Shown here in pieces: positions 1 to 64,000 of a DNA stretch of 64,000 bases. A program made the position numbers and the translations under genes. Each line of letters starts with the position of its first letter. Position 1 is the stretch's first letter. This DNA comes from Nocardia sp. NBC_00565 (GTDB taxonomy: Bacteria; Actinomycetota; Actinomycetes; Mycobacteriales; Mycobacteriaceae). The notes beneath the pieces are model-generated. The model was not told the origin of the DNA, searched no databases, and worked only from the letters and a program-made list of their open reading frames with translations. Where the stretch lies: contig NZ_CP107785.1 in the NCBI RefSeq assembly GCF_036345915.1, positions 1,178,001 to 1,242,000 of the forward strand, in the 5' to 3' direction.

Positions 1-460
1 GATTCGATTTCGCCGATCCAGCGTTGTGGGAAGCCCGCAACCCCGTCGAGTAATTTGCTCAGCTTCGTCGCACGGCCCCGGTCTCGTGGAATCCGCAGAC
101 CGATGCCCAGTCCGGGGGCTTTCGAGACGGCGGCTACTGGGTGGTGACCAAACATGAAGACATCAAAGAGGTTTCGCGGAAGCCAGAGGTCTTCTCTTCG
201 CAGCGCAAGGGTGCGATCATTCGGTTTCCAGGTGAGGTCACCCCCGGGCAGATCGAGGCGACCGGCGCGCTATTGGTGAACATGGATCCGCCCAAGCACA
301 CCAAGATTCGGTGGATCATCTCGAAAGGGTTCACTCCCCGCGCAGTCGAGGGACTGCGGGCGGCTCTCACCGAACAGGCTGGGGCCATTGTGGATGCCGC
401 GAAAAAGGAGGGCGGAGGGGACTTCGTCGAACAGGTGGCCGAGCGCCACGCGTTCGCGCA
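1..460 (+). pseudogene. CYP125-like cytochrome P450, N-terminal remnant
   Basis: Reading from base 3, the frame gives FDFADPALWEARNPVE, then a TAA stop at 51-53, then FAQLRRTAPVSWN and later FSSQRKGAIIRFPGE, NMDPPKHTKIRWIISKGFTPRAVEGL and GDFVEQVA. This follows the N-terminal third of CYP125-type steroid C26 hydroxylases. Homology ends near base 440; what follows (to the stop at 585-587) does not resemble a P450. The I-helix, ExxR and haem-cysteine regions are absent downstream. With both the internal stop and the missing two thirds it cannot make a working P450. It could start left of the window. A CYP125 relative fits the sterol-like theme of the other genes. Confidence 0.8.
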
Positions 461-636
461 CCCGCCGATTCGGCTCGGTCGTTGCGATTGTGGGACTCCG
501 CGGCCGGCTGAGCGACGTCGGACAACGTCCTGCTGGGCGTGGCATTCTGCCGACGCTGTCGCGCTTTGGAAAACTATGTTACCTTAACCGCGTCATCATT
601 CAAGCCCAGGTGCCGAAGCTTGACCGTAGGAGCGTT

Positions 637-1032
637 GTGGACACACGCGAACTGCTCGGTCGTTTCACCTCGAGCTTCGGCAACCCGGACCGGATGGTGG
701 AATTGCTTGCGCCGCAGGCGGAGTGGTGGATCACCCCTACCGTCGGGATCCTCGGCAGTCCGACCGTCGGCCGGGATTCCATCCGTACTGCCCTGGAGAT
801 CATCTTCGGGACGTTGTACATGGACGTGCGGATCTCGGTCCACCAGGTCCTGGTCGAGGGCAACGCGGGAGCGGCGCGTTTGACGATGAACGCCGCGGCT
901 CTGTTCGCGGCGGGCAGACCGTACGAGAACGAGTACAGCCTGTGGATCTTGTCCGATGGCGAGCTGATCACCCATGTATGGGAATACCTGGACGTCGCCC
1001 ATGCCGCGGGCCAGTTCGGTTTGCAACGCTGA
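637..1032 (+). CDS. SnoaL/NTF2-like fold protein
   Basis: A 131-residue protein starting at GTG 637, chosen because a GTAGGAG ribosome site lies just upstream and the larger open frame extends back into the P450 debris. The sequence (VDTRELLGRFTSSFGNPDRM, then EWWITPTVGILGSPTVGRD, a Y/W-rich centre and LWILSDGELITHVWEYLDV) has the typical cone-fold layout of SnoaL-like proteins: N-terminal helix, a WW motif and C-terminal strands ending in a W-EYxD motif. Members act as cyclases, isomerases, hydratases or ligand binders, so the reaction cannot be assigned. The AT-rich stretch at about 563-585 (GGAAAACTATGTTACC) may be its promoter and partly resembles the operators at 15263 and 34413. Confidence 0.7.
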   Translation: MDTRELLGRFTSSFGNPDRMVELLAPQAEWWITPTVGILGSPTVGRDSIRTALEIIFGTLYMDVRISVHQVLVEGNAGAARLTMNAAALFAAGRPYENEYSLWILSDGELITHVWEYLDVAHAAGQFGLQR

Positions 1033-1045
1033 GGAAAGGAACTCG

Positions 1046-1250
1046 ATGACCGCACCGCCAACCCGGTCCGCTCGCGAAGTCGTCGAGGCGTACAACCTCG
1101 TTGCGTGGAACAAGAAAGACTTGATTCTCGCTGCGGAGCTGATCGCCGACAACATAGTTCGTCATGACGTCGGACACGGCGTGTACTCGCCCCGCGCGAC
1201 CAGCGTTCGGTGGTCAGGTCGTAATTCAATCAACGGAGGACAGAACACAT
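1046..1250 (+). pseudogene. SnoaL-like protein, 5' remnant
   Basis: ATG 1046 follows GAGGAAAGGA and opens [41 protein letters not shown]. This matches the first helix pair of SnoaL-type ester cyclase-like proteins. After about residue 50 (DVGHGVYSP) family resemblance is lost, and the frame then runs through the ribosome site and start of mscR before stopping at 1342. It therefore looks like a gene cut off by deletion just before mscR. The stretch still has a good start signal, so a short peptide may be made. Confidence 0.55.
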
Positions 1251-2336
1251 ATGCCGCAACAGGTACGCGCAGTCATCGCAAGATCGGCCGGGGCGCCCGT
1301 AGAACTGGTCGACATCATTATTCCCGATCCGGGACCCGGTGAGGTCGTTGTCGCGATCGCTGCCTGCGGGGTGTGCCACACCGACCTCACCTACCGCGAG
1401 GGCGGGATCAACGATCAGTTCCCGTTTCTGCTCGGACATGAGGCGGCGGGCACGGTCGAGAGTGTCGGTCCCGGAGTCGATTCCGTCGTTCCGGGTGACT
1501 TCGTAATTCTGAACTGGCGTGCGGTGTGCGGTCGTTGCCGAGCCTGCAGGAAAGGTCGTCCGCAGTACTGCTTCGACACCTTCAACGCCGCCCAGAAAAT
1601 GACGCTGACCGACGGGACGGAGCTGACACCTGCCCTGGGTATCGGTGCTTTCGTGCAAAAGACACTCGTGCACGCGGGTCAGTGCACCAAGGTCGATCCC
1701 ACGGCCGATCCCGCCGTCGTGGGGCTGCTGGGCTGCGGCGTCATGGCCGGGTTGGGCGCGGCGGTCAACACCGGAGGGGTCGGGCGTGGTGATTCGGTGG
1801 CGGTGATCGGCTGCGGTGGTGTCGGCGACGCTGCCATTGTCGGGGCTCGCCTGGCTGGAGCGACCAAAATCATTGCGGTGGACCGTGATTCACGGAAGCT
1901 CCGCTGGGCGGCGGAACTCGGCGCCACCCACACCATCGATGCCACGGATTCGGATCCGATCACCGCGATTCAGGACCTCACCGAGGGCTTCGGTGTGGAT
2001 GTCGTCATAGACGCCGTTGGTCGCCCGGAAACCTGGAAACAAGCCTTCTACGCTCGCGATTTGGCCGGCACCGTGGTCCTGGTGGGTGTCCCGACACCGG
2101 AGATGCGCCTGGAGATGCCACTGCTGGACTTCTTCTCTCGTGGCGGCGCTTTGAAGTCCTCCTGGTATGGCGATTGCCTCCCCGAACGCGACTTCCCGAT
2201 GCTGGTCGACCTATATCAGCAGGGGCGACTGCCCTTGGACAAGTTCGTCAGCGAACGCATCAAGCTCGACCAGGTCGAAGCGGCTTTCCGCACCATGCAC
2301 GCCGGTGAGGTGCTGCGTTCGGTGGTCGTACTGTGA
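1251..2336 (+). CDS. mscR: S-nitrosomycothiol reductase / mycothiol-dependent formaldehyde dehydrogenase
   Basis: A 361-residue zinc-dependent medium-chain alcohol dehydrogenase. It follows the M. tuberculosis MscR (Rv2259) sequence almost throughout as I recall it. The catalytic zinc region [17 protein letters not shown] is near residue 40, the structural zinc cysteines [15 protein letters not shown] near 90, and the Rossmann motif GCGGVGDAA near 186. The family oxidises S-hydroxymethyl-mycothiol made from formaldehyde and reduces S-nitrosomycothiol. Start ATG 1251 is set by GGAGGA at 1235-1240. The stop overlaps the GTG start of the next gene, so the two are translationally coupled, the same pairing as in mycobacteria. 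Confidence 0.92.
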
Positions 2337-2965
2337 GCGGTGCGCTGCGCATCGAGCGCGTCATCACTTCCGGAGTATTCGCACTCGACGGTGGCACATG
2401 GGAAGTCGAGAACAATGTCTGGGTCGTCGGTGATGATGACGAAGTGTTGATCATCGACGCCGCCCACGATCCCGCGACGATCACCGCGGCCGTCGGGGCG
2501 CGCAATGTGATCGCGGTCGTGTGCACCCATGGCCACAACGATCACATCAATGTCGCCCCGCGACTGGGCAGAGATCTCTATGCCCCGATACTGCTGCACC
2601 CCGCGGATGAGCCGCTCTGGCAGCTGACCCACTCGGATGAGAAGTACTGGTCGCTTCTCGACGAACAGCGAATCCCGGTGGCGGGAACGGAACTTCAGGT
2701 CATTCATACGCCCGGCCATTCGCCTGGTTCGGTTTGCCTGCGACTGCCCGAGGTGACCGCGTTGTTCTCGGGCGACACTCTCTTCTCCGGCGGACCGGGC
2801 GCGACCGGCCGATCCTATTCGGATTTTCCGACCATCATCGGGTCGATTGGTGACCGGCTACTCACGCTGCCCGAGCACACCGATGTGTACACCGGTCACG
2901 GTGACGGAACGACCATCGGCGCCGAGGCTCCGCATCTGCCCGAGTGGATTGCTCGCGGACACTGA
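2333..2965 (+). CDS. MBL-fold metallo-hydrolase, MscR partner
   Basis: A 210-residue metallo-beta-lactamase-fold protein with the binuclear metal motif THGHNDH near residue 64, the downstream metal ligands HTPGHSPGS near 125 and GDTLF near 145, and a final GHGDGT. The start is GTG 2333 inside the mscR stop (GTGA overlap). It corresponds to the metallo-hydrolase that follows mscR in mycobacteria (Rv2260 type). By analogy with glyoxalase II and formyl-thioester hydrolases, I infer that it hydrolyses the S-formyl-mycothiol released by MscR. Cytosolic; no signal peptide. Confidence 0.85.
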
Positions 2966-2973
2966 TCGATTCG

Positions 2974-3598
2974 CTATGTGGCCTTCAGCAGGTTCGCGTA
3001 GTAACCCCTACCCGCGTCCAAGGCGGCCTCGACAACGATCAGGCGGCTGTCCTGGGCGCATCGGGTGAGGAATTCCCGCACGCGAGGTCCGGTCCAGCCC
3101 GCAGCGCAGACGGCCGACCAATATGCCAGATTGCGGCGGTGAAAGTGCTCCTCGACGTAATCGAGGATTCGGTCGATTGCGTGGTCGGGCAGCCGCAATC
3201 GGAGGACCGCGATCGCCCGCAACGCACCTTCGTCGAGGCGTTCGACCTGCTGATCCAAGCACCACAGTGCGGGTTGTGGATCGTTTTTCGTCGTTTGCCC
3301 GAGCCGGACCAATGCGTCACCGAGGGCAACGTTGATCGCCGTGGCACTGCGGGGACACAGCGCCAGGTCCCCGCAATACCTCTATGTCTCTGCTCGAGCC
3401 TGTTGCGCCGAGAGCCATGATCAGGTGGTACTGCGTCTCCCAGCTCCAGCGATGTTGCATTTCGTGCACGAGCGCCGTGCGGATTTCATTTGCTGTGGTG
3501 GAATCAGCCAGTGCGCGAAGTCGTTTCGCGGCGCGTCGACGGCGCGTGGACATGCTGTCGGTGAGCAACACCAGTGCTTGCTCTCGGGTCAGCACCAC
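2974..3598 (-). pseudogene. HEAT-repeat-like protein, single-base frameshift
   Basis: Two minus-strand frames make one protein. The first, from GTG 3598, reads VVLTREQALVLLTDSMST through QYHLIMALGATGSSRDIEVL. The second reads DLALCPRSATAINVALGDAL through AYWSAVCAAGWTGPRVREFL and ends YYANLLKAT at 2974. They join exactly if one base is removed from the CCCC run at 3369-3372. The content is helical pairs of HEAT-like type; no enzyme motif is seen. The frameshift is either real decay or a homopolymer error. The gene follows the small DUF1059-like gene by 22 bases and is probably co-transcribed with it. Confidence 0.65.
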
Positions 3599-3620
3599 GG
3601 TGGCGGGTACGGCTCTGTGT

Positions 3621-3767
3621 TCAGTAAGCGATGAAGAGGATCTCATCGCGGCTGTAGTTGTGATCTGGGTGTGCGGCCGCGAGGTGGGCGCGAGTCTTTT
3701 CGACGAGGTCGTCTTCGTCGGTGCCGCGGATGTATTCACCGCAGGGACAGGCCAGTCGAGTCTTCAT
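3621..3767 (-). CDS. Small DUF1059-like protein
   Basis: A 48-residue protein: MKTRLACPCGEYIRGTDEDD, then LVEKTRAHLAAAHPDHNYSR and DEILFIAY. It carries a CPCG pair near residue 7 and a C-terminal HLxxxHP motif, a layout that suggests a small zinc-finger-like fold as in DUF1059. A good ribosome site (GAAAGGATCC) precedes ATG 3767. The function is not known. It lies upstream of the frameshifted HEAT-like gene on the same strand. Confidence 0.75.
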   Translation of the reverse strand: MKTRLACPCGEYIRGTDEDDLVEKTRAHLAAAHPDHNYSRDEILFIAY

Positions 3768-4071
3768 GATGGATCCTTTCGATGTATGCGCTCGGTGATC
3801 ATCAGCGGCGCTTCAAGATTCGCTTCACGACCTGTTCGGTCGATCGTGTACCGCACGAGAACCGTGCCGCAACCCCGAGTGCCGAGTCGAGTAGCCGCCC
3901 GAGCGAATCGGCTCGGTCGGCATCGACGGCAGCGGAACCATCCGAATTAGACAATGGACTGTACATGTGTCCGAATAGTATTCCAGGTGCTGGTCCGGGC
4001 ACAACGGTGTGACCCCGGAAAGTTACGGTGATAACGGCAACAGTGCTGGATAAGTGCGCCCATCGCAGAAT
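3768..4071 (+). other. Intergenic region with an operator-like sequence
   Basis: No convincing gene. A 66-codon minus-strand frame (3802-4002) has no ribosome site and no recognisable content. At about 3953-3985 there is GGACTGTACATGTGTCCG followed by AATAGTATTCC, which shares the ATAGTA core and the GTCC/GGAC flanks with the perfect palindrome at 8674-8695. It may be the control site for the minus-strand DUF1059-like operon. Confidence 0.4.
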
Positions 4072-4097
4072 GGCGCGGCCTCGATTGAGACCGCGCC
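4072..4097 (-). terminator. Hairpin downstream of pntB
   Basis: GGCGCGGCCTC and GAGACCGCGCC form an 11-base stem with one mismatch around a GATT loop, 18 bases past the pntB stop. It has no strong T-run, which is common for actinobacterial terminators. Confidence 0.6.
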
Positions 4098-4114
4098 GTT
4101 CGGCATGAAAGGGA

Positions 4115-5530
4115 TCAGAGCGCCTTGAGTTCTTCGGTGACCGAGCTCACGGACTTCTTGGCATCACCGAACAGCATGGAGGTGGTGTCGGCGTAGAACA
4201 GCGGGTTGTCGATGCCGGCGAAGCCGGAGTTCATCGAGCGCTTGAGCACGATGACCGACTTGGCCTGGTCGACGTTGAGCACCGGCATGCCGTAGATCGG
4301 GGACGAAGCGTCCTCGCGGGCGGCCGGGTTGGTGACATCGTTCGCGCCGATGACCAGGGCGACATCGGTGCGGCTGAATTCACCGTTGATGTCGTCCATT
4401 TCCTTCATGGCGTCGTAGGAGACCTCGGCCTCGGCCAGCAGCACGTTCATGTGCCCGGGCATACGACCGGCGACGGGGTGGATCGCGTACTTGACCTCGA
4501 CGCCCTTGGCCTCGAGCAGGTCCGCCATTTCCTTGACCGCGTGCTGAGCCTGGGCCACGGCCATGCCGTAGCCGGGGACCACGATGACCTGGTTGGCGTA
4601 GGCCATCTGGATCGCGGCATCGGCGGCCGAAGTGGCCTTGGCCTGCTTCTGCTCGCCGTCGCCGGAAGCGCCGGGAGCGGTTCCGCCGCCACCGAATCCA
4701 CCGGCGACGATGGCCGGGATGGACCGGTTCATGGCCTTGGCCATGAGGTTGGTCAGGATGGTGCCGGACGCGCCGACGATCATGCCGGCCACGATCATGG
4801 CGGTGTTGTTCAGCGCCAGACCCGCTGCGGCAGCGGACAAACCGGTGAGCGCGTTGAGCAGGGAGATGACGACCGGCATGTCCGCGCCACCGATGGGCAG
4901 CACGACCATGAGCCCCAGAACGCCCGCGAACACGAGCACACCGATCATCCAGTACTGCGGCACACCGTCATTGGCGGCTCCAACAACGATTTCAGTAGCA
5001 AATCCGACCGCGCATGCCAGCAGCAGCAGATTCAACAACTGCTGAAACTTGCCGATGCTGATCGGGCGACCGGGCAGAATCTCCTGCAGTTTGCCGAAGG
5101 CGATGACCGAACCCCAAAACGACACCGAGCCGACGATCGCCGCGAACAAGGAGCCCAACACGATATGTGCTCGCGGCTCGTGGGCAGTTTGCGAAAATCC
5201 CTCAGTATCAAGAAATTCGGCCCAAGCGATGAGCGCCACGGTACCGCCGCCGACGCCGTTGAACGCGGCGACGAGCTGTGGCATGGCGGTCATCTTGGTG
5301 AACCGTGCGGGAGGCACGCCAAGCGCGACGCCGACGATCAGGCCTGCGATGATGACGATCCAATTGCCGGTGCCGCGAATTGAAATCAGGGTTGCCAAGA
5401 CGGCGATCACCATACCGACGGCGGCGATCCAGTTACCTCGCACCGCCGTCTTCGGGCTGGTCAGCCCCATCAGGCCGTAGATAAAGAGCGAGAAGGCGAC
5501 GATGTAGAGAATATTGACCAGATTGTCCAT
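4115..5530 (-). CDS. pntB: NAD(P) transhydrogenase subunit beta
   Basis: A 471-residue membrane protein. The first ~290 residues contain about nine hydrophobic segments (from MDNLVNILYIVAFSLFIYGL to the AGFGGGGTAP linker) that form part of the proton channel. The C-terminal ~180 residues are the NADP(H)-binding domain III, with VVPGYGMAVAQAQH near 315 and VALVIGANDVTNPAA near 405. The enzyme couples proton flow across the cytoplasmic membrane to hydride transfer from NADH to NADP+. It is the last gene of the pntAa-pntAb-pntB operon. NADPH supply would serve the P450 systems nearby, though that link is inference. Confidence 0.95.
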   Translation of the reverse strand: MDNLVNILYIVAFSLFIYGLMGLTSPKTAVRGNWIAAVGMVIAVLATLISIRGTGNWIVIIAGLIVGVALGVPPARFTKMTAMPQLVAAFNGVGGGTVALIAWAEFLDTEGFSQTAHEPRAHIVLGSLFAAIVGSVSFWGSVIAFGKLQEILPGRPISIGKFQQLLNLLLLACAVGFATEIVVGAANDGVPQYWMIGVLVFAGVLGLMVVLPIGGADMPVVISLLNALTGLSAAAAGLALNNTAMIVAGMIVGASGTILTNLMAKAMNRSIPAIVAGGFGGGGTAPGASGDGEQKQAKATSAADAAIQMAYANQVIVVPGYGMAVAQAQHAVKEMADLLEAKGVEVKYAIHPVAGRMPGHMNVLLAEAEVSYDAMKEMDDINGEFSRTDVALVIGANDVTNPAAREDASSPIYGMPVLNVDQAKSVIVLKRSMNSGFAGIDNPLFYADTTSMLFGDAKKSVSSVTEELKAL

Positions 5531-5532
5531 GG

Positions 5533-5850
5533 CTACTTACCCGCCTTCTCCGGCGCAGCGGCCTTCTTGGTCTTGAACATGCCGAGCATGCGGTCGGTCA
5601 CGACGAAACCGCCGATGACGTTCAGGGTTCCGAACACGACAGCGACGAACAGAATGATCTGCATGAGCACCGACGGATGCTCGACTTTGCCGAACACCAC
5701 AAGCGCGCCGAGCACGACAATGCCGTGAATGGCATTGGTGCCGGACATGAGTGGGGTGTGCAGGGTGTTGGGCACCTTGGAGATGACGGCGAAGCCCACG
5801 AATCCGGACAGCACCAGGATCGCGATATTCGCGAGGAGTTCTGTGTACAT
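5533..5850 (-). CDS. pntAb: NAD(P) transhydrogenase subunit alpha, membrane part
   Basis: A 105-residue protein with three hydrophobic helices (ELLANIAILVLSGFVGFAVI; TNAIHGIVVLGALVVF; LMQIILFVAVVFGTLNVIGG) and a basic tail. This is domain IIa of proton-translocating transhydrogenase, encoded separately from the NAD-binding part as in other actinobacteria. Its ATG overlaps the pntAa stop (ATGA) and the pntB start lies a few bases downstream, showing tight coupling. Confidence 0.93.
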   Translation of the reverse strand: MYTELLANIAILVLSGFVGFAVISKVPNTLHTPLMSGTNAIHGIVVLGALVVFGKVEHPSVLMQIILFVAVVFGTLNVIGGFVVTDRMLGMFKTKKAAAPEKAGK

Positions 5851-6995
5851 CAGGCTTTCACGCTCGATCCGATCGATTCGCCGCGCTCACGCGTGACGCA
5901 GGAATCCGCGAGCACCTGATCGGTGAAATCGGGTGCCAGGGCACCGTCCTTCAGCATCAGTTCCAGCAGCGCGAAGATGTTCTTGGAGTACAGCTCCGAG
6001 GCGTGCTCGGGCATGGTCGCCGGCAGGTTCAGTGGCGAGCAGATGGTGACCCCGTGGCGCACAACGGTTTTGCCGGGCTCGGTGAGCTCGCAGTTGCCGC
6101 CGGTCTCACCCGCGAGGTCCACGATGACGCTGCCGGGCTTCATGCCCTCGACGGCGGCCGCGGTGACCAGACGCGGTGCGGGACGACCCGGCACCAGCGC
6201 GGTGGTGATGACCACGTCGAACCCCTTGATCGCATCCTCCAAAGCCCGCTGCTGCGCGGCCTTCTCCTCGTCGGTGAGTTCGCGGGCGTACCCGCCCTCA
6301 CCGGCGGCGTCGATACCCAGATCGAGCCACTGCGCACCGACCGAGCGCACCTGATCGGAGACCTCGGGCCGCACGTCGTAGCCCGTTGTGCGGCCTCCCA
6401 ATCGCTTTGCCGTGGCCAACGCTTGCAAACCGGCCACGCCCACGCCCAGGACCAGCACGGTCGCGGGCTTCACGGTGCCCGCGGCGGTGGTCAGCATGGG
6501 GAAGTACCGCGTCGATTCCGAGGCGGCGAGCAGCACTGCCTTGTATCCGGCGACGTTGGCCTGCGAGGACAAAGCGTCCATGACCTGCGCGCGGGAGATA
6601 CGCGGAATCGCTTCCACCGCGAAGGCCTGCACCCCGGCGGCCTTCAAAGCGCCGATCTTATTGTCGGCATTACGCGGTGCAAGAAACCCGATCAGTGTCT
6701 GCCCGTCGGCCAGTCTGGCGATCTCGGAGTCGCTCGGCGCGGCCACCTTGACGATCACATCGGCACCCCAGGGATCGCCGATGGTCGCCCCGGCTGCGGT
6801 GTAAAGGTCATCGGGAATGAGCGCGCCCAGACCCGCGCCTGTCTCGACGATCACCTCCACGCCCTGCGCGCGCAGAGCGGGAATTATCTGCGGCACCAAT
6901 GCAACACGTCGTTCGTCGGATTCGGTTTCCCGAACGACCCCGATCCGCGTCCACTGATACGCGTCGGGTTCGGCTGGACTGTCCAGTGTTTCCAC
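5850..6995 (-). CDS. pntAa: NAD(P) transhydrogenase subunit alpha, NAD-binding part
   Basis: A 381-residue soluble subunit. It opens with the alanine dehydrogenase/PNT N-domain (IGVVRETESDERRVALVPQI) and holds the NAD-binding Rossmann motif VLGVGVAGLQALATAKRLGG near residue 180, followed by TGYDVRPEV. Start GTG 6995 was chosen for GAAAGGA upstream. It forms the NADH-binding domain I of the transhydrogenase and begins the three-gene operon. The shorter subunit, without a membrane tail, is the usual actinobacterial arrangement. Confidence 0.95.
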   Translation of the reverse strand: METLDSPAEPDAYQWTRIGVVRETESDERRVALVPQIIPALRAQGVEVIVETGAGLGALIPDDLYTAAGATIGDPWGADVIVKVAAPSDSEIARLADGQTLIGFLAPRNADNKIGALKAAGVQAFAVEAIPRISRAQVMDALSSQANVAGYKAVLLAASESTRYFPMLTTAAGTVKPATVLVLGVGVAGLQALATAKRLGGRTTGYDVRPEVSDQVRSVGAQWLDLGIDAAGEGGYARELTDEEKAAQQRALEDAIKGFDVVITTALVPGRPAPRLVTAAAVEGMKPGSVIVDLAGETGGNCELTEPGKTVVRHGVTICSPLNLPATMPEHASELYSKNIFALLELMLKDGALAPDFTDQVLADSCVTRERGESIGSSVKA

Positions 6996-7038
6996 TCAGT
7001 GAATTCCTTTCGTCGTGATCGGGCGAACGGCAACGCGC

Positions 7039-7514
7039 TCAGGCACGATCGAGGCTCGCTCCGGGTTGGGGAGCGAAGTAATTCCGCAGGGCATATCGGA
7101 GCCAGCGCTCTCGCGAACGGATCGCGCGCTGACTGATGTCCGCGGTCGGGACCAAACGGTCGAAGCCGTGCCAACAGCCCGGATAGATCTCGAATTCGAC
7201 TGGGACACCCGCAGATCGGAGGGCTTCGGCATAGGCGACCGTTTCGTCGCGGAACGGTTCAGTCCAGCAGTGGGAGCGCCCGGCGCGAGCGGGCTGTAGG
7301 CCATGACGCGTAACCGCGTTCCGTCGTCACGATCGACGTGAAACTCGTTGACCCGCATGCCTTGTGGCTGTTTCAGCTCGGTCAGCCGCAACGCCGTGGA
7401 TATCAATCGACCGGCGAGGCGCAGCCGTTGCACACTGCTATCGGCGGCCAGGCAACGTATCAGCAGACCCGGAATCCGCAGTTGGGTGTTGACCATGTCG
7501 GCACGGATCCTCAT
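7039..7514 (-). pseudogene. Alpha/beta hydrolase with the catalytic core deleted
   Basis: From ATG 7514 the frame reads MRIRADMVNTQLRIPGLLIR and continues to VDRDDGTRLRVMAYSPLAP, the usual N-terminus of a LipN/HSL-type esterase. In another frame the C-terminus is intact: EPFRDETVAYAEALRSAGVP, YPGCWHGFDRLVPTADISQR and RYALRNYFAPQPG, ending at 7039. The middle, with the HGGG oxyanion hole, GxSxG nucleophile and catalytic Asp, is missing; only the catalytic-His region (CWHGFD) remains. A complete enzyme is about 310 residues, so some 450 bases are gone. Confidence 0.85.
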
Positions 7515-7561
7515 CGCGTTCCTTTCGGAGGTGCGGTGAAGCTACCATGCGTTTGGAACAC

Positions 7562-7580
7562 GGTCCAGACATATGTCCAG
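7562..7580. promoter_or_regulatory. Operator-like site, TGTCCAGACA family
   Basis: GGTCCAGACATATGTCCAG lies between the divergently facing sides of the hydrolase remnant and the extended-SDR gene end. The same GTCCAGACAnnTGTCCA arrangement recurs at 11225-11243 and 13165-13182. Read by eye as a probable TetR-type operator; the cognate regulator is not identified. Confidence 0.5.
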
Positions 7581-7581
7581 T

Positions 7582-8625
7582 CTAGTGCTCGGTGAGATTC
7601 CGGTGGTGTCGCGTTGTGCGATCGACCCAGAAGCGGGCACCGTCGCGGATGGCTTCGGTCACCGGGCGCGGTTGCCAGCCCAGTTCGCGCTCTGCCTTGG
7701 CGTGGCTCATCTCGGGCATCCAGTGCATCAGGCGCACGGTGGTTTTGGTGAGCCTGACCGATCGGCCCGTAAGGCGAGCGGCAATCGTGCCGAAGGTGCC
7801 GATCATGCTCAATACCTGCCGTGGCAATACGAGCCGGGGTGTCGGTCGGCCTGTGGTGGTGGCCGCGATCCGAATTATTTCACCGAGGTCGATGCTGCGT
7901 TCGGCGACGATGTAGCGCTGCCCGGGTCGTCCACGCTCGGCGGCCAGGATCAGCGCGTGCGCGGCATCGGTAATTCCCACGGATTCGGCGCGGACGCCGG
8001 AGACGGTGAACGGTAGTCGACCGAGAGCGGCGCCTGCCACGAAGGCGCCGTGCGGAGTGGGCTGCCAGTCGTCGGCGCCGTAGGTGTTGGCGACGCACAT
8101 GGCCATGGCGGGCAGTCCATGGTCGCGGGCGTACCCGAGTACGAGTTCTTCTGCGGCTACGCGGGTCCGCACGTAGTGTCCTGCCTCTGTCGCCCAATCG
8201 AATTCGTCATCCTCGTCGGCCGGTCGCGCTCCGTGGCGCCCGATCGTCGACATGGTGCTGGTGAACACGAACGCATCGAGCGGGTGGCGGATCGCGACAT
8301 CCAGGACCACGCGCAAGGTGTCGACATTGGTCGCGTACAGCGGCGCTGGGTCGGTGAGCCAAGCTCTGGTGTCGACCGCGCAGTAGTAGACGATGCTGCA
8401 TCCATGAACCGCTGACTCGACAGCGGACGTGTCGGTCAGTTCGCCGACCGCCGATTCGATTGCGAGGCCGTCGAGCGGGCGGGTGTTGCTGCTCGGCCGG
8501 ACCAGGACGCGAACCTGTTCGCCGCGCGCCACGAGTTCGCGAACCACGTGTGAGCCCAGGAAGCCGGTTGCGCCGATCACCAGGCTCTTTCGGGTGTTGT
8601 CGGGGCGAGTGTCACTGTCGGACAT
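7582..8625 (-). CDS. Extended SDR, NAD-dependent epimerase/dehydratase family
   Basis: A 347-residue extended short-chain dehydrogenase with the nucleotide-binding motif IGATGFLGSHVVRELVARGE near residue 17 and FTSTMSTIGRHG in place of the catalytic Ser region. The Tyr motif reads YVRTR, so the usual lysine of YxxxK appears as arginine. The family includes 3-beta-hydroxysteroid and dihydroflavonol-type dehydrogenases; a sterol or terpenoid alcohol substrate is plausible from the CYP51 context but not proven. It is transcribed away from the SDR remnant at 8742, and the shared intergenic region holds a perfect palindrome at 8674-8695. Confidence 0.8.
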   Translation of the reverse strand: MSDSDTRPDNTRKSLVIGATGFLGSHVVRELVARGEQVRVLVRPSSNTRPLDGLAIESAVGELTDTSAVESAVHGCSIVYYCAVDTRAWLTDPAPLYATNVDTLRVVLDVAIRHPLDAFVFTSTMSTIGRHGARPADEDDEFDWATEAGHYVRTRVAAEELVLGYARDHGLPAMAMCVANTYGADDWQPTPHGAFVAGAALGRLPFTVSGVRAESVGITDAAHALILAAERGRPGQRYIVAERSIDLGEIIRIAATTTGRPTPRLVLPRQVLSMIGTFGTIAARLTGRSVRLTKTTVRLMHWMPEMSHAKAERELGWQPRPVTEAIRDGARFWVDRTTRHHRNLTEH

Positions 8626-8673
8626 TGCTCGGGGTTCCTTTCAGTCCGGGCGGGCAGTGTTGATAAAGACCAT

Positions 8674-8695
8674 TGTCCGGAATAGTATCCGGACA
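8674..8695. promoter_or_regulatory. Perfect palindromic operator between divergent SDR genes
   Basis: Arms TGTCCGGA (8674-8681) and TCCGGACA (8688-8695) flank the spacer ATAGTA. It is directly followed by CATGTCCG, a further half site. The position between two divergent start regions is typical of a TetR-family operator. Related sequences occur near 3960, 7562, 11225 and 13165. Confidence 0.7.
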
Positions 8696-8741
8696 CATGT
8701 CCGATAGAAATCTCGCTCATCGACGCAGATACTCGCGAGCA

Positions 8742-9438
8742 GTGCAGTACGCCCTCGCGGGCAAGGTGGTTGTTGTCACCGGAGGTGCTCGGGGCATCGG
8801 CCGAGCGATCGCTGCGGGTTTGTCGGAGGCGGGCGCTGTCGTCGCCATTGGGGATATCGACGCGGCGATGGTCGTGCAGACGGGCGCGGACCTGGGCCTC
8901 GCTGCCGCGTTGCCTCTGGATGTGACCGACCCGGACTCGTTTCGCGCTTTCCTCGGCGCCATCCAGCAGGAGCTCGGCCCGGTCGACGTGCTTATCAACA
9001 ATGCGGGAATCATGCCCCTCGGCCGGTTCGCGGAGGAAACCGACGCGATCACCCGTCGCATTCTCGAGATCAACCTGTTCGCAGGCGGTACTCGGATTCA
9101 CCGAGGCGATGCGCCTCGAACACCGGGGGACCGGCGTGCACTTCTCAGCGGTGCTGCCAACCTTCACCAACACCGAGCTCATCTCCGGCATGCATGCACC
9201 GTCGGGGATAGTCGCCCAACCAGAGGATGTCGCGGCCGCGATTGCCAGGTTGATCGCCCGGCCGCGCAGCCGTGTGTCGGTTACCCGGCTGGCCGGGGTA
9301 CTGGCCGCTTTCAACAAGCTGACGCCGCGCCCGATCGGCGAATACTTCGCGCGTCGGCTGGGTATGGACCACACCTTCACGGACGAAATCGATCGCACCG
9401 CCCGGGCGGACTACAACCGCCGCCTCGGCTCGCACTGA
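8742..9438 (+). pseudogene. Short-chain dehydrogenase with the active site deleted
   Basis: GTG 8742 opens VQYALAGKVVVVTGGARGIG, a classical SDR cofactor site, and continues through NNAGIMPLGRF to ITRRILEINLF. The next readable SDR sequence is in another frame: AVLGFTEAMRLEHRGTGVHF, VLPTFTNTELISGM and so on, to the natural end at 9438. The stretch that should carry the catalytic Ser and the YxxxK motif (normally between those two blocks) is absent, about 25 residues plus a frame change. The gene is dead as an SDR. The C-terminal part resembles the SDRs of CYP-linked sterol loci. Confidence 0.85.
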
Positions 9439-9484
9439 CCTTCGGAATCCTTTCCACCTCTTCGCTTTCACCAGGACGATCCTC

Positions 9485-11146
9485 ATGGCCTACGTAATAA
9501 CTCAGCGCTGCTGCAACGATGCCAGCTGCGTGTCCGAATGCCCGGTCGATTGCATACGCCCGCGGCCCGGTGACCCGGAGTTCGCGGCCGCCGAGATGCT
9601 GCATATCGACCCCGACACCTGCATCGACTGTGGTGCGTGCGTCGAGGCGTGCCCGGTGCAGGCCATTCACGCCGAGGACGAACTGCCGGCGGGCTACGAG
9701 CGCTATGCCGAGATCAACGCTGCCTACTTCCGTCATCACCCCTTGGATCCGGGGATCAACGATGCACTGAACCCCACTCGGCTGCCACGTGATTCGAGCC
9801 CGCTGCGAGTTGCGATCATCGGCACCGGTCCATCGGCGTGCTATGCGGCGGAACAACTGATCGCGCGCGGCAACGTCGAGGTTGAGATGTTCGACCGGCT
9901 ACCCGCACCGTGGGGTCTGGCCCGCTATGGAGTCGCCCCCGACCATCCCGAAACCCGCGGCGTCACATCGATGTTCGCGGGGGCTTTCAAGCGCGACGCG
10001 GTGCGTTTCCATCTGAATGTCGAAGTGGGCCATGATATTTCGCACGCCGAGTTACTCGACCACTGCCATGCGGTCATCTACGCGGTGGGCGCGTCCGGTG
10101 ATCGCCGACTCGAGATTCCTGGCGAGGATCTGCCGGGCAGCTTCTCCGCGACGGAGTTCGTCGCTTGGTACAACGGGCATCCCGACTACGCAGACCGGCA
10201 GTTCGATCTGTCCGGGGAACGCGCGGTTGTCATCGGCAATGGAAATGTCGCCTTGGACATCGCTCGGGTGCTGACGGCCGACCCGCAGGAACTGGGACGC
10301 ACCGATATCGCCGACCATGCCCTGAAGGTGCTGCGCGAGAGCAATATTCGTGAAGTGGTCCTGGTCGGGCGGCGCGGATTGCGGCAGGGTGCCTTCACCG
10401 GACCGGAATTCCTCGCCCTCGGCCGCCTGCCCGGTACCGAGGTGATCATCGATCCGTCCGATCTTGATGAGAGCGTCGCCGCCGCACTGGCGGATCCGAT
10501 CACCGATCCGGCGACACGGCTGAAGCTGACCCTGGCGCAGGAGTATGCACAGCGGCCGGTGATCGCAGACGCCAACCGGATCGTCTTCAGATTCCTCGCT
10601 TCGCCGCAGGCTCTGCTCGGCCGAGATCGCGTCGAGTCGGTGCGATTGACCCTCAACGAGATTCGCGAGTCCGGCGGTGTGGCGGAGGCAGTTCCCACCA
10701 CCAAATCCGAGGACATCGCCACATCGCTCGTATTGCGCGCGGTCGGCTACCGCGGTGCGGCCATGCCAGACGTTCCATTCGACCCCAGGGCCGGGATCAT
10801 TCCGAACGAGAACGGTCGAGTGGTCGATGCTGCCGGAGTGTTACCAGGGGTGTACGCCGTCGGTTGGATCAAGCGCGGCCCGCGTGGAGTCATCGGCACG
10901 AACCGTCGCGACGCGGAAGAGACGGTGGACGCGCTTGTCGACGACTTCAGTTTGGGTCGGCTGGGTACGCCCGTGCAGGGCCGCGCGGATCTGACGGCAT
11001 TGTTGGGTGGGCGTTGCCCGAATCTGGTGGATCGCCAGGGGTGGGGACTGATCGATGCCGCTGAACGCGCCAATGGTGCCGAGAACAATCGCCCGCGGGT
11101 GAAGTTCACACGTACAGAGCAGATGGTGGCTGCGGCCCGTCCATGA
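9485..11146 (+). CDS. fprB: Ferredoxin-NADP+ reductase with N-terminal ferredoxin (FprB type)
   Basis: A 553-residue protein. Residues 1-70 are a two-cluster ferredoxin domain with CCNDASCVSECPVDC and CIDCGACVEACPVQA. Residues ~105-553 are an adrenodoxin-reductase-like flavoprotein with the FAD site IIGTGPSACYAAEQL near 110, APWGLARYGVAPDHP near 140, the NADP site VIGNGNVALDIARVL near 255 and VGWIKRGPRGVIGTN near 460. This is the FprB architecture. It passes electrons from NADPH to ferredoxins that feed P450s, so it is the likely redox source for the ferredoxin at 11551 and CYP51 at 13216. Confidence 0.93.
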   Translation: MAYVITQRCCNDASCVSECPVDCIRPRPGDPEFAAAEMLHIDPDTCIDCGACVEACPVQAIHAEDELPAGYERYAEINAAYFRHHPLDPGINDALNPTRLPRDSSPLRVAIIGTGPSACYAAEQLIARGNVEVEMFDRLPAPWGLARYGVAPDHPETRGVTSMFAGAFKRDAVRFHLNVEVGHDISHAELLDHCHAVIYAVGASGDRRLEIPGEDLPGSFSATEFVAWYNGHPDYADRQFDLSGERAVVIGNGNVALDIARVLTADPQELGRTDIADHALKVLRESNIREVVLVGRRGLRQGAFTGPEFLALGRLPGTEVIIDPSDLDESVAAALADPITDPATRLKLTLAQEYAQRPVIADANRIVFRFLASPQALLGRDRVESVRLTLNEIRESGGVAEAVPTTKSEDIATSLVLRAVGYRGAAMPDVPFDPRAGIIPNENGRVVDAAGVLPGVYAVGWIKRGPRGVIGTNRRDAEETVDALVDDFSLGRLGTPVQGRADLTALLGGRCPNLVDRQGWGLIDAAERANGAENNRPRVKFTRTEQMVAAARP

Positions 11147-11224
11147 CCATCGGTCGACGAACCCGCCTGTCGCATCGAAGGTTCATCAGATTTGACCGTT
11201 GTGACGGACCGGTGTCGATGATAC

Positions 11225-11243
11225 TGTCCAGACAGTTGTCCAG
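11225..11243. promoter_or_regulatory. Operator-like site upstream of the SDR remnant
   Basis: TGTCCAGACAGTTGTCCAG sits 45-63 bases before the start at 11288 and so would control the SDR remnant, ferredoxin fusion and possibly cyp51. It matches the sites at 7562 and 13165 in spacing and half-site sequence. Confidence 0.55.
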
Positions 11244-11287
11244 AACTCTGTCTCTCAACCTACTCATCCGAGTGGAGGTTTCCTGAT

Positions 11288-11554
11288 ATGCCACGTTTCG
11301 AACCACACCCCGGCCGCCGACCCGCACTGATCGCGGGGGCTTCGTCGGGCATCGGCTCGGCCACCGCAGAAATGCTTGCGGAACAGGGATTTCCGGTTGC
11401 GTTGGGAGCGCGCCGGGTCGATCAGTGCGAGCGATTAGAGATGGCCGCGGCGATCACCTCCGTGGTGACCGCACTGCGCGGCAGCCATCTGGTACTTGTC
11501 GAAGTGCAGCCGGGCGTGCCGCAGAAGCTCGCCGAATCCCGGAGTGGCGCATGA
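11288..11554 (+). pseudogene. CYP51-linked SDR with an in-frame internal deletion
   Basis: The 88-codon frame starts [20 protein letters not shown] with [31 protein letters not shown], then jumps to [20 protein letters not shown] and [17 protein letters not shown]. The ends match the SDR that neighbours cyp51 in mycobacteria (Rv0765c type, about 270 residues); the central ~185 residues, including NNAG and YxxxK, are missing. The deletion kept the frame, so a short non-catalytic peptide may be produced. Its TGA overlaps the ferredoxin ATG at 11551, so translation of the remnant may still couple to the next gene, which could explain why the ends persist. Confidence 0.85.
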
Positions 11555-13083
11555 AGATTCACGCTGATCTCGACCTGTGTCAGGGACACGCGGTCTGCCA
11601 GGCGGAAGCGCCCGAGGTGTTCACCGTTCCCAAGCGCGGCAAGGTCGAGATCCTCGATTCCCACCCGGGTCCCGACGCGCGCGAGGGCGTCGATAACGCC
11701 GTGCGCTACTGCCCGACGCAGGCACTCACATTAAACGATGAAAGCTCGAATCTCCATGAAAGGACCACTGCTGTGGCTGATTCCGATCGAGCCGCTAGGG
11801 TGAGTTTCCGAACGCAATCGGACAGCGCGTACACCGCCCTCGAGCGCGACGAGCTGGCGATGCTGCTGCCCGAGTTGCTGCTGAGTGGGCATTTGATCGA
11901 CCGCTCCGGGATGGCGCACACCATCGCGGCGTTCGGGCGTACGGGCATGACCGAAGTGGCGATCGAGGAGTGGCAACTCGCCAGCCCCGTCTACACCCGT
12001 CGTATGCAGCGTGCGCTCGGGTTCACCGGTGACAGTGTGGAGACGATATTCAAAGGGCTGCAGCTCGATATCGGCGCACCACCTCAGTTCATGGACTTCC
12101 GGTTCCGCGTCGATGACCACGACCATGGTGAGTTCTGGCTGGACCATTGTGGCGCGCTGGCGGACGTCGAACCCATGGGCGAGGCGTATGTGAAGTCGAT
12201 GTGCCACGACATCGAGGATCCGACCTTCGACGCGACGGCGCTGGCCACCAATCCCTATGCCCAGGTCCGTCCGATTCACCGTCCGCCGCGGGTGCCCGCG
12301 GATCGACATCCGGTATGCGCGTGGACGGTGGTGATCGACTCCCGGCACATCCCGCCGGCGGTCCCATCGAACTTCGACCTGATAGCGGCGTCGTGTGCGG
12401 CGACGATCGAGCTCGAGTCGATCGATCGCGGTGATGCCGGTCGAGCCGACTACAGCGGTCCGTTGTTGAGCGACCTGCGCTTCGCGGATTTCTCCAAATC
12501 AGCGCTGATCCGAATGGCCGACGAAGTATGTCTGCAACACCACCTCCTGGCTCTTGGCTTTCTCATTGCGGTCAGGGAACGTGCGGACGACGACGCAGCG
12601 GTGGATATCGCGCGCAAGCAGTTCACGGGAATCGCCGGCCTGACCGCAACCCGCATTCGCGATGCGCTCGGGTTGGGTGATGACGACGCGGCGCTGGCCC
12701 AGGTGCTGAGTCTGCATCCCGCATGGAACCCCTTGCCGTACACCGGAATCTGCATCGATCACAGCGAAGTCGGCGTGCGCATCCGTATTCCCCGAAACAG
12801 TGGCGCGAGTCGTGATGGGGTGTGGCCTGCGCTGGTCGATACGGACGCACTCGCTCCGCTCGCCGCCATGGCCCGAGGGGTTAACCCGCGATATATCCCG
12901 TACGTCGTCACCAATACCGCCGACGAGCTTGCCGTTGGCTTCCTACTGGGAGCGGAGTCGTTTCCGGAAGCGGACGAAGTCGCGATCACTCGCTTCAGTA
13001 CGGGTGCGGAATTCCAATTCACCGACCGCGGCATTCCGCTGCCGCTGACCGTGGTTCAACGAGGTACCAGCGCATCGCGCTGA
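11551..13083 (+). CDS. 3Fe-4S ferredoxin fused to an uncharacterised ~440-residue domain
   Basis: A 510-residue open frame. Residues 1-63 ([20 protein letters not shown] to [11 protein letters not shown]) are a P450-type ferredoxin with cysteines in CxxxxxC and CP positions, as in the ferredoxin next to mycobacterial cyp51. The frame continues without a stop through [10 protein letters not shown] into a conserved-looking protein: [91 protein letters not shown] do not know its function. A GAAAGGA plus GTG at about 11773 could start the second part alone, so this may be two genes whose intervening stop was lost. Confidence 0.8.
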
Positions 13084-13164
13084 TTCACAGCGGCGTCACC
13101 GTCTCTCATCATCCCAACGCATTTCATCATCCCAACCTTGTCCCGGACAAGTATTCATAGTACA

Positions 13165-13194
13165 TGTCCAGACATGTGTCCATACTAGTGGACA
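13165..13194. promoter_or_regulatory. Composite operator upstream of cyp51
   Basis: TGTCCAGACATGTGTCCA (13165-13182) overlaps a perfect inverted repeat, TGTCCA (13177-13182), spacer TACTAG, TGGACA (13189-13194), ending 21 bases before the cyp51 start. This is the richest copy of the motif found at 7562, 8674 and 11225. Confidence 0.65.
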
Positions 13195-13215
13195 GGGTTC
13201 GAGAAGGGTTTTCCA

Positions 13216-14568
13216 ATGACGCTGGTCAAGCCTCAGCGAGTGTCCGGGGGAGCAGGCGATCACGGGCACCTGGAGGAGTTCCGTACCGATCCGATCGCGC
13301 TCATGCGACGTGTCCGAAGTGAATGCGGTGACGTCGGGTCGTTCGAACTCGCCGGCAACGAGGTCATTCTGCTTTCCGGATCCGAAGCCAACGAGTTCTT
13401 CTTCCGCGCGAGCGACGACGAGCTGGATCAAGGGTCGGCCTACCCGTTTATGAAGCCGATCTTCGGCGAGGGCGTGGTATTCGACGCGAGTCCTGAACGG
13501 CGCAAGGAGATGCTGCACAACCAGGCGTTGCGCGCGGATCACATGAAGGGACATGCCGCGACCATCGCCGCTGAGGTGGACCGGATGCTTGCCGTTTGGG
13601 GTGACGAGGGTGAGATCGACCTGCTGGAGTTTTTCGCGGAGTTGACCATTTACACGTCCTCGTCCTGCCTGATCGGCAAGAAGTTCCGGGACCAGCTCGA
13701 CGCGCGGTTCGCGCATTTGTATCACGAACTCGAACAGGGCACCGATGCACTGGCATACGTGGATCCCTATGCGCCGATCGAGAGTTTCCGCAAGCGCGAC
13801 GAGGCTCGCGTCAAACTGGTCGAACTCGTCCAGAGCATCATGGATGGGCGCGAGGCGAATCCGTCGACCGACAAGGACGACCGGGACCTACTCGACATTC
13901 TGATCTCGGTGAAAGACGACGAGGGCGCGCCGCGCTTCTCGGCCAGCGAGATCACCGGCATGTTCATCTCGATGATGTTCGCGGGACACCACACCACGTC
14001 CGGGACCGCCGCATGGACGATCATCGAGCTGCTACGGCATCCGGAAATCCTGGCGACGGTGGTTTCCGAACTCGACGAGTTGTACGCGGACGGGTCCGAG
14101 GTCAGTCACAACGCACTGCGCCAGATTCCGAATCTCGAAGCGACGCTGAAGGAGACGCTGCGCCTGCATCCGCCGCTGATCATCCTGATGCGGGTGGCGC
14201 AGGACGAATTCGAGGTATGCGGTCACCGCATCGCTCGCGGTGACATGGTCGCGTCCACTCCCGCGATCTCCAACCGCATTCCCGAAGACTTCCCCGAACC
14301 AGACTCTTTCGATCCGAGCCGGTACCTCGACCCACGGCAGGAAGACATCGTCAACCGTTGGACCTGGATCCCCTTCGGGGCGGGGCGCCATCGGTGCGTC
14401 GGGGCGCCGTTCGCGCTCATGCAGTTGAAGGCGATCTTCTCGATTCTGTTGCGGGACTGGGAATTCGAGCTGGCGCAGCCCTCGGATACCTACCGCAACG
14501 ACCACTCCAAGATGGTGGTGCAGCTGCAACAGCCGTGCCGCGTCCGCGTCCGCCGCCGTCAGCGGTGA
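13216..14568 (+). CDS. cyp51: Sterol 14-alpha-demethylase, cytochrome P450 CYP51
   Basis: A 450-residue P450 that follows M. tuberculosis CYP51 closely: RVSGGAGDHGHLEEFRTDPI at the start, YPFMKPIFGEGVVFDASPER (BC loop) near residue 75, the I-helix MFISMMFAGHHTTSG near 252, ETLRLHPPLIILMRVAQDEF near 312 and the haem loop FGAGRHRCVGAPFAL near 386. CYP51 removes the 14-alpha-methyl group of lanosterol-type sterols in three oxidations. Electrons would come from the fused ferredoxin at 11551 and FprB at 9485. ATG 13216 is set 21 bases after the operator, with GAGAAGGG as ribosome site. Confidence 0.95.
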   Translation: MTLVKPQRVSGGAGDHGHLEEFRTDPIALMRRVRSECGDVGSFELAGNEVILLSGSEANEFFFRASDDELDQGSAYPFMKPIFGEGVVFDASPERRKEMLHNQALRADHMKGHAATIAAEVDRMLAVWGDEGEIDLLEFFAELTIYTSSSCLIGKKFRDQLDARFAHLYHELEQGTDALAYVDPYAPIESFRKRDEARVKLVELVQSIMDGREANPSTDKDDRDLLDILISVKDDEGAPRFSASEITGMFISMMFAGHHTTSGTAAWTIIELLRHPEILATVVSELDELYADGSEVSHNALRQIPNLEATLKETLRLHPPLIILMRVAQDEFEVCGHRIARGDMVASTPAISNRIPEDFPEPDSFDPSRYLDPRQEDIVNRWTWIPFGAGRHRCVGAPFALMQLKAIFSILLRDWEFELAQPSDTYRNDHSKMVVQLQQPCRVRVRRRQR

Positions 14569-14701
14569 CATCCGGTCCACGACGACGTCGATCTGTCCAG
14601 GAGACAGCATGCCGGTCTTGGCCTCGCGGACCATACCGACCGCGGGTGATCCGTTGACGGTGTGGAGCAGGCAGGTTTAGCCCAGCAGTCCTCGGCGGCT
14701 G

Positions 14702-14733
14702 GGCGTGCCGGTGGAGGCGTCCACCGGCACGCC
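14702..14733 (+). terminator. Strong hairpin downstream of cyp51
   Basis: GGCGTGCCGGTGGA (14702-14715), loop GGCG and TCCACCGGCACGCC (14720-14733) form a perfect 14-base stem about 130 bases after the cyp51 stop. There is no T-run. Confidence 0.6.
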
Positions 14734-15260
14734 TCCACGTACGCACCGTTCGGCCGGGAGAGTTCGGGTTCTTCATGATCCTGCTGACCGTCGCCAATAT
14801 CCGGCGGTGCCGCCGACCTCGCCGCGCTGGGAGTGCTGTGGAGACGGCGGATAGACATCTGTCTTCGCCCACCGAGCCACCGAGCCTTCGCTGCCGATCG
14901 ATCACATCAGCCCGGGCCGAGTCGGTAAGGACCTGTGATGCCCGGAGTTCGCCACCGCACTTCACTCCAACCGGCGGGCAAAGCCTCCCGGACGGTTGCT
15001 GCGGCGAGAGCCGTCCTTTATCGCCTCCTGTTCCGGATCGGCTCGCGACCTAGCCAGACCGTTCTGCCTGGACCCACCCTGCCGAGGGGCAGGTAATGCG
15101 CGATACCCGCAGGTGTTGGCTGGTAGGGACCACTTCGGAGCCGGTTTGGCCATGAGTATGCACATCGCGCAGGCTCGGCGAGAACCGGCGGTAGAGGCAC
15201 GCAACGACCGCCGGGGGCGCCAGCAGTTGGTCACGGGTCTTGTGACGAGGGCCACTGCAT
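14734..15260 (+). other. Gene-free region upstream of the ligase-cupin promoter
   Basis: No credible gene on either strand. Just before this stretch (about 14560-14680, minus strand) a short frame reads TCLLHTVNGSPAVGMVREAK and TGMLSPGQIDVVVDRM, which looks like a C-terminal protein scrap of unknown family. The last 30 bases (GGGTCTTGTGACGAGGGCCA, ending just before the operator) are also found, slightly altered, at 21370 and 34385. Confidence 0.5.
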
Positions 15261-15262
15261 GG

Positions 15263-15285
15263 TAGAAAAACAGTGTAGTTTTACC
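15263..15285. promoter_or_regulatory. AT-rich operator, ligase-cupin type, copy 1
   Basis: TAGAAAAACAGTGTAGTTTT plus ACC, an imperfect inverted repeat in an otherwise GC-rich context, 121 bases before the ligase-cupin start. Near-identical copies lie at 21397-21419 and 34413-34435, and diverged ones at 31241-31262 and 32678-32700. Likely both promoter and operator for a TetR-type regulator. Confidence 0.65.
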
Positions 15286-15405
15286 GTGTGGCGGTTTCCT
15301 GCCCTGCGGGAACGGATGTTTGGGCTGCGCCTCAGCCTGCCCACGACGGGATCGTGTGCCTTCGACCAGGCTCGCTGAGCGCATGCTACGAAGGAGTTCA
15401 AATAC

Positions 15406-17751
15406 ATGAAGACAACTGGTGCGATCGTGTCGGACTCGGCAAGCCCCGGCGTGTCCAGGGATCTAACTCCCGAGGTCGTCCATGCGACTGTCCGCCGTCT
15501 CACTGGCCCTGGTCAGATGTTCGAAGTAAACGAGCGCGACGTGGCTGGCGTGACTCAGCGCGTGTTCACCAACGCGGCACCCACTTTGCTGGACATCCTG
15601 CAGTTCGGTCGCGGGCATGGCGGCGCGGATTTTCTGGTGTTCGCCGACCGGCGGTGGACCTTCGACCAGTTCTTTGCCGATGTCGATGCGCTGGCGGCCA
15701 CGTTGCAGCACGACATGGGGGTGCAGCCGGGGGACCGGATAGCTATCGCGATGCGCAACTGTTCGGACTGGATCATCACCTTTGCGGCCAGCGTTCACGT
15801 CGGCGCCGTCGCGGTGCTGATCAACAGTTGGGGTTCGGCCGAAGAGTTGCAGTTCACCCTGCGTGACTCGGATCCGGCAATACTTGCGGCCGACTTGCCG
15901 CGTACCAGGTTGGGTGTCGACGTACTGTCCGAACGGGGCATTCCGGTGCTGTTCAGCGACGTCGACGGAGACGAAACCGGACTCGAGTCGGTGCCGCACT
16001 TGGACGTGCGAACCATCCGCGATGCCGTGGCCGCGGGTCGAGGGCGCGATTACGTCAAGGCACCACAGGCCACGCACGACACGGCGCTGTTGCTCTACAC
16101 CTCCGGCAGCACAGGTCACCCCAAGGGAGTCCTGTACCGGCACATCGCGGTCGGGCAGTCGCTGATGCACATGATGCTGGTTGGCTTCCTGGGCGTCGAA
16201 TTCGGCGGCCCTGTCGAGCTGCGCGCAGAAGCGAGTGTCGAGGCCCACCTGGTCACAGTGCCGCTGTTCCACGCGACCGGACTCTTCGGCGGCTTTCTGC
16301 TGCCCTGCGCGGTCGGACATAAGATTGTCCTGTTGCGCAAATGGGACGCCGAAACGGCGATGCAAGTGATCGAAGCCGAGAAGATCACGATGATGTCGAC
16401 CGTGCCCGCGATTCTCAAAGATCTGCTGACCCATCCGCGGCTTGCCGACCACGATGTGTCCTCGATAGCGCGAGTCGCTGCTGCTGGGGCCGCGACCCCC
16501 GCCGATCTTCCGGACCTGATCAGCGACAAACTCGGCATAGCGAATCGGTCGTCGGGCTACGGCATGACCGAAACCACGTCGGTGTGCGCGACCATGAGCG
16601 GTCCGGTTTTCGATCTGAAACCAACCGCTGCCGGTATCGTCTCCCCGATCATCGACCTGCGCGTCGTCGACGTCGAGGAGGAGGTTCTCCCGCCCGGACA
16701 CGAAGGCGAAATCCAACTACGCGGCGTCATAGTGACCCCCGGCTACTGGCACCGTGATGACCTCACGCACGATGCCTTCACCTCCGACGGCTGGCTTCGC
16801 ACCGGCGACCTGGGTCGCATCGATGACGACGGCTTCCTGCACATCACCGGACGAATCAAAGAAATCGTCATCCGCGGCGGGGAGAACATCGCCCCGGTCG
16901 AGATCGAGAACGTTGCTTACCGCCACACCGGGGTCAAGGAGGTCGCCGTGTTCGGCGTCCCCGACGACGCCATGGGCGAGGAACTAGCGATGGTGTGCCA
17001 CCCCCAACCGGGCTTCGCACCGACCGAGGACGAACTGCGCCGCCACATGCGAAACGCACTCCCCGGGTTCAAGGTACCCAAATACATCAGGCTGACGGAC
17101 ACGCCCCTACCCCGCAATGCCAGCGAGAAGATTCATCGCCTGGCCATTCGCAATAACTTCACAGTAGACCCAATCCCATCGGACAGCCCTGCATCAGCAA
17201 CGAGGAGGCCTGAGTCCGTCCGACGTGTCGTGACCGGCCACGACACGCAGGGTAAGGCGGTTTTCGTTGAGGATCGACTGGTCGAACCGATCTCTGTCGC
17301 GATGACCAGCACTGTCTACCACCAATTGTGGCGAGCTGACGCACCGTCCACGTTTCCCGATTCGGGCGCGATCGGCCCCAGCACGACGTTCTTCCCGCAG
17401 TTGGGCGGCTACCGATTCTTCCTTCTGACCTTGCCGCCCGGTGAAGGCCACGGAAACCTCGACGGCGTCGACATCGACGCCGGTTTGCGTGAGCTTCAGG
17501 ACAAGTTGCCCGGTGTGCTGGAAACCAACGACTTCGACAGCCCCGGGATGCACACCACCGAAACCGTCGATATGGAGATTGTGTTGTCGGGGGAGATTGT
17601 CCTCGAACTCGACGACGGAATCGAGACGACGTTGCGCGCCGGCGACGTGAACATCCAGAACGGTACTCGACACCGCTGGCACAATCGCGGCACTCAACCT
17701 GCGGTGGTCGCTGTGGCCATGGTCGGCGCATCCCGCGCCAAACCATCATGA
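15406..17751 (+). CDS. Acyl-CoA ligase (AMP-forming) fused to a C-terminal cupin domain
   Basis: A 781-residue protein. Residues ~60-590 are an ANL-family CoA ligase: phosphate loop LLYTSGSTGHPKGVLY near 228, GYGMTETTS near 383, WLRTGDLGRIDDDGF near 462, the hinge-region RIKEIVIRGGENIAPVE near 482 and the catalytic lysine in NASEKI near 573. Residues ~615-781 form a separate cupin-like domain with MHTTETVDMEIVLSGEIVLE, GDVNIQNGTRHRWHNRGTQP and AVVAVAMVG. The first part activates a carboxylic acid to its CoA thioester; the cupin role is unknown (sensing, decarboxylation or isomerisation are possible). ATG 15406 follows GAAGGAG. It heads a cluster with oxidoreductase, hydratase and NTF2-like genes. 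Confidence 0.9.
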   Translation: MKTTGAIVSDSASPGVSRDLTPEVVHATVRRLTGPGQMFEVNERDVAGVTQRVFTNAAPTLLDILQFGRGHGGADFLVFADRRWTFDQFFADVDALAATLQHDMGVQPGDRIAIAMRNCSDWIITFAASVHVGAVAVLINSWGSAEELQFTLRDSDPAILAADLPRTRLGVDVLSERGIPVLFSDVDGDETGLESVPHLDVRTIRDAVAAGRGRDYVKAPQATHDTALLLYTSGSTGHPKGVLYRHIAVGQSLMHMMLVGFLGVEFGGPVELRAEASVEAHLVTVPLFHATGLFGGFLLPCAVGHKIVLLRKWDAETAMQVIEAEKITMMSTVPAILKDLLTHPRLADHDVSSIARVAAAGAATPADLPDLISDKLGIANRSSGYGMTETTSVCATMSGPVFDLKPTAAGIVSPIIDLRVVDVEEEVLPPGHEGEIQLRGVIVTPGYWHRDDLTHDAFTSDGWLRTGDLGRIDDDGFLHITGRIKEIVIRGGENIAPVEIENVAYRHTGVKEVAVFGVPDDAMGEELAMVCHPQPGFAPTEDELRRHMRNALPGFKVPKYIRLTDTPLPRNASEKIHRLAIRNNFTVDPIPSDSPASATRRPESVRRVVTGHDTQGKAVFVEDRLVEPISVAMTSTVYHQLWRADAPSTFPDSGAIGPSTTFFPQLGGYRFFLLTLPPGEGHGNLDGVDIDAGLRELQDKLPGVLETNDFDSPGMHTTETVDMEIVLSGEIVLELDDGIETTLRAGDVNIQNGTRHRWHNRGTQPAVVAVAMVGASRAKPS

Positions 17752-17878
17752 ACACAGCTGATAAGCGAATACCGATGGCCCACGCTATGGACAGCAAGCA
17801 ATTGCTCGCAGCGGTGTAGAGGCAGCCGGTCCTCCGTTGGCGGCGTGTCGATATCGGAACGATATAGAGGAGAGATGT

Positions 17879-18853
17879 ATGAAAGCATGGCAGGTTATCG
17901 AACATGGCGAGCCGAAAAAGGTAATGGAGCTCGGTGAGAAAGCTGTTCCGGAACCGGGCCCCGGCGAGGTACGTATTCTAGTAAAAGCTGCGGCTTTAGC
18001 TTTGCCGGACGTTTTTATGTGTCGAGGAACCTACGCTTTCAACCCGGGAATTCCGTTTACCCCTGGTCAGGAGGTGGTCGGCATTGTCAATGCTACCGGC
18101 GCAGGAGTTGATCTTGCTGTTGGTTCTCGTGTGATCGCCACAACTTCTTTTATCCAGGGGAATGGAGGGTTTGCCGAGCAGGCCCTCGCCCCGATCAGTG
18201 CGACGTATCCTATACCGGATGGCATGCCCGATGAGGATGCGGCCGCTTTCCTGATCCCGTTTCAAACGGCATATATTGCTTTGGCCAGACGAGGGCAATT
18301 ATTGCGAGGTGAAACGCTACTTGTTCATGGTGGGGCGGGTGGCGTTGGATCGGCTGCCATACAGGTGGGCCGTGCACTCGGGGCCAAGGTTATCGCTACC
18401 GCTACGGGACCAGAAAGAGTCAAGGCATGTCTCGATCTGGGGGCTTCTTTGGCGATCGATATCGGCGGGGAGGATTTTGCGGAAATAGTCAATAAGGCTA
18501 CGGAGGGGCGTGGTGCGAACGTGATATTCGACCCCGTAGGTGGTGATGTGTTCATCCGGTCGTTCAAGTGCATTGCCAATGAAGGGAGGCTGTTGGCCAT
18601 CGGCTACTCGAGCGGAAGTTGGAAGAATGCAGCCACCGGGGCTGTTGTCTTCAAAAACTGCTCAGTAGTGGGTGTTCTTGCTGCATTGTATGATAAAGAG
18701 TTCTTGGATCGCACGCATGAGGAGTTACTTAAACTCTACGCTGAAGGTAAGATCCGGCCGAGAAAACAAGAAATATCATTTGACGATATTCCTGATGCGC
18801 TGACCGACCTCGTTGATCGAAAGGTGATCGGCAGAGTAGTCGCGGTACTGTGA
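17879..18853 (+). CDS. NADPH:quinone oxidoreductase-like MDR protein
   Basis: A 324-residue zinc-free medium-chain reductase. The N-terminal GroES-like fold has PGPGEVRILVKAAALALPDV and PFTPGQEVVGIV; the cofactor motif VHGGAGGVGSAAIQVGRALG is near residue 145 and FDPVGGDVFIRSF near 218. ATG 17879 follows AGGAGAG; an upstream GTG is ignored. Such enzymes reduce quinones or enoyl/enone double bonds with NADPH. The codon usage is clearly less GC-biased than in neighbours (many A/T third positions), continuing to about 20250, suggesting recent acquisition. Confidence 0.85.
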   Translation: MKAWQVIEHGEPKKVMELGEKAVPEPGPGEVRILVKAAALALPDVFMCRGTYAFNPGIPFTPGQEVVGIVNATGAGVDLAVGSRVIATTSFIQGNGGFAEQALAPISATYPIPDGMPDEDAAAFLIPFQTAYIALARRGQLLRGETLLVHGGAGGVGSAAIQVGRALGAKVIATATGPERVKACLDLGASLAIDIGGEDFAEIVNKATEGRGANVIFDPVGGDVFIRSFKCIANEGRLLAIGYSSGSWKNAATGAVVFKNCSVVGVLAALYDKEFLDRTHEELLKLYAEGKIRPRKQEISFDDIPDALTDLVDRKVIGRVVAVL

Positions 18854-18932
18854 CTGTGGCGACTGGTGTCTTGCAGTATATCTCATTTATTTTGCGTTGT
18901 TGCCGACGAGATTTTTAGGAGCTGAGTTTACG

Positions 18933-19733
18933 GTGAACGAAAGAATATCAGTAGACAAGGTCAATCATGTCGCCACGTTGACATTGAGCAGGCCCGAGAA
19001 GCATAACGCGTTCGATGGCGTGGCCTTGCAAGAGTTCGGTCAATGTATGGATGAGCTCAGCAAGGACGAAGACACCAGGGCGATCATTATTACTGGCGCT
19101 GGAAAGTCCTTCTGTGCGGGTAGTGACACCGCATATATAAGCGAGATTCAAGCGGATATGGGTAAATCGGCGGGGCGATTCAATTTCCATAAACCCTTTG
19201 GCCCGTATCAGGTACTTCCCTCTTCTCTGCATAACTGTCCGAAGCCTACGATCGCCGCCATCAATGGTTTTACTTCTGGCATAGCGGTGGCTTTGATCAG
19301 TCTCTGTGATTATCGCATTGCATCGGAAAGGGCATCTTTTACACCCCAGTTCGTCAATTTTGGTTTGGCCGCTGAAATGGGGATTAGTTACACCCTGCCG
19401 CGGGTCACCTCGCTGTCTGTCGCTCTCGAATTTCTGAGTACTGGAGAGAAAAGGGACGCTCAATGGGCGAAGGAGTGTGGATTGGTAAAAGAAGTGACGT
19501 CTCCGGAAGGCTTGATGAAATCGGCGATGGAATTGGCTGACAAGCTGGCGAGCATGCCCCCGGTTTCGGTGGAAAACATCAAGCGTTTGGTCTATCAGGC
19601 GATAGACCCGGGTTTTGAAGCGCAGCTTCAATTCGAGGCTCGCGTTGGAACAGCGTTGGGCCAGACTGAAGATTGCATGGAAGCTGTCGTCGCCATGATG
19701 GAAAAGCGAGCGCCGGTTTTCAAAGGCAAGTGA
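18933..19733 (+). CDS. Enoyl-CoA hydratase/isomerase family protein
   Basis: A 266-residue crotonase starting at GTG 18933 (TTTTAGGAGCTGAG upstream). Motifs: SRPEKHNAFDGVALQEF near residue 19, the oxyanion loop AGKSFCAGSD near 57 and INGFTSGIAVALISLCDYRI near 110, where crotonases have their second oxyanion glycine. The usual catalytic glutamate pair is not evident by eye; the second region reads PQFVNFGLAAEMGISYTLPR, so it may be an isomerase, hydrolase or lyase rather than a true hydratase. It lies in the low-GC block with the quinone oxidoreductase and NTF2-like gene and probably shares their transcript. Confidence 0.85.
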   Translation: MNERISVDKVNHVATLTLSRPEKHNAFDGVALQEFGQCMDELSKDEDTRAIIITGAGKSFCAGSDTAYISEIQADMGKSAGRFNFHKPFGPYQVLPSSLHNCPKPTIAAINGFTSGIAVALISLCDYRIASERASFTPQFVNFGLAAEMGISYTLPRVTSLSVALEFLSTGEKRDAQWAKECGLVKEVTSPEGLMKSAMELADKLASMPPVSVENIKRLVYQAIDPGFEAQLQFEARVGTALGQTEDCMEAVVAMMEKRAPVFKGK

Positions 19734-19781
19734 GTTGACTGCATGTATGCATGGGCGATCACTAAAAATGGGAGTTCAAAA

Positions 19782-20252
19782 ATGGCCGAAAATATGACGG
19801 CTGAAGAAGTTGTCAGGGCATGGAATGATGCTTACTCCAGGAAGGATCTCGAAGCCACATTGGCTCTTATGTCCGAAGACTTCATTCGATTGGGCGACAG
19901 TTCTCACTGGACGCCGATCAACAAGAAGGACTGGGGGCAGATCATGATTGATTTCTTCAAAGCATTTCCTGACTGGCACTGGGATATGACAACTTTGACA
20001 GCCTCGGGTGATCGGGTGGTGTGTGAGTTTACTGAGAACGGTACTTTTACCGACCCGTATCCAGTGCTGCCAGGTCTGGTTCTGGCCCCGACGGGAGAAT
20101 CCTATACCGACTATGACTGCGATTGTTTCGAAGTTAAAGATGGGCTCATTACAGAGATTCGCGCTTACGTAACAAATGAACTCGATAGAAAATTTAGATT
20201 TGTTTCAAAAATAGAAGAGTTTCTTTCGACCGGCAACGCTCCAGAAAAATGA
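19782..20252 (+). CDS. SnoaL/NTF2-like protein, cytoplasmic copy
   Basis: A 156-residue protein starting at ATG 19782 (GGGAGTTC upstream; an in-frame ATG at 19743 is less likely). Sequence blocks: TAEEVVRAWNDAYSRKDLEA, LMSEDFIRLGDSSHW, AFPDWHWDMTTL, VCEFTENGTFTDPYPVLPGL and VKDGLITEIRAYVTNE. This is the polyketide-cyclase-like NTF2 fold. It is a clear paralogue of the next gene, which has the same blocks behind a Tat signal. No signal peptide here. The role, probably cyclase or hydratase on a pathway intermediate, is inferred only from context. Confidence 0.8.
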   Translation: MAENMTAEEVVRAWNDAYSRKDLEATLALMSEDFIRLGDSSHWTPINKKDWGQIMIDFFKAFPDWHWDMTTLTASGDRVVCEFTENGTFTDPYPVLPGLVLAPTGESYTDYDCDCFEVKDGLITEIRAYVTNELDRKFRFVSKIEEFLSTGNAPEK

Positions 20253-20296
20253 AACCCGAACACAATTTCGCACGAACTGGCAATCTGGAGGATCCC

Positions 20297-20896
20297 GTGA
20301 AGACGAACTCTGCCACCGACCGAAGCGCCAGTACAAACATCTCACGCCGCTCCGCTATGGCGGCTCTAGGCGCAGTCACGACGGTTGGTGTGCTGGCGGT
20401 GCCCGGGCGGGCGGAGGCGGCCGGGCCGCCCCGGGGCAGAAAGTCACCGACGAGCCAGCTAAGTCCAGAGGAGGTTGTTCGAGCCTGGAACGATGCCTAC
20501 GTCAAGCATGATGTCCAGGGCTGTCTGGCGTACATGTCCGACGACTTCCAGCGCATCGGTGATTCCACTTTGTGGGTGCCGCAGAACAAGCAGCTGACAG
20601 AATACACGTGGACGCAATTCTTTGCTGCTTTCCCGGACTGGACGTGGGACATGACCAGCCTCAACACCATCGGAAACCTCGTCGTGTGCGAATTCACCGA
20701 GAGAGGGACGTGGACCAAGCCGTACAACATCTTGCCCGGGGTGACCCTCCAGCCGACCAATACGTCGTTCGTTGACCATGACGCTGACTTCTTCACGGTG
20801 AAAAATGGTCTGATCACAGAAATTCGCGCCTACATCACGAACAACTTTCAGCGGATTTACGGCCTCGGCACAGTGTGTGCCCCGAAAATTCCCTGA
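20297..20896 (+). CDS. SnoaL/NTF2-like protein with Tat signal peptide
   Basis: A 199-residue protein. GTG 20297 follows CTGGAGGATCCC, a strong site, and gives a typical Tat signal: a basic start, ISRRSAMAALGAVTTVGVLA near residues 15-35 and cleavage near AEA-AG. An alternative ATG at 20249 overlaps the previous stop. The mature part repeats the preceding gene: SPEEVVRAWNDAYVKHDVQG, YMSDDFQRIGDST, AAFPDWTWDMTSL, VCEFTERGTW, VKNGLITEIRAYITNN. So one copy works in the cytoplasm and one outside the membrane as a folded protein. GC-rich codon use returns here. Confidence 0.85.
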   Translation: MKTNSATDRSASTNISRRSAMAALGAVTTVGVLAVPGRAEAAGPPRGRKSPTSQLSPEEVVRAWNDAYVKHDVQGCLAYMSDDFQRIGDSTLWVPQNKQLTEYTWTQFFAAFPDWTWDMTSLNTIGNLVVCEFTERGTWTKPYNILPGVTLQPTNTSFVDHDADFFTVKNGLITEIRAYITNNFQRIYGLGTVCAPKIP

Positions 20897-20970
20897 GCAA
20901 GGCCCGGAACCCGGGTCAGGGCAATGCAGCAGCGGGCGAAGGAGTCGCTGCTGCGGGCGTTGACCTCGGC

Positions 20971-21300
20971 TCAGGCGTTGGCCTCGAGCAGATGCGCGAA
21001 CCTCGCGCGTGCCGCGGCTAGTCGCAACGTCGCGCGGCGCGCTGTGGCTCCCGTTGGACCATCTGGTGGCTGGAACTGTGCCTCGAGGGGATGTCGCGAA
21101 AGATGTTCATCCCCCACGTATTTCGCTCGACGACGATCATCGAGCAACGGCTCATTCGTCGCCGTCGAGAACAGCTGTCGACTGGATCTGGATGAGATCG
21201 GTGCCGGCAACCCAGGATTCGGTGATTGCGAACGCGCTGCGTATATCGCCGCGCAGGTTGCGCCCGAGACGATCCACAGCCTGTCGTGCCATCGCCACGA
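20971..21300 (-). pseudogene. Acyl-CoA dehydrogenase remnant, three retained blocks
   Basis: Minus-strand blocks match the intact dehydrogenase at 29925-31214 in order. NLRGDIRSAFAITESWVAGT continuing to STAVLDGDE corresponds to its substrate/FAD loop. RCSMIVVERNTWGMNIFRDI with PSRH follows in another frame. LAAARARFAHLLEANA and a stop at 20971 match its C-terminus. About 1,290 bases have shrunk to some 330 by at least two internal deletions. The remnant faces away from the operator at 21397 and the decayed ligase beyond it. Confidence 0.8.
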
Positions 21301-21396
21301 CTGTCGTCTCCACTGCGCCCCGGTAGTGGCCCTCGTTGCAAGGCCCGCCACCGGGGCCACAGCAGCGGGGGTCTTGTGACGCGGGCCACTGCGTGG

Positions 21397-21419
21397 TAGA
21401 AAAACGGTGTAGTTTTACT
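21397..21419. promoter_or_regulatory. AT-rich operator, ligase-cupin type, copy 2
   Basis: TAGAAAAACGGTGTAGTTTT plus ACT. The flanks also match copy 1: GGGTCTTGTGACGCGGGCCA before it, and GGGATCGTGTGCCTTCG plus GTGAAGGAGCTCAATGCATG after it. It now sits between the decayed dehydrogenase and the decayed ligase. Confidence 0.65.
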
Positions 21420-21537
21420 GGGTCGTGGTTTCGAGCCGCTGCAGGAACGGATTTGGGTGTGTGCCCAGTCTGTCCTTAACGGGATCGTGTGCCTTCGGCC
21501 AGGGTCGCTGAGCACATGATGTGAAGGAGCTCAATGC

Positions 21538-21770
21538 ATGAAGACCCGCAATGCATGAGACCCGAAATAGCCTGCGCGTCGTCGACGTCGAGGAAAAGGC
21601 TGGCCCGTCGGGGTGCGAATGCGAAATCCAACTACGCGGCGGCACGGTGGCTCCCGGCTACCGGCACCGCGATGACCTCACCCATGAGGTATTCACTTCC
21701 GAGTTGGTTTAGACCGGCGACCTGGGTCGCATCGATGACGACGGCTTCCTTCATTCCGGGAATAAGCGTC
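21538..21770 (+). pseudogene. Ligase-cupin gene remnant, copy 2
   Basis: From ATG 21538 the start resembles the ligase-cupin start, then jumps to sequence equivalent to 16655-16845 of the intact gene: LRVVDVEEKAG, GCECEIQLRGG, PGYRHRDDLTHEVFTSEL, a stop, TGDLGRIDDDGF. Over 1,200 bases between the ends of these blocks, and everything after them, are missing. The intact parent is at 15406-17751. Confidence 0.85.
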
Positions 21771-21844
21771 CATATGAAGGATGACGTGGAGCCGGAGGGC
21801 ACGCGCGTCGATCCGCTCGAAAATTCTCTGCAATACGAAAGAAG

Positions 21845-23086
21845 ATGGAACAAATGGTAGATAATCGTTCGTCGCGGACGGGCTCGTCGGCAGCATTGCG
21901 GCTGGGACTGGTCGCACTGGTGTCTGGTCTTGCGTTGACGGCGTGCAGCAATTCCAGCCCGGATAGTGCCGGTTCGTCCGGTCCGACGGTAGCGCTGTCC
22001 GATAACAAAGCGACGGGGACGCCGATCAAGGTCGGATACGTCAGTCCGGAGGGCGGACCGATGGGGCAGTTGCCCGAGCCGCGGGCGGCTGCCGAGGCGG
22101 CGGTTCAGTATGTGAACCAGAACCTCGGTGGTGTCTCCGGCCACCCACTTCAGTTGGTGGTATGCACGCAAAAGGAAGATCCGGCGACGGCTCGCAATTG
22201 CGCGAACCAACTGGTGGCAGACGGTGTCGTTGCGGTTCTGGCACCGGTGACCTCCCAGGGTGACGCCTTGGTGCCGATTATCACAAACGCCGGGATTCCC
22301 TATGTGACAGTTTCAGGAGCGAGTCGGAGCGAGATGTCGGCGGACAACGCCTTCGTCCTGACCGGCGGTGTACCGGGCGCGTTTGCTGGGGCCGCGAAAT
22401 ATTCGGCCGAGCACTATAAGAAGGTTGCGTTGCTCATCATCGATGCGGGCGGAGTGCTTGCAACGGTGAAATTCCTGGCGGAGCCGGCATTTCAGCAGGC
22501 CGGTGTCCAGTTGGACGTTGTGGGTATTCCTTTGGGCACGCCCGACACGACGCCTCAGGTGAACGCTGCGCTTGCTCAGCATCCTGACGCGGTATTCGTC
22601 GTCGGGGACGGTTCGCTGTGTACGTCGGTATTCAAAGCCTTGTCCAGTTTGGGGTCTACCGCAGATAAAATGGCGGTGCAGACCTGTGCGGGGCCGGATG
22701 TTATGGCTTCCATCAGCAGTGAAGTCGAAGGCGCGAAAATTTTCGGAACCTTCGACGCAACGTCCGACAATGAGGACACAAGGGTATTTCGTACGGTGTT
22801 GCAGAAATACTCGCCGGAAACCAGTATGTATGGCTTCGCATTCTCCGGTTATCAGACGTTGCTCGGCCTGACACGCAGTCTTCAGGGTATCCAGGGAGAT
22901 ATCACCGCCGCGTCGGTCGGTGCCGCGATGCGCGCGTCGAATAATGTGCCGCTTCCGCTGGGCGACGGATTGACGTTCACGTGCGACGGCAAGCAGTTCC
23001 CGATGTTGAAGGCGGTCTGCGGACAGGGCGTGATCGTCGAGACCGTCAAGGACGGCAAGTTGGCGGGCGCCCAAGTGGTCCGCTAG
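21845..23086 (+). CDS. Branched-chain-type ABC transporter substrate-binding lipoprotein
   Basis: A 413-residue periplasmic-binding-fold protein of the LivJ/Peripla_BP_6 type. The N-terminus has a lipoprotein signal (LGLVALVSGLALTAC, lipobox LTAC near residue 31), so it is anchored outside the membrane. The mature part begins PIKVGYVSPEGGPMGQLPEP and contains ARNCANQLVADGVVAVLAPV and a second lobe from VVGDGSLCTSVFKAL. It supplies substrate to the permease-ATPase genes directly downstream. Family members in actinobacterial catabolic clusters bind aromatic, steroid-like or short-chain acids; which one applies here is unknown. Confidence 0.9.
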   Translation: MEQMVDNRSSRTGSSAALRLGLVALVSGLALTACSNSSPDSAGSSGPTVALSDNKATGTPIKVGYVSPEGGPMGQLPEPRAAAEAAVQYVNQNLGGVSGHPLQLVVCTQKEDPATARNCANQLVADGVVAVLAPVTSQGDALVPIITNAGIPYVTVSGASRSEMSADNAFVLTGGVPGAFAGAAKYSAEHYKKVALLIIDAGGVLATVKFLAEPAFQQAGVQLDVVGIPLGTPDTTPQVNAALAQHPDAVFVVGDGSLCTSVFKALSSLGSTADKMAVQTCAGPDVMASISSEVEGAKIFGTFDATSDNEDTRVFRTVLQKYSPETSMYGFAFSGYQTLLGLTRSLQGIQGDITAASVGAAMRASNNVPLPLGDGLTFTCDGKQFPMLKAVCGQGVIVETVKDGKLAGAQVVR

Positions 23087-23127
23087 TCCCGATAACCGTT
23101 CCCGCTCAACAGGATGTGCAATAGCTC

Positions 23128-25896
23128 GTGGATCAACATTTAGCTTTTCTCGCGTTGGGGTTGGGTAATGGCGCGGTGTACGCCGCGCTGGGTTTGGCGC
23201 TCGTCATGACGTTCCGCAGTTCCGGAGTCGTGAACTTCAGCACTGGGGCGGTGGCGCTGTATGTCGCCTACAATTTCGCCTTCCTACGTCGGGGAGAATT
23301 GCTGGTGCCCATACCGGGTCTGCCGAAGAGTGTCTCGCTGGGCGGCCCGCTGGGTGTCCTGCCCGCCTGCGTCATCTCACTGGCCATCGCCGCTCTGCTC
23401 GGAGCAGTGCTGTACGTGGCGATTTTCCGGCCGTTGCGCAACGCTTCCACGGTGGCCAAGGCGGTGGCGTCGATCGGTGTGATGCTGGTGGTGCAGGACG
23501 TGTTGGCGCAGCGGGTGGGCACCAATCCGATATCGGTGAAACGGATCTTCCCGGCTCATTCGATCGGGTTCGGTGGCGCGCACGTGCCGACGGACCGGAT
23601 CATCCTGGCGGGGGTGGTGATCGGCATCGCGTTGTTGCTGGCGTTGCTTTACCGGTTCACCCGGTTCGGCTTGGCGACGCGGGCGGCGGCGTCGTCGGAG
23701 AAGGGCGCCATTCTCACCGGGCTCTCACCGGACACCATTGCTATTGGCAACTGGGCGTTGAGCACGATGGTGGCCGGCATCAGCGGGATTCTGATCGCCC
23801 CGATAGTTCCGTTGGTCCCGCTGTCCTACACATTGTTCATCGTGCCGGCCCTGGCTGCGGCTTTCATCGGAAACTTCGGATCGATGACACTCGCGGTGGG
23901 CGGTGGTTTGTTGATCGGGATGCTGCAGGCGGAGGGGACCCATCTGCAGACGACTATCAGTTGGTTCCCGCGAGCTGGGATGTCCGAGGTGGTGCCGCTG
24001 GTTCTGATCCTCGCGTTCCTGGTATTCCGCGGCAAGCCGCTGCCCACTCGTGGTGCGGTGGTGGCGCGATCACTCGGACGATCACCGCGTCCTGAGAGGA
24101 TTTTGTCGACGACGGTGATCGCCGCGGTGATCGCCGTAGTGGCGTTGATTGCTACATCTGGAGCTGATCGGACGGCGCTCATCGTAACGTTCATCCTCGC
24201 GGTCATCGCTTTGTCTCAGGTTGTGGTAACGGGATTCGCGGGGCAGGTGTCGCTGGCCCAACTCACACTGGCGGGTGTCTCCGCATTCACGCTCAGCCGT
24301 CTGGGCGAGGACCTCGGCGTGCCGTTCCCGTTCGCGCCGATCCTGGCGGCGCTGGTGGCTGCGCTGGTCGGGGTCGTGTTCGGCTTGCCAGCGCTGCGGG
24401 TCCGCGGGCTGCCGCTCACGGTTGCCACCCTGACCTTGGCGGTGTTCTTGGATGCGTTCTGGTTTCAGAGCGGCGCGTTCACCGGGGGCCTGACGGGTGC
24501 GCACATAAAGCCGCCGACCCTGTTCGGTCTCGATCTCGGGATCGGAGCGGGCCAGGGATATCCGAGGATCGGCTTCGGGCTGCTGTGCCTGACCGTGCTG
24601 GTCGTCGTGGCTGTGGCTGTGGCGTTGTTGCGTAGGAGCCGTCTGGGGGCCTCGATGCTCGCGGTCCGCGCCAACGAGCGCTCGGCCGCCGCCGCAGGGG
24701 TCGATGTCGCGCGAGTCAAGCTCGCCGCGTTCGGGATCGGCGCGTTCATCGCCGGACTCGGTGGCGCGCTGATGGCTTATCAGGAAACCCTGGCCACATC
24801 GCAGTCATATTCGGTATTCGCCGGAATCGGTTTGTTCGCGGTGGTTTATGTCGCCGGAATCACGTCGGTGTCGGGCGGAATACTGGCAGGCGCACTCGGA
24901 CCGGGCGCGATCGTATTCACGTTGAGCGCCCAGTATCTGCATCTGGGTCCTTACTACGTCACGATCAGCGGGATACTGCTGGTGCTGATCGTGATCCGAT
25001 ACCCGGAAGGCATCGCGGGTCAGTTCCATCGACTTCTCGACCGTATGCGAAAGCCATCCGGGGCGGTCGTACCTCCTGCCGATCTCGTGAAGCCTGTGTC
25101 GGGGCAGGTCGCACCGGCAGGACAGTTGGGGGACCTGCTGTTCTCGGCAACAGGTCTGAACGTCAATTACGGCAGCATCGTCGCCGTCGACGACGTGTCC
25201 ATCCGTGTGCGGCAAGGTGAGATCCTCGGGCTCATCGGCCCGAACGGGGCGGGCAAGACAACGCTGATCGACGCGATCAGCGGGTTCACGAAGGCCGAGG
25301 GCAACGTGGTTCTCGGCGATGTCCGGCTGGATTCGATGCGCCCGCATCACCGCAGCAGGCTCGGGCTCGGACGCTCGTTTCAGGGAGTGGAACTCTACGA
25401 CGACCTCACCGTGCGCGAGAACGTCGAAGTGGGGCGCGGCGCCGCGCGGCACAGGCCCGCCGCGGCTCGCCGCGGCACCGATGCCGACGCGTTGGCGTCA
25501 CTGTTCGGCCTGCTCGAATTGGATTCGGTGGCCGAGCGACCGGTGGGGACGTTGTCCCAGGGGCAGCGGCAACTTGTGTCTGTCGCGCGGGTGCTGGCCG
25601 GTGCTCCTACCCTGGCCCTGCTCGATGAGCCCGCCGCCGGGTTGGATACCGGCGAAAGCCTGTGGCTGGGAGAGCGGTTGCGGTCTGTCCGCGATACCGG
25701 TGTGGCCATCATGATGGTGGACCACGACATGGAACTTGTTCTTCAGGTGTGCGACCGGATCATCGTGCTCGATCTCGGCGCGGTCATCGCCGACGGAACC
25801 CCGGACGAGATTCGCAACGATCCGCGCGTGGTGCGCGCTTACCTCGGTACCCCGCACGTGTCGTCGAAAGGCTGTGAGGAAAATGCTCGAATGTAA
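23128..25896 (+). CDS. Fused ABC importer: LivH- and LivM-type permeases plus LivG-type ATPase
   Basis: A 922-residue three-part protein. Residues ~1-300 are a LivH-like permease ([20 protein letters not shown] at the start), ~325-620 a LivM-like permease ([26 protein letters not shown]-type [20 protein letters not shown]), and ~670-915 an ATPase. ATPase motifs: Walker [10 protein letters not shown] near 703, signature LSQGQRQL near 808, Walker [13 protein letters not shown] near 829, and H-loop DHD near 862. Permease pairs fused to the G-type ATPase are less common than separate genes. With the lipoprotein upstream and the F-type ATPase downstream (14-base overlap) it makes a complete importer. 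Confidence 0.92.
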
Positions 25897-26605
25897 CAGC
25901 TTGTCGGCCGGATATTTCAAGGACCGCCCCTGTGTTCGCGAAGTCAGCTTGTCTATCGATAGCGGCCAGATCGTGTCGTTGCTGGGGCCCAATGGGGCAG
26001 GGAAGACCACGTTGCTGCTGACGCTGGCCGGTCTGCTGCCGAGTCTCGGCGGCAACGTTGTGTTGGCGGGGACGGCAATAGCGGCAGGTAAGGCTCGACT
26101 AGCCGCGAAGCGGGGCTTGGTGCTCGTGCCCGACGACCGGGCGCTGTTTGCCGGCCTGAGTGTTGCGGACCATCTGCGGCTGGCGACCAGCGAGAGCTCC
26201 GACATCGATCGGATCCTCGGGTATTTCCCTGCACTGCTGAATCGCTGGAAAGTTGCCGCAGGGCAACTCTCCGGCGGAGAGCAGCAGATGTTGGCGATCG
26301 GGCGCGCACTGGCGCTGAAACCACGGGCGCTACTCATCGATGAACTGTCGATGGGATTGGCACCGATTGCGGTGGAGTCGATCCTACCGGTGATCAAGCA
26401 GGTTGCGGTCGAGGAGAACATCGCTGTACTGCTGGTCGAACAACACGTCAAACTTGCTCTATCAGTTGCGGACCGAGCCGTGGTGCTGGTGAAAGGGCGC
26501 ATCGTGGTGAACAGCGACGCCGCGGAACTTCTGCGGCATCCGGACATCGTCGAAGCGGCCTACCTCGGGGTAAACCATGAACCTGACGCCGCCATTGTGG
26601 GCTGA
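25883..26605 (+). CDS. LivF-type ABC transporter ATPase
   Basis: A 240-residue ATPase starting at ATG 25883, overlapping the previous gene's end. Walker [21 protein letters not shown] near residue 33, signature LSGGEQQMLAIGRALALKPR near 129, Walker B ALLIDELSMGLAP near 150 and the H-loop in LLVEQHVKLAL near 182. It pairs with the ATPase domain of the preceding fusion to drive import of a branched-chain or carboxylic-acid-like substrate. Confidence 0.92.
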   Translation: MLECNSLSAGYFKDRPCVREVSLSIDSGQIVSLLGPNGAGKTTLLLTLAGLLPSLGGNVVLAGTAIAAGKARLAAKRGLVLVPDDRALFAGLSVADHLRLATSESSDIDRILGYFPALLNRWKVAAGQLSGGEQQMLAIGRALALKPRALLIDELSMGLAPIAVESILPVIKQVAVEENIAVLLVEQHVKLALSVADRAVVLVKGRIVVNSDAAELLRHPDIVEAAYLGVNHEPDAAIVG

Positions 26606-27032
26606 TTCGGGGGTCTCTCGGTGAAGGAGGCACATCACTATCCACGGTCGTGGTGGAGGGGCTCGTTCTCGAGGATGCCTCCGGTGACCGCTTCACTGCT
26701 GACGAACTACACACTGCGGCAACGACATTGACGTCGAAGTACCGGCAACTGGGCGTACTCAGTTGCCGGGAGCGGGTTGTCGACTGGCCTGACAGTTCCA
26801 TCTTTTGCCGTAGTTCCCGCACCTATTTCGGTGTCAACTCCGGCGGGACATCGCAGCCCACGGTAGCGACTGGGTCTTCTGTCCAGCCGCCTGGCTTCGA
26901 TACCCTCGACCTCGGCAGTAGCCAGCATGGCCGGACATCTTGCTGTCGCGTGGTGGCGGCCGAGGGTGATTGCGAGGTCGGAATGGCCGGCGGAACGGAG
27001 ACGATCGGCCAGTTGCTTGCACCCCGTGGAGG
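26606..27032 (+). other. Gene-free region with an SDR scrap
   Basis: At 26914-26943 a 30-base stretch is identical to 36560-36589 inside the SDR at 36177. The fragment reads AVASMAGHLAVAWW, where the intact gene has eleven further residues between HLA and VA; both ends of the missing part carry GACATCTTGC, so a deletion between direct repeats is likely. The 26650-26780 part (VEGLVLEDASGDRFTADELH) is protein-like but not recognised. Confidence 0.5.
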
Positions 27033-27190
27033 TCAACGTGTTTGGGCCGTCATGCCACCGTCGACCGGGATCACCGCGCCATTGATGAAGGAGGCATCGA
27101 CGGCGGTCAGGGTCCCGATGATGTAGGCGATTTCCTCCGGGCGGCCGTAGCGGCCCGCGGGTATTCGGCGGCGGGCGAAGGCCGGTCGGT
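27033..27190 (-). pseudogene. SDR C-terminal fragment
   Basis: Minus strand: RPAFARRRIPAGRYGRPEEI, AYIIGTLTAVDASFINGAVI and PVDGGMTAQTR with a stop at 27033. This is the canonical C-terminus of a classical SDR (GRPEEIA, FINGxxxxVDGG). Nothing N-terminal to it is left; the intact SDR at 27196-27975 is a different gene that ends just upstream. Confidence 0.85.
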
Positions 27191-27195
27191 CAGCC

Positions 27196-27975
27196 TCACG
27201 GTGCGACACCTCCGTCGATGGTGATGAACGATCCGGTCGTATAGGAGGATGCTGCCGATGCCAGATAGAGTGCGGCGCCGACCACTTCGTGCGGCATTCC
27301 GACACGATGCATGGCGATCGGTGCGACCACCGTGGGCAGGAGGTCGGGATTGCGTACGAAACCCGCGGCCGCGTCGGTGTCGAAGGTGCCGCAGATGATC
27401 GCATTGATCCGCACACCGACCGCGGCGTATTCCTGTGCCGATGCCCGTGTCAGCGCGTTGAGCCCGGCCTTGGCGGCACTGTAGGCAGTGGCTATCGGCG
27501 TGGGGCGCACTGACGCCAGCGAGCTGATGTTGATGATCGATCCGCCGCCGGTCGCGCTCATCGCTGTGGCGGCCAGGGCGGTGAGGCGAAGTGGCCCTTT
27601 GAAATTGACGTCGATTATCTTGTCGACAAGTGTCTCCGAGGTCTCGAGCAACGACGGCGCGCTCGGTGACATGCCGGCGTTGTTGATCAGTACATCCAGC
27701 CGCCCGTAGTGTGCGACGACATCGTTGATCAGTCCGTCCAGCTCGTGCCAGTCGCCGATATGACAGGCCCGTGCGAACGATTCGCCGCCGCTGGCGTTGA
27801 TCTGTTGAACGAGTGCGTGGCAGGCATCGTATTTGCGGCTGGACACCACGACGCGCGCTCCGCGTTCGGCGAAGTGCAGTGACATGGCGCGTCCCAGCCC
27901 TCTGCTACCACCCGTGATGAGCACAACTTTGCCTGCGATGTCCAACAGCGGGTCCTGGGTTGGGGTGTAGCTCAT
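27196..27975 (-). CDS. Short-chain dehydrogenase/reductase
   Basis: A 259-residue classical SDR: cofactor motif VVLITGGSRGLGRAMSLHFA near residue 17, NNAGMSPSAPS near 96, catalytic region INISSLASVRPTPIATAYSA with AKAG near 145-165, and C-terminal YTTGSFITIDGGVAP. It most likely oxidises or reduces a hydroxyacyl-CoA or cyclic alcohol. It lies downstream on the same strand as the SnoaL-like, kinase-like and acyl-CoA dehydrogenase genes (28259-31214), and may belong to that transcription unit despite the debris between. Confidence 0.88.
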   Translation of the reverse strand: MSYTPTQDPLLDIAGKVVLITGGSRGLGRAMSLHFAERGARVVVSSRKYDACHALVQQINASGGESFARACHIGDWHELDGLINDVVAHYGRLDVLINNAGMSPSAPSLLETSETLVDKIIDVNFKGPLRLTALAATAMSATGGGSIINISSLASVRPTPIATAYSAAKAGLNALTRASAQEYAAVGVRINAIICGTFDTDAAAGFVRNPDLLPTVVAPIAMHRVGMPHEVVGAALYLASAASSYTTGSFITIDGGVAP

Positions 27976-28059
27976 TTGCGAACCTCCGGGTGGGGCCTAG
28001 TAGGTCGTTGACGACCTGGAACAGTGTGTTGTTTGTTGCGGGTTGTGCGTGCCTTGGAG

Positions 28060-28249
28060 CGAGATGCGAGATCCGTCGAAGCGATCGAGGGTGGTGAACT
28101 CTTCGACGGATGCGCGGCGCAGGCGGGTCGGCTGCTTGACCGGATGGCCGAGCGCGAGCAATGCCGCGACAGCGTGGGTTTCCGGTGATCGGCTCGTCGG
28201 TGAATTCTCTGACCGCACCGGTGGTCCGCAGGGCATCGCGAAGTTCCAC
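28060..28249 (-). pseudogene. Nitroreductase-family gene with centre deleted
   Basis: GTG 28249 opens VELRDALRTTGAVREFTDEP, the standard N-terminus of nitroreductase-family flavoproteins. In another frame the C-terminus follows almost at once: HAVAALLALGHPVKQPTRLR and SVEEFTTLDRFDG. About 130 residues with the FMN-binding core are missing. The start lies 10 bases after the SnoaL-like gene, so it was part of the same operon. Confidence 0.75.
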
Positions 28250-28258
28250 GAGCTGTTC

Positions 28259-28780
28259 CTAATGTCCGGAGTCGCGTTCGAAGTGACATGGCGCATCATC
28301 GGCCACGGCGGCCCCGCCCGGGCGTGCAGTCGATCGGAAGTGTTTATCTGCTTCCAGCCATTGCTGGATGACGGTGGCGAAGTTCGCTGGGTTGTAGATG
28401 TCTTCTTCACGCGAGAAGAGTCCGTCGCCCGCGTAGTCCAGCAGAGTCCAGTTCGTTGACGAGTAGGACTTGCCATCGCCTGGATCGGACATATGGGTGC
28501 GGGCCGAAAAGACGACTCGAGCGTTCTTGTCGTCGAAGAAGACCCAATCGTGGGTGTATCGCACCATGCGGTTGTTGGGGAAGCTCTGCATGAGAGGCAC
28601 GATCCAGTCACGGACCGCGTCGCGACCGCGCATCTCGCCGAAGCAGTGTTCGACGTAGACGCAGTCCTCGGTGAACAACTCGGCGAACGGCCGGTAGTCC
28701 GCAGTCTCGGCACATCGGTCTGAGACCTCTGCGAACCTCTGGTATGCCTCCCGTAGCTCCTCGACCGGAAACCTCGGCAT
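28259..28780 (-). CDS. SnoaL-like protein
   Basis: A 173-residue protein: ELREAYQRFAEVSDRCAETA, RPFAELFTEDCVYVEHCFGE, MRGRDAVRDWIVPLMQSFPN, WTLLDYAGDGLFSREEDIYN. The DCVYVEH and MRGRDAVR motifs and the C-terminal EEDIYNP are typical of nuclear transport factor 2-like proteins found with acyl-CoA and steroid catabolic genes. Substrate unknown. ATG 28780 follows GAGGAGGAACGT. It is 113 bases from the kinase-like gene upstream. Confidence 0.8.
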   Translation of the reverse strand: MPRFPVEELREAYQRFAEVSDRCAETADYRPFAELFTEDCVYVEHCFGEMRGRDAVRDWIVPLMQSFPNNRMVRYTHDWVFFDDKNARVVFSARTHMSDPGDGKSYSSTNWTLLDYAGDGLFSREEDIYNPANFATVIQQWLEADKHFRSTARPGGAAVADDAPCHFERDSGH

Positions 28781-28893
28781 ACGTTCCTCCTCTTTCGTCC
28801 CACGGGCGGGGCCGGATGCGCTCTACGCGCTGTCGAGCGATGGCCGTGGTATCCGCTCTACCGGAACCACGGCAGGGTAGACGCATTCGGTCG

Positions 28894-29928
28894 TTATGAC
28901 GCGTACTTATGGGCCCTGATCAGGAGTTGATCGACGACGGTCCCGAAGTATTCGTGCATGGGGTTCTTCGATCGCCCGCTCAGATGCTTGGCATAGGAGG
29001 CTTCGAGGACGATTGCGAGCTTCCAGGCGCTGAACGCCTTGTACCAGTCGAGATTCGACAAGTCGCGAGAGGTTCTGTCCGCATATCGAGAAACGAGTTG
29101 CAACGGGGTCTGGCAATAGTTGTGGTCCATGCCGCCGGGTTGGCCCGGGGGTACGAAGGCCAGTGTGTTGCCCTCCTCGGGCCAGAAGATCATGGCCCAG
29201 GCAAGATCGATGAGGGGGTCTCCGATTGTGGTCATTTCGAAGTCCAGCACACTCAGGATGGTCGGCGGGACCTGGTTGCTGAACAACACATTGTCGAGCT
29301 TGTAGTCGCCGTGCATCACTGCGAGGTCATGGTTTCGGGGCAGGTGCCGCTGCAGCCAGTCGGCGACCTCATCGACACCGGGCAGGTCGCGAACTCGATA
29401 GGTTGCCAGTTGCCGCAACCAGCGGTCCACCTGTCGATCGAGGAACCGGTGTGGATTAGCCAACTCGAGTAGCGTGCTGTCTTTCCACTCGAAATTGTGC
29501 AGAGCGGCCAGTGTGTCGATGAGTTGTTCGCCTACTCGGCGTTGCTGCGCCGGAGCATGAATATAGCTGTCGGGCAGCGTCTTTCGGATGGTAGTTCCGT
29601 CGATGAACTCCATGACGAAGAAGGGGCAGCCGATGATGGCGGGGTCGGCGCTGACAGCCAGCAATTCGGGTACCGGCACGTCGCTGTGTTGGAGGGCATC
29701 GTAGATCTTGTACTCGCGAACAACATCGTGCGCTGTTTCCGACACCGCATCGGAAGGGGCGCGCCTGATGACCCAATCGCGCCCGTGCCGGGTCATCTTG
29801 AACAACTCACATGATCCGCCGCCCCTCATCGGGCTGATCTGCAGATCGCCCGGCTGGCCGGTTTGCTCGGTGAGCCAGTCGCCGAAGGTGGCCAGGTCGA
29901 AGTCCAGCTCTGTGACTGCCTTACTCAT
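28894..29928 (-). CDS. APH-fold phosphotransferase (acyl-CoA dehydrogenase partner), pair 1
   Basis: A 344-residue aminoglycoside-phosphotransferase/choline-kinase-fold protein. Motifs: GGGSCELFKMTRHGRDWVIR (nucleotide lobe), FFVMEFIDGTTIRKTLPDSY (hinge), the catalytic loop MHGDYKLDNVLFS near residue 198 and the metal motif LDFEMTTIGDPLIDLAW near 223. Its ATG overlaps the dehydrogenase stop (ATGA). Kinases of this fold are fused to the dehydrogenase in human ACAD10/ACAD11 and act on 4-hydroxyacyl-CoA in the Pseudomonas levulinate pathway (LvaA). I infer it phosphorylates a hydroxyacyl-CoA rather than an antibiotic. Confidence 0.85.
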   Translation of the reverse strand: MSKAVTELDFDLATFGDWLTEQTGQPGDLQISPMRGGGSCELFKMTRHGRDWVIRRAPSDAVSETAHDVVREYKIYDALQHSDVPVPELLAVSADPAIIGCPFFVMEFIDGTTIRKTLPDSYIHAPAQQRRVGEQLIDTLAALHNFEWKDSTLLELANPHRFLDRQVDRWLRQLATYRVRDLPGVDEVADWLQRHLPRNHDLAVMHGDYKLDNVLFSNQVPPTILSVLDFEMTTIGDPLIDLAWAMIFWPEEGNTLAFVPPGQPGGMDHNYCQTPLQLVSRYADRTSRDLSNLDWYKAFSAWKLAIVLEASYAKHLSGRSKNPMHEYFGTVVDQLLIRAHKYAS

Positions 29929-31214
29929 GCCATCGCCTCGAGAAGGTGACCGAATCGTTGGCGTGCCAGGTCTCGGCGGGTTGGGATGTGTTCGGATGGC
30001 CAGCCTTCTACCGCCTGGTAGCGCTGGAGTTCGGATCGCGCGATGGTGACCTTGTGTACCTCGTTCGCACCGTCGACCAACGAGGCCATACGGGCGATGC
30101 GGAACATCGACTCCAGCGGTAGATCCGAGCTGTAGCCGAGAGATCCATGTACTTGCAGCGCCCGGTCGACGACATCGAAGACAACTTTGGCGTTGTAGAC
30201 CTTCACCATGGCGATCTCGCTGCGGGCCGCCCGGCCGCCCTCTTGGTCGAATTTCCAGGCCGCCCGTAGCGTCAACAGCTTCGCGGCGTCGATCTCGATT
30301 CGGGAGTCGGCGACATACTCCTGAATCATCTGATGTCGCGAATAGGTTTTGCCGAACGAGGTCCGCGATACGGTGCGTTCACACAGCATGTCGAAGGCTC
30401 GTTCGGCTTCTCCCAGCCACCGGGTTGCGTGGTGAAGCCGCCCTGGACCCAGCCGGACCTGGGACAGGACGAAGCCTCCTCCGAGCTCGCCGATGAGGTT
30501 CTCGGCGGGGATGCGAACGTTGTTCAGGGCGATCTCGGAATGGTTGCCGCGGCGGCCGTATTCGACGGACGGACTGTGCATGGAAGGGATGTCACGGAAG
30601 ATGTCCATTCCGGGAGTGCCGCGCTCCACGACGAACATCGAGCATCGTTGATGAGGCGGCGCCGACGGATCGGTCACCACCATGAAGATGATGAAGTCGG
30701 CGCTGGAGGCGTTGGTGATCATCCACTTGCGGCCGTTGAGGACCCACTCGTCGCCGTCGCGTTCCGCGGTTGATTCGATCTGCGTGGGGTCTGTCCCGGC
30801 CACCCACGGTTCGGTGATCGCAAAGGCGCTGCGGATCTCGCCGCGAAGGTTCGGCCACAACCAACGTTCCTTCTGACTGTCGGTCGCGCCACCGGCGAGC
30901 AGTTCCGCGTTGCCCGAGTCCGGCGCCATATTGCCGAACACTTCCTGTCCGAACGGGCACCGGCCGGTGATGAGGTTCATTTGGGCCAGGCGCAACTGGC
31001 CGAATCCGTGACCGCCCAGCGCTTTCTCTAGATGACACGCCCATAGCCCGCGGTCGCGGACACGTTGCTTCAACGGCTCGAGGATCTGTTGCCATGCAGT
31101 CTCACCGACTTCGTCGGCCAACGGCTCGAGCGGTATGAGTTCGTGGTCTACGAACTCGCGAATCCAGCTGAGAGTGGACCGAAATTCGGTGTCGTCGGAG
31201 AAGTCCCACGCCAT
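29925..31214 (-). CDS. Acyl-CoA dehydrogenase, pair 1
   Basis: A 429-residue FAD enzyme starting at ATG 31214 (GGGAGGCTCGC upstream; the longer open frame is rejected). Motifs: RSAFAITEPWVAGTDPTQIE near residue 126, NGRKWMITNASSADF near 158, RLGPGRLHHATRWLGEAERA near 262 and the C-terminal LQVHGSLGYSSDLPLE near 367. It follows the ACAD10/11-like branch rather than short-chain enzymes. It is co-translated with the kinase-like gene. A decayed copy of this gene lies at 20971-21300. The AT-rich palindrome at 31241-31262 directly precedes it. Confidence 0.92.
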   Translation of the reverse strand: MAWDFSDDTEFRSTLSWIREFVDHELIPLEPLADEVGETAWQQILEPLKQRVRDRGLWACHLEKALGGHGFGQLRLAQMNLITGRCPFGQEVFGNMAPDSGNAELLAGGATDSQKERWLWPNLRGEIRSAFAITEPWVAGTDPTQIESTAERDGDEWVLNGRKWMITNASSADFIIFMVVTDPSAPPHQRCSMFVVERGTPGMDIFRDIPSMHSPSVEYGRRGNHSEIALNNVRIPAENLIGELGGGFVLSQVRLGPGRLHHATRWLGEAERAFDMLCERTVSRTSFGKTYSRHQMIQEYVADSRIEIDAAKLLTLRAAWKFDQEGGRAARSEIAMVKVYNAKVVFDVVDRALQVHGSLGYSSDLPLESMFRIARMASLVDGANEVHKVTIARSELQRYQAVEGWPSEHIPTRRDLARQRFGHLLEAMA

Positions 31215-31240
31215 GAGTGCGAGCCTCCCTTCGGTAGTAG

Positions 31241-31262
31241 TTAAAACAACATGGTTTTCTAA
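31241..31262. promoter_or_regulatory. AT-rich operator upstream of acyl-CoA dehydrogenase pair 1
   Basis: Plus strand TTAAAACAACATGGTTTTCT plus AA. On the minus strand this reads TAGAAAACCATGTTGTTTTA, which matches the ligase-cupin operators (TAGAAAAACnnTGTAGTTTTA) with one base less in the centre. It starts 27 bases before the dehydrogenase start codon. Confidence 0.55.
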
Positions 31263-31409
31263 AAAAAAGATTAGCGTTGGAGCGCCGGTGAAGCAAGATC
31301 GACATAGAGGTGGTCGCTGGTGCCGTTGGATGCGTGTGGGCCCGCGTCGTGCGTCACGGTAGGGTCCGTCGCCACCCACCGGCATCTACCGAGTCCGGGG
31401 CGCTGGTGG

Positions 31410-32498
31410 TCAGGTCATCCATAGGTCGTTGGGGTTGCTGGCACTGTGGACCGGCGCGTCCGGTGTGCGGGGCACCGTCCGTGAGAAGCGCGGCGCGACC
31501 GCGGGTTGTACGACATTGTCGACAGTGAGCAGAGTGCCCCGAGCGGCGATGTGTGGATCCGCTACGGCCTCGGCGAATGTCAAAACCGGCGTTACGCAGG
31601 AGTCCGTGTTCTCGAATGTGGCTGCCCACTCATCGCGGGTGCGGGTCCTGAAGACCTTCGTGAATATCGTCCGCAATGATTCCCACTGCGAGGCGTCGTC
31701 GCGATCGGGCAGGTTGGGATCGGACAATTGCAGACCGGCGAGCAGCTGCGCGTAGAACTGCGGCTCGACGGCACCCACCGCGATGTACTTGCCATCCGCG
31801 GTTTCATAGGTGTCGTAGTACGGTGCGCCGGTGTCGAGCGCATTGGTGCCGCGCTCGTCGTTCCACAAGCCGAGTCCCCGAAAAGCCCAAATCATCTGCC
31901 CCAGGACGGAAACGCCATCCACGATGGCGGCATCGACGACTTGGCCCCGACCCGATGTCCGGCGTTCGATGATGGCGGCGAGGACGCCTAGAACGAGGAA
32001 CATCGATCCGCCCCCGAAGTCGCCCAACAGATTAAGCGGGGGGACCGGCCGGTCGTTTCGATGCCCGATCGCATGGAGGAAACCGGTGACGGACAAGTAG
32101 TTGATATCGTGGCCGGCTCGTGCGGCCCGCGGCCCGCTCTGCCCCCACCCCGTCATCCGTGCATAGATCAGCCCGGGGTTGATCGGCTCGAGCGTGTCGG
32201 GGCCGAGCCCCAAGCGTTCCATCACGCCGGGACGAAAACCTTCGATAAGCACATCGGCGCGTTCGATGAGTCTCATGAGGGCTGCCTGGTCGTCGGGGTT
32301 TTTCAGGTCGGCCTCCACCACCGGGCGCCCGCGAAGCATCCCATCGGCGGCATGCCCCGCCAGCGGCAGCCCGCCGGCCCGCTGGATTCGCACGACATCG
32401 GCACCCAGATCCGCAAGGATCATGGCAGCGTGCGGGCCGGGACCCAGACCTGCGAACTCAAGTACCCTCACGCCAGCGAGAGGACCATTCTTCACCAC
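31410..32498 (-). CDS. Alpha-methylacyl-CoA racemase (CoA transferase family III fold)
   Basis: A 362-residue protein. It opens with [33 protein letters not shown] and contains [18 protein letters not shown] near residue 127 and [20 protein letters not shown] near 155. His in GHDINY and Asp in GDFGGG are the catalytic pair of AMACR/MCR, which supports a racemase rather than a CoA transferase. It interconverts 2R- and 2S-methylacyl-CoA, needed before dehydrogenation of methyl-branched (terpenoid or sterol side-chain) acids. Start GTG 32498. It lies next to, and on the strand of, the dehydrogenase-kinase pair. Confidence 0.9.
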
Positions 32499-32794
32499 AT
32501 TTACCCCTTTATCGATTGCGCCGGAATGAACCTGCCGGACGGCGGCGAGCGGTCGGGGACTCCTGCCGCTGCGGTACCCGGGAACATGAACGCCGCCGAA
32601 CGGGACGCGATCGGCCAGCCGTTTGTTCGGGACCGGATCGGCGACGCGCCATTCCGGTTCGGATCGATGTGCCGATATTAAGAAAACACAATTTTTCTAA
32701 AGGAGCAAGCGTCATCATGGTGAAGTGCCTGCCGACACGCGGTATGGCCTCATTGCGATGCCAGCGAACCCCGCGCACGGAACCGGTCCAGGTT
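32499..32794. other. Intergenic region with an AT-rich operator-like site and an orphan start
   Basis: At 32678-32700 TTAAGAAAACACAATTTTTC plus TAA; its reverse strand (TAGAAAAATTGTGTTTTCTT) resembles the other AT-rich sites. It is followed on the plus strand by AAAGGAGC and ATG 32717 (MVKCLPTRGMASLRCQ), a good start signal whose frame has no recognisable continuation and runs into the 3' end of the opposite TetR gene. It probably marks the front of a deleted gene. The site is also 180 bases before the racemase start. Confidence 0.45.
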
Positions 32795-33385
32795 CTAGCG
32801 GTGCGGACCGTCGCTCGATGCCGTCAGCGCCTCCTGGCGGACGCCCGCGACGATCCACTGAATCGTGCGGCGAAACGATTCAGTGGCTGTCTGTGTGCCC
32901 GAAGTGCTTTCGTGGGCATCTGGCGGCTGTCGCAGTGCCTGCACCTCGGTGATCGCGTGGTTGATCGTGGTGTTGGCCAACGCGCGGCAACATTCTGTGG
33001 CGAGTCGGCGGTCGATGCCCGATTGCATGAGCGACCTCAGTAGCCCATTGACATAGGAGGCGACGGCGCCTCGGTCGTCGAAGGTCATCAGCTCGGTCAA
33101 ATATGGATGCGCCAGCAGCGCCTCATGCAGCGCGTGACACCACCGCCAGGCTGTTGCTTCCCAGGTGTCGGCTTCGTGGAACTCCAGCTTCAGCTGGGAG
33201 AAGTGGCGCGCGACCAGTGCGCGGATCAGCTGTTCTCGGTTGCCTACCTGCTGGTAGAGCGTGCGTGTGGAGCATTTCAGGTCGGCAGCGACTCGGCGCG
33301 CGTTGAGTGCCTGTTGCCCCTCGGCATCGAGCAGCTCCAAGGCGTGCGAATAGATCGTCTCGACTGGAATCAGCGGCTTGGCCAC
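32795..33385 (-). CDS. TetR/AcrR-family regulator A
   Basis: A 196-residue regulator. The HTH is LNARRVAADLKCSTRTLYQQ near residues 28-47, followed by VGNREQLIRALVARHFSQL. The C-terminal ligand domain is unremarkable and helical (WRWCHALHEALLAHPYLTEL). Start GTG 33385. It lies between the racemase gene and a second TetR gene and is a candidate regulator for the AT-rich operators at 15263, 31241 and 34413; this is inferred from position only. Confidence 0.88.
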   Translation of the reverse strand: MAKPLIPVETIYSHALELLDAEGQQALNARRVAADLKCSTRTLYQQVGNREQLIRALVARHFSQLKLEFHEADTWEATAWRWCHALHEALLAHPYLTELMTFDDRGAVASYVNGLLRSLMQSGIDRRLATECCRALANTTINHAITEVQALRQPPDAHESTSGTQTATESFRRTIQWIVAGVRQEALTASSDGPHR

Positions 33386-33491
33386 CGGCCGAGGATACCT
33401 TACGGTGACGGCGTTGTTCTAACCGAACGGCTGCTGCTGATTCGCTGAACCACTCGAATGGAGCATCCGAGCGTCGGGACAGCGGAATGGC

Positions 33492-34094
33492 TCACTGCCT
33501 CGCCGGTGAGTTACGCCCGGTTATGTGCGGTCTCGCGTCGTGCTCCTTCGTTAGAAGCAATCCGGTGGCGAGTGTGTCGATCAGGTGCGGTTCATCTGCG
33601 CGGTCCGCGGGCGGCCAGACCAACAGGGCCAGGAACGATCGGATGACCAGCGCCGTGTGGATAGTGTCCGCAGGGTCCAGGCCGAGAAGATCGGCGGCGA
33701 TTGTCGACACAGCGGGTGATCGCACTGCGATTTGCGCGCCGTCGATCACGCTCCGCGATTGTGGGAACTGGCGGGCGATCGGATCGGCCCGGATCTCGCG
33801 TAGGGCCACAGTGAAAGCCGTGCGTGCGCGTTCGGATCCGGTGGAGTCGGCCACGGCGCGGCGAATGGCGTCGGTGATTCGGGTGGAGACACGAAGGAAC
33901 ACCGCCTCCACGAGTTGCTTCTTGCCGCCCGTGTGCCGGTAGATCGTGGCGCGTGAACAGTGCGCTCGGGCCGCGAGTTCGTTGATGTCGAAGCGATCGA
34001 CACCGCGTTCGGCGATCAGCTCACCAGCGACCCCGTAGAGGCGTTCACGAGCGCTGTCGGAGCGGCTGGGGCCGACGAGCCAATCATGGGGCAT
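33492..34094 (-). CDS. TetR/AcrR-family regulator B
   Basis: A 200-residue regulator with the HTH FDINELAARAHCSRATIYRH near residues 35-54, then TGGKKQLVEAVFLRVSTRI. ATG 34094 is immediately preceded by a small perfect inverted repeat (34096-34108), suggesting autoregulation at a different kind of site from the AT-rich operators. C-terminal ligand-binding helices include VIRSFLALLVWPPADR. Confidence 0.88.
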   Translation of the reverse strand: MPHDWLVGPSRSDSARERLYGVAGELIAERGVDRFDINELAARAHCSRATIYRHTGGKKQLVEAVFLRVSTRITDAIRRAVADSTGSERARTAFTVALREIRADPIARQFPQSRSVIDGAQIAVRSPAVSTIAADLLGLDPADTIHTALVIRSFLALLVWPPADRADEPHLIDTLATGLLLTKEHDARPHITGRNSPARQ

Positions 34095-34095
34095 A

Positions 34096-34108
34096 TCTCA
34101 CTATGAGA
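34096..34108. promoter_or_regulatory. Inverted repeat at the start of TetR regulator B
   Basis: TCTCA-CTA-TGAGA, perfect 5-base arms, one base away from the start codon of the minus-strand TetR gene; flanking bases extend it weakly (ATCTCA / TGAGACA). Probable autoregulatory operator. Confidence 0.55.
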
Positions 34109-34247
34109 CAGCCTGGCAATGTGTTTCAACTGTTCGAGGAGGTCGCGGCGTCGATGTGAGACAAACCGGCAGCGGCTGTGGCGAGTGCGAATGTCGACTT
34201 CGGGTGGACCTCTTGCGCGCAACTCGGGGCGCATCAACCCTGTTCAC

Positions 34248-34394
34248 ATGCATGATCTCGACAATCCGCATTCGCATCTCTCGGAGCTTCGAGAATCGGC
34301 CTCGGTCCACCGGTTGGGTGATTCCTCGTTGTATCCGGCGACCTCGTGGGAGCTGGTCTCCGAGGTGGTCAGGCATCCGGGGAGGGTCTTGTGA
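34248..34394 (+). pseudogene. Cytochrome P450 N-terminal remnant
   Basis: From ATG 34248: MHDLDNPHSHLSELRESASV, HRLGDSSLYPATSWELVSEV, VRHPGRVL and stop at 34394. The DNPHxxLxELRE, SLYxxTSWELVSEVVR pattern is that of a bacterial P450 N-terminus; the remaining ~350 residues are gone. The break falls exactly where the conserved GGGTCTTGTGAC flank of the ligase-cupin operator begins. Confidence 0.75.
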
Positions 34395-34412
34395 CCCCAG
34401 CCACCTCCGTGA

Positions 34413-34435
34413 TAGAAAAACTATGTAGTTTTACC
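34413..34435. promoter_or_regulatory. AT-rich operator, ligase-cupin type, copy 3
   Basis: TAGAAAAACTATGTAGTTTT plus ACC, preceded by GGGTCTTGTGAC and followed at the usual distance by CACCGTGAAGGAGTTCAATC and an ATG. It may now drive the P450 at 34890 across the decayed ligase. Confidence 0.65.
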
Positions 34436-34553
34436 GTGGCGATCAGTCGCTGACGAACCGACGCCCATGCCTGCGCCCAGATCCCGCCACGAGTTCGGTG
34501 CTTCCGGCCATGGGCCGCGTCTCTCCGGCGCACACCGTGAAGGAGTTCAATCC

Positions 34554-34893
34554 ATGAGGACCATCGGTGCGAACATGTCGGACCCGACGAGCCACTCCGA
34601 GTTCACAGGACCCACTCCCGAGGTGGTCCGCCGCCTTACCGGCCCGGGCGAGATGTTCGAAGTCGCCGAGTGTGACGTGGGGGAGGGCGCGCTAGCGGGC
34701 ATTCACCAACGCGGCGCCCACCGTGCTCGACATTCGAGCCAAGCGGCGTCGGGAGGGCTCGCACCAATGGAAGGAAATCTATGAAAGTACGCCGCATCGT
34801 GACGGGGGCAATAGCGGTACTGAACCTGCGGTAGTCGCTCTCGCGATGATCGGCGCGCCGCGCGCGGATTCCCAAGGTAAGGAAATCGGATGA
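34554..34893 (+). pseudogene. Ligase-cupin gene remnant, copy 3
   Basis: ATG 34554 opens MRTIGANMSDPTSHSEFTGP, TPEVVRRLTGPGEMFEVAEC and further blocks that match the first ~50 residues of the intact ligase-cupin at 15406. The end reads GTEPAVVALAMIGAPRADSQ, matching its cupin C-terminus GTQPAVVAVAMVGASRA. The ~700 residues between are deleted, with frame changes. Retention of both the ligase start and the cupin end shows that the ligase-cupin fusion existed before the duplication. The TGA overlaps the ATG of the next P450 (34890). Confidence 0.88.
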
Positions 34894-36110
34894 CTCACCA
34901 GATTCCCGGCACAATGCTGCTCGATCCGCAGGTCATCGATGACCCGTATCCCTTTTACCGTCGGTTGCACGCCGAGGCGCCCGTGTGGCAAGTCCCCGGT
35001 GCCGGGGTCTTCACCGTCAGCACCTTCGAGCTGGTTGCCGAAGCGGTCGGTCGTGTCGACGCCTTCTCGTCGAACATGAAGAACCTTCTGTACCGCGATG
35101 ACGCGGGCCTGCCCGCCCGATTCCACTTCGGTGACGCCGGCGGGCAGGCGCTGGCCACTGCCGATCCACCGTTGCACGCCATCCACCGCGGTGCGGTTTT
35201 TCCCGAGCTGGTGGCCAAGCGGATGAACGAACTCGAACCCGACATCGTCGAGCTTGCCGACGAACTCGTCACCGCGGCGCTGAAGGTCGGGACCGTCGAA
35301 TTCATGACCGTCATCGGCAACATCGTGCCGATGACCATGATCAGCCGCCTCATCGGCTTCCGCGACAGCAACCTCGACGAACTGTGGAACTCAGCGGTCA
35401 ACGGAACGAGAATGCTGGGATCGACGCTGAGCTTCGACGAGCTCATCGAAATCGCTACCAGCGGCGACTCGGTACGAGCATGGATCGCCGATCAGTTGTG
35501 TGCGGCACGGAAAGACCCAGGCGAGGACCTGCTGGGAGCTGTCGCCCGCAGCGTGAACGACGATGTGGTGAGCGAACACGAGGGCATGACCATCCTTACG
35601 ACCTTGTTGAGCGCCGGCGGGGAGACCACGACGAGCCTGCTGGGCAACGCGGTGCGCATCCTGGCCGATAATCCCGAGCTACAAGAGCACCTCCGGCAAA
35701 ACCCCGGCCAGATCCCGACTTTCGCAGAAGAGGCGCTCCGTCTGGAGTCTCCGTTTCGCTATCTCATGCGCTCGGTGCCCGAGGACACCACACTCGGGTC
35801 CGTCGAAATCCCGGCCGATTCCACAGTTCTGTTGCTGTGGGGCGCCGCCAACCGCGACGCAGCCGAATTCGAGCGCCCCGATGAGATCGATCTCGGCCGC
35901 CGCGTCCCGCGACGCCACGTGGCATTCGGCCGCGGCATTCACACCTGTGTCGGTGCGCCGCTGGCCCGGCTCGAGGCCCGCATAGTTCTCACGATCCTGC
36001 TGCAACGCACCACAAACATCACTCTGGAACCACAACACCGGCCGAGCTGGGTGACCAGCCTTCTCGTGCGACGCCACCTGGAACTCCCTGTACGTCTGCA
36101 CGTCCGTTGA
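34890..36110 (+). CDS. Cytochrome P450
   Basis: A 406-residue bacterial class I P450. N-terminal DDPYPFYRRLHAEAPVWQVP, I-helix ILTTLLSAGGETTTSLLGNA near residue 243 (AGGETT for oxygen activation), ExxR as EEALRLESPFRYLMRS near 280 and haem loop FGRGIHTCVGAPLARLEARI near 346. Substrate unknown. Its start overlaps the stop of the decayed ligase copy 3, so it has inherited that gene's promoter. The following SDR may oxidise the alcohol it makes. Confidence 0.93.
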   Translation: MTHQIPGTMLLDPQVIDDPYPFYRRLHAEAPVWQVPGAGVFTVSTFELVAEAVGRVDAFSSNMKNLLYRDDAGLPARFHFGDAGGQALATADPPLHAIHRGAVFPELVAKRMNELEPDIVELADELVTAALKVGTVEFMTVIGNIVPMTMISRLIGFRDSNLDELWNSAVNGTRMLGSTLSFDELIEIATSGDSVRAWIADQLCAARKDPGEDLLGAVARSVNDDVVSEHEGMTILTTLLSAGGETTTSLLGNAVRILADNPELQEHLRQNPGQIPTFAEEALRLESPFRYLMRSVPEDTTLGSVEIPADSTVLLLWGAANRDAAEFERPDEIDLGRRVPRRHVAFGRGIHTCVGAPLARLEARIVLTILLQRTTNITLEPQHRPSWVTSLLVRRHLELPVRLHVR

Positions 36111-36176
36111 AATGCGGAACGAGCGTGTTGTCGAAGGTTTTCGCCCGATGAGAATCGATATGACAGGGAAGTGCTC

Positions 36177-37010
36177 ATGAACTACCAGGAAGTATCACGC
36201 AGCGTTGTGGTCGTCATCGGTACCGGTGGCATGGGGCTCGCGGTCGCGCGTCGACTAGCCGGGGGGCGACGACTATTGCTGGCCGACTATTCCGAGGCAA
36301 GCCTGGAAGCCGCTGTGGGCGCGTGTCGCGGCGAAGGCCATGCCGCCGAGGGCTGCGCCGTGGACATCTCGGATCGGGATTCAGTCGTGAAGCTCGCGGC
36401 CGCGGCCGACATCCTCGGTCGTATCGACGCTGTCGTTCACACGGCAGGTGTTTCCCCCACCATGGCCACGGCCCGGCAGATCTACGAGATAGACCTTCTC
36501 GGCACCGCTCACGTGATCGACGCCTTCCTTGCCGTCGCGTCCCCAGGCACCTCGCTCGTGGCAGTAGCCAGCATGGCCGGACATCTTGCGTCCCTCTCTT
36601 CCGACCTCGAGAGACATCTTGCTGTCGCGGCCACCGATCAGCTGTTGAACCACAAGGAGATCGACCTCGATTCGTCGAACGCTGCCGATGCCTATATCGT
36701 CGCCAAACGCGGCAACCAATTGCGTGTGCAAGCCGCGGCGCACGACTGGGGGGCCAAAGGCGCGCGGGTGAACACCATCAGCCCCGGCGTGACCTCCACA
36801 CCGATGGGGCTCGCCGAACTCACCGGTCCGACCGGCGCTTACATCCAGTCCATGATCGATCTGTCCGGTGCACGCCGGATAGGCACGTCCGATGACATCG
36901 CCGCCGCCGCTGCGTTTCTCACTGGTCCGGAGTCATCTTTCATCACCGGCAACGACATACTCGTCGACGGTGGAGCCATCGCGTCACAACGCTGGAACAC
37001 CGGTCAATGA
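36177..37010 (+). CDS. Short-chain dehydrogenase/reductase
   Basis: A 277-residue SDR. The cofactor motif is VVVVIGTGGMGLAVARRLAG near residue 9 (GxGGMG instead of the usual TGxxxGxG), then HTAGVSPTMATARQIYEIDL near 86, VAVASMAGHLASLSSDLERH near 127 and the catalytic Tyr-Lys in AYIVAKRGNQL near 175. The C-terminus SSFITGNDILVDGGAIASQR is classical. Start ATG 36177 was preferred over GTG 36171. A 30-base piece identical to this gene lies at 26914, in a deleted copy. Confidence 0.87.
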   Translation: MNYQEVSRSVVVVIGTGGMGLAVARRLAGGRRLLLADYSEASLEAAVGACRGEGHAAEGCAVDISDRDSVVKLAAAADILGRIDAVVHTAGVSPTMATARQIYEIDLLGTAHVIDAFLAVASPGTSLVAVASMAGHLASLSSDLERHLAVAATDQLLNHKEIDLDSSNAADAYIVAKRGNQLRVQAAAHDWGAKGARVNTISPGVTSTPMGLAELTGPTGAYIQSMIDLSGARRIGTSDDIAAAAAFLTGPESSFITGNDILVDGGAIASQRWNTGQ

Positions 37011-37440
37011 TCTGCCTGACCCGACTCCGCACGTCTGCGACTCGACAACGCTCGCGGGCTGGCATGAAGACTGGAGAGGTTCAGTGGGTGACAGCACCCC
37101 GAAAACGCCTGTCGAGAACACCGCTACTCGATGGACTGGTATTGCCCATCCTGGGCGATGCCTTTCAAAGATCGGCGGGCAGCGCACGAATTTAACAGCG
37201 GTGGAGCGACTTCGGGAAGCAGTGGCCCCAAGGAGCGGACCACCTGGACTGGGGCCGCGGCGATTCTGGCCGCGGATGCGCTGACACGAGTTACCGCCGG
37301 GAACGGCATATTTCGCGGAGCAGGTCCGCCGGTGTGCCCCGTAGCTTGCTTCCCTGTCAGCCAGGCTCTTGCGGCAACATGCAGGTCGGCCCGTTCCCGA
37401 ATCTCGAGCCCCGACAAGCAGTTAGGTGGTTGGATCGCCC
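37011..37440 (+). other. Region without a recognisable gene
   Basis: A 66-codon frame (37084-37284) starts GTG after GGAGAGG and reads VGDSTPKTPVENTATRWTG, which has a plausible start signal but no known family and quickly loses protein character. It may be the front of another deleted gene. The rest holds nothing I can support. Confidence 0.35.
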
Positions 37441-38352
37441 ATGGGTCCGAATACGTCCGACGAAGGATTCCATCCCGATTTGCGCAGGCACGCACGTTTC
37501 CTGCCGCAGCAGCTTGTGTCGGCCAGGACCGTGCCGATACTCCGGGCCCTGCAGGGGTTGCCGGGTCTTCGGCGTCCCCGCGGAGTAGAGGTGGTGTCGC
37601 TCGGGTCCGGGGTACGTGTGCGGGTGCATCGACCTTCGGTTGCGGCGACTCGCACACCCGCACTGCTGTGGATTCACGGTGGGGGATATGTGATGGGTTG
37701 CGCGCAACAGGACGACCGGTTGTGCAGGCGGTTCGCGCACAAGCTCGGGATCGTCGTGGCGGCGGTCGACTATCGGCTCGCGCCCGAGCATCCTTACCCC
37801 GAGCCGTTGGAGGATTGTTACAGCGCGCTGAGGTGGCTGGCCGATCAGCCCGGGGTCGATTCCACGCGGGTGGCGATTGGTGGCGGTAGCGCAGGTGGCG
37901 GGTTGGCGGCGGCATTGGCGCTGTTGGTCCGTGACCGGGGGCCGATCACCCCGATACTGCAACTGCTGACGTATCCGATGCTTGACGACCGCACAGTGGC
38001 CGCCGCCGAAGTTGCCGACTACTACCGGCTGTGGAATGTGCGCAGCAATCTGTGGGGCTGGGCGTCCTACCTCGGTAACGCAGACCCCGAGGTCGCGGTT
38101 CCCGCGCGATGTGCCGATCTGACCGGTACCGCTCCCGCCTGGATCGGCGTCGGCAGTTACGACCTGTTTCATGGCGAGGACCTAGCCTATGCCGAACGAC
38201 TACGCAGTGCCGGCGTCGGATGCACGGTTCAGGTTGTCGACGGCGCCTTCCACGCCTTCGACCTGATCGCGCCTTCGGCACCGGTCTCCCGGTCCTTCTT
38301 CGCAAGCCAATGTGACAGTCTGCGAACAGCATTCGCCATACCCGATATCTAA
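37441..38352 (+). CDS. Alpha/beta hydrolase, HSL-type esterase
   Basis: A 303-residue esterase of the hormone-sensitive-lipase family. Oxyanion motif LLWIHGGGYVMG near residue 77, YRLAPEHPYPEPLEDCYSAL near 110, nucleophile elbow IGGGSAGGGLAAALAL near 144, the likely acid in GVGSYDLFHGED near 240 and the catalytic His in GAFHAFD near 265. It hydrolyses short to medium esters. ATG 37441 was chosen; GTG 37426 is an alternative. It is monocistronic as far as can be seen and is intact, unlike the related remnant at 7039. Confidence 0.9.
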   Translation: MGPNTSDEGFHPDLRRHARFLPQQLVSARTVPILRALQGLPGLRRPRGVEVVSLGSGVRVRVHRPSVAATRTPALLWIHGGGYVMGCAQQDDRLCRRFAHKLGIVVAAVDYRLAPEHPYPEPLEDCYSALRWLADQPGVDSTRVAIGGGSAGGGLAAALALLVRDRGPITPILQLLTYPMLDDRTVAAAEVADYYRLWNVRSNLWGWASYLGNADPEVAVPARCADLTGTAPAWIGVGSYDLFHGEDLAYAERLRSAGVGCTVQVVDGAFHAFDLIAPSAPVSRSFFASQCDSLRTAFAIPDI

Positions 38353-38422
38353 TCCACTGACTCTGGTTGTGGGCTCGGGTACCGACGGCTTCGGCACCGG
38401 ATTTCACCTCACGGACGGCAGC

Positions 38423-38780
38423 TCAGCGCGGGCGGGATTCCTCGAGGTAGGCGGCGATCTCTGTCAGTCCTCGCCGCGCTTTGTCGAGGTCGGCGTAGGT
38501 GCCGAGCTGGCGTTCGGAGGCGATGCCGCGCATGGCGCCTGGAATCAGCTGGGCGATTTCTGTCACGCGGTCGGGGTCGACGCCGATGTCCGCGAATGCG
38601 TGTTGACAGGTCTCGAGCCAGCCTTGTCCCCAGGAGGAGAGTTCGGCGGCGGTGCGTGGGTAGAGCTGTTCGAGTTCGGCGTGATCGCGTGGCAGGGCCG
38701 CGCGGAGGTTCTCGATGGCTCGGGAGTCGGCGGAAGTGAGACCTTCGTAGAGGGTGTCGATGATTGCGGCGACACGACTT
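38423..38780 (-). pseudogene. Probable TetR-family regulator, C-terminal fragment
   Basis: Minus strand after a stop: SRVAAIIDTLYEGLTSADSR, AIENLRAALPRDHAELEQLY, PRTAAELSSWGQGWLETCQH, IAQLIPGAMRGIASERQLG, ending EESRPR and stop at 38423. Helical, with the shape of a TetR ligand-binding domain. The DNA-binding part is missing. The first bases overlap the start of the lyase fragment on the other strand. Confidence 0.45.
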
Positions 38781-39282
38781 CGGCAAACACATCACCGCTT
38801 CTCCGCGAGTAGTGCCGCGGACTGTGGCTGTCGACAAGATCAAGGCTGCGGTGGACGCGAAGACCTCCGACGACTTCATGGTGATCGGCAGAACCGACGC
38901 GGGGGGCTCACTCGGTCAGGAAGAGGCGCTGGCTCGCGCCGTCGCATTCCAGGACGCCGGCGCGGACGCGGTGCTCGTGGCCGCGATCCTGGACGGCGAC
39001 GGATGGAGCTTCCTGCGCACAGAAGTCCATGTCCCCGTTTTCGCGCTCGACGAGCCCGGACAGCCCGCCCAGGCCCTCGGCGACAAGGGCGCAGACGCGG
39101 TTATCTACTACGCGGCCACCCACTTCGCCGCCGAACACGCCATCCGCAACGTGCTGAGCGGGCTCGCTCAGACCGGTTCGACCACGAACTGGGCAGACAC
39201 GTTGCCATCAATGGCCGAGTTCGATGCCTTCCTGGACATCGAGAAAGCCCGCGATGACGCACGACGGTGGGGTCTTCTCTGA
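38764..39282 (+). pseudogene. Isocitrate lyase/PEP mutase family protein, 5'-truncated
   Basis: The frame carries HFxGK-like GKHITASPRVVPRTVAVDKI, KAAVDAKTSDDFMVIGRTDA, ALARAVAFQDAGADAVLVAA and the C-terminal TGSTTNWADTLPSMAEFDAF. These are the central and C-terminal parts of a 2-methylisocitrate-lyase-like TIM barrel (RTDA is the conserved metal-site strand). The N-terminal ~110 residues, with the KKCGH-type active loop, are absent, and no good ribosome site is seen. Probably inactive. Confidence 0.7.
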
Positions 39283-39299
39283 GTCCGGTGAACTGCTTG

Positions 39300-39656
39300 G
39301 CCCGCCACTGGTACGAGGGCCTTCGCGGCGGCGGCAACGGCGTGGTGGGTGCGCGAACACCGAGCAGGCGCCCGATCCGGTCACGGCTGATCGCATGTGG
39401 TCCCTACCACGCGGCACTGGCGTTGGGAAAGTCCGGGGTCCCGAAGTTGGCGATCAATGCCCTGTCCACGCAGACCGATCGGGACGAGCAGACCGGGTTG
39501 GCGAACCTGATCAAGGGGTTGGCGGGGATGTTCCGCAACCCGGTTGCCCATGATCCACGGTTGAGTCGGACGGTCACCGACGATGAACTGCTCAAGGTGA
39601 TGACGACCCTGTCGATGGTGCATCGGCGGCTGGATGCGGCACGCGTGCTGCCCTGA
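39300..39656 (+). pseudogene. TIGR02391-type protein, C-terminal fragment
   Basis: Frame ending at 39656: GPYHAALALGKSGVPKLAIN, ALSTQTDRDEQTGLANLIKG, LAGMFRNPVAHDPRLSRTVT, LLKVMTTLSMVHRRLDAA. The pattern of AIN, E-Q-GLANLxKG, FRNPxAH and SMxHRRLD is that of TIGR02391 proteins, which often travel with mobile or defence loci. Only the C-terminal half remains. Confidence 0.7.
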
Positions 39657-40017
39657 GGGTTCTGCATCGCGTGCTTATCGGCACTGCGTGAACGCAGAAC
39701 TGTTGCAGTTGATTTCGTGATGAACCGGAGGGGCGGGGACTAGGTGTCGTCTCGATCCTGATCACGATGGCTGGCGCCGTTCTCGGGCGGCGCCCGGTGC
39801 CGTTGTGCGCGCGAGTACGTCACCCGCAACTAGGACCTCACCCTGGACCCGCGGGACTCCTCGCAGGATATGTCGCTGGGGCGGCCCGATGAAGCGGACA
39901 CCGACGCCCATCCCGACGGGCTTCCGGACTTCGGCCAGATGGTTCAGCCCTTGACGCTCGAGCAATACGCTTGACCTGTAGGTCAAGACCGCGCAGCGCG
40001 ATGAGTAGTACCGGACG
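39657..40017 (+). other. Debris region with an orphan palindrome
   Basis: Plus-strand scrap REYVTRN, stop, DLTLDPRDSSQDMSLGRPDE and LPDFGQMVQPLTLEQYA ending at 39973 looks protein-derived but is not recognised. At 39970-39987 CTTGACC, spacer TGTA, GGTCAAG is a perfect 7-base inverted repeat of TetR/MarR-operator type, now without an intact target gene beside it. Confidence 0.45.
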
Positions 40018-40905
40018 CTACCGCGGGCGAATACCGAGTAGACCGAGCGCGAAGGCGGCGTATTCGGTGGCGATCTGTTCGGGGGTGGCGGGTCCGTCGA
40101 GCCGGAACCATTGGGGCAGTGCGGTGCACATGGTCGCGATCGCACGTCCGGCGACGTGAGCGTGGTCTGTCGGCAGACCTTCCTCGGCGATCGTGGCGTC
40201 GATGTCTTCGTCGAGGAAGTGTTGAATCTCGTTGCGGGATGCGGTGATTCGGGCGCGGTTGGCGGGGGTGAGGCTGCGCATCTCGCTGGCGCCGATGAAG
40301 GCGAGTTCGCGGCGATGGGTATGGAACAGGGCGAGGGCTTCGACGACGCGGGTCACGCGATCGCGGCCGGTTGTGGTTTCGCCTCGCGCGGCACGTACCC
40401 GCCAGTTCAGGTCGGACATGGTCATATCCAGTGCGCGGACGAGCAGGTCCTGTTTGTCGCGGTAGTGGTGATAGACGCCGGGCACGCTCATCCCGGCACG
40501 GTGGGCGATGGAACGCATGGTGGCGCCGTGATATCCGGTCTCGACAAAGGAGTCGATGGCGGCGGCGAGCACGGGATCGATGTCCAGTGGCGGGAACTCG
40601 CGCCAGGCGTGCGGAGCATCGTCGCCGGGATCGGTGCCGACATTGCGCCGGACGCGCGGCCGGGGACTGCGCACTGTGCTCGTGGGCTGTTCACCGATCA
40701 GCCAAGCCATCGTTGTGCCGAGTTCGGAGGCCAGGACACGCAGTCGTGAGACGGAGACGCCGGTCTTCCCGTTCTCGATCGCGCTGAGCGTGGCAGGACT
40801 GACACCGATTCGCTGCGCCGTTTCGCGCAGAGAGAATCCGAGCGTCGTCCTGGCCTCCCGCACCCGCGCGCCCGCAGCTTGCTGACCGCGATCAGTGTTC
40901 TCCAT
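40018..40905 (-). CDS. XRE-TetR fusion transcriptional regulator
   Basis: A 295-residue protein with two DNA-binding domains. Residues ~10-75 are an XRE-type HTH: GARVREARTTLGFSLRETAQ, RIGVSPATLSAIENGKTGVS, VSRLRVLASELGTTMAWLIG. After a linker of about 40 residues, ~110-295 are a complete TetR-type regulator with HTH ATMRSIAHRAGMSVPGVYHH near 150 and a ligand domain. ATG 40905 was chosen because the XRE domain starts there and a perfect palindrome abuts it. It is divergent to the acyl-CoA dehydrogenase-kinase pair 2, which it probably represses until an acyl-CoA ligand binds. Confidence 0.88.
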   Translation of the reverse strand: MENTDRGQQAAGARVREARTTLGFSLRETAQRIGVSPATLSAIENGKTGVSVSRLRVLASELGTTMAWLIGEQPTSTVRSPRPRVRRNVGTDPGDDAPHAWREFPPLDIDPVLAAAIDSFVETGYHGATMRSIAHRAGMSVPGVYHHYRDKQDLLVRALDMTMSDLNWRVRAARGETTTGRDRVTRVVEALALFHTHRRELAFIGASEMRSLTPANRARITASRNEIQHFLDEDIDATIAEEGLPTDHAHVAGRAIATMCTALPQWFRLDGPATPEQIATEYAAFALGLLGIRPR

Positions 40906-40906
40906 G

Positions 40907-40927
40907 GTGTTCAGAATAGCTGAACAC
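40907..40927. promoter_or_regulatory. Perfect palindrome between the XRE-TetR gene and dehydrogenase pair 2
   Basis: GTGTTCAG (40907-40914), spacer AATAG, CTGAACAC (40920-40927). Eight-base perfect arms placed at the start codon of the regulator and about 110 bases before the dehydrogenase. Probable operator for either DNA-binding domain of the fusion. Confidence 0.75.
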
Positions 40928-41037
40928 TGACAACTTACGATAAACCGGGAATTGACAGCGATTATCGAGGCATGCCAGTCTGCTTGGCAGGTAATTGTCG
41001 AGCGATCGTTCGGCGACGAGATCGAGGAGTGGATCCA

Positions 41038-42246
41038 GTGGCGATCGAGTTGTCCTATCCGTCCGAGGTGCAAACTCTGGCCGAGCGCACCCGAACCTTC
41101 ATCCGCGAGCGGGTCTTGCCACTCGAGGACGCCCACGACGGTGACATCACCGCGGCGGGCGGCGATGCGCTGCGGGTCGAACTGCAACAGGCGGCACGCG
41201 ATGCCGGGTTGTTCGCACCACATGCGCCGGTCGAGTTCGGCGGGCACGGTCTGGGGATGTCGGATCGGGCCCCTGTCTTCGAGGAGGCGGGATACTCCCT
41301 GTTCGGCCCGACGGCCCTGAATATCGCCGCACCGGATGAGGGCAACGTGCACATGCTCGCCCACATCGCGAACCCGGAGCAGAAACAGCAGTACCTCGCG
41401 CCGCTCGCGCATGGTGAGGTGCGTTCGGCGTTCGCGATGTCCGAACCGGCGCCCGGGGCGGGGTCGGATCCGTCCGCGCTGTCCACCCGTGCGGTGCGCG
41501 CCGACGGGGGTTGGCGGATCAACGGCTGCAAGTGGTTCATCACCGGCGCCGACGGTGCGGGCTTTTTCATCATCATGGCCCGCACCTCCGGTGAACCCGG
41601 CCAACGTGGCGGTGCGACGATGTTCCTGGCTCCGTCCGACAGTCCGGGGATTCGGGTGGGACGGCATCTGGACACCCTGGATCGTTCGATGATCGGCGGT
41701 CATTGCGAGGTGTTCTTCGAGGATCTGCTGATTCCGGATTCGGCGGTGCTGGGTGCGGTCGACCGTGGTTTCGAATATGCGCAGGTGCGTCTCGGGCCGG
41801 CCCGCATGACGCATGTGATGCGGTGGCTCGGCGCCGCGCGGCGCGGGCACGATGTGGCCGTGGCGCATGTGGCGCAGCGGGAGGGTTACGGCGGGACGCT
41901 CGGAGACCTCGGCATGATCCAGAAGATGGTGGCCGACAACGAGATCGACATCGCCGCCACCCGAGCACTGTTGACTCGTGCCTGCTGGGAACTCGATCGC
42001 GGCGAACCCGCCGCGAACGCCACCTCGATCGCGAAAACCTTTGCCGCCGAGGCGATCTTCCGGATCATCGACCGCAGTATGCAGATGTGTGGGGGCCTCG
42101 GAGTCTCCGGTGACCTGCCGTTGGCGCGGCTGTCACGCGAAGTGCGTCCGTTCCGCATCTATGACGGGCCCTCCGAGGTGCACCGGTGGGCAATCGCCAA
42201 ACGCGCGGTCGGTGCCGCCAAGCGTTCCCTCCGGGACAGCCGATGA
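41038..42246 (+). CDS. Acyl-CoA dehydrogenase, pair 2
   Basis: A 402-residue FAD enzyme starting at GTG 41038 (GAGGAGTGG upstream). Motifs: RSAFAMSEPAPGAGSDPSAL near residue 129, NGCKWFITGADGAGFFIIMA near 162, RLGPARMTHVMRWLGAARRG near 252 and MQMCGGLGVSGDLPLARL near 348. It belongs to the same ACAD10/11-like group as the enzyme at 29925. The downstream kinase-like gene starts inside its stop codon (ATGA), as in pair 1. Divergent from the XRE-TetR regulator. Confidence 0.92.
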   Translation: MAIELSYPSEVQTLAERTRTFIRERVLPLEDAHDGDITAAGGDALRVELQQAARDAGLFAPHAPVEFGGHGLGMSDRAPVFEEAGYSLFGPTALNIAAPDEGNVHMLAHIANPEQKQQYLAPLAHGEVRSAFAMSEPAPGAGSDPSALSTRAVRADGGWRINGCKWFITGADGAGFFIIMARTSGEPGQRGGATMFLAPSDSPGIRVGRHLDTLDRSMIGGHCEVFFEDLLIPDSAVLGAVDRGFEYAQVRLGPARMTHVMRWLGAARRGHDVAVAHVAQREGYGGTLGDLGMIQKMVADNEIDIAATRALLTRACWELDRGEPAANATSIAKTFAAEAIFRIIDRSMQMCGGLGVSGDLPLARLSREVRPFRIYDGPSEVHRWAIAKRAVGAAKRSLRDSR

Positions 42247-43265
42247 ACCTGCCGGGCATGAATGCCGCTGCGCTGGAACGGTTCCTGCGGGAGCGGGGCG
42301 TCGATGTTCGCGGCGAATTGCGGGTGGAGTTGATCAGTGGCGGCCGATCGAATCTGACCTTCGTCGCCTATGACGATGTTTCGAAGTGGGTGGTGCGGCG
42401 CCCGCCCGTCGCCGGGCTCACGCCCTCGGCGCACGATATGGCGCGCGAGTTCACAGTCACCGACGCGCTGCAGGAATCCGCTGTGCCGGTTGCGAAGACG
42501 GTCGCGTTCGATGCCGACGGGTCCGCACTCGGCGCTCCGATGACCGTTGTCGAATTCGTCGACGGGACCGTGATTCGCGATCAGGACGACCTTGCCGCGT
42601 TCACCGACGAACAAGTTCGCGCAAGCACCCGGGAACTGGTCCGCGTCCTCGCACAGTTGCATGCGGTGGACCCGCGAGCGGTCGGTTTGGGGGAGTTCGG
42701 GCGTCCGGAAGGATTCCTCGTGCGGCAGGTGAATCTGTGGGCGTCGCAATGGGATCGGGTGAAAACCCGCGAGCTTCCCGATGTGGCGGCCCTGCACGCG
42801 GCGCTGTCGGAGGCGGTGCCGCAACAGTCGGCGGCCTCGATTGTGCACGGTGACTTCCGCATCGACAACACCATCCTGGATGCGACCGACCCGAGCCGGG
42901 TACGAGCCGTTGTCGACTGGGAACTGTCGACCCTCGGTGATCCGCTGACCGATGTCGCGTTGATGTGCGTGTACCGGGCGCCGATATTCGATCTGGTGCT
43001 GGGCACGCATGCCGCATGGACCAGCTCCCGGATGCCCACGCCCGACGCACTCGCGCAGACATACGCCACCGTGTCGGGGCGCGACCTCGGGAACTGGGGC
43101 TTCTATCTGGCACTGGCCAATTTCAAACTCGGCGTCATCGGCGAAGGCATCACCCACCGAGCACTGCAGGGCTCCGATGCCGGATCGGCGGCCGAGCGCG
43201 CGGCCGAGGCGACACCGGAATTCATCGCGGCGGGACTACGCGCGCTGAAACAAGACCGGACCTGA
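42243..43265 (+). CDS. APH-fold phosphotransferase, pair 2
   Basis: A 340-residue kinase-fold protein: GGRSNLTFVAYDDVSKWVVR near residue 29 (nucleotide lobe), MTVVEFVDGTVIRDQDDL (hinge), catalytic loop VHGDFRIDNTILD near 202 and metal site VDWELSTLGDPLTDVALM near 225. It is a family match of 28894-29928 and is translationally coupled to an acyl-CoA dehydrogenase in the same order. Inferred to phosphorylate a hydroxyacyl-CoA so that its partner can complete dehydration, as proposed for ACAD10/11-type systems. Confidence 0.87.
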   Translation: MNLPGMNAAALERFLRERGVDVRGELRVELISGGRSNLTFVAYDDVSKWVVRRPPVAGLTPSAHDMAREFTVTDALQESAVPVAKTVAFDADGSALGAPMTVVEFVDGTVIRDQDDLAAFTDEQVRASTRELVRVLAQLHAVDPRAVGLGEFGRPEGFLVRQVNLWASQWDRVKTRELPDVAALHAALSEAVPQQSAASIVHGDFRIDNTILDATDPSRVRAVVDWELSTLGDPLTDVALMCVYRAPIFDLVLGTHAAWTSSRMPTPDALAQTYATVSGRDLGNWGFYLALANFKLGVIGEGITHRALQGSDAGSAAERAAEATPEFIAAGLRALKQDRT

Positions 43266-43560
43266 CCGGCAACGACGCCGGAACCGCAGCGTCATCCGCG
43301 CAGACGGCGGATTCCTTCCATGACCGATTGACGACGTCGGCACTTTGCGACGAAACCCCGGAAGTGCATCCGAATAATATCGTTGAGACGACGCTGCCTT
43401 GTCAATGGAGCGCTGCGCGAAGAGCCTTGTCCACCTCGAGGTCCTCGATGGTGGCGTTCGCTCGCCGGAGCCCCACTGCGACATTCGCCGGAGTTTGGAG
43501 CCCAGGTCATACTACGCAGATGGCAGCGGACCGCTCGCGGCACTCGGCAACCGGTCGAGG

Positions 43561-44355
43561 TCAGTACAGCAGATCGACGACCTGTGTTGTGTCGTCGACG
43601 TTCAGCACGTACTCCCGCGCCGCCCGCATATGCCTGATCCAGAACTTCTCAGCGCCCTCGCCATCCTTGGCCTGGATGAGGGTGACCAATTTCTGGTAGG
43701 CGCGCACGGCGCGCTCATCGTGTGCGGTCAGTTCGGCAAGCTGCTGCGAACTCTCCCGCACCGTCTTGGCCATATGACGGGTGAGGATCTCGGTAAGCAT
43801 CCCGACTACCGTTGCCAAGGTCCTGTTGCCGGCGAGTTCGACCAGGCGCAAATGGAATTGCACCGACGCGGAGACGAACTGCTCGGGTGTGTCGACCAGC
43901 TCCGCCAGGCGTTCCACCTCGGCCGCGAGTGTCTTGCGGGCGGCGGCGCTGCCGCGTTCGGCGAGGGTGCGTGCCGCCGCGGGCTCGATGACCATCCGGG
44001 CTTCGTAGATGTCCTGAATGCTGGTGTGCGACAACGTCAACAGCAACCCGAACTGTGAGGCGGCGGCTTCGGGACCGGGAATCGTCACCCGTGCGCCACC
44101 CGGCGGGCCGCGCCGGATGGTGATCAACGAGTCGGCCTCCAATAGGCGGAACGCCTCGCGCAAGGTCGGTCGCGAGACGCCGAAAGTCTCCATGAGCTCG
44201 GGTTCGGTTGGCAGCCATTCGCCATCACCGACTTCGCCTCGCGCGATCATCTGCCGTACGCGGTCGGCGATCATCTCGGGTACCTTCTTGGGGCGCACCC
44301 GATTTCGCTCCGAGCCGGCGGCCATTCTGTTCGCCGCCGTCACGCGTACCTCCAT
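43561..44355 (-). CDS. GntR-family regulator with FCD domain
   Basis: A 264-residue FadR-type regulator. The winged HTH is LPTEPELMETFGVSRPTLRE near residues 48-67, with EADSLITIRRGPPGGARVTI as wing. The FCD ligand domain follows (YEARMVIEPAAARTLAERGS; FHLRLVELAGNRTLATVVGM), holding the usual metal-binding His residues. ATG 44355 avoids an otherwise long N-terminal extension. Such regulators respond to acyl-CoAs or small carboxylic acids. It is tail-adjacent to the dehydrogenase-kinase pair 2 and head-to-tail with the TetR gene. Confidence 0.88.
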   Translation of the reverse strand: MEVRVTAANRMAAGSERNRVRPKKVPEMIADRVRQMIARGEVGDGEWLPTEPELMETFGVSRPTLREAFRLLEADSLITIRRGPPGGARVTIPGPEAAASQFGLLLTLSHTSIQDIYEARMVIEPAAARTLAERGSAAARKTLAAEVERLAELVDTPEQFVSASVQFHLRLVELAGNRTLATVVGMLTEILTRHMAKTVRESSQQLAELTAHDERAVRAYQKLVTLIQAKDGEGAEKFWIRHMRAAREYVLNVDDTTQVVDLLY

Positions 44356-44416
44356 GCCGTCCCGCACATCGCAACCATGTCCGGAGTCTACCGAATACAG
44401 CTCATCTAGCTGCGGA

Positions 44417-45049
44417 TCAGACCGCGTCGGTGGTGCTGGATGCGGCAGCCGCGATGGTTGCCAGTAGAAGTTCCACGATCGGTGCCACATCCTCATCGAT
44501 GTGCTCGACCGCCGCCGCGCGCTCGTCCGTGGTGAGTGTGAGGATGTGCATCAGCACCGCGCCGTAGAGAGCCTCCGTGATCGTCCGGATCGGCGCGTCC
44601 GAGGTGAGTTCGCCGCGCTCGATCGCGCGCTGGAACAGGGTAGAGGCGGCCTCGCGGTGCATTGCGATCAGATGCGCGTGCACCCTGTCCAGATCGGTGT
44701 GTTCGGCGGCCTCGTCCATGGTGATGCGTAACGATGCCCACCCGGCGGGATCCAAGAAGTACCGCATCAGGCTGGTGGCCAGCGCCATGATGTCTTCGCG
44801 CAACGAGCCGTTATCGGTGAGGGTGAGCGGCTCAGAGTGCTGCACGATCGCGTAGCGGATCAAAACTTCCTTCGATGGCCAGCGAAGGTACAGAGTCGAT
44901 TTGCCGACACCGGCCCGGCGCGCGACCGCGTCCATGGTGAAACCGCTCCATCCGGTACGGCCGTACTCCTGCAATGCGGCCAGGACAACTCGTTCTTCCA
45001 TCTCGGGATCCCTGGGCCGGCCCGGCCCCGACCGCGACGTCTTCGTCAC
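44417..45049 (-). CDS. TetR/AcrR-family regulator
   Basis: A 210-residue regulator with N-terminal RSGPGRPRDPEMEERVVLAA, HTH FTMDAVARRAGVGKSTLYLR near residues 37-56 and WPSKEVLIRYAIVQHS. Start GTG 45049. It faces away from the ferredoxin-P450 pair at 45182-46652; the shared 130-base gap contains a TTGT-TTAG-ACAA repeat. It is thus the likely repressor of that P450 unit. Confidence 0.88.
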   Translation of the reverse strand: MTKTSRSGPGRPRDPEMEERVVLAALQEYGRTGWSGFTMDAVARRAGVGKSTLYLRWPSKEVLIRYAIVQHSEPLTLTDNGSLREDIMALATSLMRYFLDPAGWASLRITMDEAAEHTDLDRVHAHLIAMHREAASTLFQRAIERGELTSDAPIRTITEALYGAVLMHILTLTTDERAAAVEHIDEDVAPIVELLLATIAAAASSTTDAV

Positions 45050-45090
45050 GTGACGCGCCTCCTCTCGTATGGTTCGGCATTGGATCTAGT

Positions 45091-45102
45091 TTGTTTAGAC
45101 AA
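45091..45102. promoter_or_regulatory. Short inverted repeat between TetR gene and ferredoxin-P450 unit
   Basis: TTGT-TTAG-ACAA in the AT-richest part of the divergent gap (TAGTTTGTTTAGACAATC). Compatible with a TetR operator overlapping a promoter. Confidence 0.45.
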
Positions 45103-45181
45103 TCTATTGCGGACAACAATCGTCGGTATTACCCTGATCACACTACGCGCATTCGCGTACATCGCTCGTGAAGGAGGAAGT

Positions 45182-45373
45182 GTGCGGATCAACGTCGATC
45201 CCCAGCGCTGTCAGGGCCACGCATTGTGTGCCGCCACGGCGCCCGAGCTGTTCGATCTGGATGAACACGGATACGCGCGGGTCGCGGACGAGTTCGTGTC
45301 GGGCGAGCACGCGGCAGCCGCACAGGCGGCAGCCGCGACTTGCCCGGAGCAAGCCGTCGAGATCATCCGCTGA
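45182..45373 (+). CDS. 3Fe-4S ferredoxin of a P450 system
   Basis: A 63-residue ferredoxin from GTG 45182 (GAAGGAGGAA upstream): VRINVDPQRCQGHALCAATA, PELFDLDEHGYARVADEFVS, ending ATCPEQAVEIIR. Cysteines at 10, 16 and 54 fit a three-cysteine [3Fe-4S] P450 ferredoxin (CxxHxxC variant CQGHALC, then CP). It lies 40 bases before the P450 gene and should be its direct electron donor. Confidence 0.92.
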   Translation: MRINVDPQRCQGHALCAATAPELFDLDEHGYARVADEFVSGEHAAAAQAAAATCPEQAVEIIR

Positions 45374-45413
45374 CGCGCTCCGGCGTCGTCTGATCGCAAC
45401 CCGTGGAGGTTCC

Positions 45414-46652
45414 ATGACCAATGTGTCCTTTGATCATCACTCGCCCGAATACGCTAGGAATTGGCGCCGCATAAACGCCGATCTGCGCGACCGATGCCCG
45501 GTCGCCCATACCGATGCGCACGACGGCTACTGGGTCGTCAGCCGGTACGCCGACGTCGCGGAGGTCGTTCGTGACGACGCGACATTTTCGTCCTATTTCG
45601 AGCTACCCGATGGCTCCCATCACGCGACCACCATCCCGGTGAGTCCGATGCGGCAAGTTCCGATCGAAATGGACCCGCCGGAATTCTTCGATTACCGCAA
45701 GCTCCTCACCAGCCGCTTCTCACCCGCCGAGGCCAAAAAGTGGGAGCCGTTCGTGCGGGAGGCCACCGCATACTGCATCGACTCGATCATCGAATCGGGT
45801 CGGGGTGACTTGATTCTCGACGTCGCCTCGCCGGTACCGGCCATCTTCACCATGGCGCTGCTCGGTCTGCCGCTCGATGGCTGGCAGGTCTTCTCGGAGG
45901 TGACACACTCGCTCATCCATTCGGCGCCTGAGACGCCCGAGTACGTCACCGCCATGGGAAATCTCCTGACGATCCTCGGGCAGGTCAACGAAGTCATCGC
46001 CCGCCGCCGCGTGGAACCGACCGACGATCTGATCTCCCATCTGGTGCAGGCACAGATCAACGGCCGAACGCTTGCGGACGACCGGCTGATGGAGATCATC
46101 ACCCTGGTGATCTTCGGCGGTGTCGACACGACGGGAAGTCTGATCGGCAACGCGCTGGAATGGCTGTACCGGAACCCGGAACAGCGTGAACTGCTGCGTA
46201 CGGACTCCGATCTGCTCCCAAAAGCGATCGAGGAGTTCCTGCGGTACTTCTCGCCGGTCGCAGGTCTGGCGCGCACGGCGACTCGATCGTGCGCCATCAG
46301 CGATCAAAAGGTCGACGCGGGGGAGCGGGTGTTCCTGTCCTGGTCCTCGGCGAACTTCGATCCCGAGGCATTCGACGACCCGGACGAAGTGATCCTCGAC
46401 CGTTTCCCCAATAAACATCAGGCGTTCGGTTTGGGAATCCATCGCTGTCTCGGATCCCACTTCGCGCGGTCGGAAGCCCGGATCGTGATCGAAGAGGTGC
46501 TGCGACGGATGCCGGATTACGTCGTGGGCGACGCGCAGCCCTATCCCTCGATCGGCGTGGTCAATGGCTTCATCAGCCTGCCGGTCACGTTCAGGCCCGG
46601 TTCTCCCGCCGGTTCCACCCTCCGCCTGTCGCTAGTCGACGAGCCCGGATAG
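45414..46652 (+). CDS. Cytochrome P450
   Basis: A 412-residue P450 starting at ATG 45414 (GTGGAGGTTCC upstream). Blocks: RCPVAHTDAHDGYWVVSRYA near residue 25, VPIEMDPPEFFDYRKLLTSR near 83 (C-helix heme-contact region), I-helix IITLVIFGGVDTTGSLIGNA near 227 (GGVDTT), ExxR in EEFLRYFSPVAGLARTATR near 270 and haem loop FGLGIHRCLGSHFARSEARI near 338. Substrate unknown. Paired with the ferredoxin upstream and controlled presumably by the divergent TetR. Confidence 0.93.
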   Translation: MTNVSFDHHSPEYARNWRRINADLRDRCPVAHTDAHDGYWVVSRYADVAEVVRDDATFSSYFELPDGSHHATTIPVSPMRQVPIEMDPPEFFDYRKLLTSRFSPAEAKKWEPFVREATAYCIDSIIESGRGDLILDVASPVPAIFTMALLGLPLDGWQVFSEVTHSLIHSAPETPEYVTAMGNLLTILGQVNEVIARRRVEPTDDLISHLVQAQINGRTLADDRLMEIITLVIFGGVDTTGSLIGNALEWLYRNPEQRELLRTDSDLLPKAIEEFLRYFSPVAGLARTATRSCAISDQKVDAGERVFLSWSSANFDPEAFDDPDEVILDRFPNKHQAFGLGIHRCLGSHFARSEARIVIEEVLRRMPDYVVGDAQPYPSIGVVNGFISLPVTFRPGSPAGSTLRLSLVDEPG

Positions 46653-47240
46653 ACAGCGAGGAAGCTACGGGCAAGTTCGATATGTCGCTCCGCAAGGTAC
46701 GAGATGACGAACGTCTCGTCTTCCGCAGCGCACGCAACCGTCGGTGGTCCTCGATTTCCTTGGGCACCACGCGAATCGAACTGTCTGGCCGACTCATCGC
46801 GCAGCTTGCGGTGGGTTGAGCCGGCGGCTGTGACGAACGTCGACCGTAGCGTTCGATGCAGACAGCCAAGCAATCAAAGCAATAGCAGTCATGCATCATC
46901 GATCACTCGTCTAACCGTCACCGGCAGTTCGCCGAAACATGGTCCGTCGTGACGGAGTTATGGCGCACGAAGTAACTGAATATAAATAATCAATATTCGG
47001 TTAATTTCAAATTTGTCCTCGAAAGATGTTGTCCGACATCGATTTAGCGCGCTGTCGTGTCAGCGGCGAGACTTTGGGCTACCGTCTCGTGGACGAACGT
47101 GAATATCTACTTAGTGAACTAGGTATTGCTTGTCGAGCAAGCTGCCAGTAATGTCTGCCGGCATCGGAATTTATGTGTGGTGTCACATTCGATCCACATG
47201 ACGACCGCCTCGGCCACGACCTCTCGCGAAGGAATGAACC
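46653..47240 (+). other. Long intergenic region upstream of the yrbE genes
   Basis: No gene supported. The stretch 46965-47010 is strongly AT-rich (ATAAATAATCAATATTCGG) for this genome. At 47108-47125 TACTTAGT-GA-ACTAGGTA is an inverted repeat with one mismatch per arm, a likely regulator site about 115 bases before yrbEA. Confidence 0.45.
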
Positions 47241-48005
47241 GTGATCCTGCCGTACGCTGCAACTCCCATCCGCGCGCTGGGTGGGTTCTTCGCGATGGCG
47301 CTGGATACATTCGTGGCCATCGCCAAAAGGCCTTTCGCGGCAGGTGAGTTCGTTCGTCAGTGCTGGTTCATCGCGCGCGTATCGATCATGCCGGCGTTAA
47401 TGCTGTCGATCCCGTTCACGGTGCTGACGGTATTCATCATCAATATCCTGCTCGTCGAACTCGGCGCTGCCGATATGTCCGGTGCCGGAGCGGGATTGGG
47501 CGCGGTCTCTCAGATCGGGCCGATGGTGACCGTGCTCGTCGTCGCCGGAGCGGGAGCCACGGCGGTGTGTGCCGATCTGGGTGCGCGGACCATCCGCGAA
47601 GAGATCGATGCGATGAAGACGATGGGCATCGATCCGATCCAGCGACTGGTACTGCCCCGCGTCCTCGCGGCCATGTTGGTCGCGCTGTTGCTCAACAGCA
47701 TGGTCGCAGTGGTCGGACTCATGGGGGCGTTCACCTTCTCGGTATTCGTCCAGCACGTGACGCCGGGAGCGTTCGTCTCCGGATTGACCCTGGTGACCGG
47801 AATCGACGAAGTCGTCATCTCGATCGTCAAGGCCACACTGTTCGGGCTCTGCGCGGGCCTGATCGCTTGCTACAAGGGCTTGACCGTCAAGGGGGGAGCC
47901 AAGGGCGTCGGCGACGCCGTCAACGAGACCGTGGTCTTCACTTTCATGGCGTTGTTCGTCGTGAACGTGATCGTTACCGCGGTCGGTGTGAAAGCCACGA
48001 TGTGA
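47241..48005 (+). CDS. yrbEA: YrbE/MlaE-type permease A of an Mce system
   Basis: A 254-residue integral membrane protein with five to six hydrophobic segments (ALMLSIPFTVLTVFIINILL; GPMVTVLVVAGAGATAVCAD; VLAAMLVALLLNSMVAVVGL; FTFMALFVVNVIVTAVGV). The conserved cytoplasmic loop EEIDAMKTMGIDPIQRLVLP near residue 115 is the MlaE-family signature that contacts the ATPase. GTG 47241 was chosen by GCGAAGGA upstream. With YrbEB it forms the permease of an Mce lipid/sterol importer. Confidence 0.93.
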   Translation: MILPYAATPIRALGGFFAMALDTFVAIAKRPFAAGEFVRQCWFIARVSIMPALMLSIPFTVLTVFIINILLVELGAADMSGAGAGLGAVSQIGPMVTVLVVAGAGATAVCADLGARTIREEIDAMKTMGIDPIQRLVLPRVLAAMLVALLLNSMVAVVGLMGAFTFSVFVQHVTPGAFVSGLTLVTGIDEVVISIVKATLFGLCAGLIACYKGLTVKGGAKGVGDAVNETVVFTFMALFVVNVIVTAVGVKATM

Positions 48006-48012
48006 GGGTGTG

Positions 48013-48864
48013 ATGGTCGAAGTTATCGCAGCGCGGTATCCGCGCCCGGCGAGGTTCCTGCGAGCACGGATACGTACCTGGAATCGGTTCGGTGAGCAGA
48101 CCGCATTCTATGGGCGCGCCGTGGGGTCCACCTGGCCGGCGGTGCGGTCCTACGGCAAGGAAATCATCCGGTTGATCGCCGAGATGAGCCTGGGCACAGG
48201 CGCTCTCGCGATCATCGGCGGCACGGTCGTCATCGTCGGCTTCCTGACGCTGTCGGCGGGAGCGCTGATCGCCGTGCAGGGCTACAACTCGCTCGCCAAT
48301 ATCGGAGTCGAGGCCCTGACCGGATTCCTGTCGGCATTTCTGAATGTGCGGATCGTCTCGCCGGTGGTCGCGGGGATCGGCCTGGCGGCGACCATCGGTG
48401 CCGGGGCGACCGCCCAGATCGGGTCGATGCGGATCTCCGAGGAGATCGACGCGTTGGAAGTCATGGGCATTCCGTCGATCACCTATCTCGCTTCAACCCG
48501 GGTCGTGGCAGGGATGGTCGTCGTCATGCCGCTGTACGCGGTGGCGGTCATCATGTCGTTCTTTGCCGCGCGACTGGGCACCACCGTTGTCTACGGCCAG
48601 TCCGCCGGTGTCTACGACCACTACTTCTGGACTTTCCTACGACCGACGGATCTGCTGTGGTCATTCTTCCAAGCGATAGCGATGGCGTTGATCGTCATGC
48701 TCATCCACACCTACTACGGCTACACCGCGCACGGTGGCCCAGCGGGAGTCGGCGAAGCGGTCGGGCGGGCGGTGCGGATGTCGCTGGTCGCCGCCGTGTC
48801 AGTCACGCTGATGATTTCGCTGTCCGTATACGGCGATGCCGGCAACTTCAATCTCTCGGGATAG
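48013..48864 (+). CDS. yrbEB: YrbE/MlaE-type permease B of an Mce system
   Basis: A 283-residue partner permease. N-terminal cytoplasmic part RFGEQTAFYGRAVGSTWPAV, then hydrophobic segments and the signature EEIDALEVMGIPSITYLAST near residue 142. C-terminal segment MSLVAAVSVTLMISLSVYGD. It follows yrbEA by 7 bases and precedes the broken mceA by 4. The importer normally needs six Mce proteins, but only part of the first one is present here. Confidence 0.93.
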   Translation: MVEVIAARYPRPARFLRARIRTWNRFGEQTAFYGRAVGSTWPAVRSYGKEIIRLIAEMSLGTGALAIIGGTVVIVGFLTLSAGALIAVQGYNSLANIGVEALTGFLSAFLNVRIVSPVVAGIGLAATIGAGATAQIGSMRISEEIDALEVMGIPSITYLASTRVVAGMVVVMPLYAVAVIMSFFAARLGTTVVYGQSAGVYDHYFWTFLRPTDLLWSFFQAIAMALIVMLIHTYYGYTAHGGPAGVGEAVGRAVRMSLVAAVSVTLMISLSVYGDAGNFNLSG

Positions 48865-48868
48865 CGGT

Positions 48869-49483
48869 ATGCGAGGCAACTCTCAGCACAGACGTCGGTC
48901 GGCGATCGCGACCGCATTCTTCGATCCGGCGCCGCGGGGCGGAGTCCGTCCCGGCTGGTGGTCGGTACTCTCGATCCTGGTGGTCGGCGGCTTGGTGTGG
49001 GCCACCGTGTTCTTCTTCACCGGCAGCCAGCACCGCTCTGTCCAGGTCCGATTGCAGTCCGACCGTTCCGGTTTGGTGATGGAACGCGGTGCCAAGGTCA
49101 AGCTGCGCGGGGCCGAGGTCGGACAGGTGGGTGCGGTAGACGTCGACGCCGCGGGTCACGCTTCGCTGCAGTTGAAACTCTCCGGCGACGCGGTGCGGCG
49201 GATACCGGCCAATATCCGGGCCGAGATCAAACCGACCACCATCTTCGGTGCCAAATATGTCAGCCTGGTCGACCCTGAAAATCCTTCTACGGCAAGGATT
49301 TCCGCAGGTGCGGTACTGCGCGCCGAGAACGTGACCACGGAGGTGAATACGGTTTTCGAAGCCGCGGCCCAGGAGTCCGGGAAGCACGAAGTGCACGGCG
49401 CGCAGGTGCGGAAATTCGTGACGAAGCACGCCTGCGTGGAACGCCTTCGGCAGCAATTCCGTCAGGCGTTCGGTGGACAGTAG
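48869..49483 (+). pseudogene. MceA-family protein, 3'-truncated
   Basis: From ATG 48869: an N-terminal basic segment, one membrane anchor (VLSILVVGGLVWATVFFFTG), then the Mce/MlaD domain with VQVRLQSDRSGLVMERGAKV, KLRGAEVGQVGAVDVDAAGH, IRAEIKPTTIFGAKYVSLVD and LRAENVTTEVNTVFE. Homology stops at about 49355; the last ~40 codons (AAAQESGKHEVHGAQVRKFV) are antisense to a fragment on the other strand. MceA proteins are about 400 residues, so half is gone, and no mceB-F follow. Confidence 0.85.
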
Positions 49484-49609
49484 CGATCGCAACCACGGCC
49501 AGGTCGGGCCCGACTCGTAGAGGTCGGGTTTCTCGTGGACGGGTTGACCGGTGAACTTTTCGGTCTTCGGGGGAGGTGCGATGGTCTGCTGGTCACCGTT
49601 GCCGAACAC
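49350..49609 (-). pseudogene. AtuA-like protein, internal or C-terminal fragment
   Basis: Minus strand: GPTWPWLRSLLSTERLTELL, PKAFHAGVLRHEFPHLRAVH, FVLPGLLGRG. This resembles the C-terminal part of acyclic-terpene-utilisation AtuA-family proteins (WLRxxLTxERLxxLLP, LPxLRAxNFVxxGLLGxG). It ends abruptly at about 49355, exactly where the MceA homology on the other strand ends. Match made from memory; the family call is tentative. Confidence 0.5.
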
Positions 49610-49684
49610 GACTCGGTGGTGCAGTGCCTCTTGGGGGAGCAGGCCGGGCCAGCTGTGGCGCGCGTGGGGAGAGGCTCGGCTTCT

Positions 49685-50698
49685 TCAGCGGTGCTCGTCT
49701 TCGCGCAAGGCGCGGATGAGGACGGGAACTTCCGCGAGCGCGCGCATCGCGTCGTTGAGGTGGGTGCAGCCCGCGGTCCCGGAGAACTTTTCCAGCACGA
49801 CGGTGCGGAGCTCGGAAAGCGGTGTGCCGAGCACCTTTCCGACGTTGCGTGAGGCGAGGGGGCACTCGTCGTAGGGCAGTACGCGGGGGTCGGCGTCGAT
49901 CGTGAGCAGCTCTCCGGTGACCCGATCCGCGGTGGCCGTCAGCCGGTACTCGTGCACCGCGACGCGCCCTCCGGTGGGTACCGTCGAACTGTCCTGGAAC
50001 ATCGAATCCATGGTGATCACGTCCTCGATGTGCACGTCGATGCGGCGCGCGCGGCGCATGGCCACATCCGTGATCTCTTCCAGCGCATGCCAACTCAGTG
50101 GATCGCTCGCGCGGGGAAGCGGCTCCACGGGCCGGACCTGGTGGTTCCACTGGGAAGAACCGTCCGGCATCAGGGCGCCGGAACCCCGCTGGAACCCCGT
50201 GCAGATCCCGGTCATGTCGCGGACCGGCCTGGCGCGGATCTCCTGCATGAGCAGGTCGCGGTCGATCCAGCGGGAGTAGGCGAACCCGGCGATGAGGGAG
50301 GCGCCTGCGATGTCGTCCAGCAGTAGGTACAGCGGTGTCCCCGCGGCGGACTCATCGGCCATCGCCTCGGCGAGCACCGCGCGTGAGTTTCCCCCGCCCC
50401 GCGCGCCGATCAGCTTCGTCACGTTCGGGCGAGTGGGGTGCGCCTCGATCTCCTCGATCGTGCGCGTCGCGGAGTTGACGCCCGCCCGCATGGTGTCTTC
50501 GCGTAGCACCACCGGATCGCCACCGTCGTTGGGTGTCAACAGATCTCGTGCGCGTCCGACAAGCCGGAGTTGGGTTCCCGGGCCCCCGGGCCACCACATG
50601 TCGATGGTCGACGTGCGCCGCACGGATCCGGGTCGGCGCGGGGGAGTGGGCTCGGCTGGTCCTCTGGCAACGAGGCCAACCGGTATCTCGACAACCAA
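49685..50698 (-). CDS. DUF2889 protein
   Basis: A 337-residue protein whose C-terminal half has the DUF2889 pattern: VHEYRLTATADRVTGELLTI, DADPRVLPYDECPLASRNVG, VVLEKFSGTAGCTHLNDAMR, ALAEVPVLIRAL. The GxxGCTHLNDxxRALxxVP motif and PYxECP are diagnostic. Function unknown; DUF2889 genes accompany CoA-ester and terpenoid catabolic genes in actinobacteria and proteobacteria. The start is probably TTG 50698; a later start is possible. Confidence 0.8.
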   Translation of the reverse strand: MVVEIPVGLVARGPAEPTPPRRPGSVRRTSTIDMWWPGGPGTQLRLVGRARDLLTPNDGGDPVVLREDTMRAGVNSATRTIEEIEAHPTRPNVTKLIGARGGGNSRAVLAEAMADESAAGTPLYLLLDDIAGASLIAGFAYSRWIDRDLLMQEIRARPVRDMTGICTGFQRGSGALMPDGSSQWNHQVRPVEPLPRASDPLSWHALEEITDVAMRRARRIDVHIEDVITMDSMFQDSSTVPTGGRVAVHEYRLTATADRVTGELLTIDADPRVLPYDECPLASRNVGKVLGTPLSELRTVVLEKFSGTAGCTHLNDAMRALAEVPVLIRALREDEHR

Positions 50699-50948
50699 GT
50701 CGGTGCCTCCTTCGAATCGTTCACACCGGAGTTCATTCCACAGTGCGGCCGGGCCAACTCAGCGCGCCAGCGTACGAGGTGCACCTAGTAACATACCATC
50801 GAGCGCAGTGGAGTCGGGCCCTGCCCTAGCCTGACAGAGCTCCGCGCTCGCACGGGCGCACCGGTGCTGACCCGCGGGACAGTCGACGCCACGATCTGAA
50901 GTGCCGCGGTCGTGTCCGTCGGCGCCCGTGTCTGGGGACGCACACGAC

Positions 50949-51070
50949 TCAGGGGGCGACCTGCGCTCTGCCGCCGTGGATTTCGATGCGCTGGCCCGTA
51001 ATCCGGGCCGCCCTGTCGGAGGCCAGGAACGACACCAGGTCCGCGACGTTCGATCCGTCGCGGGTCGCCG
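50949..51070 (-). pseudogene. SDR C-terminal fragment
   Basis: Minus strand: GSNVADLVSFLASDRAARIT, GQRIEIHGGRAQVAP and stop at 50949. This is the final ~35 residues of a classical SDR (VADLVxFLASDxAxxITGQxIxxxGG). No upstream part is found; the rest of the gap to 51142 and 50699-50948 hold nothing recognisable. Confidence 0.75.
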
Positions 51071-51142
51071 ACCGCCGCGCCGCCGTCATCGACCGGGGCC
51101 GCGCTCAGAACCAGGTCGGGTGACGGGTTCTCCGGATCGCGG

Positions 51143-52045
51143 CTACTTCCGCAGTCGCAGCAGGCCCTCCTGCATGGTGCTGGCCACGAGGATGCCGTTG
51201 CGGTCGTAGAGATGGCCGCGGGCGAGTCCACGGCCACCGCCGGTCCACAGTCCCTCCTGCTCGTACAGGTGCCACTCGTCGGAGCGGAAGTCCTCGTGTA
51301 ACCAGACCGAGTGGTCGAGGCTGGCGAGTTGCATACCGGGCTCGTCGATGGTGACGGCGTGCGGGGGGAGCGCGGACGACAGCAGGAACAGGTCCGAGGT
51401 GTACGCGAAGCCGGCCGCCTGGACCAGTGGATCCTCGGCGAGCCTCTCGGTGGTCCGGATCCAGGCCCGCTGCCGGGGTGGCCGGGATTCGCCGCGCGAG
51501 TTGGCGAGTCGGGGGTACTCCTCCGGGAACCGAAAGTCGACGGCGATGTTCGCGCGCAGTTGGGGCAGCCACTCGGCGCCGTCCAGGTACTCGGGATCGA
51601 CCGAGTCCTCGAAGGCACGCACCTCTTCGGGTGCGGGCGCGGCAGTTTCGCGGGCCTGGTGTGAGAACCCGCGCTCGGGCCGCTGGAAGGACGCGGTCAG
51701 CAGGAAGATGGTTACCCCGCCCTGGGTGGCCCGTATCGATCGGGTGGTGAAACTTCCACCGTCCCTGACTCGTTCGACGTGGTACAGCACCGCCGCCTGG
51801 GGGTTGCCGGGGTGGATGAAATGACCGTGCATCGAATGGGCCCGGCGTTCCGGTTCGACGGTTCGGCCGGCGGCGATCAGAGCCTGTCCGACGGCCTGGC
51901 CGCCGTAGATGCGCAGGGCCGCGTCGTTGTAGGAATGGCCGATGTATAGGTCGGTGTCGACCTCCTCGAGGTCGAGGATGCGCCCGAGTGGTGGGCGGGG
52001 GCCGTGCGGCGGATCGATCACGTCGGCCTCGAGGGTGCTGGACAT
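51143..52045 (-). CDS. tesB: Acyl-CoA thioesterase II
   Basis: A 300-residue double-hotdog thioesterase. First domain: YIGHSYNDAALRIYGGQAVG, QALIAAGRTVEPERRAHSMH, FIHPGNPQAAVLYHVERVRD and TTRSIRATQGGVTIFLLTAS. Second domain: ASLDHSVWLHEDFRSDEWHL and GRGLARGHLYDRNGILVAST. The family's Asp (second domain, SLDHS) is visible. It hydrolyses medium- and long-chain acyl-CoA, often to relieve blocked intermediates. ATG 52045 is followed upstream by a perfect palindrome at 52056. Confidence 0.93.
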   Translation of the reverse strand: MSSTLEADVIDPPHGPRPPLGRILDLEEVDTDLYIGHSYNDAALRIYGGQAVGQALIAAGRTVEPERRAHSMHGHFIHPGNPQAAVLYHVERVRDGGSFTTRSIRATQGGVTIFLLTASFQRPERGFSHQARETAAPAPEEVRAFEDSVDPEYLDGAEWLPQLRANIAVDFRFPEEYPRLANSRGESRPPRQRAWIRTTERLAEDPLVQAAGFAYTSDLFLLSSALPPHAVTIDEPGMQLASLDHSVWLHEDFRSDEWHLYEQEGLWTGGGRGLARGHLYDRNGILVASTMQEGLLRLRK

Positions 52046-52055
52046 CTTCGGAGTA

Positions 52056-52070
52056 TATTACTAGGTAATA
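52056..52070. promoter_or_regulatory. Palindrome upstream of tesB
   Basis: TATTAC-TAG-GTAATA, perfect 6-base arms, 11 bases before the tesB start. The same ATTACnnnGTAAT core occurs at 62594-62606 before the thiolase. Probably an operator of the GntR/FCD or TetR type. Confidence 0.6.
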
Positions 52071-52154
52071 CTTGTCGGCGAATCGGTGGCATTCGAGATG
52101 AGAGCCCCGCCATCGAATGATGCCGGGGCCCTTGCCATGTCGGGGAAGCGATGG

Positions 52155-54293
52155 TCAGCGTGCGATCTGTTCCCGAGGCAGTCCCAGCAGTCGCTCGGCG
52201 ATCACGTTGCGGTTGATCTCCGAGGTACCGCCCGCAATGGTGTGTGCCCGGCCGAACAGATAGTCACGACCGACCTCGGGGAGCTGCCCGACCACCGCGG
52301 CCTCGCCCGCCAGTCGCATACCCGCCTCGGCGGTGTGCTGCAGGTGTTCGGCCGAGAGCAGCTTGGTGACACTGCCCTCGGGCCCCGGAGCGGCCCCCGT
52401 GACGGCGCGCGCGACGTGCCGCAGGTTCAGCACTTGCAGGGCCTGTTCCATGGCGAGCAGGCCCGCGACCTCACGTACGGCCGCGCGGTCGCCGCCGATG
52501 CGCACCAGATCGATCAGGTCGAACGGAGTCCGGCCATGCGCCATGCCGCCGATGGAGACACGTTCGTTGCCGAGGGTCGCGCGGGCGACGGTCCAGCCGT
52601 TGTTCACCTCGCCGACGACGTCGGAGTCCGGAACGAAGACGTCGTCGAAGAACACCTCGTTGAACACCGCATCCCCGGTGATTTCCCGCAGGGGCCGAAC
52701 CTCGACGCCGGGCGCGTGCAGGTCGATCACAACGGCGGTGATGCCCTTGTGCTTCGGCGCGTCCCGATTGGTCCGAATGGTCGCCAGACCGCGATTGCAG
52801 TTCTGCGCGTTCGATGTCCACACCTTCTGCCCGGTCACCTGCCAGCCGCCCTCGACCCGAACGCCCCGGGTGCTCACCGCAGCCGCGTCCGAACCGGCGC
52901 CGGGCTCGGAGAACAACTGGCACCAGACCAGTTCACCCAGCAGACTCGCCCGGATCCACCGCTCGATCTGGGCCGGCGTGCCGTGCTGGCTCAGCGTCAG
53001 CGTGACCCAGGCGCCGATGCCCAGGTTGGGCAATTCCACGCCCGTGAATTCCTCGTCGATGACCAGCTGTTCGACCGGGTCGGCTTCGCGGCCGAAAGGC
53101 TTGCGCCAGTGCGGCATCAAGTATCCGGAGTCGACCAGCATCCGGCGGCGGTCGGACTCGGGCGCGGCGTTCAACTCCGTGACGAACGCGGCCGCCTCGG
53201 CGCGGAACTTCTCTGCCTCCGGCGGCAGGTCGACGGCGTACTCGCGGCGCACCCCTTCGGTCGCGCTGACATACACCGCGTCCCGGGCGGCGTCCACCGC
53301 GCCGAACAGCGCTCGAATGCTTTGGGCGCGGCGCAGATACAGGTGGCAGTCGTGCTCCCAGGTGAAGCCGATCCCGCCGTGGATCTGCATGCTCTTCTCC
53401 GCATTGCGGACGTATTCGTCGTAGGCGATCGCGCCCGCGACGTTCGCGGTCAAGGTGCCCTGGTCGCCGTGCACGCCGGCGCGCGCGGCGTCCCAGGCCG
53501 TGGCCACCGCGAGCTCGGAGCCGGCCAGCATGTTCGCGAGGTGATGTTTGACGGCCTGGAACGAGCCGATGGCGCGGCCGAACTGTTCGCGCACCTTCGC
53601 ATAGCCGAGCGCGTGCTCCAGGGTGGCGCGGGCGCCGCCGGCCGCCTCGGCGGCGCCGAGGACCTGGGCGGTGCGGGCAGCCGCCGCCGCGGCGCCGGGC
53701 AGCAATGCCTCAGGGGTGACGCCCCGCAGCGTCACGCCGCGAATGTGCAGCGTGGGGTCGAGCGCGTCGACGGCCTGCGCGTCGACGCCGTCGGCGTCCG
53801 ACCGAACCAGTGCGACGTTGTCTCCGACTCGCACCGCGAGCAGGGTCGCCGCGCCCGCGCCGACCACGTGGCCGGCGTCGCCGTGCAGTGCTCCTGAGTC
53901 GTCGGCGACCAGGGCGCCGTGCAGACCGAGTCCCGCTGTGTGCGAGCCGTCTGCGAAACCGGGCAACAGCGCCCTCTTCGCGGCGTTCGTGCCGGACGCG
54001 GCGAGCACGGAAGAGGTGACGACGGTCGTGACGAACGGAACCGGCGCGACCACGGCGCCGAGTTCCTCCGCGACGATCGCCAATTCGGGCAGCCCGTAGC
54101 CGTCGCCGCCGAACTCGGTGGGCAGGTGTAGTCCGAGCCAGCCGAGACCGGCCAGCTGCTTCCGCAGCCCGGTGGCGTCGGTTTCCGGATCGTCGAGGAA
54201 GCGGCGCGCGAGTTCCTGCGCCTTCTGGTCGGCGAGGAAGGACCGGACCGCTTCGGCGATAGCGAGGTGGTCGTCGGTCAGTGCCAACGGCAT
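52155..54293 (-). CDS. Double-domain acyl-CoA dehydrogenase, FadE34-like
   Basis: A 712-residue protein made of two dehydrogenase halves. Residues ~1-360 (LALTDDHLAIAEAVRSFLAD to SIRALFGAVDAARDAVY) include IHGGIGFTWEHDCHLYLRRA near 300. Residues ~375-712 include LFSEPGAGSDAAAVSTRGVR near 465, GQKVWTSNAQNCNRGLATIR and the C-terminal AGGTSEINRNVIAERLLGLP. M. tuberculosis FadE34 (ChsE3) has this size and layout and dehydrogenates C24 bile-acid-type CoA esters; orthology is likely but not proven. It lies with an SDR, ligase, MaoC hydratase, CoA transferase and thiolase, a full beta-oxidation set. Confidence 0.88.
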   Translation of the reverse strand: MPLALTDDHLAIAEAVRSFLADQKAQELARRFLDDPETDATGLRKQLAGLGWLGLHLPTEFGGDGYGLPELAIVAEELGAVVAPVPFVTTVVTSSVLAASGTNAAKRALLPGFADGSHTAGLGLHGALVADDSGALHGDAGHVVGAGAATLLAVRVGDNVALVRSDADGVDAQAVDALDPTLHIRGVTLRGVTPEALLPGAAAAAARTAQVLGAAEAAGGARATLEHALGYAKVREQFGRAIGSFQAVKHHLANMLAGSELAVATAWDAARAGVHGDQGTLTANVAGAIAYDEYVRNAEKSMQIHGGIGFTWEHDCHLYLRRAQSIRALFGAVDAARDAVYVSATEGVRREYAVDLPPEAEKFRAEAAAFVTELNAAPESDRRRMLVDSGYLMPHWRKPFGREADPVEQLVIDEEFTGVELPNLGIGAWVTLTLSQHGTPAQIERWIRASLLGELVWCQLFSEPGAGSDAAAVSTRGVRVEGGWQVTGQKVWTSNAQNCNRGLATIRTNRDAPKHKGITAVVIDLHAPGVEVRPLREITGDAVFNEVFFDDVFVPDSDVVGEVNNGWTVARATLGNERVSIGGMAHGRTPFDLIDLVRIGGDRAAVREVAGLLAMEQALQVLNLRHVARAVTGAAPGPEGSVTKLLSAEHLQHTAEAGMRLAGEAAVVGQLPEVGRDYLFGRAHTIAGGTSEINRNVIAERLLGLPREQIAR

Positions 54294-54324
54294 GGGGTGT
54301 CTCCTAGCTGGGTGCGGATCGGGG

Positions 54325-55083
54325 TCAGCGGGGTGCGAACCGCTGGCCGGCGTCCAGTCGCAAGCATTGACCGTTCAGCATCTGGTTGTCGACGATGGCG
54401 AGCGCGAGTTTCGCGTACTCCTCCGGTCGCCCCATCCGCTTCGGGAAGGCCGCGTCCTCGACCAGGGGGGCGACCTGCTCGTCGGTGAAGGCGGCGGTGG
54501 CGCCGGTGGCGAACAGGCTCGGTGCGATGGCCAGCACCCGGATGCCCTGCGGGCCCAGGTCGCGGGCCATCACCAGGGCCATACCCGCGATGCCCGCCTT
54601 CGAGGCGGTGTAGGCGACTTGACCGATCTGGCCCTCGAACGCCGCGATGGAGGATGTGTTGACGATGACGCCGCGCTCGGAGTCCTCGGCCTCGTTCTTG
54701 CTCATATGGAACGCCTGCAGGCGGTTGAGGTTGAAAGTGGAGATCAGGTTCAGGTCGACGACCTGACGAAAGGTCTCGAGATCGTGCGGACCGCCGCGGC
54801 CGAGGGTCTTCTTCACGGTCCCGCCGCCCGCGGTGTTGACAGCGATGTGCAGGCTGCCCAATTCGGCGACCGCGGCCGCGAGGGCCTGTTCGGCACCGTC
54901 GAAATCGGTGATGTCGATGGCGTGGAAGATGCCGCCGATCTCGTCTGCGATCGCTTTGCCGTCGCTTGCTTCCCGGTCGAGGATCGCAACCTTTGCGCCA
55001 GCCGCGGCGAGGGCCTGTGCGCTGGCCTTACCCATACCGGAGGCGCCGCCGACGACGATCGCGTTCTTTCCGTTGATCTCCAT
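54325..55083 (-). CDS. SDR, 3-hydroxyacyl-CoA dehydrogenase type 2-like
   Basis: A 252-residue SDR. Cofactor motif NAIVVGGASGMGKASAQALA near residue 7, then ILDREASDGKAIADEIGGIF, NTAGGGTVKKTL near 82, catalytic VNTSSIAAFEGQIGQVAYTA with SKAG near 145-162, and NGQCLRLDAGQRFAPR at the end. The sequence is close to 17-beta-HSD10-type enzymes that oxidise 3-hydroxyacyl-CoA and some hydroxysteroids. It is 31 bases before the dehydrogenase gene and should act in the same beta-oxidation cycle. Confidence 0.9.
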   Translation of the reverse strand: MEINGKNAIVVGGASGMGKASAQALAAAGAKVAILDREASDGKAIADEIGGIFHAIDITDFDGAEQALAAAVAELGSLHIAVNTAGGGTVKKTLGRGGPHDLETFRQVVDLNLISTFNLNRLQAFHMSKNEAEDSERGVIVNTSSIAAFEGQIGQVAYTASKAGIAGMALVMARDLGPQGIRVLAIAPSLFATGATAAFTDEQVAPLVEDAAFPKRMGRPEEYAKLALAIVDNQMLNGQCLRLDAGQRFAPR

Positions 55084-55282
55084 ATGTGCTTCCTGTCCGC
55101 TTGGGTCCGCCGTCGGGCTGATGAAGGCTGTCCGACGGATGGTTCACGACGCGTGGGCGTGCGTTTTGCTTCGCTCACTTATAGTACTATCTAAACTATG
55201 TGACAGGGACCGCGGATCGGTGAAGTATCGAGACACTCTCGTGACGTGGCCCGGTCCGGTAAGAGGTACAGATGGAGGCACC

Positions 55283-55591
55283 GTGATTCTCAAGGTAGGC
55301 CAGTCGCTGGCGAGCACCACCGACGCGACCGCGCTCATCGTCGTGCGCGCACCCGGAGGCGATATCGCTCTCACCTGTGGTGGCGCGGAGATGGTGGTAG
55401 GTAAGGCCGGGGTCGGTGACGGCAGCACCATCGACCCCGCGCACCGTTGCGGCTCCCTGCTCGGCAAGCGCTATGTCGATGAGGAGACCGGGCTCGAAGT
55501 GCTGTGCACCAAGGCCGGTGACGGCTCCCTGGCGGTGGGGGACCGCCCGCTGGAGGTCAAGCAGGCCAAGCCGCTGCCGTCCTCGGACTGA
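55283..55591 (+). CDS. Small conserved protein linked to an acyl-CoA ligase gene
   Basis: A 102-residue protein starting at GTG 55283 (GATGGAGGCACC upstream): ILKVGQSLASTTDATALIVV, RAPGGDIALTCGGAEMVVGK, HRCGSLLGKRYVDEETGLEV, LCTKAGDGSLAVGDRPLEVK. Three cysteines (near 36, 61 and 76) and predicted beta-rich content. I recall similar short proteins beside FadD-like genes in Nocardia and Mycobacterium, always unannotated. It overlaps no other gene, ends 27 bases before the ligase and is likely co-transcribed with it; it may be a ligase partner or chaperone. Confidence 0.7.
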   Translation: MILKVGQSLASTTDATALIVVRAPGGDIALTCGGAEMVVGKAGVGDGSTIDPAHRCGSLLGKRYVDEETGLEVLCTKAGDGSLAVGDRPLEVKQAKPLPSSD

Positions 55592-55618
55592 CTAAACGCG
55601 AACTATTGGAGCTTTCGA

Positions 55619-57121
55619 ATGAATTTGACGATGCTGCTGGACATGGCGATCGACGGTTTCGGGGACCGTGTGGTGGTCGGTCGTCGCGAGGGCGGCATCA
55701 CTGCCGCGCGGCTCGGTGAGATGTCCGAGGCGGGCGCGGCCGCGATTCGCGAGTCCGGCGCGGACTCGATGGTCTACCTCGCGGTCAACGGCCCTGCCTT
55801 CCCGGTTGCCCTGTTCTCCGCGGCGCGGGCGGGGGTTCCGTTGGTGCCGGTGAACTACCGGCTCGGTGCCGAGCAGCTCCAGTCGTTGCTGGCCAACCAC
55901 CCGCGCGCGATCGGCATCGCCGACGAAGCGCAGGTGCCGATCTTACGGAAAGCCGGGCTGACCGCTCTCACCCCCGCACAGTGGCTGGCCAGGACTGCCG
56001 AGCCGGTCGCCGCCGACGCCTCGCCGGACCTCGACGAGACCGAAGCGCCGGCCGTCGTGATCTACACCAGCGGTACCACCTCAGCGCCCAAAGGCGTCCT
56101 GCTCCGGCACGAGAACCTCACCTCGTACGTGTTCGGGTCGGTCGAGTTCGCCTCCGCCGAGCCGGTCGACGCCGCACTCATCAGCGTCCCGCCGTATCAC
56201 ATCGCGGCAGTAGCGAATGCGATCACCAGCCTGTACTCGGGCCGGCGCACCCTGGTGCTCGAACGGTTCACTCCCGCGCAGTGGCTTCAGCTCGCCCGCG
56301 AAGAGGAGATCACCAACGCGCTGGTCGTCCCGACGATGCTGGCGCGGATCGTCGAATCCGATGAGGACAAATCACTGCCGTCGCTGCGCAGTCTCGCCTA
56401 CGGCGGGGCGCCGATGCCTGCCGCCGTCATCGAGAAGGCGCTGCAGATGTGGCCGGAGGTCGGGTTCGTCAACGCCTACGGACTCACCGAGACCAGCTCC
56501 ACCGTCGCGGTGCTCGGTCCCGAGGATCATCGGGCCGCGCTCGCCAGTGACGAACCGGCCGTTCGCGCCCGGCTGGGGTCGGTCGGCCGGGTGGTTCCCG
56601 GCATAGACCTCGAAATCAGGGACGCAAACGACGCGGTGGTGGGTCCAGGTGTCGCGGGCAGCATCTGCGTGCGTGGGGAGCAGGTGTCGGCCGAGTACGC
56701 GGGCATCGGACGTGCGGTCGACGACCGCGGCTTCTTCAACACCCGCGACCAGGGGTACGTCGACGAGGCCGGTTACCTGTACATCGGCGGGCGTATCGAC
56801 GACACGATCATTCGTGGCGCCGAGAACATCGCGCCGGCGGAGATCGAGGACGTCATCCTCCGGCACCCCGCGGTGCTCGACACCGCCGTGGTCGGTGTGC
56901 CGGACGAGGTGTGGGGCCAGCGGATCGAGGCCGCCGTCGTGGTGCGCCCCGGAATGGCTCTGGCCCCGGAGGACCTGCGGGCCTACGTGCGCAATGTGCT
57001 GCGCGGCAGCAAGACACCCGAGCGGATCGTCTACTGGGACGAGTTGCCGCGCACGGAGACCGGAAAGCTGGTCCGTCGTCACGTGCTGGAACGGATCGTC
57101 GCCGACGACGTCGTGGTCTGA
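55619..57121 (+). CDS. AMP-forming acyl-CoA ligase
   Basis: A 500-residue ANL-family ligase. Phosphate loop VIYTSGTTSAPKGVLLRHEN near residue 150, NAYGLTETSSTVAVLGPEDH near 285, FFNTRDQGYVDEAGYLYIGG near 372, hinge region RIDDTIIRGAENIAPAEIED near 395 and the catalytic lysine in LPRTETGKLVRRHVL near 480. It activates a carboxylic acid (fatty, aromatic or steroid side-chain acid) to a CoA ester. It differs from the ligase-cupin at 15406 and lacks a cupin. It shares a divergent promoter region (55084-55282) with the SDR-dehydrogenase operon. Confidence 0.92.
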   Translation: MNLTMLLDMAIDGFGDRVVVGRREGGITAARLGEMSEAGAAAIRESGADSMVYLAVNGPAFPVALFSAARAGVPLVPVNYRLGAEQLQSLLANHPRAIGIADEAQVPILRKAGLTALTPAQWLARTAEPVAADASPDLDETEAPAVVIYTSGTTSAPKGVLLRHENLTSYVFGSVEFASAEPVDAALISVPPYHIAAVANAITSLYSGRRTLVLERFTPAQWLQLAREEEITNALVVPTMLARIVESDEDKSLPSLRSLAYGGAPMPAAVIEKALQMWPEVGFVNAYGLTETSSTVAVLGPEDHRAALASDEPAVRARLGSVGRVVPGIDLEIRDANDAVVGPGVAGSICVRGEQVSAEYAGIGRAVDDRGFFNTRDQGYVDEAGYLYIGGRIDDTIIRGAENIAPAEIEDVILRHPAVLDTAVVGVPDEVWGQRIEAAVVVRPGMALAPEDLRAYVRNVLRGSKTPERIVYWDELPRTETGKLVRRHVLERIVADDVVV

Positions 57122-57147
57122 ACCCGCACCTGTCCGGTGACAGCGAT

Positions 57148-57172
57148 GCCCCTTCCGAGATTCGGAAGGGGC
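57148..57172 (+). terminator. Terminator hairpin after the ligase gene
   Basis: GCCCCTTCCGA, loop GAT, TCGGAAGGGGC: a perfect 11-base stem 27 bases past the stop codon. Confidence 0.75.
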
Positions 57173-57458
57173 GTTCGTGGTGCACGATCTTGCTCCGTAG
57201 CCGCATGGCTACGAGTTCCGCCGTCCTCGGTGCGCGGACCGAGGCCCCCGGCTCGAGCTCCCGGGGTGAATAGGCGTTGCTCACCGAGACGGTCTACCTC
57301 GTTAACTTAGATAGAGATCTGAGACGAGAAGGCGCGTCAACCTCTTTCACTTAGTTTACTTTCTATGTAAGGTGAGATCTGCGCCCCTCAGGTACGAGGC
57401 TCGGCCGCCGAATCGCAGCGCGGGCCCGCATCAGCTCACGACCACGGAGGTAGTACAG

Positions 57459-58739
57459 ATGACGACGGCGGAAGAAAAGCAGAAGGACGCACCGCAGGTG
57501 TACACCTTCCGCGACGAGGATATTCAGCGCGCGCACGACTTGGTCGGCATCTATCACGCGGTGACCCAGCGCGAGCAGTTCACCCGCGCCACGCCCGACG
57601 TCATGCGCAATTTCGCGCGCAGCTACGGTGACGACAACCCACTGTTCGTCGACGAGGAGTATGGTCTCGACACCCGCTGGGGCGGCCAGATCGCGCCCCC
57701 GATGATCAACATCGCCCTCACCCGGGACCTGCTGGCGGATCCGGTTCCCAAGGATCAGCGCCGCCCGTCGTTCCGCGGCATTCACGTGTTCGTCTCGGGT
57801 ACCACCACCGACTGGTACCGCCCCGTCCACGACGGAGACACGCTGTACTCGTTCCAGGGTTTCAGCGACGTGGAGCTCAAGGAGTCCGAGTTCGCCGGCC
57901 GTTCGCTGATCGTCACCCGTTCGCATGTCCAGATGAACCAGCGCGCCGAGGTCGTGCAGGTGCAGAAGGTCATCACGATCCACACCGAGCGCCACGAGTC
58001 GAAGAAGCGCAACAAGTACCAGGCGATCGAGCCGGCCACCTACACGCCCGATGACATCGCGAAGATCGACGAGATCTATGCAGCCGAGCAGCGTCGGGGC
58101 GCGAATACCCGGTACTACGAGGACATTTCGGTCGGTGAGAGCCTGGGCGCCATGGCCAAGGGGCCGCTGACCGCCACCGATATGGTTGTCTTCCATTCCG
58201 GCGGTTACGGTTTCGCTCCGTACACGCCCTCGACCGGCCGCCTGACCTATCTGAACCGTCAGCGCATCGCGCCGTTCTACATCCCGAACGAGCAGGGGAT
58301 TCCGGACGTCGCACAGCGCATTCACTGGGACAGCGACTATGCCCGCTCGATCGGTTTGCCCGCCGCCTACGACTACGGCATGATGCGCGACTGCTGGCTC
58401 TCGCACTACCTCACCGACTGGATGGGTGACGACGCGTGGCTGGTGAGCATGTCGAGCCAGATGCGCAAGTTCAACTACCAGGGCGACACCCACACCATCA
58501 CCGGTGAGGTCGTCGGCAAGCGGATCGAGGGCGACCGGTATCTGGTCGACGTCGAGTTCCGCGGCACCAGCCAGCGCGGCGAGGTCACCTGTCCGGCGAC
58601 GGCCACCATCGCCCTGCCCAGCCGCGAGGGCGGCTTGATCACCCTGCCGACCCCGCCGAAGGAACTCCAGATAGTCGCCGCGCAGATGCTCGCGCGCCAC
58701 GGTGAGCTGCGGGCCGCGGCCCGCCGTTCCGCCAACTGA
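57459..58739 (+). CDS. MaoC-family double-hotdog enoyl-CoA hydratase
   Basis: A 426-residue protein starting at ATG 57459 (CACGGAGGTAG upstream). Residues ~15-220 are a FAS1-type dehydratase N-terminal hotdog (VMRNFARSYGDDNPLFVDEE, FVSGTTTDWYRPVHDGDTLY, RSLIVTRSHVQMNQRAEVVQ). Residues ~240-415 are a MaoC-like hotdog (RYYEDISVGESLGAMAKGPL, IHWDSDYARSIGLPAAYDYG, HTITGEVVGKRIEGDRYLVD). In steroid and cholate degradation such proteins hydrate the enoyl-CoA made by heteromeric or double acyl-CoA dehydrogenases, which fits FadE34 nearby. It is bounded by terminators on both sides and so is its own unit. Confidence 0.87.
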   Translation: MTTAEEKQKDAPQVYTFRDEDIQRAHDLVGIYHAVTQREQFTRATPDVMRNFARSYGDDNPLFVDEEYGLDTRWGGQIAPPMINIALTRDLLADPVPKDQRRPSFRGIHVFVSGTTTDWYRPVHDGDTLYSFQGFSDVELKESEFAGRSLIVTRSHVQMNQRAEVVQVQKVITIHTERHESKKRNKYQAIEPATYTPDDIAKIDEIYAAEQRRGANTRYYEDISVGESLGAMAKGPLTATDMVVFHSGGYGFAPYTPSTGRLTYLNRQRIAPFYIPNEQGIPDVAQRIHWDSDYARSIGLPAAYDYGMMRDCWLSHYLTDWMGDDAWLVSMSSQMRKFNYQGDTHTITGEVVGKRIEGDRYLVDVEFRGTSQRGEVTCPATATIALPSREGGLITLPTPPKELQIVAAQMLARHGELRAAARRSAN

Positions 58740-58789
58740 CCGCTCTGCCAACGGAATCCAGTCTTCCCCGGAACGCTGGATCCTTGGAC

Positions 58790-58829
58790 GAACTCGCTGA
58801 GGTGCGCCCACGTATACCTCAGCGAGTTC
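58790..58829 (+). terminator. Terminator hairpin after the MaoC gene
   Basis: GAACTCGCTGAGGT (58790-58803), 12-base loop, ACCTCAGCGAGTTC (58816-58829) followed by TTCAT. A perfect 14-base stem 50 bases after the stop; it can also serve the minus-strand GntR gene ending at 58924. Confidence 0.75.
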
Positions 58830-58923
58830 TTCATGTTTCGGCACGCTCGACGTTGCGTTTCAGAGCCGTGCCCCGGACCGTGCAACGGATTACATGTGCC
58901 CAGGATCGGTCGAACTGTGGACC

Positions 58924-59718
58924 CTAGTCGAGGATGTCGCGCACCTGGACGTTCTCGCGGCCCTCGAGTAGCGACAGTCGGGCGTTGACCATGTGCTTCT
59001 GCCAATGCGCGAACGCGCCGTCCGCGTCCCGGGCGCGCAGCAGCTTGATCAGTCGTCGGCAGGACCGGATCTCGAGCTTGTACGAGGACTCGTAGCGCTC
59101 CTTGTCCGCGCGGGTCTCGAGCAGTACCGCGCCGGTGTGGCGCTCGGTGATCTCGTGCAACATGCCGGCGATGATGGCCAGCGTCGCGTTACCGGACAAC
59201 TGCACCATGCGCAGATGGAAGGCGGATGTGCCCGCCGCAAGGTTGTCGGAGGCGAAGGCGGCGGGGATCTCTTCGTCGACGATGCGCTCGAGTTCGTCGA
59301 AATTTTCCTCGGTGCCGTCGACAGCGAGGATGCGAGCGGCGTCGGGTTCGATGGCTTCGCGGGCGACGAATACGTCCGCGACCGTGGCGCCGGAGAGTTC
59401 GAGCAGCAGCGACGCAGGCCGGGCGACAATCTCGGGCCCTGGGACGCACACGCGGGCGCCGGAGCGGGATCCGCGGCGCACCTCGACGAGGCGTTCGGAT
59501 TCGAGGACGCGCACGGCCTCACGCAGGGTGGGGCGGCTGACCGAGTAATGCTCCATCAGCTCGGCCTCGTGCGGGAGGTGGTCGCCGTCCTTCAGGTTGC
59601 CGTCGATGATCATGCGGCGAAGGTTACGTGCGACCAGCTGGGCTGTTTTGGGCGTCCGGATCGGGCGAGACGCCGCGCTGCGCGAGTCGAAGATCGGTGC
59701 GAAGGCCCTGTCAGCCAC
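58924..59718 (-). CDS. GntR-family regulator with FCD domain
   Basis: A 264-residue FadR-type regulator, a paralogue of the one at 43561. Winged HTH: LPHEAELMEHYSVSRPTLRE near residues 48-67, wing RLVEVRRGSRSGARVCVPG. FCD ligand domain: FVAREAIEPDAARILAVDGT and FHLRMVQLSGNATLAIIAGM. Start GTG 59718. It lies amid the beta-oxidation set (MaoC, CoA transferase, thiolase, FadE34-like) and is the likely acyl-CoA-responsive regulator. GTTTACTTT occurs both at about 57350 (before MaoC) and, reversed, at about 59753 (before this gene). Confidence 0.88.
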   Translation of the reverse strand: MADRAFAPIFDSRSAASRPIRTPKTAQLVARNLRRMIIDGNLKDGDHLPHEAELMEHYSVSRPTLREAVRVLESERLVEVRRGSRSGARVCVPGPEIVARPASLLLELSGATVADVFVAREAIEPDAARILAVDGTEENFDELERIVDEEIPAAFASDNLAAGTSAFHLRMVQLSGNATLAIIAGMLHEITERHTGAVLLETRADKERYESSYKLEIRSCRRLIKLLRARDADGAFAHWQKHMVNARLSLLEGRENVQVRDILD

Positions 59719-59936
59719 TTAATTCCTCCCGGTAGATCATCTTCGTCAGCAAAGTAAACCATCTTGTTCCGGCCCCGTGCCGGGTGCGCGCGGGCCGTTG
59801 GCTCGCAGGCACGGGCACGAAGATTTCCTTGAATGCTGCTATGTATCGTACTAGGTTTAATAAGTTTCGCAGACCGGCGTGTTGTCGACCTCGCGTGCGA
59901 GTCGCGGCAAGGACGGGGTGTCCCGATCTCGATCGG

Positions 59937-62402
59937 TCAGGCCACGATCCCGCGGGTCCGCAGATCGGCGATTGTCACGGCGTCGTACCCGATCTCGGCG
60001 AGCAGGGTGTCGGTGTGTTCGCCGAGGAGGCAACCCCCGTCGGCCTTGGTGCGGGATCGCGAGAAGGTGGTGGCCGGGCTGAGTCTGCGGTGTACGTCGA
60101 ATGTCGGGTGCACTGCCGTCACGCTGTAGCCGGCTTCGAAGAACTCGTCCTCCTGCAGCGTCTTCTCCGCGACCTGCTCGGCCACTGCGACGCAGCCGAC
60201 ATCCGCCCCGCCGAGTTCCTTCTCCCACACAGCCTTCGGGCGAGAAGCGAAGACCACTGCCAGTTCCTCGGCGAGCGCGTCGTCGTTCTCGGTCCGGGCC
60301 TGCACCATCGCGAAGCGGGGGTCCTCGGCCAGTGGGAGATGCGGTTCGAGCGCGGCCGTCAGGGCCGGCCATTCGTGCTCGAGCGGGGCGGCCAGGAAGA
60401 TCCATCCGTCCTCGGCCTGGTAGAGCCGGTAGAGCGCACTGTAGCCATGCATGTCGCGGTCGGGGCGTAGTGGCTCGACCCGGCCCGGGTAGTCGACGTT
60501 GCGGTCCACCAGCGCGTGGGTTCCGGTGCCGATCATGGTGGTGGTCAGGGTGCCGAGCGGGTGGCCGCGGCGGCGGGCGAGCAGTCCGAGCAGCATCGCC
60601 GATGCCGCGCCGAGCGCTGCGATCCCGTCCGCCTGCACCGAGAGGTTGGCGGCGGCGGCGTACAGCCGGATCACCGCGGCCTTGACCTCGTCGAGGGTGC
60701 CGACCCTTGCTGTGGCGTCCGGTACGTCGGTCAGTCCGAGGCCGGTCGCCGCGCCGATGGAGGGGGCGTAGGCGGGTTTGGCGCCGTACGGTCCGTCGAC
60801 CCCGTATCCCGGTGCGCACAGGTAGATCAGTCCGGGGTTGAGCGCGGTCAGGGTGGCGGCGTCGACTCCGGCTCGCTCGGCCGCGCACGCACGGTAAGTC
60901 TGCAGCACCACATCGGACCGCTCGGCGAGCCGGTGCACGATCGCCAACCCCTCGGGCGAATGCATGTCGAGGGCAATGGATTCCTTGCCCTGCATCACCT
61001 TTGCGCCGCCCGCTTCCGGGAACGGCACCAGGCCGCGAATGGTGTCGCCCGCGAGAGGCTCCACCTTGAGCACCCGAGCGCCGAGATCAGCGAGCAGCGT
61101 GGCTGCATAGGGACCGGCGAACATGGAGCCGAGCTCGAGAACGGTGATGCCCGCGAGGGGTAGTTCGGCGCGAGCATCACCGGAAGTTGTTGGTGCGACG
61201 GGAGATCGGTCCGCTCGCCGTCGCAGCGCCTCGGTATCGGCCCCCGGCCGCGGTGCCAGCCGCGGTGGCGCCATCGCGGCGCCGTTCACGTGGATCAGTG
61301 TGGACGGCTGGGTCACCTCGCCGAGATCGGGATCGGTGATCGTCACGACCCGTCCGTCGTGCACCAATTGCGGGTGACGCAGCGCGTCGGCCGGGGTGCG
61401 GAAGACCTCCGCGCTGAGGTCGGGGTTGGTGTCGAAGACGTGCTGCCACTCGGCGAGGGTGCGGGCGGATGCTCGCTCGAGCATGATCTCCCACAGTTCT
61501 ATGCGCAGGGCGACGTCCTCGAGTTGCGGAACACCGGCCCATTTCGGATCGGTGAACATCCAGGTGAGGTCGAGTTCCTTCATCAGTGCCAGGAACAGGC
61601 GGGGCTCGGTCTGCGCGAACTGGATGAAGTGGCCGTCCTTGGTGGGCGCGACGAGCAGCGGGTAGATCAGGTGCCCGTTGGGGTTGCCCTCGTCGTCGAA
61701 CGCGGATACCGGGACGAATGCGTCGGGCCACCGGTTCACCACGAGCTCCGAGAACCACTGCCAGGTGTCCATCGTGGCGATTCCGCGGACCAGGTCGGCC
61801 TCGACGTGCTGTCCGGTCCCGCTGTCCTCGCGCTCGAGCAATGCGGCCAGGATGCCGTGCAGCGCAGTCTGCGAGGCACCCCAGGACGCGAACGGTGTGG
61901 GCACGAACGACGGACCGGGGCGGGTCGTGGTCTGGCGTTTGCCGTACATGATGCCGAGCTTCGCCATCACCAGGGCCTCGTAACCTTTGAGGTCTTTGAA
62001 AGGCCCGGTCGAACCCCACCCGGTGATGGCTGCGCTGACCAGCCGGGGATTGAGCTCATGCAGTGCGGCGGGGTCGAGACCGAGCCGGGCGGCGGACGCG
62101 GGACGCATGGTGGTGACCAGCACGTCGGCCGTTCGCAGGAGTCCGCGCAGGGTCTCGGCGTCCGCGTTCTCGTGCAGGTCGAGGGTGATGCTCTTCTTAC
62201 CGCGACCGAGGGCGGGCCACCCCGACAGCGCCCGCAGCCGACTGCCGGAGCGGGGTTCGACGAAGATCACTTCTGCTCCGGCATCGGCCAGGAACATGGT
62301 GGCCTGTGCTCCGGGCAGGGTGGTCGACAGGTCGATCACCGTCAGGTGGTCGAGTGGTCCGGCGTTGGCGGGAGTGTCGTTGCGGGGTGGGTCAACAGTC
62401 AC
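59937..62402 (-). CDS. Double-domain family III CoA transferase (CaiB/BaiF)
   Basis: An 821-residue tandem of two transferase domains. Domain 1 (~15-385): LDHLTVIDLSTTLPGAQATM, FLADAGAEVIFVEPRSGSRL, LLRTADVLVTTMRPASAARL. Domain 2 (~415-815): LAGITVLELGSMFAGPYAAT, LLADLGARVLKVEPLAGDTI, DGWIFLAAPLEHEWPALTAA. Family members usually work as interlocked dimers; here two halves are on one chain. By eye neither half has Asp where formyl-CoA transferase carries its catalytic aspartate (domain 1 FASWGASQTALHGILAAL; domain 2 AALGAASAMLLGLLAR). It would load CoA onto a carboxylic acid or transfer it between intermediates. Confidence 0.9.
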   Translation of the reverse strand: MTVDPPRNDTPANAGPLDHLTVIDLSTTLPGAQATMFLADAGAEVIFVEPRSGSRLRALSGWPALGRGKKSITLDLHENADAETLRGLLRTADVLVTTMRPASAARLGLDPAALHELNPRLVSAAITGWGSTGPFKDLKGYEALVMAKLGIMYGKRQTTTRPGPSFVPTPFASWGASQTALHGILAALLEREDSGTGQHVEADLVRGIATMDTWQWFSELVVNRWPDAFVPVSAFDDEGNPNGHLIYPLLVAPTKDGHFIQFAQTEPRLFLALMKELDLTWMFTDPKWAGVPQLEDVALRIELWEIMLERASARTLAEWQHVFDTNPDLSAEVFRTPADALRHPQLVHDGRVVTITDPDLGEVTQPSTLIHVNGAAMAPPRLAPRPGADTEALRRRADRSPVAPTTSGDARAELPLAGITVLELGSMFAGPYAATLLADLGARVLKVEPLAGDTIRGLVPFPEAGGAKVMQGKESIALDMHSPEGLAIVHRLAERSDVVLQTYRACAAERAGVDAATLTALNPGLIYLCAPGYGVDGPYGAKPAYAPSIGAATGLGLTDVPDATARVGTLDEVKAAVIRLYAAAANLSVQADGIAALGAASAMLLGLLARRRGHPLGTLTTTMIGTGTHALVDRNVDYPGRVEPLRPDRDMHGYSALYRLYQAEDGWIFLAAPLEHEWPALTAALEPHLPLAEDPRFAMVQARTENDDALAEELAVVFASRPKAVWEKELGGADVGCVAVAEQVAEKTLQEDEFFEAGYSVTAVHPTFDVHRRLSPATTFSRSRTKADGGCLLGEHTDTLLAEIGYDAVTIADLRTRGIVA

Positions 62403-62593
62403 TGGTGATCCTCCGGATCAGGGTGAGTTTCCGATCGGGCGCAGGGGGATGTGGTGTGAGCCCGAGCACTACGCCGGTGGGGTGTGATCTGAATCTCAGG
62501 TTATCGCTAGCTTACATAGTTCACAAGGTTTAAATTCTGACCAGCAAGGCTGTGTAGATATCGGCCGATCCCTGGCAACGGGTGATCCGATAG

Positions 62594-62606
62594 ATTACTT
62601 TGTAAT
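62594..62606. promoter_or_regulatory. Palindrome upstream of the thiolase gene
   Basis: ATTAC-TTT-GTAAT, perfect 5-base arms, 111 bases before the start at 62717. It shares its core with the tesB palindrome at 52056, so one regulator may serve both. Confidence 0.55.
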
Positions 62607-62716
62607 ACAGGTGACCCAATGGCTCCGCACGCGTGTGACGCCGAGGCCTTCGGCGTGTGGTGCACGTGCCGCGCCTGAGGTTCGGCGGTTGGCGGCAACC
62701 AGAATGGAGTGTTGAT

Positions 62717-63910
62717 GTGTCCAACGGTTTGAGGGATGTCGCGATAGTCGGCGTGGGGGCGACCCCGTACTACAAGCGCGGGGGGTCCGCGCCGCAGACG
62801 AATCTGGAGTTGGCGGGCAAGGCGATCCTGGCGGCCTGCGAGGATGCCGGCATCTCGGTCAAGGAGATCGACGGTTTCGCCTATTACTCCGGCGCCGGCG
62901 CTGGGTACGGCGACAAGATGGACACCGCCGATTTCATGGAGACTCTGGGCATCCCCGAGGTCACCTTCACCGCCTCGCTGACTTCTGGTGGTGGCGGCGC
63001 GGCCGGTTCGATCGGACTCGCTCGCGCGGCGATCGTCGCCGGTGACGCCACCACGGTGGTCACCGTGATGACGCTGCAGCAGCACAAGCAGCGCCTGGGC
63101 TCGGTCTTCGCGGCCAGCGCCCCGGATCCGATCAACTCCTTCCTGCAACCGTCGGGTCTGTCCGGTCCGGGCCATTTGATGTCGGTCCTGGCGCGGCGGC
63201 ACATGCATCTGTACGGCACGCGGCGCGACGCGTTCGCGGAGATCGCGATCTCGACGCGGGAGAATGCGCTCAACCGGCCCAAGGCAATTCAGAAGAAGCC
63301 GCTGACCAAGGAGGAGTACTTCAACGGCCGTATAATCGCGGATCCGCTGTGCCTCTACGACTTCTGTCTCGAGACCGAGGGGGCGGTCGCGGTGATCACC
63401 ACCAGCGCCGAGCGGGCCAAGGACCTGCGGCAGAAGCCGGTGCCGGTCGTCGCGGTCGCGCACGGCGGTCGTCGCGAGTGGGGCCGCGCCTTCGCCTGGT
63501 ACGGAATGCCGGACGAGTACTTCGCGTCCTCGGGTAACGCCCCGATCGCCAAGCGACTGTGGGACCAGTCGGGCTTGACGGCCCAGGACATCGATGTGGC
63601 ACTGCTCTACGACCACTTCACGCCGATGGTGCTGATGCAGCTCGAGGACTACGGATTCTGCGGTAAGGGTGAGGGCGGCGAGTTCGTGGAGAGCGGTGCC
63701 ATCCGGTACAAGGGCGGCTCGATCCCGGTCAACACTCACGGTGGTCAGCTGTCGGAGGCCTACATCATCGGTATGACCCACATCAAGGAGGCGGTGGAGC
63801 AGATGCGAGGCACTGCGATCAACCAAGTGGCCGATGCCGAATTCGCACTCGCCACAGGCGGACCCGCGTCCCTGCCGGTCTCCGGCCTGATCTTAGGGAG
63901 TGCGGCATGA
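62717..63910 (+). CDS. Thiolase-like lipid-transfer protein (Ltp type)
   Basis: A 397-residue thiolase-fold protein of the non-decarboxylating SCP-x/Ltp branch. It opens GLRDVAIVGVGATPYYKRGG, contains FTASLTSGGGGAAGSIGLAR near residue 93 (region of the nucleophile in true thiolases, here without an obvious Cys), YDHFTPMVLMQLEDYGFCGK near 303 and NTHGGQLSEAYIIGMTHIKE near 343 with the conserved His. Ltp2-type aldolases with a DUF35 partner cleave the steroid side chain retro-aldolically. The next gene is such a partner, with a 4-base overlap. GTG 62717 was chosen by GAATGGAG. Confidence 0.88.
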   Translation: MSNGLRDVAIVGVGATPYYKRGGSAPQTNLELAGKAILAACEDAGISVKEIDGFAYYSGAGAGYGDKMDTADFMETLGIPEVTFTASLTSGGGGAAGSIGLARAAIVAGDATTVVTVMTLQQHKQRLGSVFAASAPDPINSFLQPSGLSGPGHLMSVLARRHMHLYGTRRDAFAEIAISTRENALNRPKAIQKKPLTKEEYFNGRIIADPLCLYDFCLETEGAVAVITTSAERAKDLRQKPVPVVAVAHGGRREWGRAFAWYGMPDEYFASSGNAPIAKRLWDQSGLTAQDIDVALLYDHFTPMVLMQLEDYGFCGKGEGGEFVESGAIRYKGGSIPVNTHGGQLSEAYIIGMTHIKEAVEQMRGTAINQVADAEFALATGGPASLPVSGLILGSAA

Positions 63911-64000
63911 GCGACGTACGTGCGACCACCTTGCCGGCCGATGCGGTCCACATCACCACCAACAGCGACACCGAGCCGTTCTGGCAGTACGCCAAAGAGG
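63907..64000 (+). CDS. DUF35/OB-fold zinc-ribbon protein, N-terminal part only
   Basis: ATG 63907 overlaps the thiolase stop (ATGA) and the frame stays open to the window edge: MSDVRATTLPADAVHITTNS, DTEPFWQYAKE. The EPFWxxAKE pattern is the usual start of DUF35 proteins, whose zinc ribbon follows beyond the window. These proteins form complexes with Ltp-type thiolase-fold aldolases or with MaoC-type hydratases in steroid side-chain degradation. Confidence 0.8.
   Translation, partial: MSDVRATTLPADAVHITTNSDTEPFWQYAKE

Follow-up and report, generated by a model that had tools for sequence, protein, structure and literature searches.

The window analyzed here, a stretch of 64,000 nucleotides of Nocardia sp. 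NBC_00565 (C1:1178001-1242000 of the single 9.71-Mb contig, which was scanned as the whole genome), encodes an intact ligase-cupin fusion protein (copy 1) and contains two decayed copies of the same gene (copies 2 and 3), each preceded by the same promoter-like block (Table 1). Copy 1 is followed by four genes with which, judging from spacing and strand, it appears to form an operon; copy 2 is followed by the genes of a Liv-type ABC transporter, and copy 3 by the genes for a P450 (P450b) and an SDR-family protein (SDRc). The genes for an APH-family kinase, an acyl-CoA dehydrogenase (ACAD), a CoA-transferase III and a predicted TetR-family regulator (TetR1) are located on the opposite strand between copies 2 and 3.

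Table 1. Positions of the genes, gene remnants and regulatory sites of the window
Feature	Position	Strand	Remarks
Promoter 1	15235..15284	+	-35-like TTGTGA 15240-15245, 17-bp spacer, operator 15263-15284
Copy 1, intact ligase-cupin fusion, 781 aa	15406..17751	+	Pfam AMP-binding, AMP-binding_C, Cupin_2
Genes behind copy 1: quinone-oxidoreductase-like ADH, enoyl-CoA hydratase, two SnoaL-like proteins	17879..20896	+
Acyl-CoA dehydrogenase relic upstream of copy 2	21069..21259	-	ancestral orientation
Promoter 2	21369..21418	+	TTGTGA 21374-21379, 17-bp spacer, operator 21397-21418
Decayed copy 2	21419..21753	+	leader, ligase start, ligase piece (residues ~416-482) with in-frame stop
Liv-type ABC transporter behind copy 2	21845..26605	+	binding protein, fused permease/ATPase ORF, second ATPase
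Genes of the paralogous module: APH-family kinase, acyl-CoA dehydrogenase, CoA-transferase III	28894..32498	-
Second-type operator TTAGAAAACCATGTTGTTTTAA	31241..31262	-	just upstream of the conserved acyl-CoA dehydrogenase start
Operator-like site upstream of the CoA transferase	32678..32699	-
TetR1, proposed repressor	32795..33385	-	Pfam TetR_C_1 above its cut-off, TetR_N below; near operators in other genomes
TetR1-operator 3 interval, unmatched at 7.60 Mb	33492..34383	.	second TetR and 45-aa open stretch
Promoter 3	34384..34434	+	TTGTGA 34389-34394, 18-bp spacer, operator 34413-34434
Decayed copy 3	34435..34889	+	leader, ~75 ligase codons (broken frame), cupin start, cupin end
P450b and SDRc genes, immediately following copy 3	34890..37010	+

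Three copies in the window, a fourth at 7.60 Mb and a larger duplicated module

The original prediction held that the same block occurs three times in the window, and this is borne out by the comparison. The operator pattern TAGAAAAACnnTGTAGTTTTAC has three matches in the window, each with 0 mismatches, and none in 100 dinucleotide-preserving shuffles of the window; all three blocks share the flank GGGTCTTGTGAC, which starts at the first base of each promoter, a leader ending in GAAGGAG and the ligase start. Pairwise alignment also agrees with the proposed division into an intact copy (15263-17751) and two decayed ones (21397-21770 and 34413-34893) that retain the promoter and have lost coding parts: copy 1 is a single open frame, and the frames of copies 2 and 3 are both broken. 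Two pieces of copy 2, 21369-21545 and 21571-21753, can be aligned with copy 1 (83% in each case); the second corresponds to ligase residues ~416-482 and is the central ligase block that had been recognized previously. In copy 3, the stretch 34384-34735 aligns at 68% with copy 1 and at 75% with the copy at 7.60 Mb described below; of two further short pieces, 34809-34865 is the cupin end, which had been identified along with the ligase start, and 34771-34806 additionally represents the start of the cupin part. The cupin stop of copy 3 overlaps the start codon of P450b (ATGA, 34890-34893). Copies 1 and 2 are closest to each other, and copy 3 is nearer to the 7.60-Mb copy than to copy 1.

Across the whole genome, with up to 3 mismatches allowed, just one further operator was detected (7603645-7603666, minus strand). 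It belongs to a fourth copy, an intact ligase-cupin gene (G000:C1:7601180-7603519, minus strand) with the same promoter upstream, the product of which shows 80% amino-acid identity to that of copy 1. A fifth ligase sequence, which is a fragment (residues 427-588, 70%), is located 11 kb ahead of the window, at C1:1166749-1167234; no operator was found around it. The best NCBIfam match of the ligase part is the steroid-24-oyl-CoA synthetase CasG (NF052580); the score of 393.9 bits falls well short of the 750 bits required for the family.

In the genus sample, at up to 3 mismatches, the operator was found in 3 of 150 genomes, that of the present strain included; the two extra matches have 3 mismatches each and equal the reversed-pattern control, which likewise hits two genomes. 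In the order sample, at up to 2 mismatches, it was found in 1 of the 397 genomes drawn, namely the present one. The comparison with related genomes proposed in the original prediction did not yield the expected congeners: the operator search of the 150 genomes of the genus revealed none with two or three intact copies. Relatives of LivK (E<=1e-90) are present in 20 of the 148 congeners searched, again including the present strain, and those of the other 19 are at most 59% identical; the genus scan detected no operator in any of these 19 genomes.

The cluster around the fourth copy (L005) aligns gene by gene, at 84-89% DNA identity, with positions 28880-37025 of the window, the aligned genes being those for the APH kinase, acyl-CoA dehydrogenase, CoA transferase, TetR1, P450b and SDRc. 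Both in L005 and in Mycobacterium pinniadriaticum (L006), the TetR1 gene is divergent from operator, ligase and cupin, which argues that copy 3 occupies the ancestral ligase locus. These alignments identify the copies as remnants of a duplicated module in which SDR-APH-ACAD-CoA transferase-TetR on one side faces operator-ligase-cupin on the other. The repeat as such was described correctly in the original prediction but its extent was not: the duplicated unit is larger than the operator and the ligase-cupin gene, given the acyl-CoA dehydrogenase relic before copy 2 (76-79% DNA identity to 30573-30851 and to L005; tblastn E 1e-15). Because this relic lies upstream in the ancestral orientation, copy 2 looks like what remains of a larger module. 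The reading of copy 3 as a useful added promoter holds with respect to retention and fails with respect to addition, since copy 3 occupies the place of the ancestral ligase gene, opposite TetR. In the region preceding copy 1 (14569-15234), comparison with 27 window proteins revealed no module relic. The segment without an L005 counterpart, which includes a gene for a second TetR (33492-34094, minus strand) and a 45-aa open stretch (34248-34382, plus strand), spans ~960 bp, compared with a spacer of <90 bp between the aligned parts in L005. The open stretch was considered as a start of the P450 and dropped, as it has no Pfam match to E 0.1 and no second copy in this genome (E<=0.01).

Promoter layout and the candidate regulator

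The block looks like a promoter, with TTGTGA followed, after 17-18 bp, by an operator that begins with TAGAAA. The same layout is found upstream of the ligase orthologues in three other genomes (L006, L030 and L031; a further locus, L028, is identical to L006 over 3183 bases). In all nine sites compared, namely the four of the present genome, these three, and two located beside TetR1 relatives (L060 and L061), TTGT(G/C)A precedes TAGAA by 17 bp, or by 18 bp in copy 3; L061 has TTGTCA and the other eight have TTGTGA. The arrangement has the geometry of a -35/-10 promoter in which the operator begins at the -10 element. The element GGGTCTTGTGAC, noted originally as a flank of the block, is indeed shared, and most simply would be the -35 region. 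The actinobacterial -10 element is TANNNT, and TAGAAA is without its last T; a simple sigma-70 scan that demands this final T did not call promoters 2 and 3. Mycobacterial ligase orthologues were detected in 5 of 297 genomes; in two of the five (L027 and L029), the ligase comes after an ADH and no such site was found nearby.

Initially, we favored a different interpretation of the TTGTGA flank, namely as a binding site for a Crp-type activator. The Crp consensus is GTG-N8-CAC, and this pattern occurs in all seven ligase promoters (copies 1-4, L006, L030 and L031), with varying bases between the two halves. However, L060 and L061 keep the 17-bp spacing without GTG-N8-CAC, which fits a -35 box better and shifted our preference; an activator site in this position now appears rather unlikely and, if real, would leave the rest of the explanation proposed below standing.

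The protein that binds the operator is most likely the neighboring TetR1. Its Pfam scores are 19.6 bits for TetR_N (cut-off 24) and 21.3 bits for TetR_C_1 (cut-off 21), and it matches solved TetR-family proteins by sequence, with a best E of 2e-9. In both L005 and L006, TetR1 is adjoined by an operator with partial dyad symmetry. Relatives of TetR1 (E<=1e-35) were detected in 6 of 401 genomes, the present one included. Besides L005 and L006, there are seven loci with TetR1 relatives in five other genomes: weak operator-like sites, with 2-4 mismatches, are found at five of these (L060, L061, L062, L065 and L066) and none at the remaining two (L059 and L063); the control, 164,300 bases from 22 loci, contains no operator-like sites. 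The segment RTLYQQVGN, which we take to lie in the recognition helix, is kept in 11 of the 12 aligned TetR1 sequences, the exception being that of L008.

A second type of operator (TTAGAAAACCATGTTGTTTTAA) precedes the acyl-CoA dehydrogenase gene (Table 1). The pattern GAAAACnnnGTTnnYTTAA has three exact sites genome-wide, at window position 569, at window position 31241 before the acyl-CoA dehydrogenase, and before the paralogue of this gene at 7.60 Mb, along with a single one-mismatch site, before P450b at 7.60 Mb (L005 2505); three of these four sites fall in the two clusters, the fourth being that at 569. The reversed pattern has no exact sites and three scattered one-mismatch sites, all located outside the window and L005. 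When up to 2 mismatches are allowed, the genome contains 14 matches to the second-type pattern versus 32 to the reversed control, so that only close matches count. The pattern is, furthermore, partly circular because the sites from which it was derived had been listed by means of a matrix based on different operators. Elsewhere, L007 contains one exact site and L008 two, one of which is just before a stand-alone cupin gene.

Promoters of the decayed copies and the genes behind them

In each decayed copy, the duplicated promoter now stands before a different gene, the ABC transporter in the case of copy 2 and P450b-SDRc in the case of copy 3, and a search of the stretches leading from operators 2 and 3 to the next gene detected no terminator-like site. 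From this adjacency, we infer that the transporter and P450b use promoters 2 and 3, respectively. The original suggestion that the promoter was the useful part, with copy 3 leading straight into a P450, is correct as to the adjacency, down to the ATGA overlap, and the reuse it implies is read from that adjacency. At 7.60 Mb, P450b points toward the ligase gene and has a second-type site of its own ~270 bp upstream; membership of P450b in the regulon is, therefore, plausible on other grounds, and it seems that P450b keeps its place in the regulon here via a different promoter than at 7.60 Mb.

We propose that this genome underwent several duplications of an acyl-CoA-type catabolic module, in which SDR-APH-ACAD-CoA transferase-TetR1 is divergent from promoter/operator-ligase-cupin, and that internal deletions subsequently removed the ligase-cupin coding parts from two copies, with the promoter (TTGTGA, 17-18 bp, TAGAAA) and the overlapping TetR operator staying intact. 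TetR1 most likely represses all the sites and would be released by an intermediate of the pathway. Copy 3 would then act as a promoter segment through which P450b-SDRc shares the control of the functional ligase-cupin operon of copy 1, and copy 2 would do so for the Liv-type ABC transporter genes. We assign a probability of roughly 0.62 to this reading as a whole, that is, duplication of the module, decay, and reuse of the decayed copies as TetR1-controlled promoter segments. More tentatively, and at appreciably less than even odds, the decayed paralogues could have been selectively kept as promoter-operator segments, duplication and internal deletion having wired the ligase, transporter and P450 operons to one regulator.

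Lineage-specific changes favor constraint on the promoters of the decayed copies. With copies 2 and 3 pooled, 0 of 53 promoter/operator positions changed compared to 68 of 463 others (p=3.6e-4), in a test that treats positions as independent and leaves out gapped columns, columns lacking outgroup support, and the leader's Shine-Dalgarno sequence and start codon. The per-copy test is weak: in the copy-2 lineage, 0 of 27 motif positions, defined as those in common with L006, L030 and L031 and picked after the copies had been seen, changed versus 32 of 233 leader and coding-remnant positions (p=0.024), and in the copy-3 lineage, 0 of 26 versus 36 of 230 (p=0.016). Among the intact copies, there are no motif changes in copy 1 and one in copy 4.

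The same observations have to be weighed against plain duplication and recent decay, whereby promoters 2 and 3 persist only owing to their small size and the short time elapsed, and the downstream genes use other promoters. The Shine-Dalgarno sequence is also retained in the decayed copies, as expected of recent decay, and this counts against promoter reuse, as does the 18-bp spacer of copy 3. The compared coding part of copy 3 shows 18 changes versus 13 in copy 4, an excess small enough that the decay of copy 3 may be recent, and the other operator-like site upstream of the 7.60-Mb P450b points in the same direction. This account is, however, at odds with the unchanged motif positions in the pooled count and, in particular, with copy 2, much of the history of which is relaxed, given the 21 copy-2-specific versus 5 copy-1-specific changes in its coding piece, with the motif positions untouched. 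The sigma-70 scan detected no other sense-strand promoter between operators 2 or 3 and the next genes, which counts for little because the scan misses the proposed promoters as well. On balance, recent decay with other promoters in use appears unlikely. The constraint on the promoters may be in part, or largely, older than the decay, mainly in copy 3; there is a fair case for later selection on the promoter of copy 2 and a slight one for that of copy 3. A mobile element or recombination cassette, with the promoter block moving or recombining at GGGTCTTGTGAC, would fit the similarity among copies 1-4 that begins at GGGTCTTGTGAC or one base earlier and the DNA without an L005 counterpart directly upstream of copy 3, but is highly improbable because the block sits inside a larger syntenic module, copy 2 is preceded by another relic of the module, the edge of the block corresponds to a promoter boundary that is conserved in mycobacteria, and no direct repeats flanking the block were found among the 20 largest of at least 60 families.

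Implications and comparison with known systems

We consider duplication, decay and promoter reuse within one TetR-controlled catabolic regulon to be a real case at this locus, the reuse and the TetR control being probable, and the sequence comparisons suggest that old duplicates have been reused as switches. The joining of separate operons to one regulator is usually visible only as the finished result. Here, probable intermediates are still readable, in the form of remnants between the promoter and the next gene and of an intact paralogous cluster in the same genome, and this route of regulon growth is therefore directly testable. The locus also cautions that remnants of pseudogenes located upstream of an operon may function as promoters. 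A literature search for promoter capture linked to gene duplication and pseudogenes within bacterial regulons retrieved nothing.

In lva-type 4-hydroxyacyl-CoA degradation, LvaA is the kinase and LvaC the dehydrogenase. The present module recalls the lva genes for levulinate and 4-hydroxyacids (PMC6692424) in that an APH-family kinase adjoins an acyl-CoA dehydrogenase and an acyl-CoA ligase is present. The gene set of the module differs (CoA transferase, P450, cupin, SDRs), and the likeness is one of gene types and their adjacency.

With respect to regulation, the locus resembles systems such as the KstR-type regulons, in which a TetR-family repressor is combined with a divergent catabolic operon: the TetR gene is divergent, and a near-palindromic site overlaps the promoter. 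It would also follow the general TetR pattern in having several sites, mostly confined to one gene cluster and its paralogue. Unlike in TetR-type regulons, two of the sites head decayed genes, and the operator and ligand were matched to no described regulator.

The closest parallel to the proposed reuse is promoter capture by tandem duplication, of which E. coli citT is reportedly a case. In such capture (PMC11111574), duplication puts an existing promoter before a different gene, and the duplicated promoters of copies 2 and 3 likewise stand before different genes; as a difference, the captured promoter here would bring along both the remnant of its former gene and an operator.

Fused and separate ligase and cupin frames

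In the intact window gene (copy 1) and in the second intact paralogue (copy 4, at 7.60 Mb), the ligase and cupin are fused in one reading frame, and the old cupin start methionine is still present within the copy 4 fusion. In Mycobacterium pinniadriaticum, the two domains occupy adjacent but separate reading frames, and a stand-alone cupin is found at the locus of a TetR1 relative (L008). Only 3 of the 120 protein relatives listed, including copy 1, contain both domains.

Compared ligase-cupin loci and further features (window coordinates unless a locus is named)
Feature	Position	Strand	Remark
Second-type operator (predicted)	566-587		TTGGAAAACTATGTTACCTTAA; pattern match
552-aa ORF	11425-13083		N-terminal ferredoxin domain
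Ligase-cupin, copy 1	15406-17751		
Ligase-cupin, copy 4	L005 7178-9520		
Ligase-cupin, M. pinniadriaticum	L006 10001-12271		
Two SnoaL-like genes	19782-20896	+	tandem
922-aa single ORF	23128-25896	+	two transporter permease domain stretches and ATPase
First acyl-CoA dehydrogenase	29925-31385	-	long ORF
Second acyl-CoA dehydrogenase and APH	41038-43196	+	pair

Operators and gene starts

The listed start of the first acyl-CoA dehydrogenase is probably too early, given that its conserved part starts around 31220-31301 and that a predicted operator (31241-31262) falls within the listed frame.

The second-type operator at 566-587 is one of three exact matches genome-wide; a P450-like stretch (3-440) lies near this site, and a zinc-type ADH gene (1164-2336) comes after it.

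Related genes and a possible duplicate

The second acyl-CoA dehydrogenase and APH are 35% and 32% identical to their first-pair counterparts, and the tandem SnoaL-like genes, of which the second carries an N-terminal extension, share 54-57% identity. Just ahead of the window, a segment (L023 15792-16067) with 78% identity to residues 17-108 of the ferredoxin-domain ORF is perhaps another duplicate.
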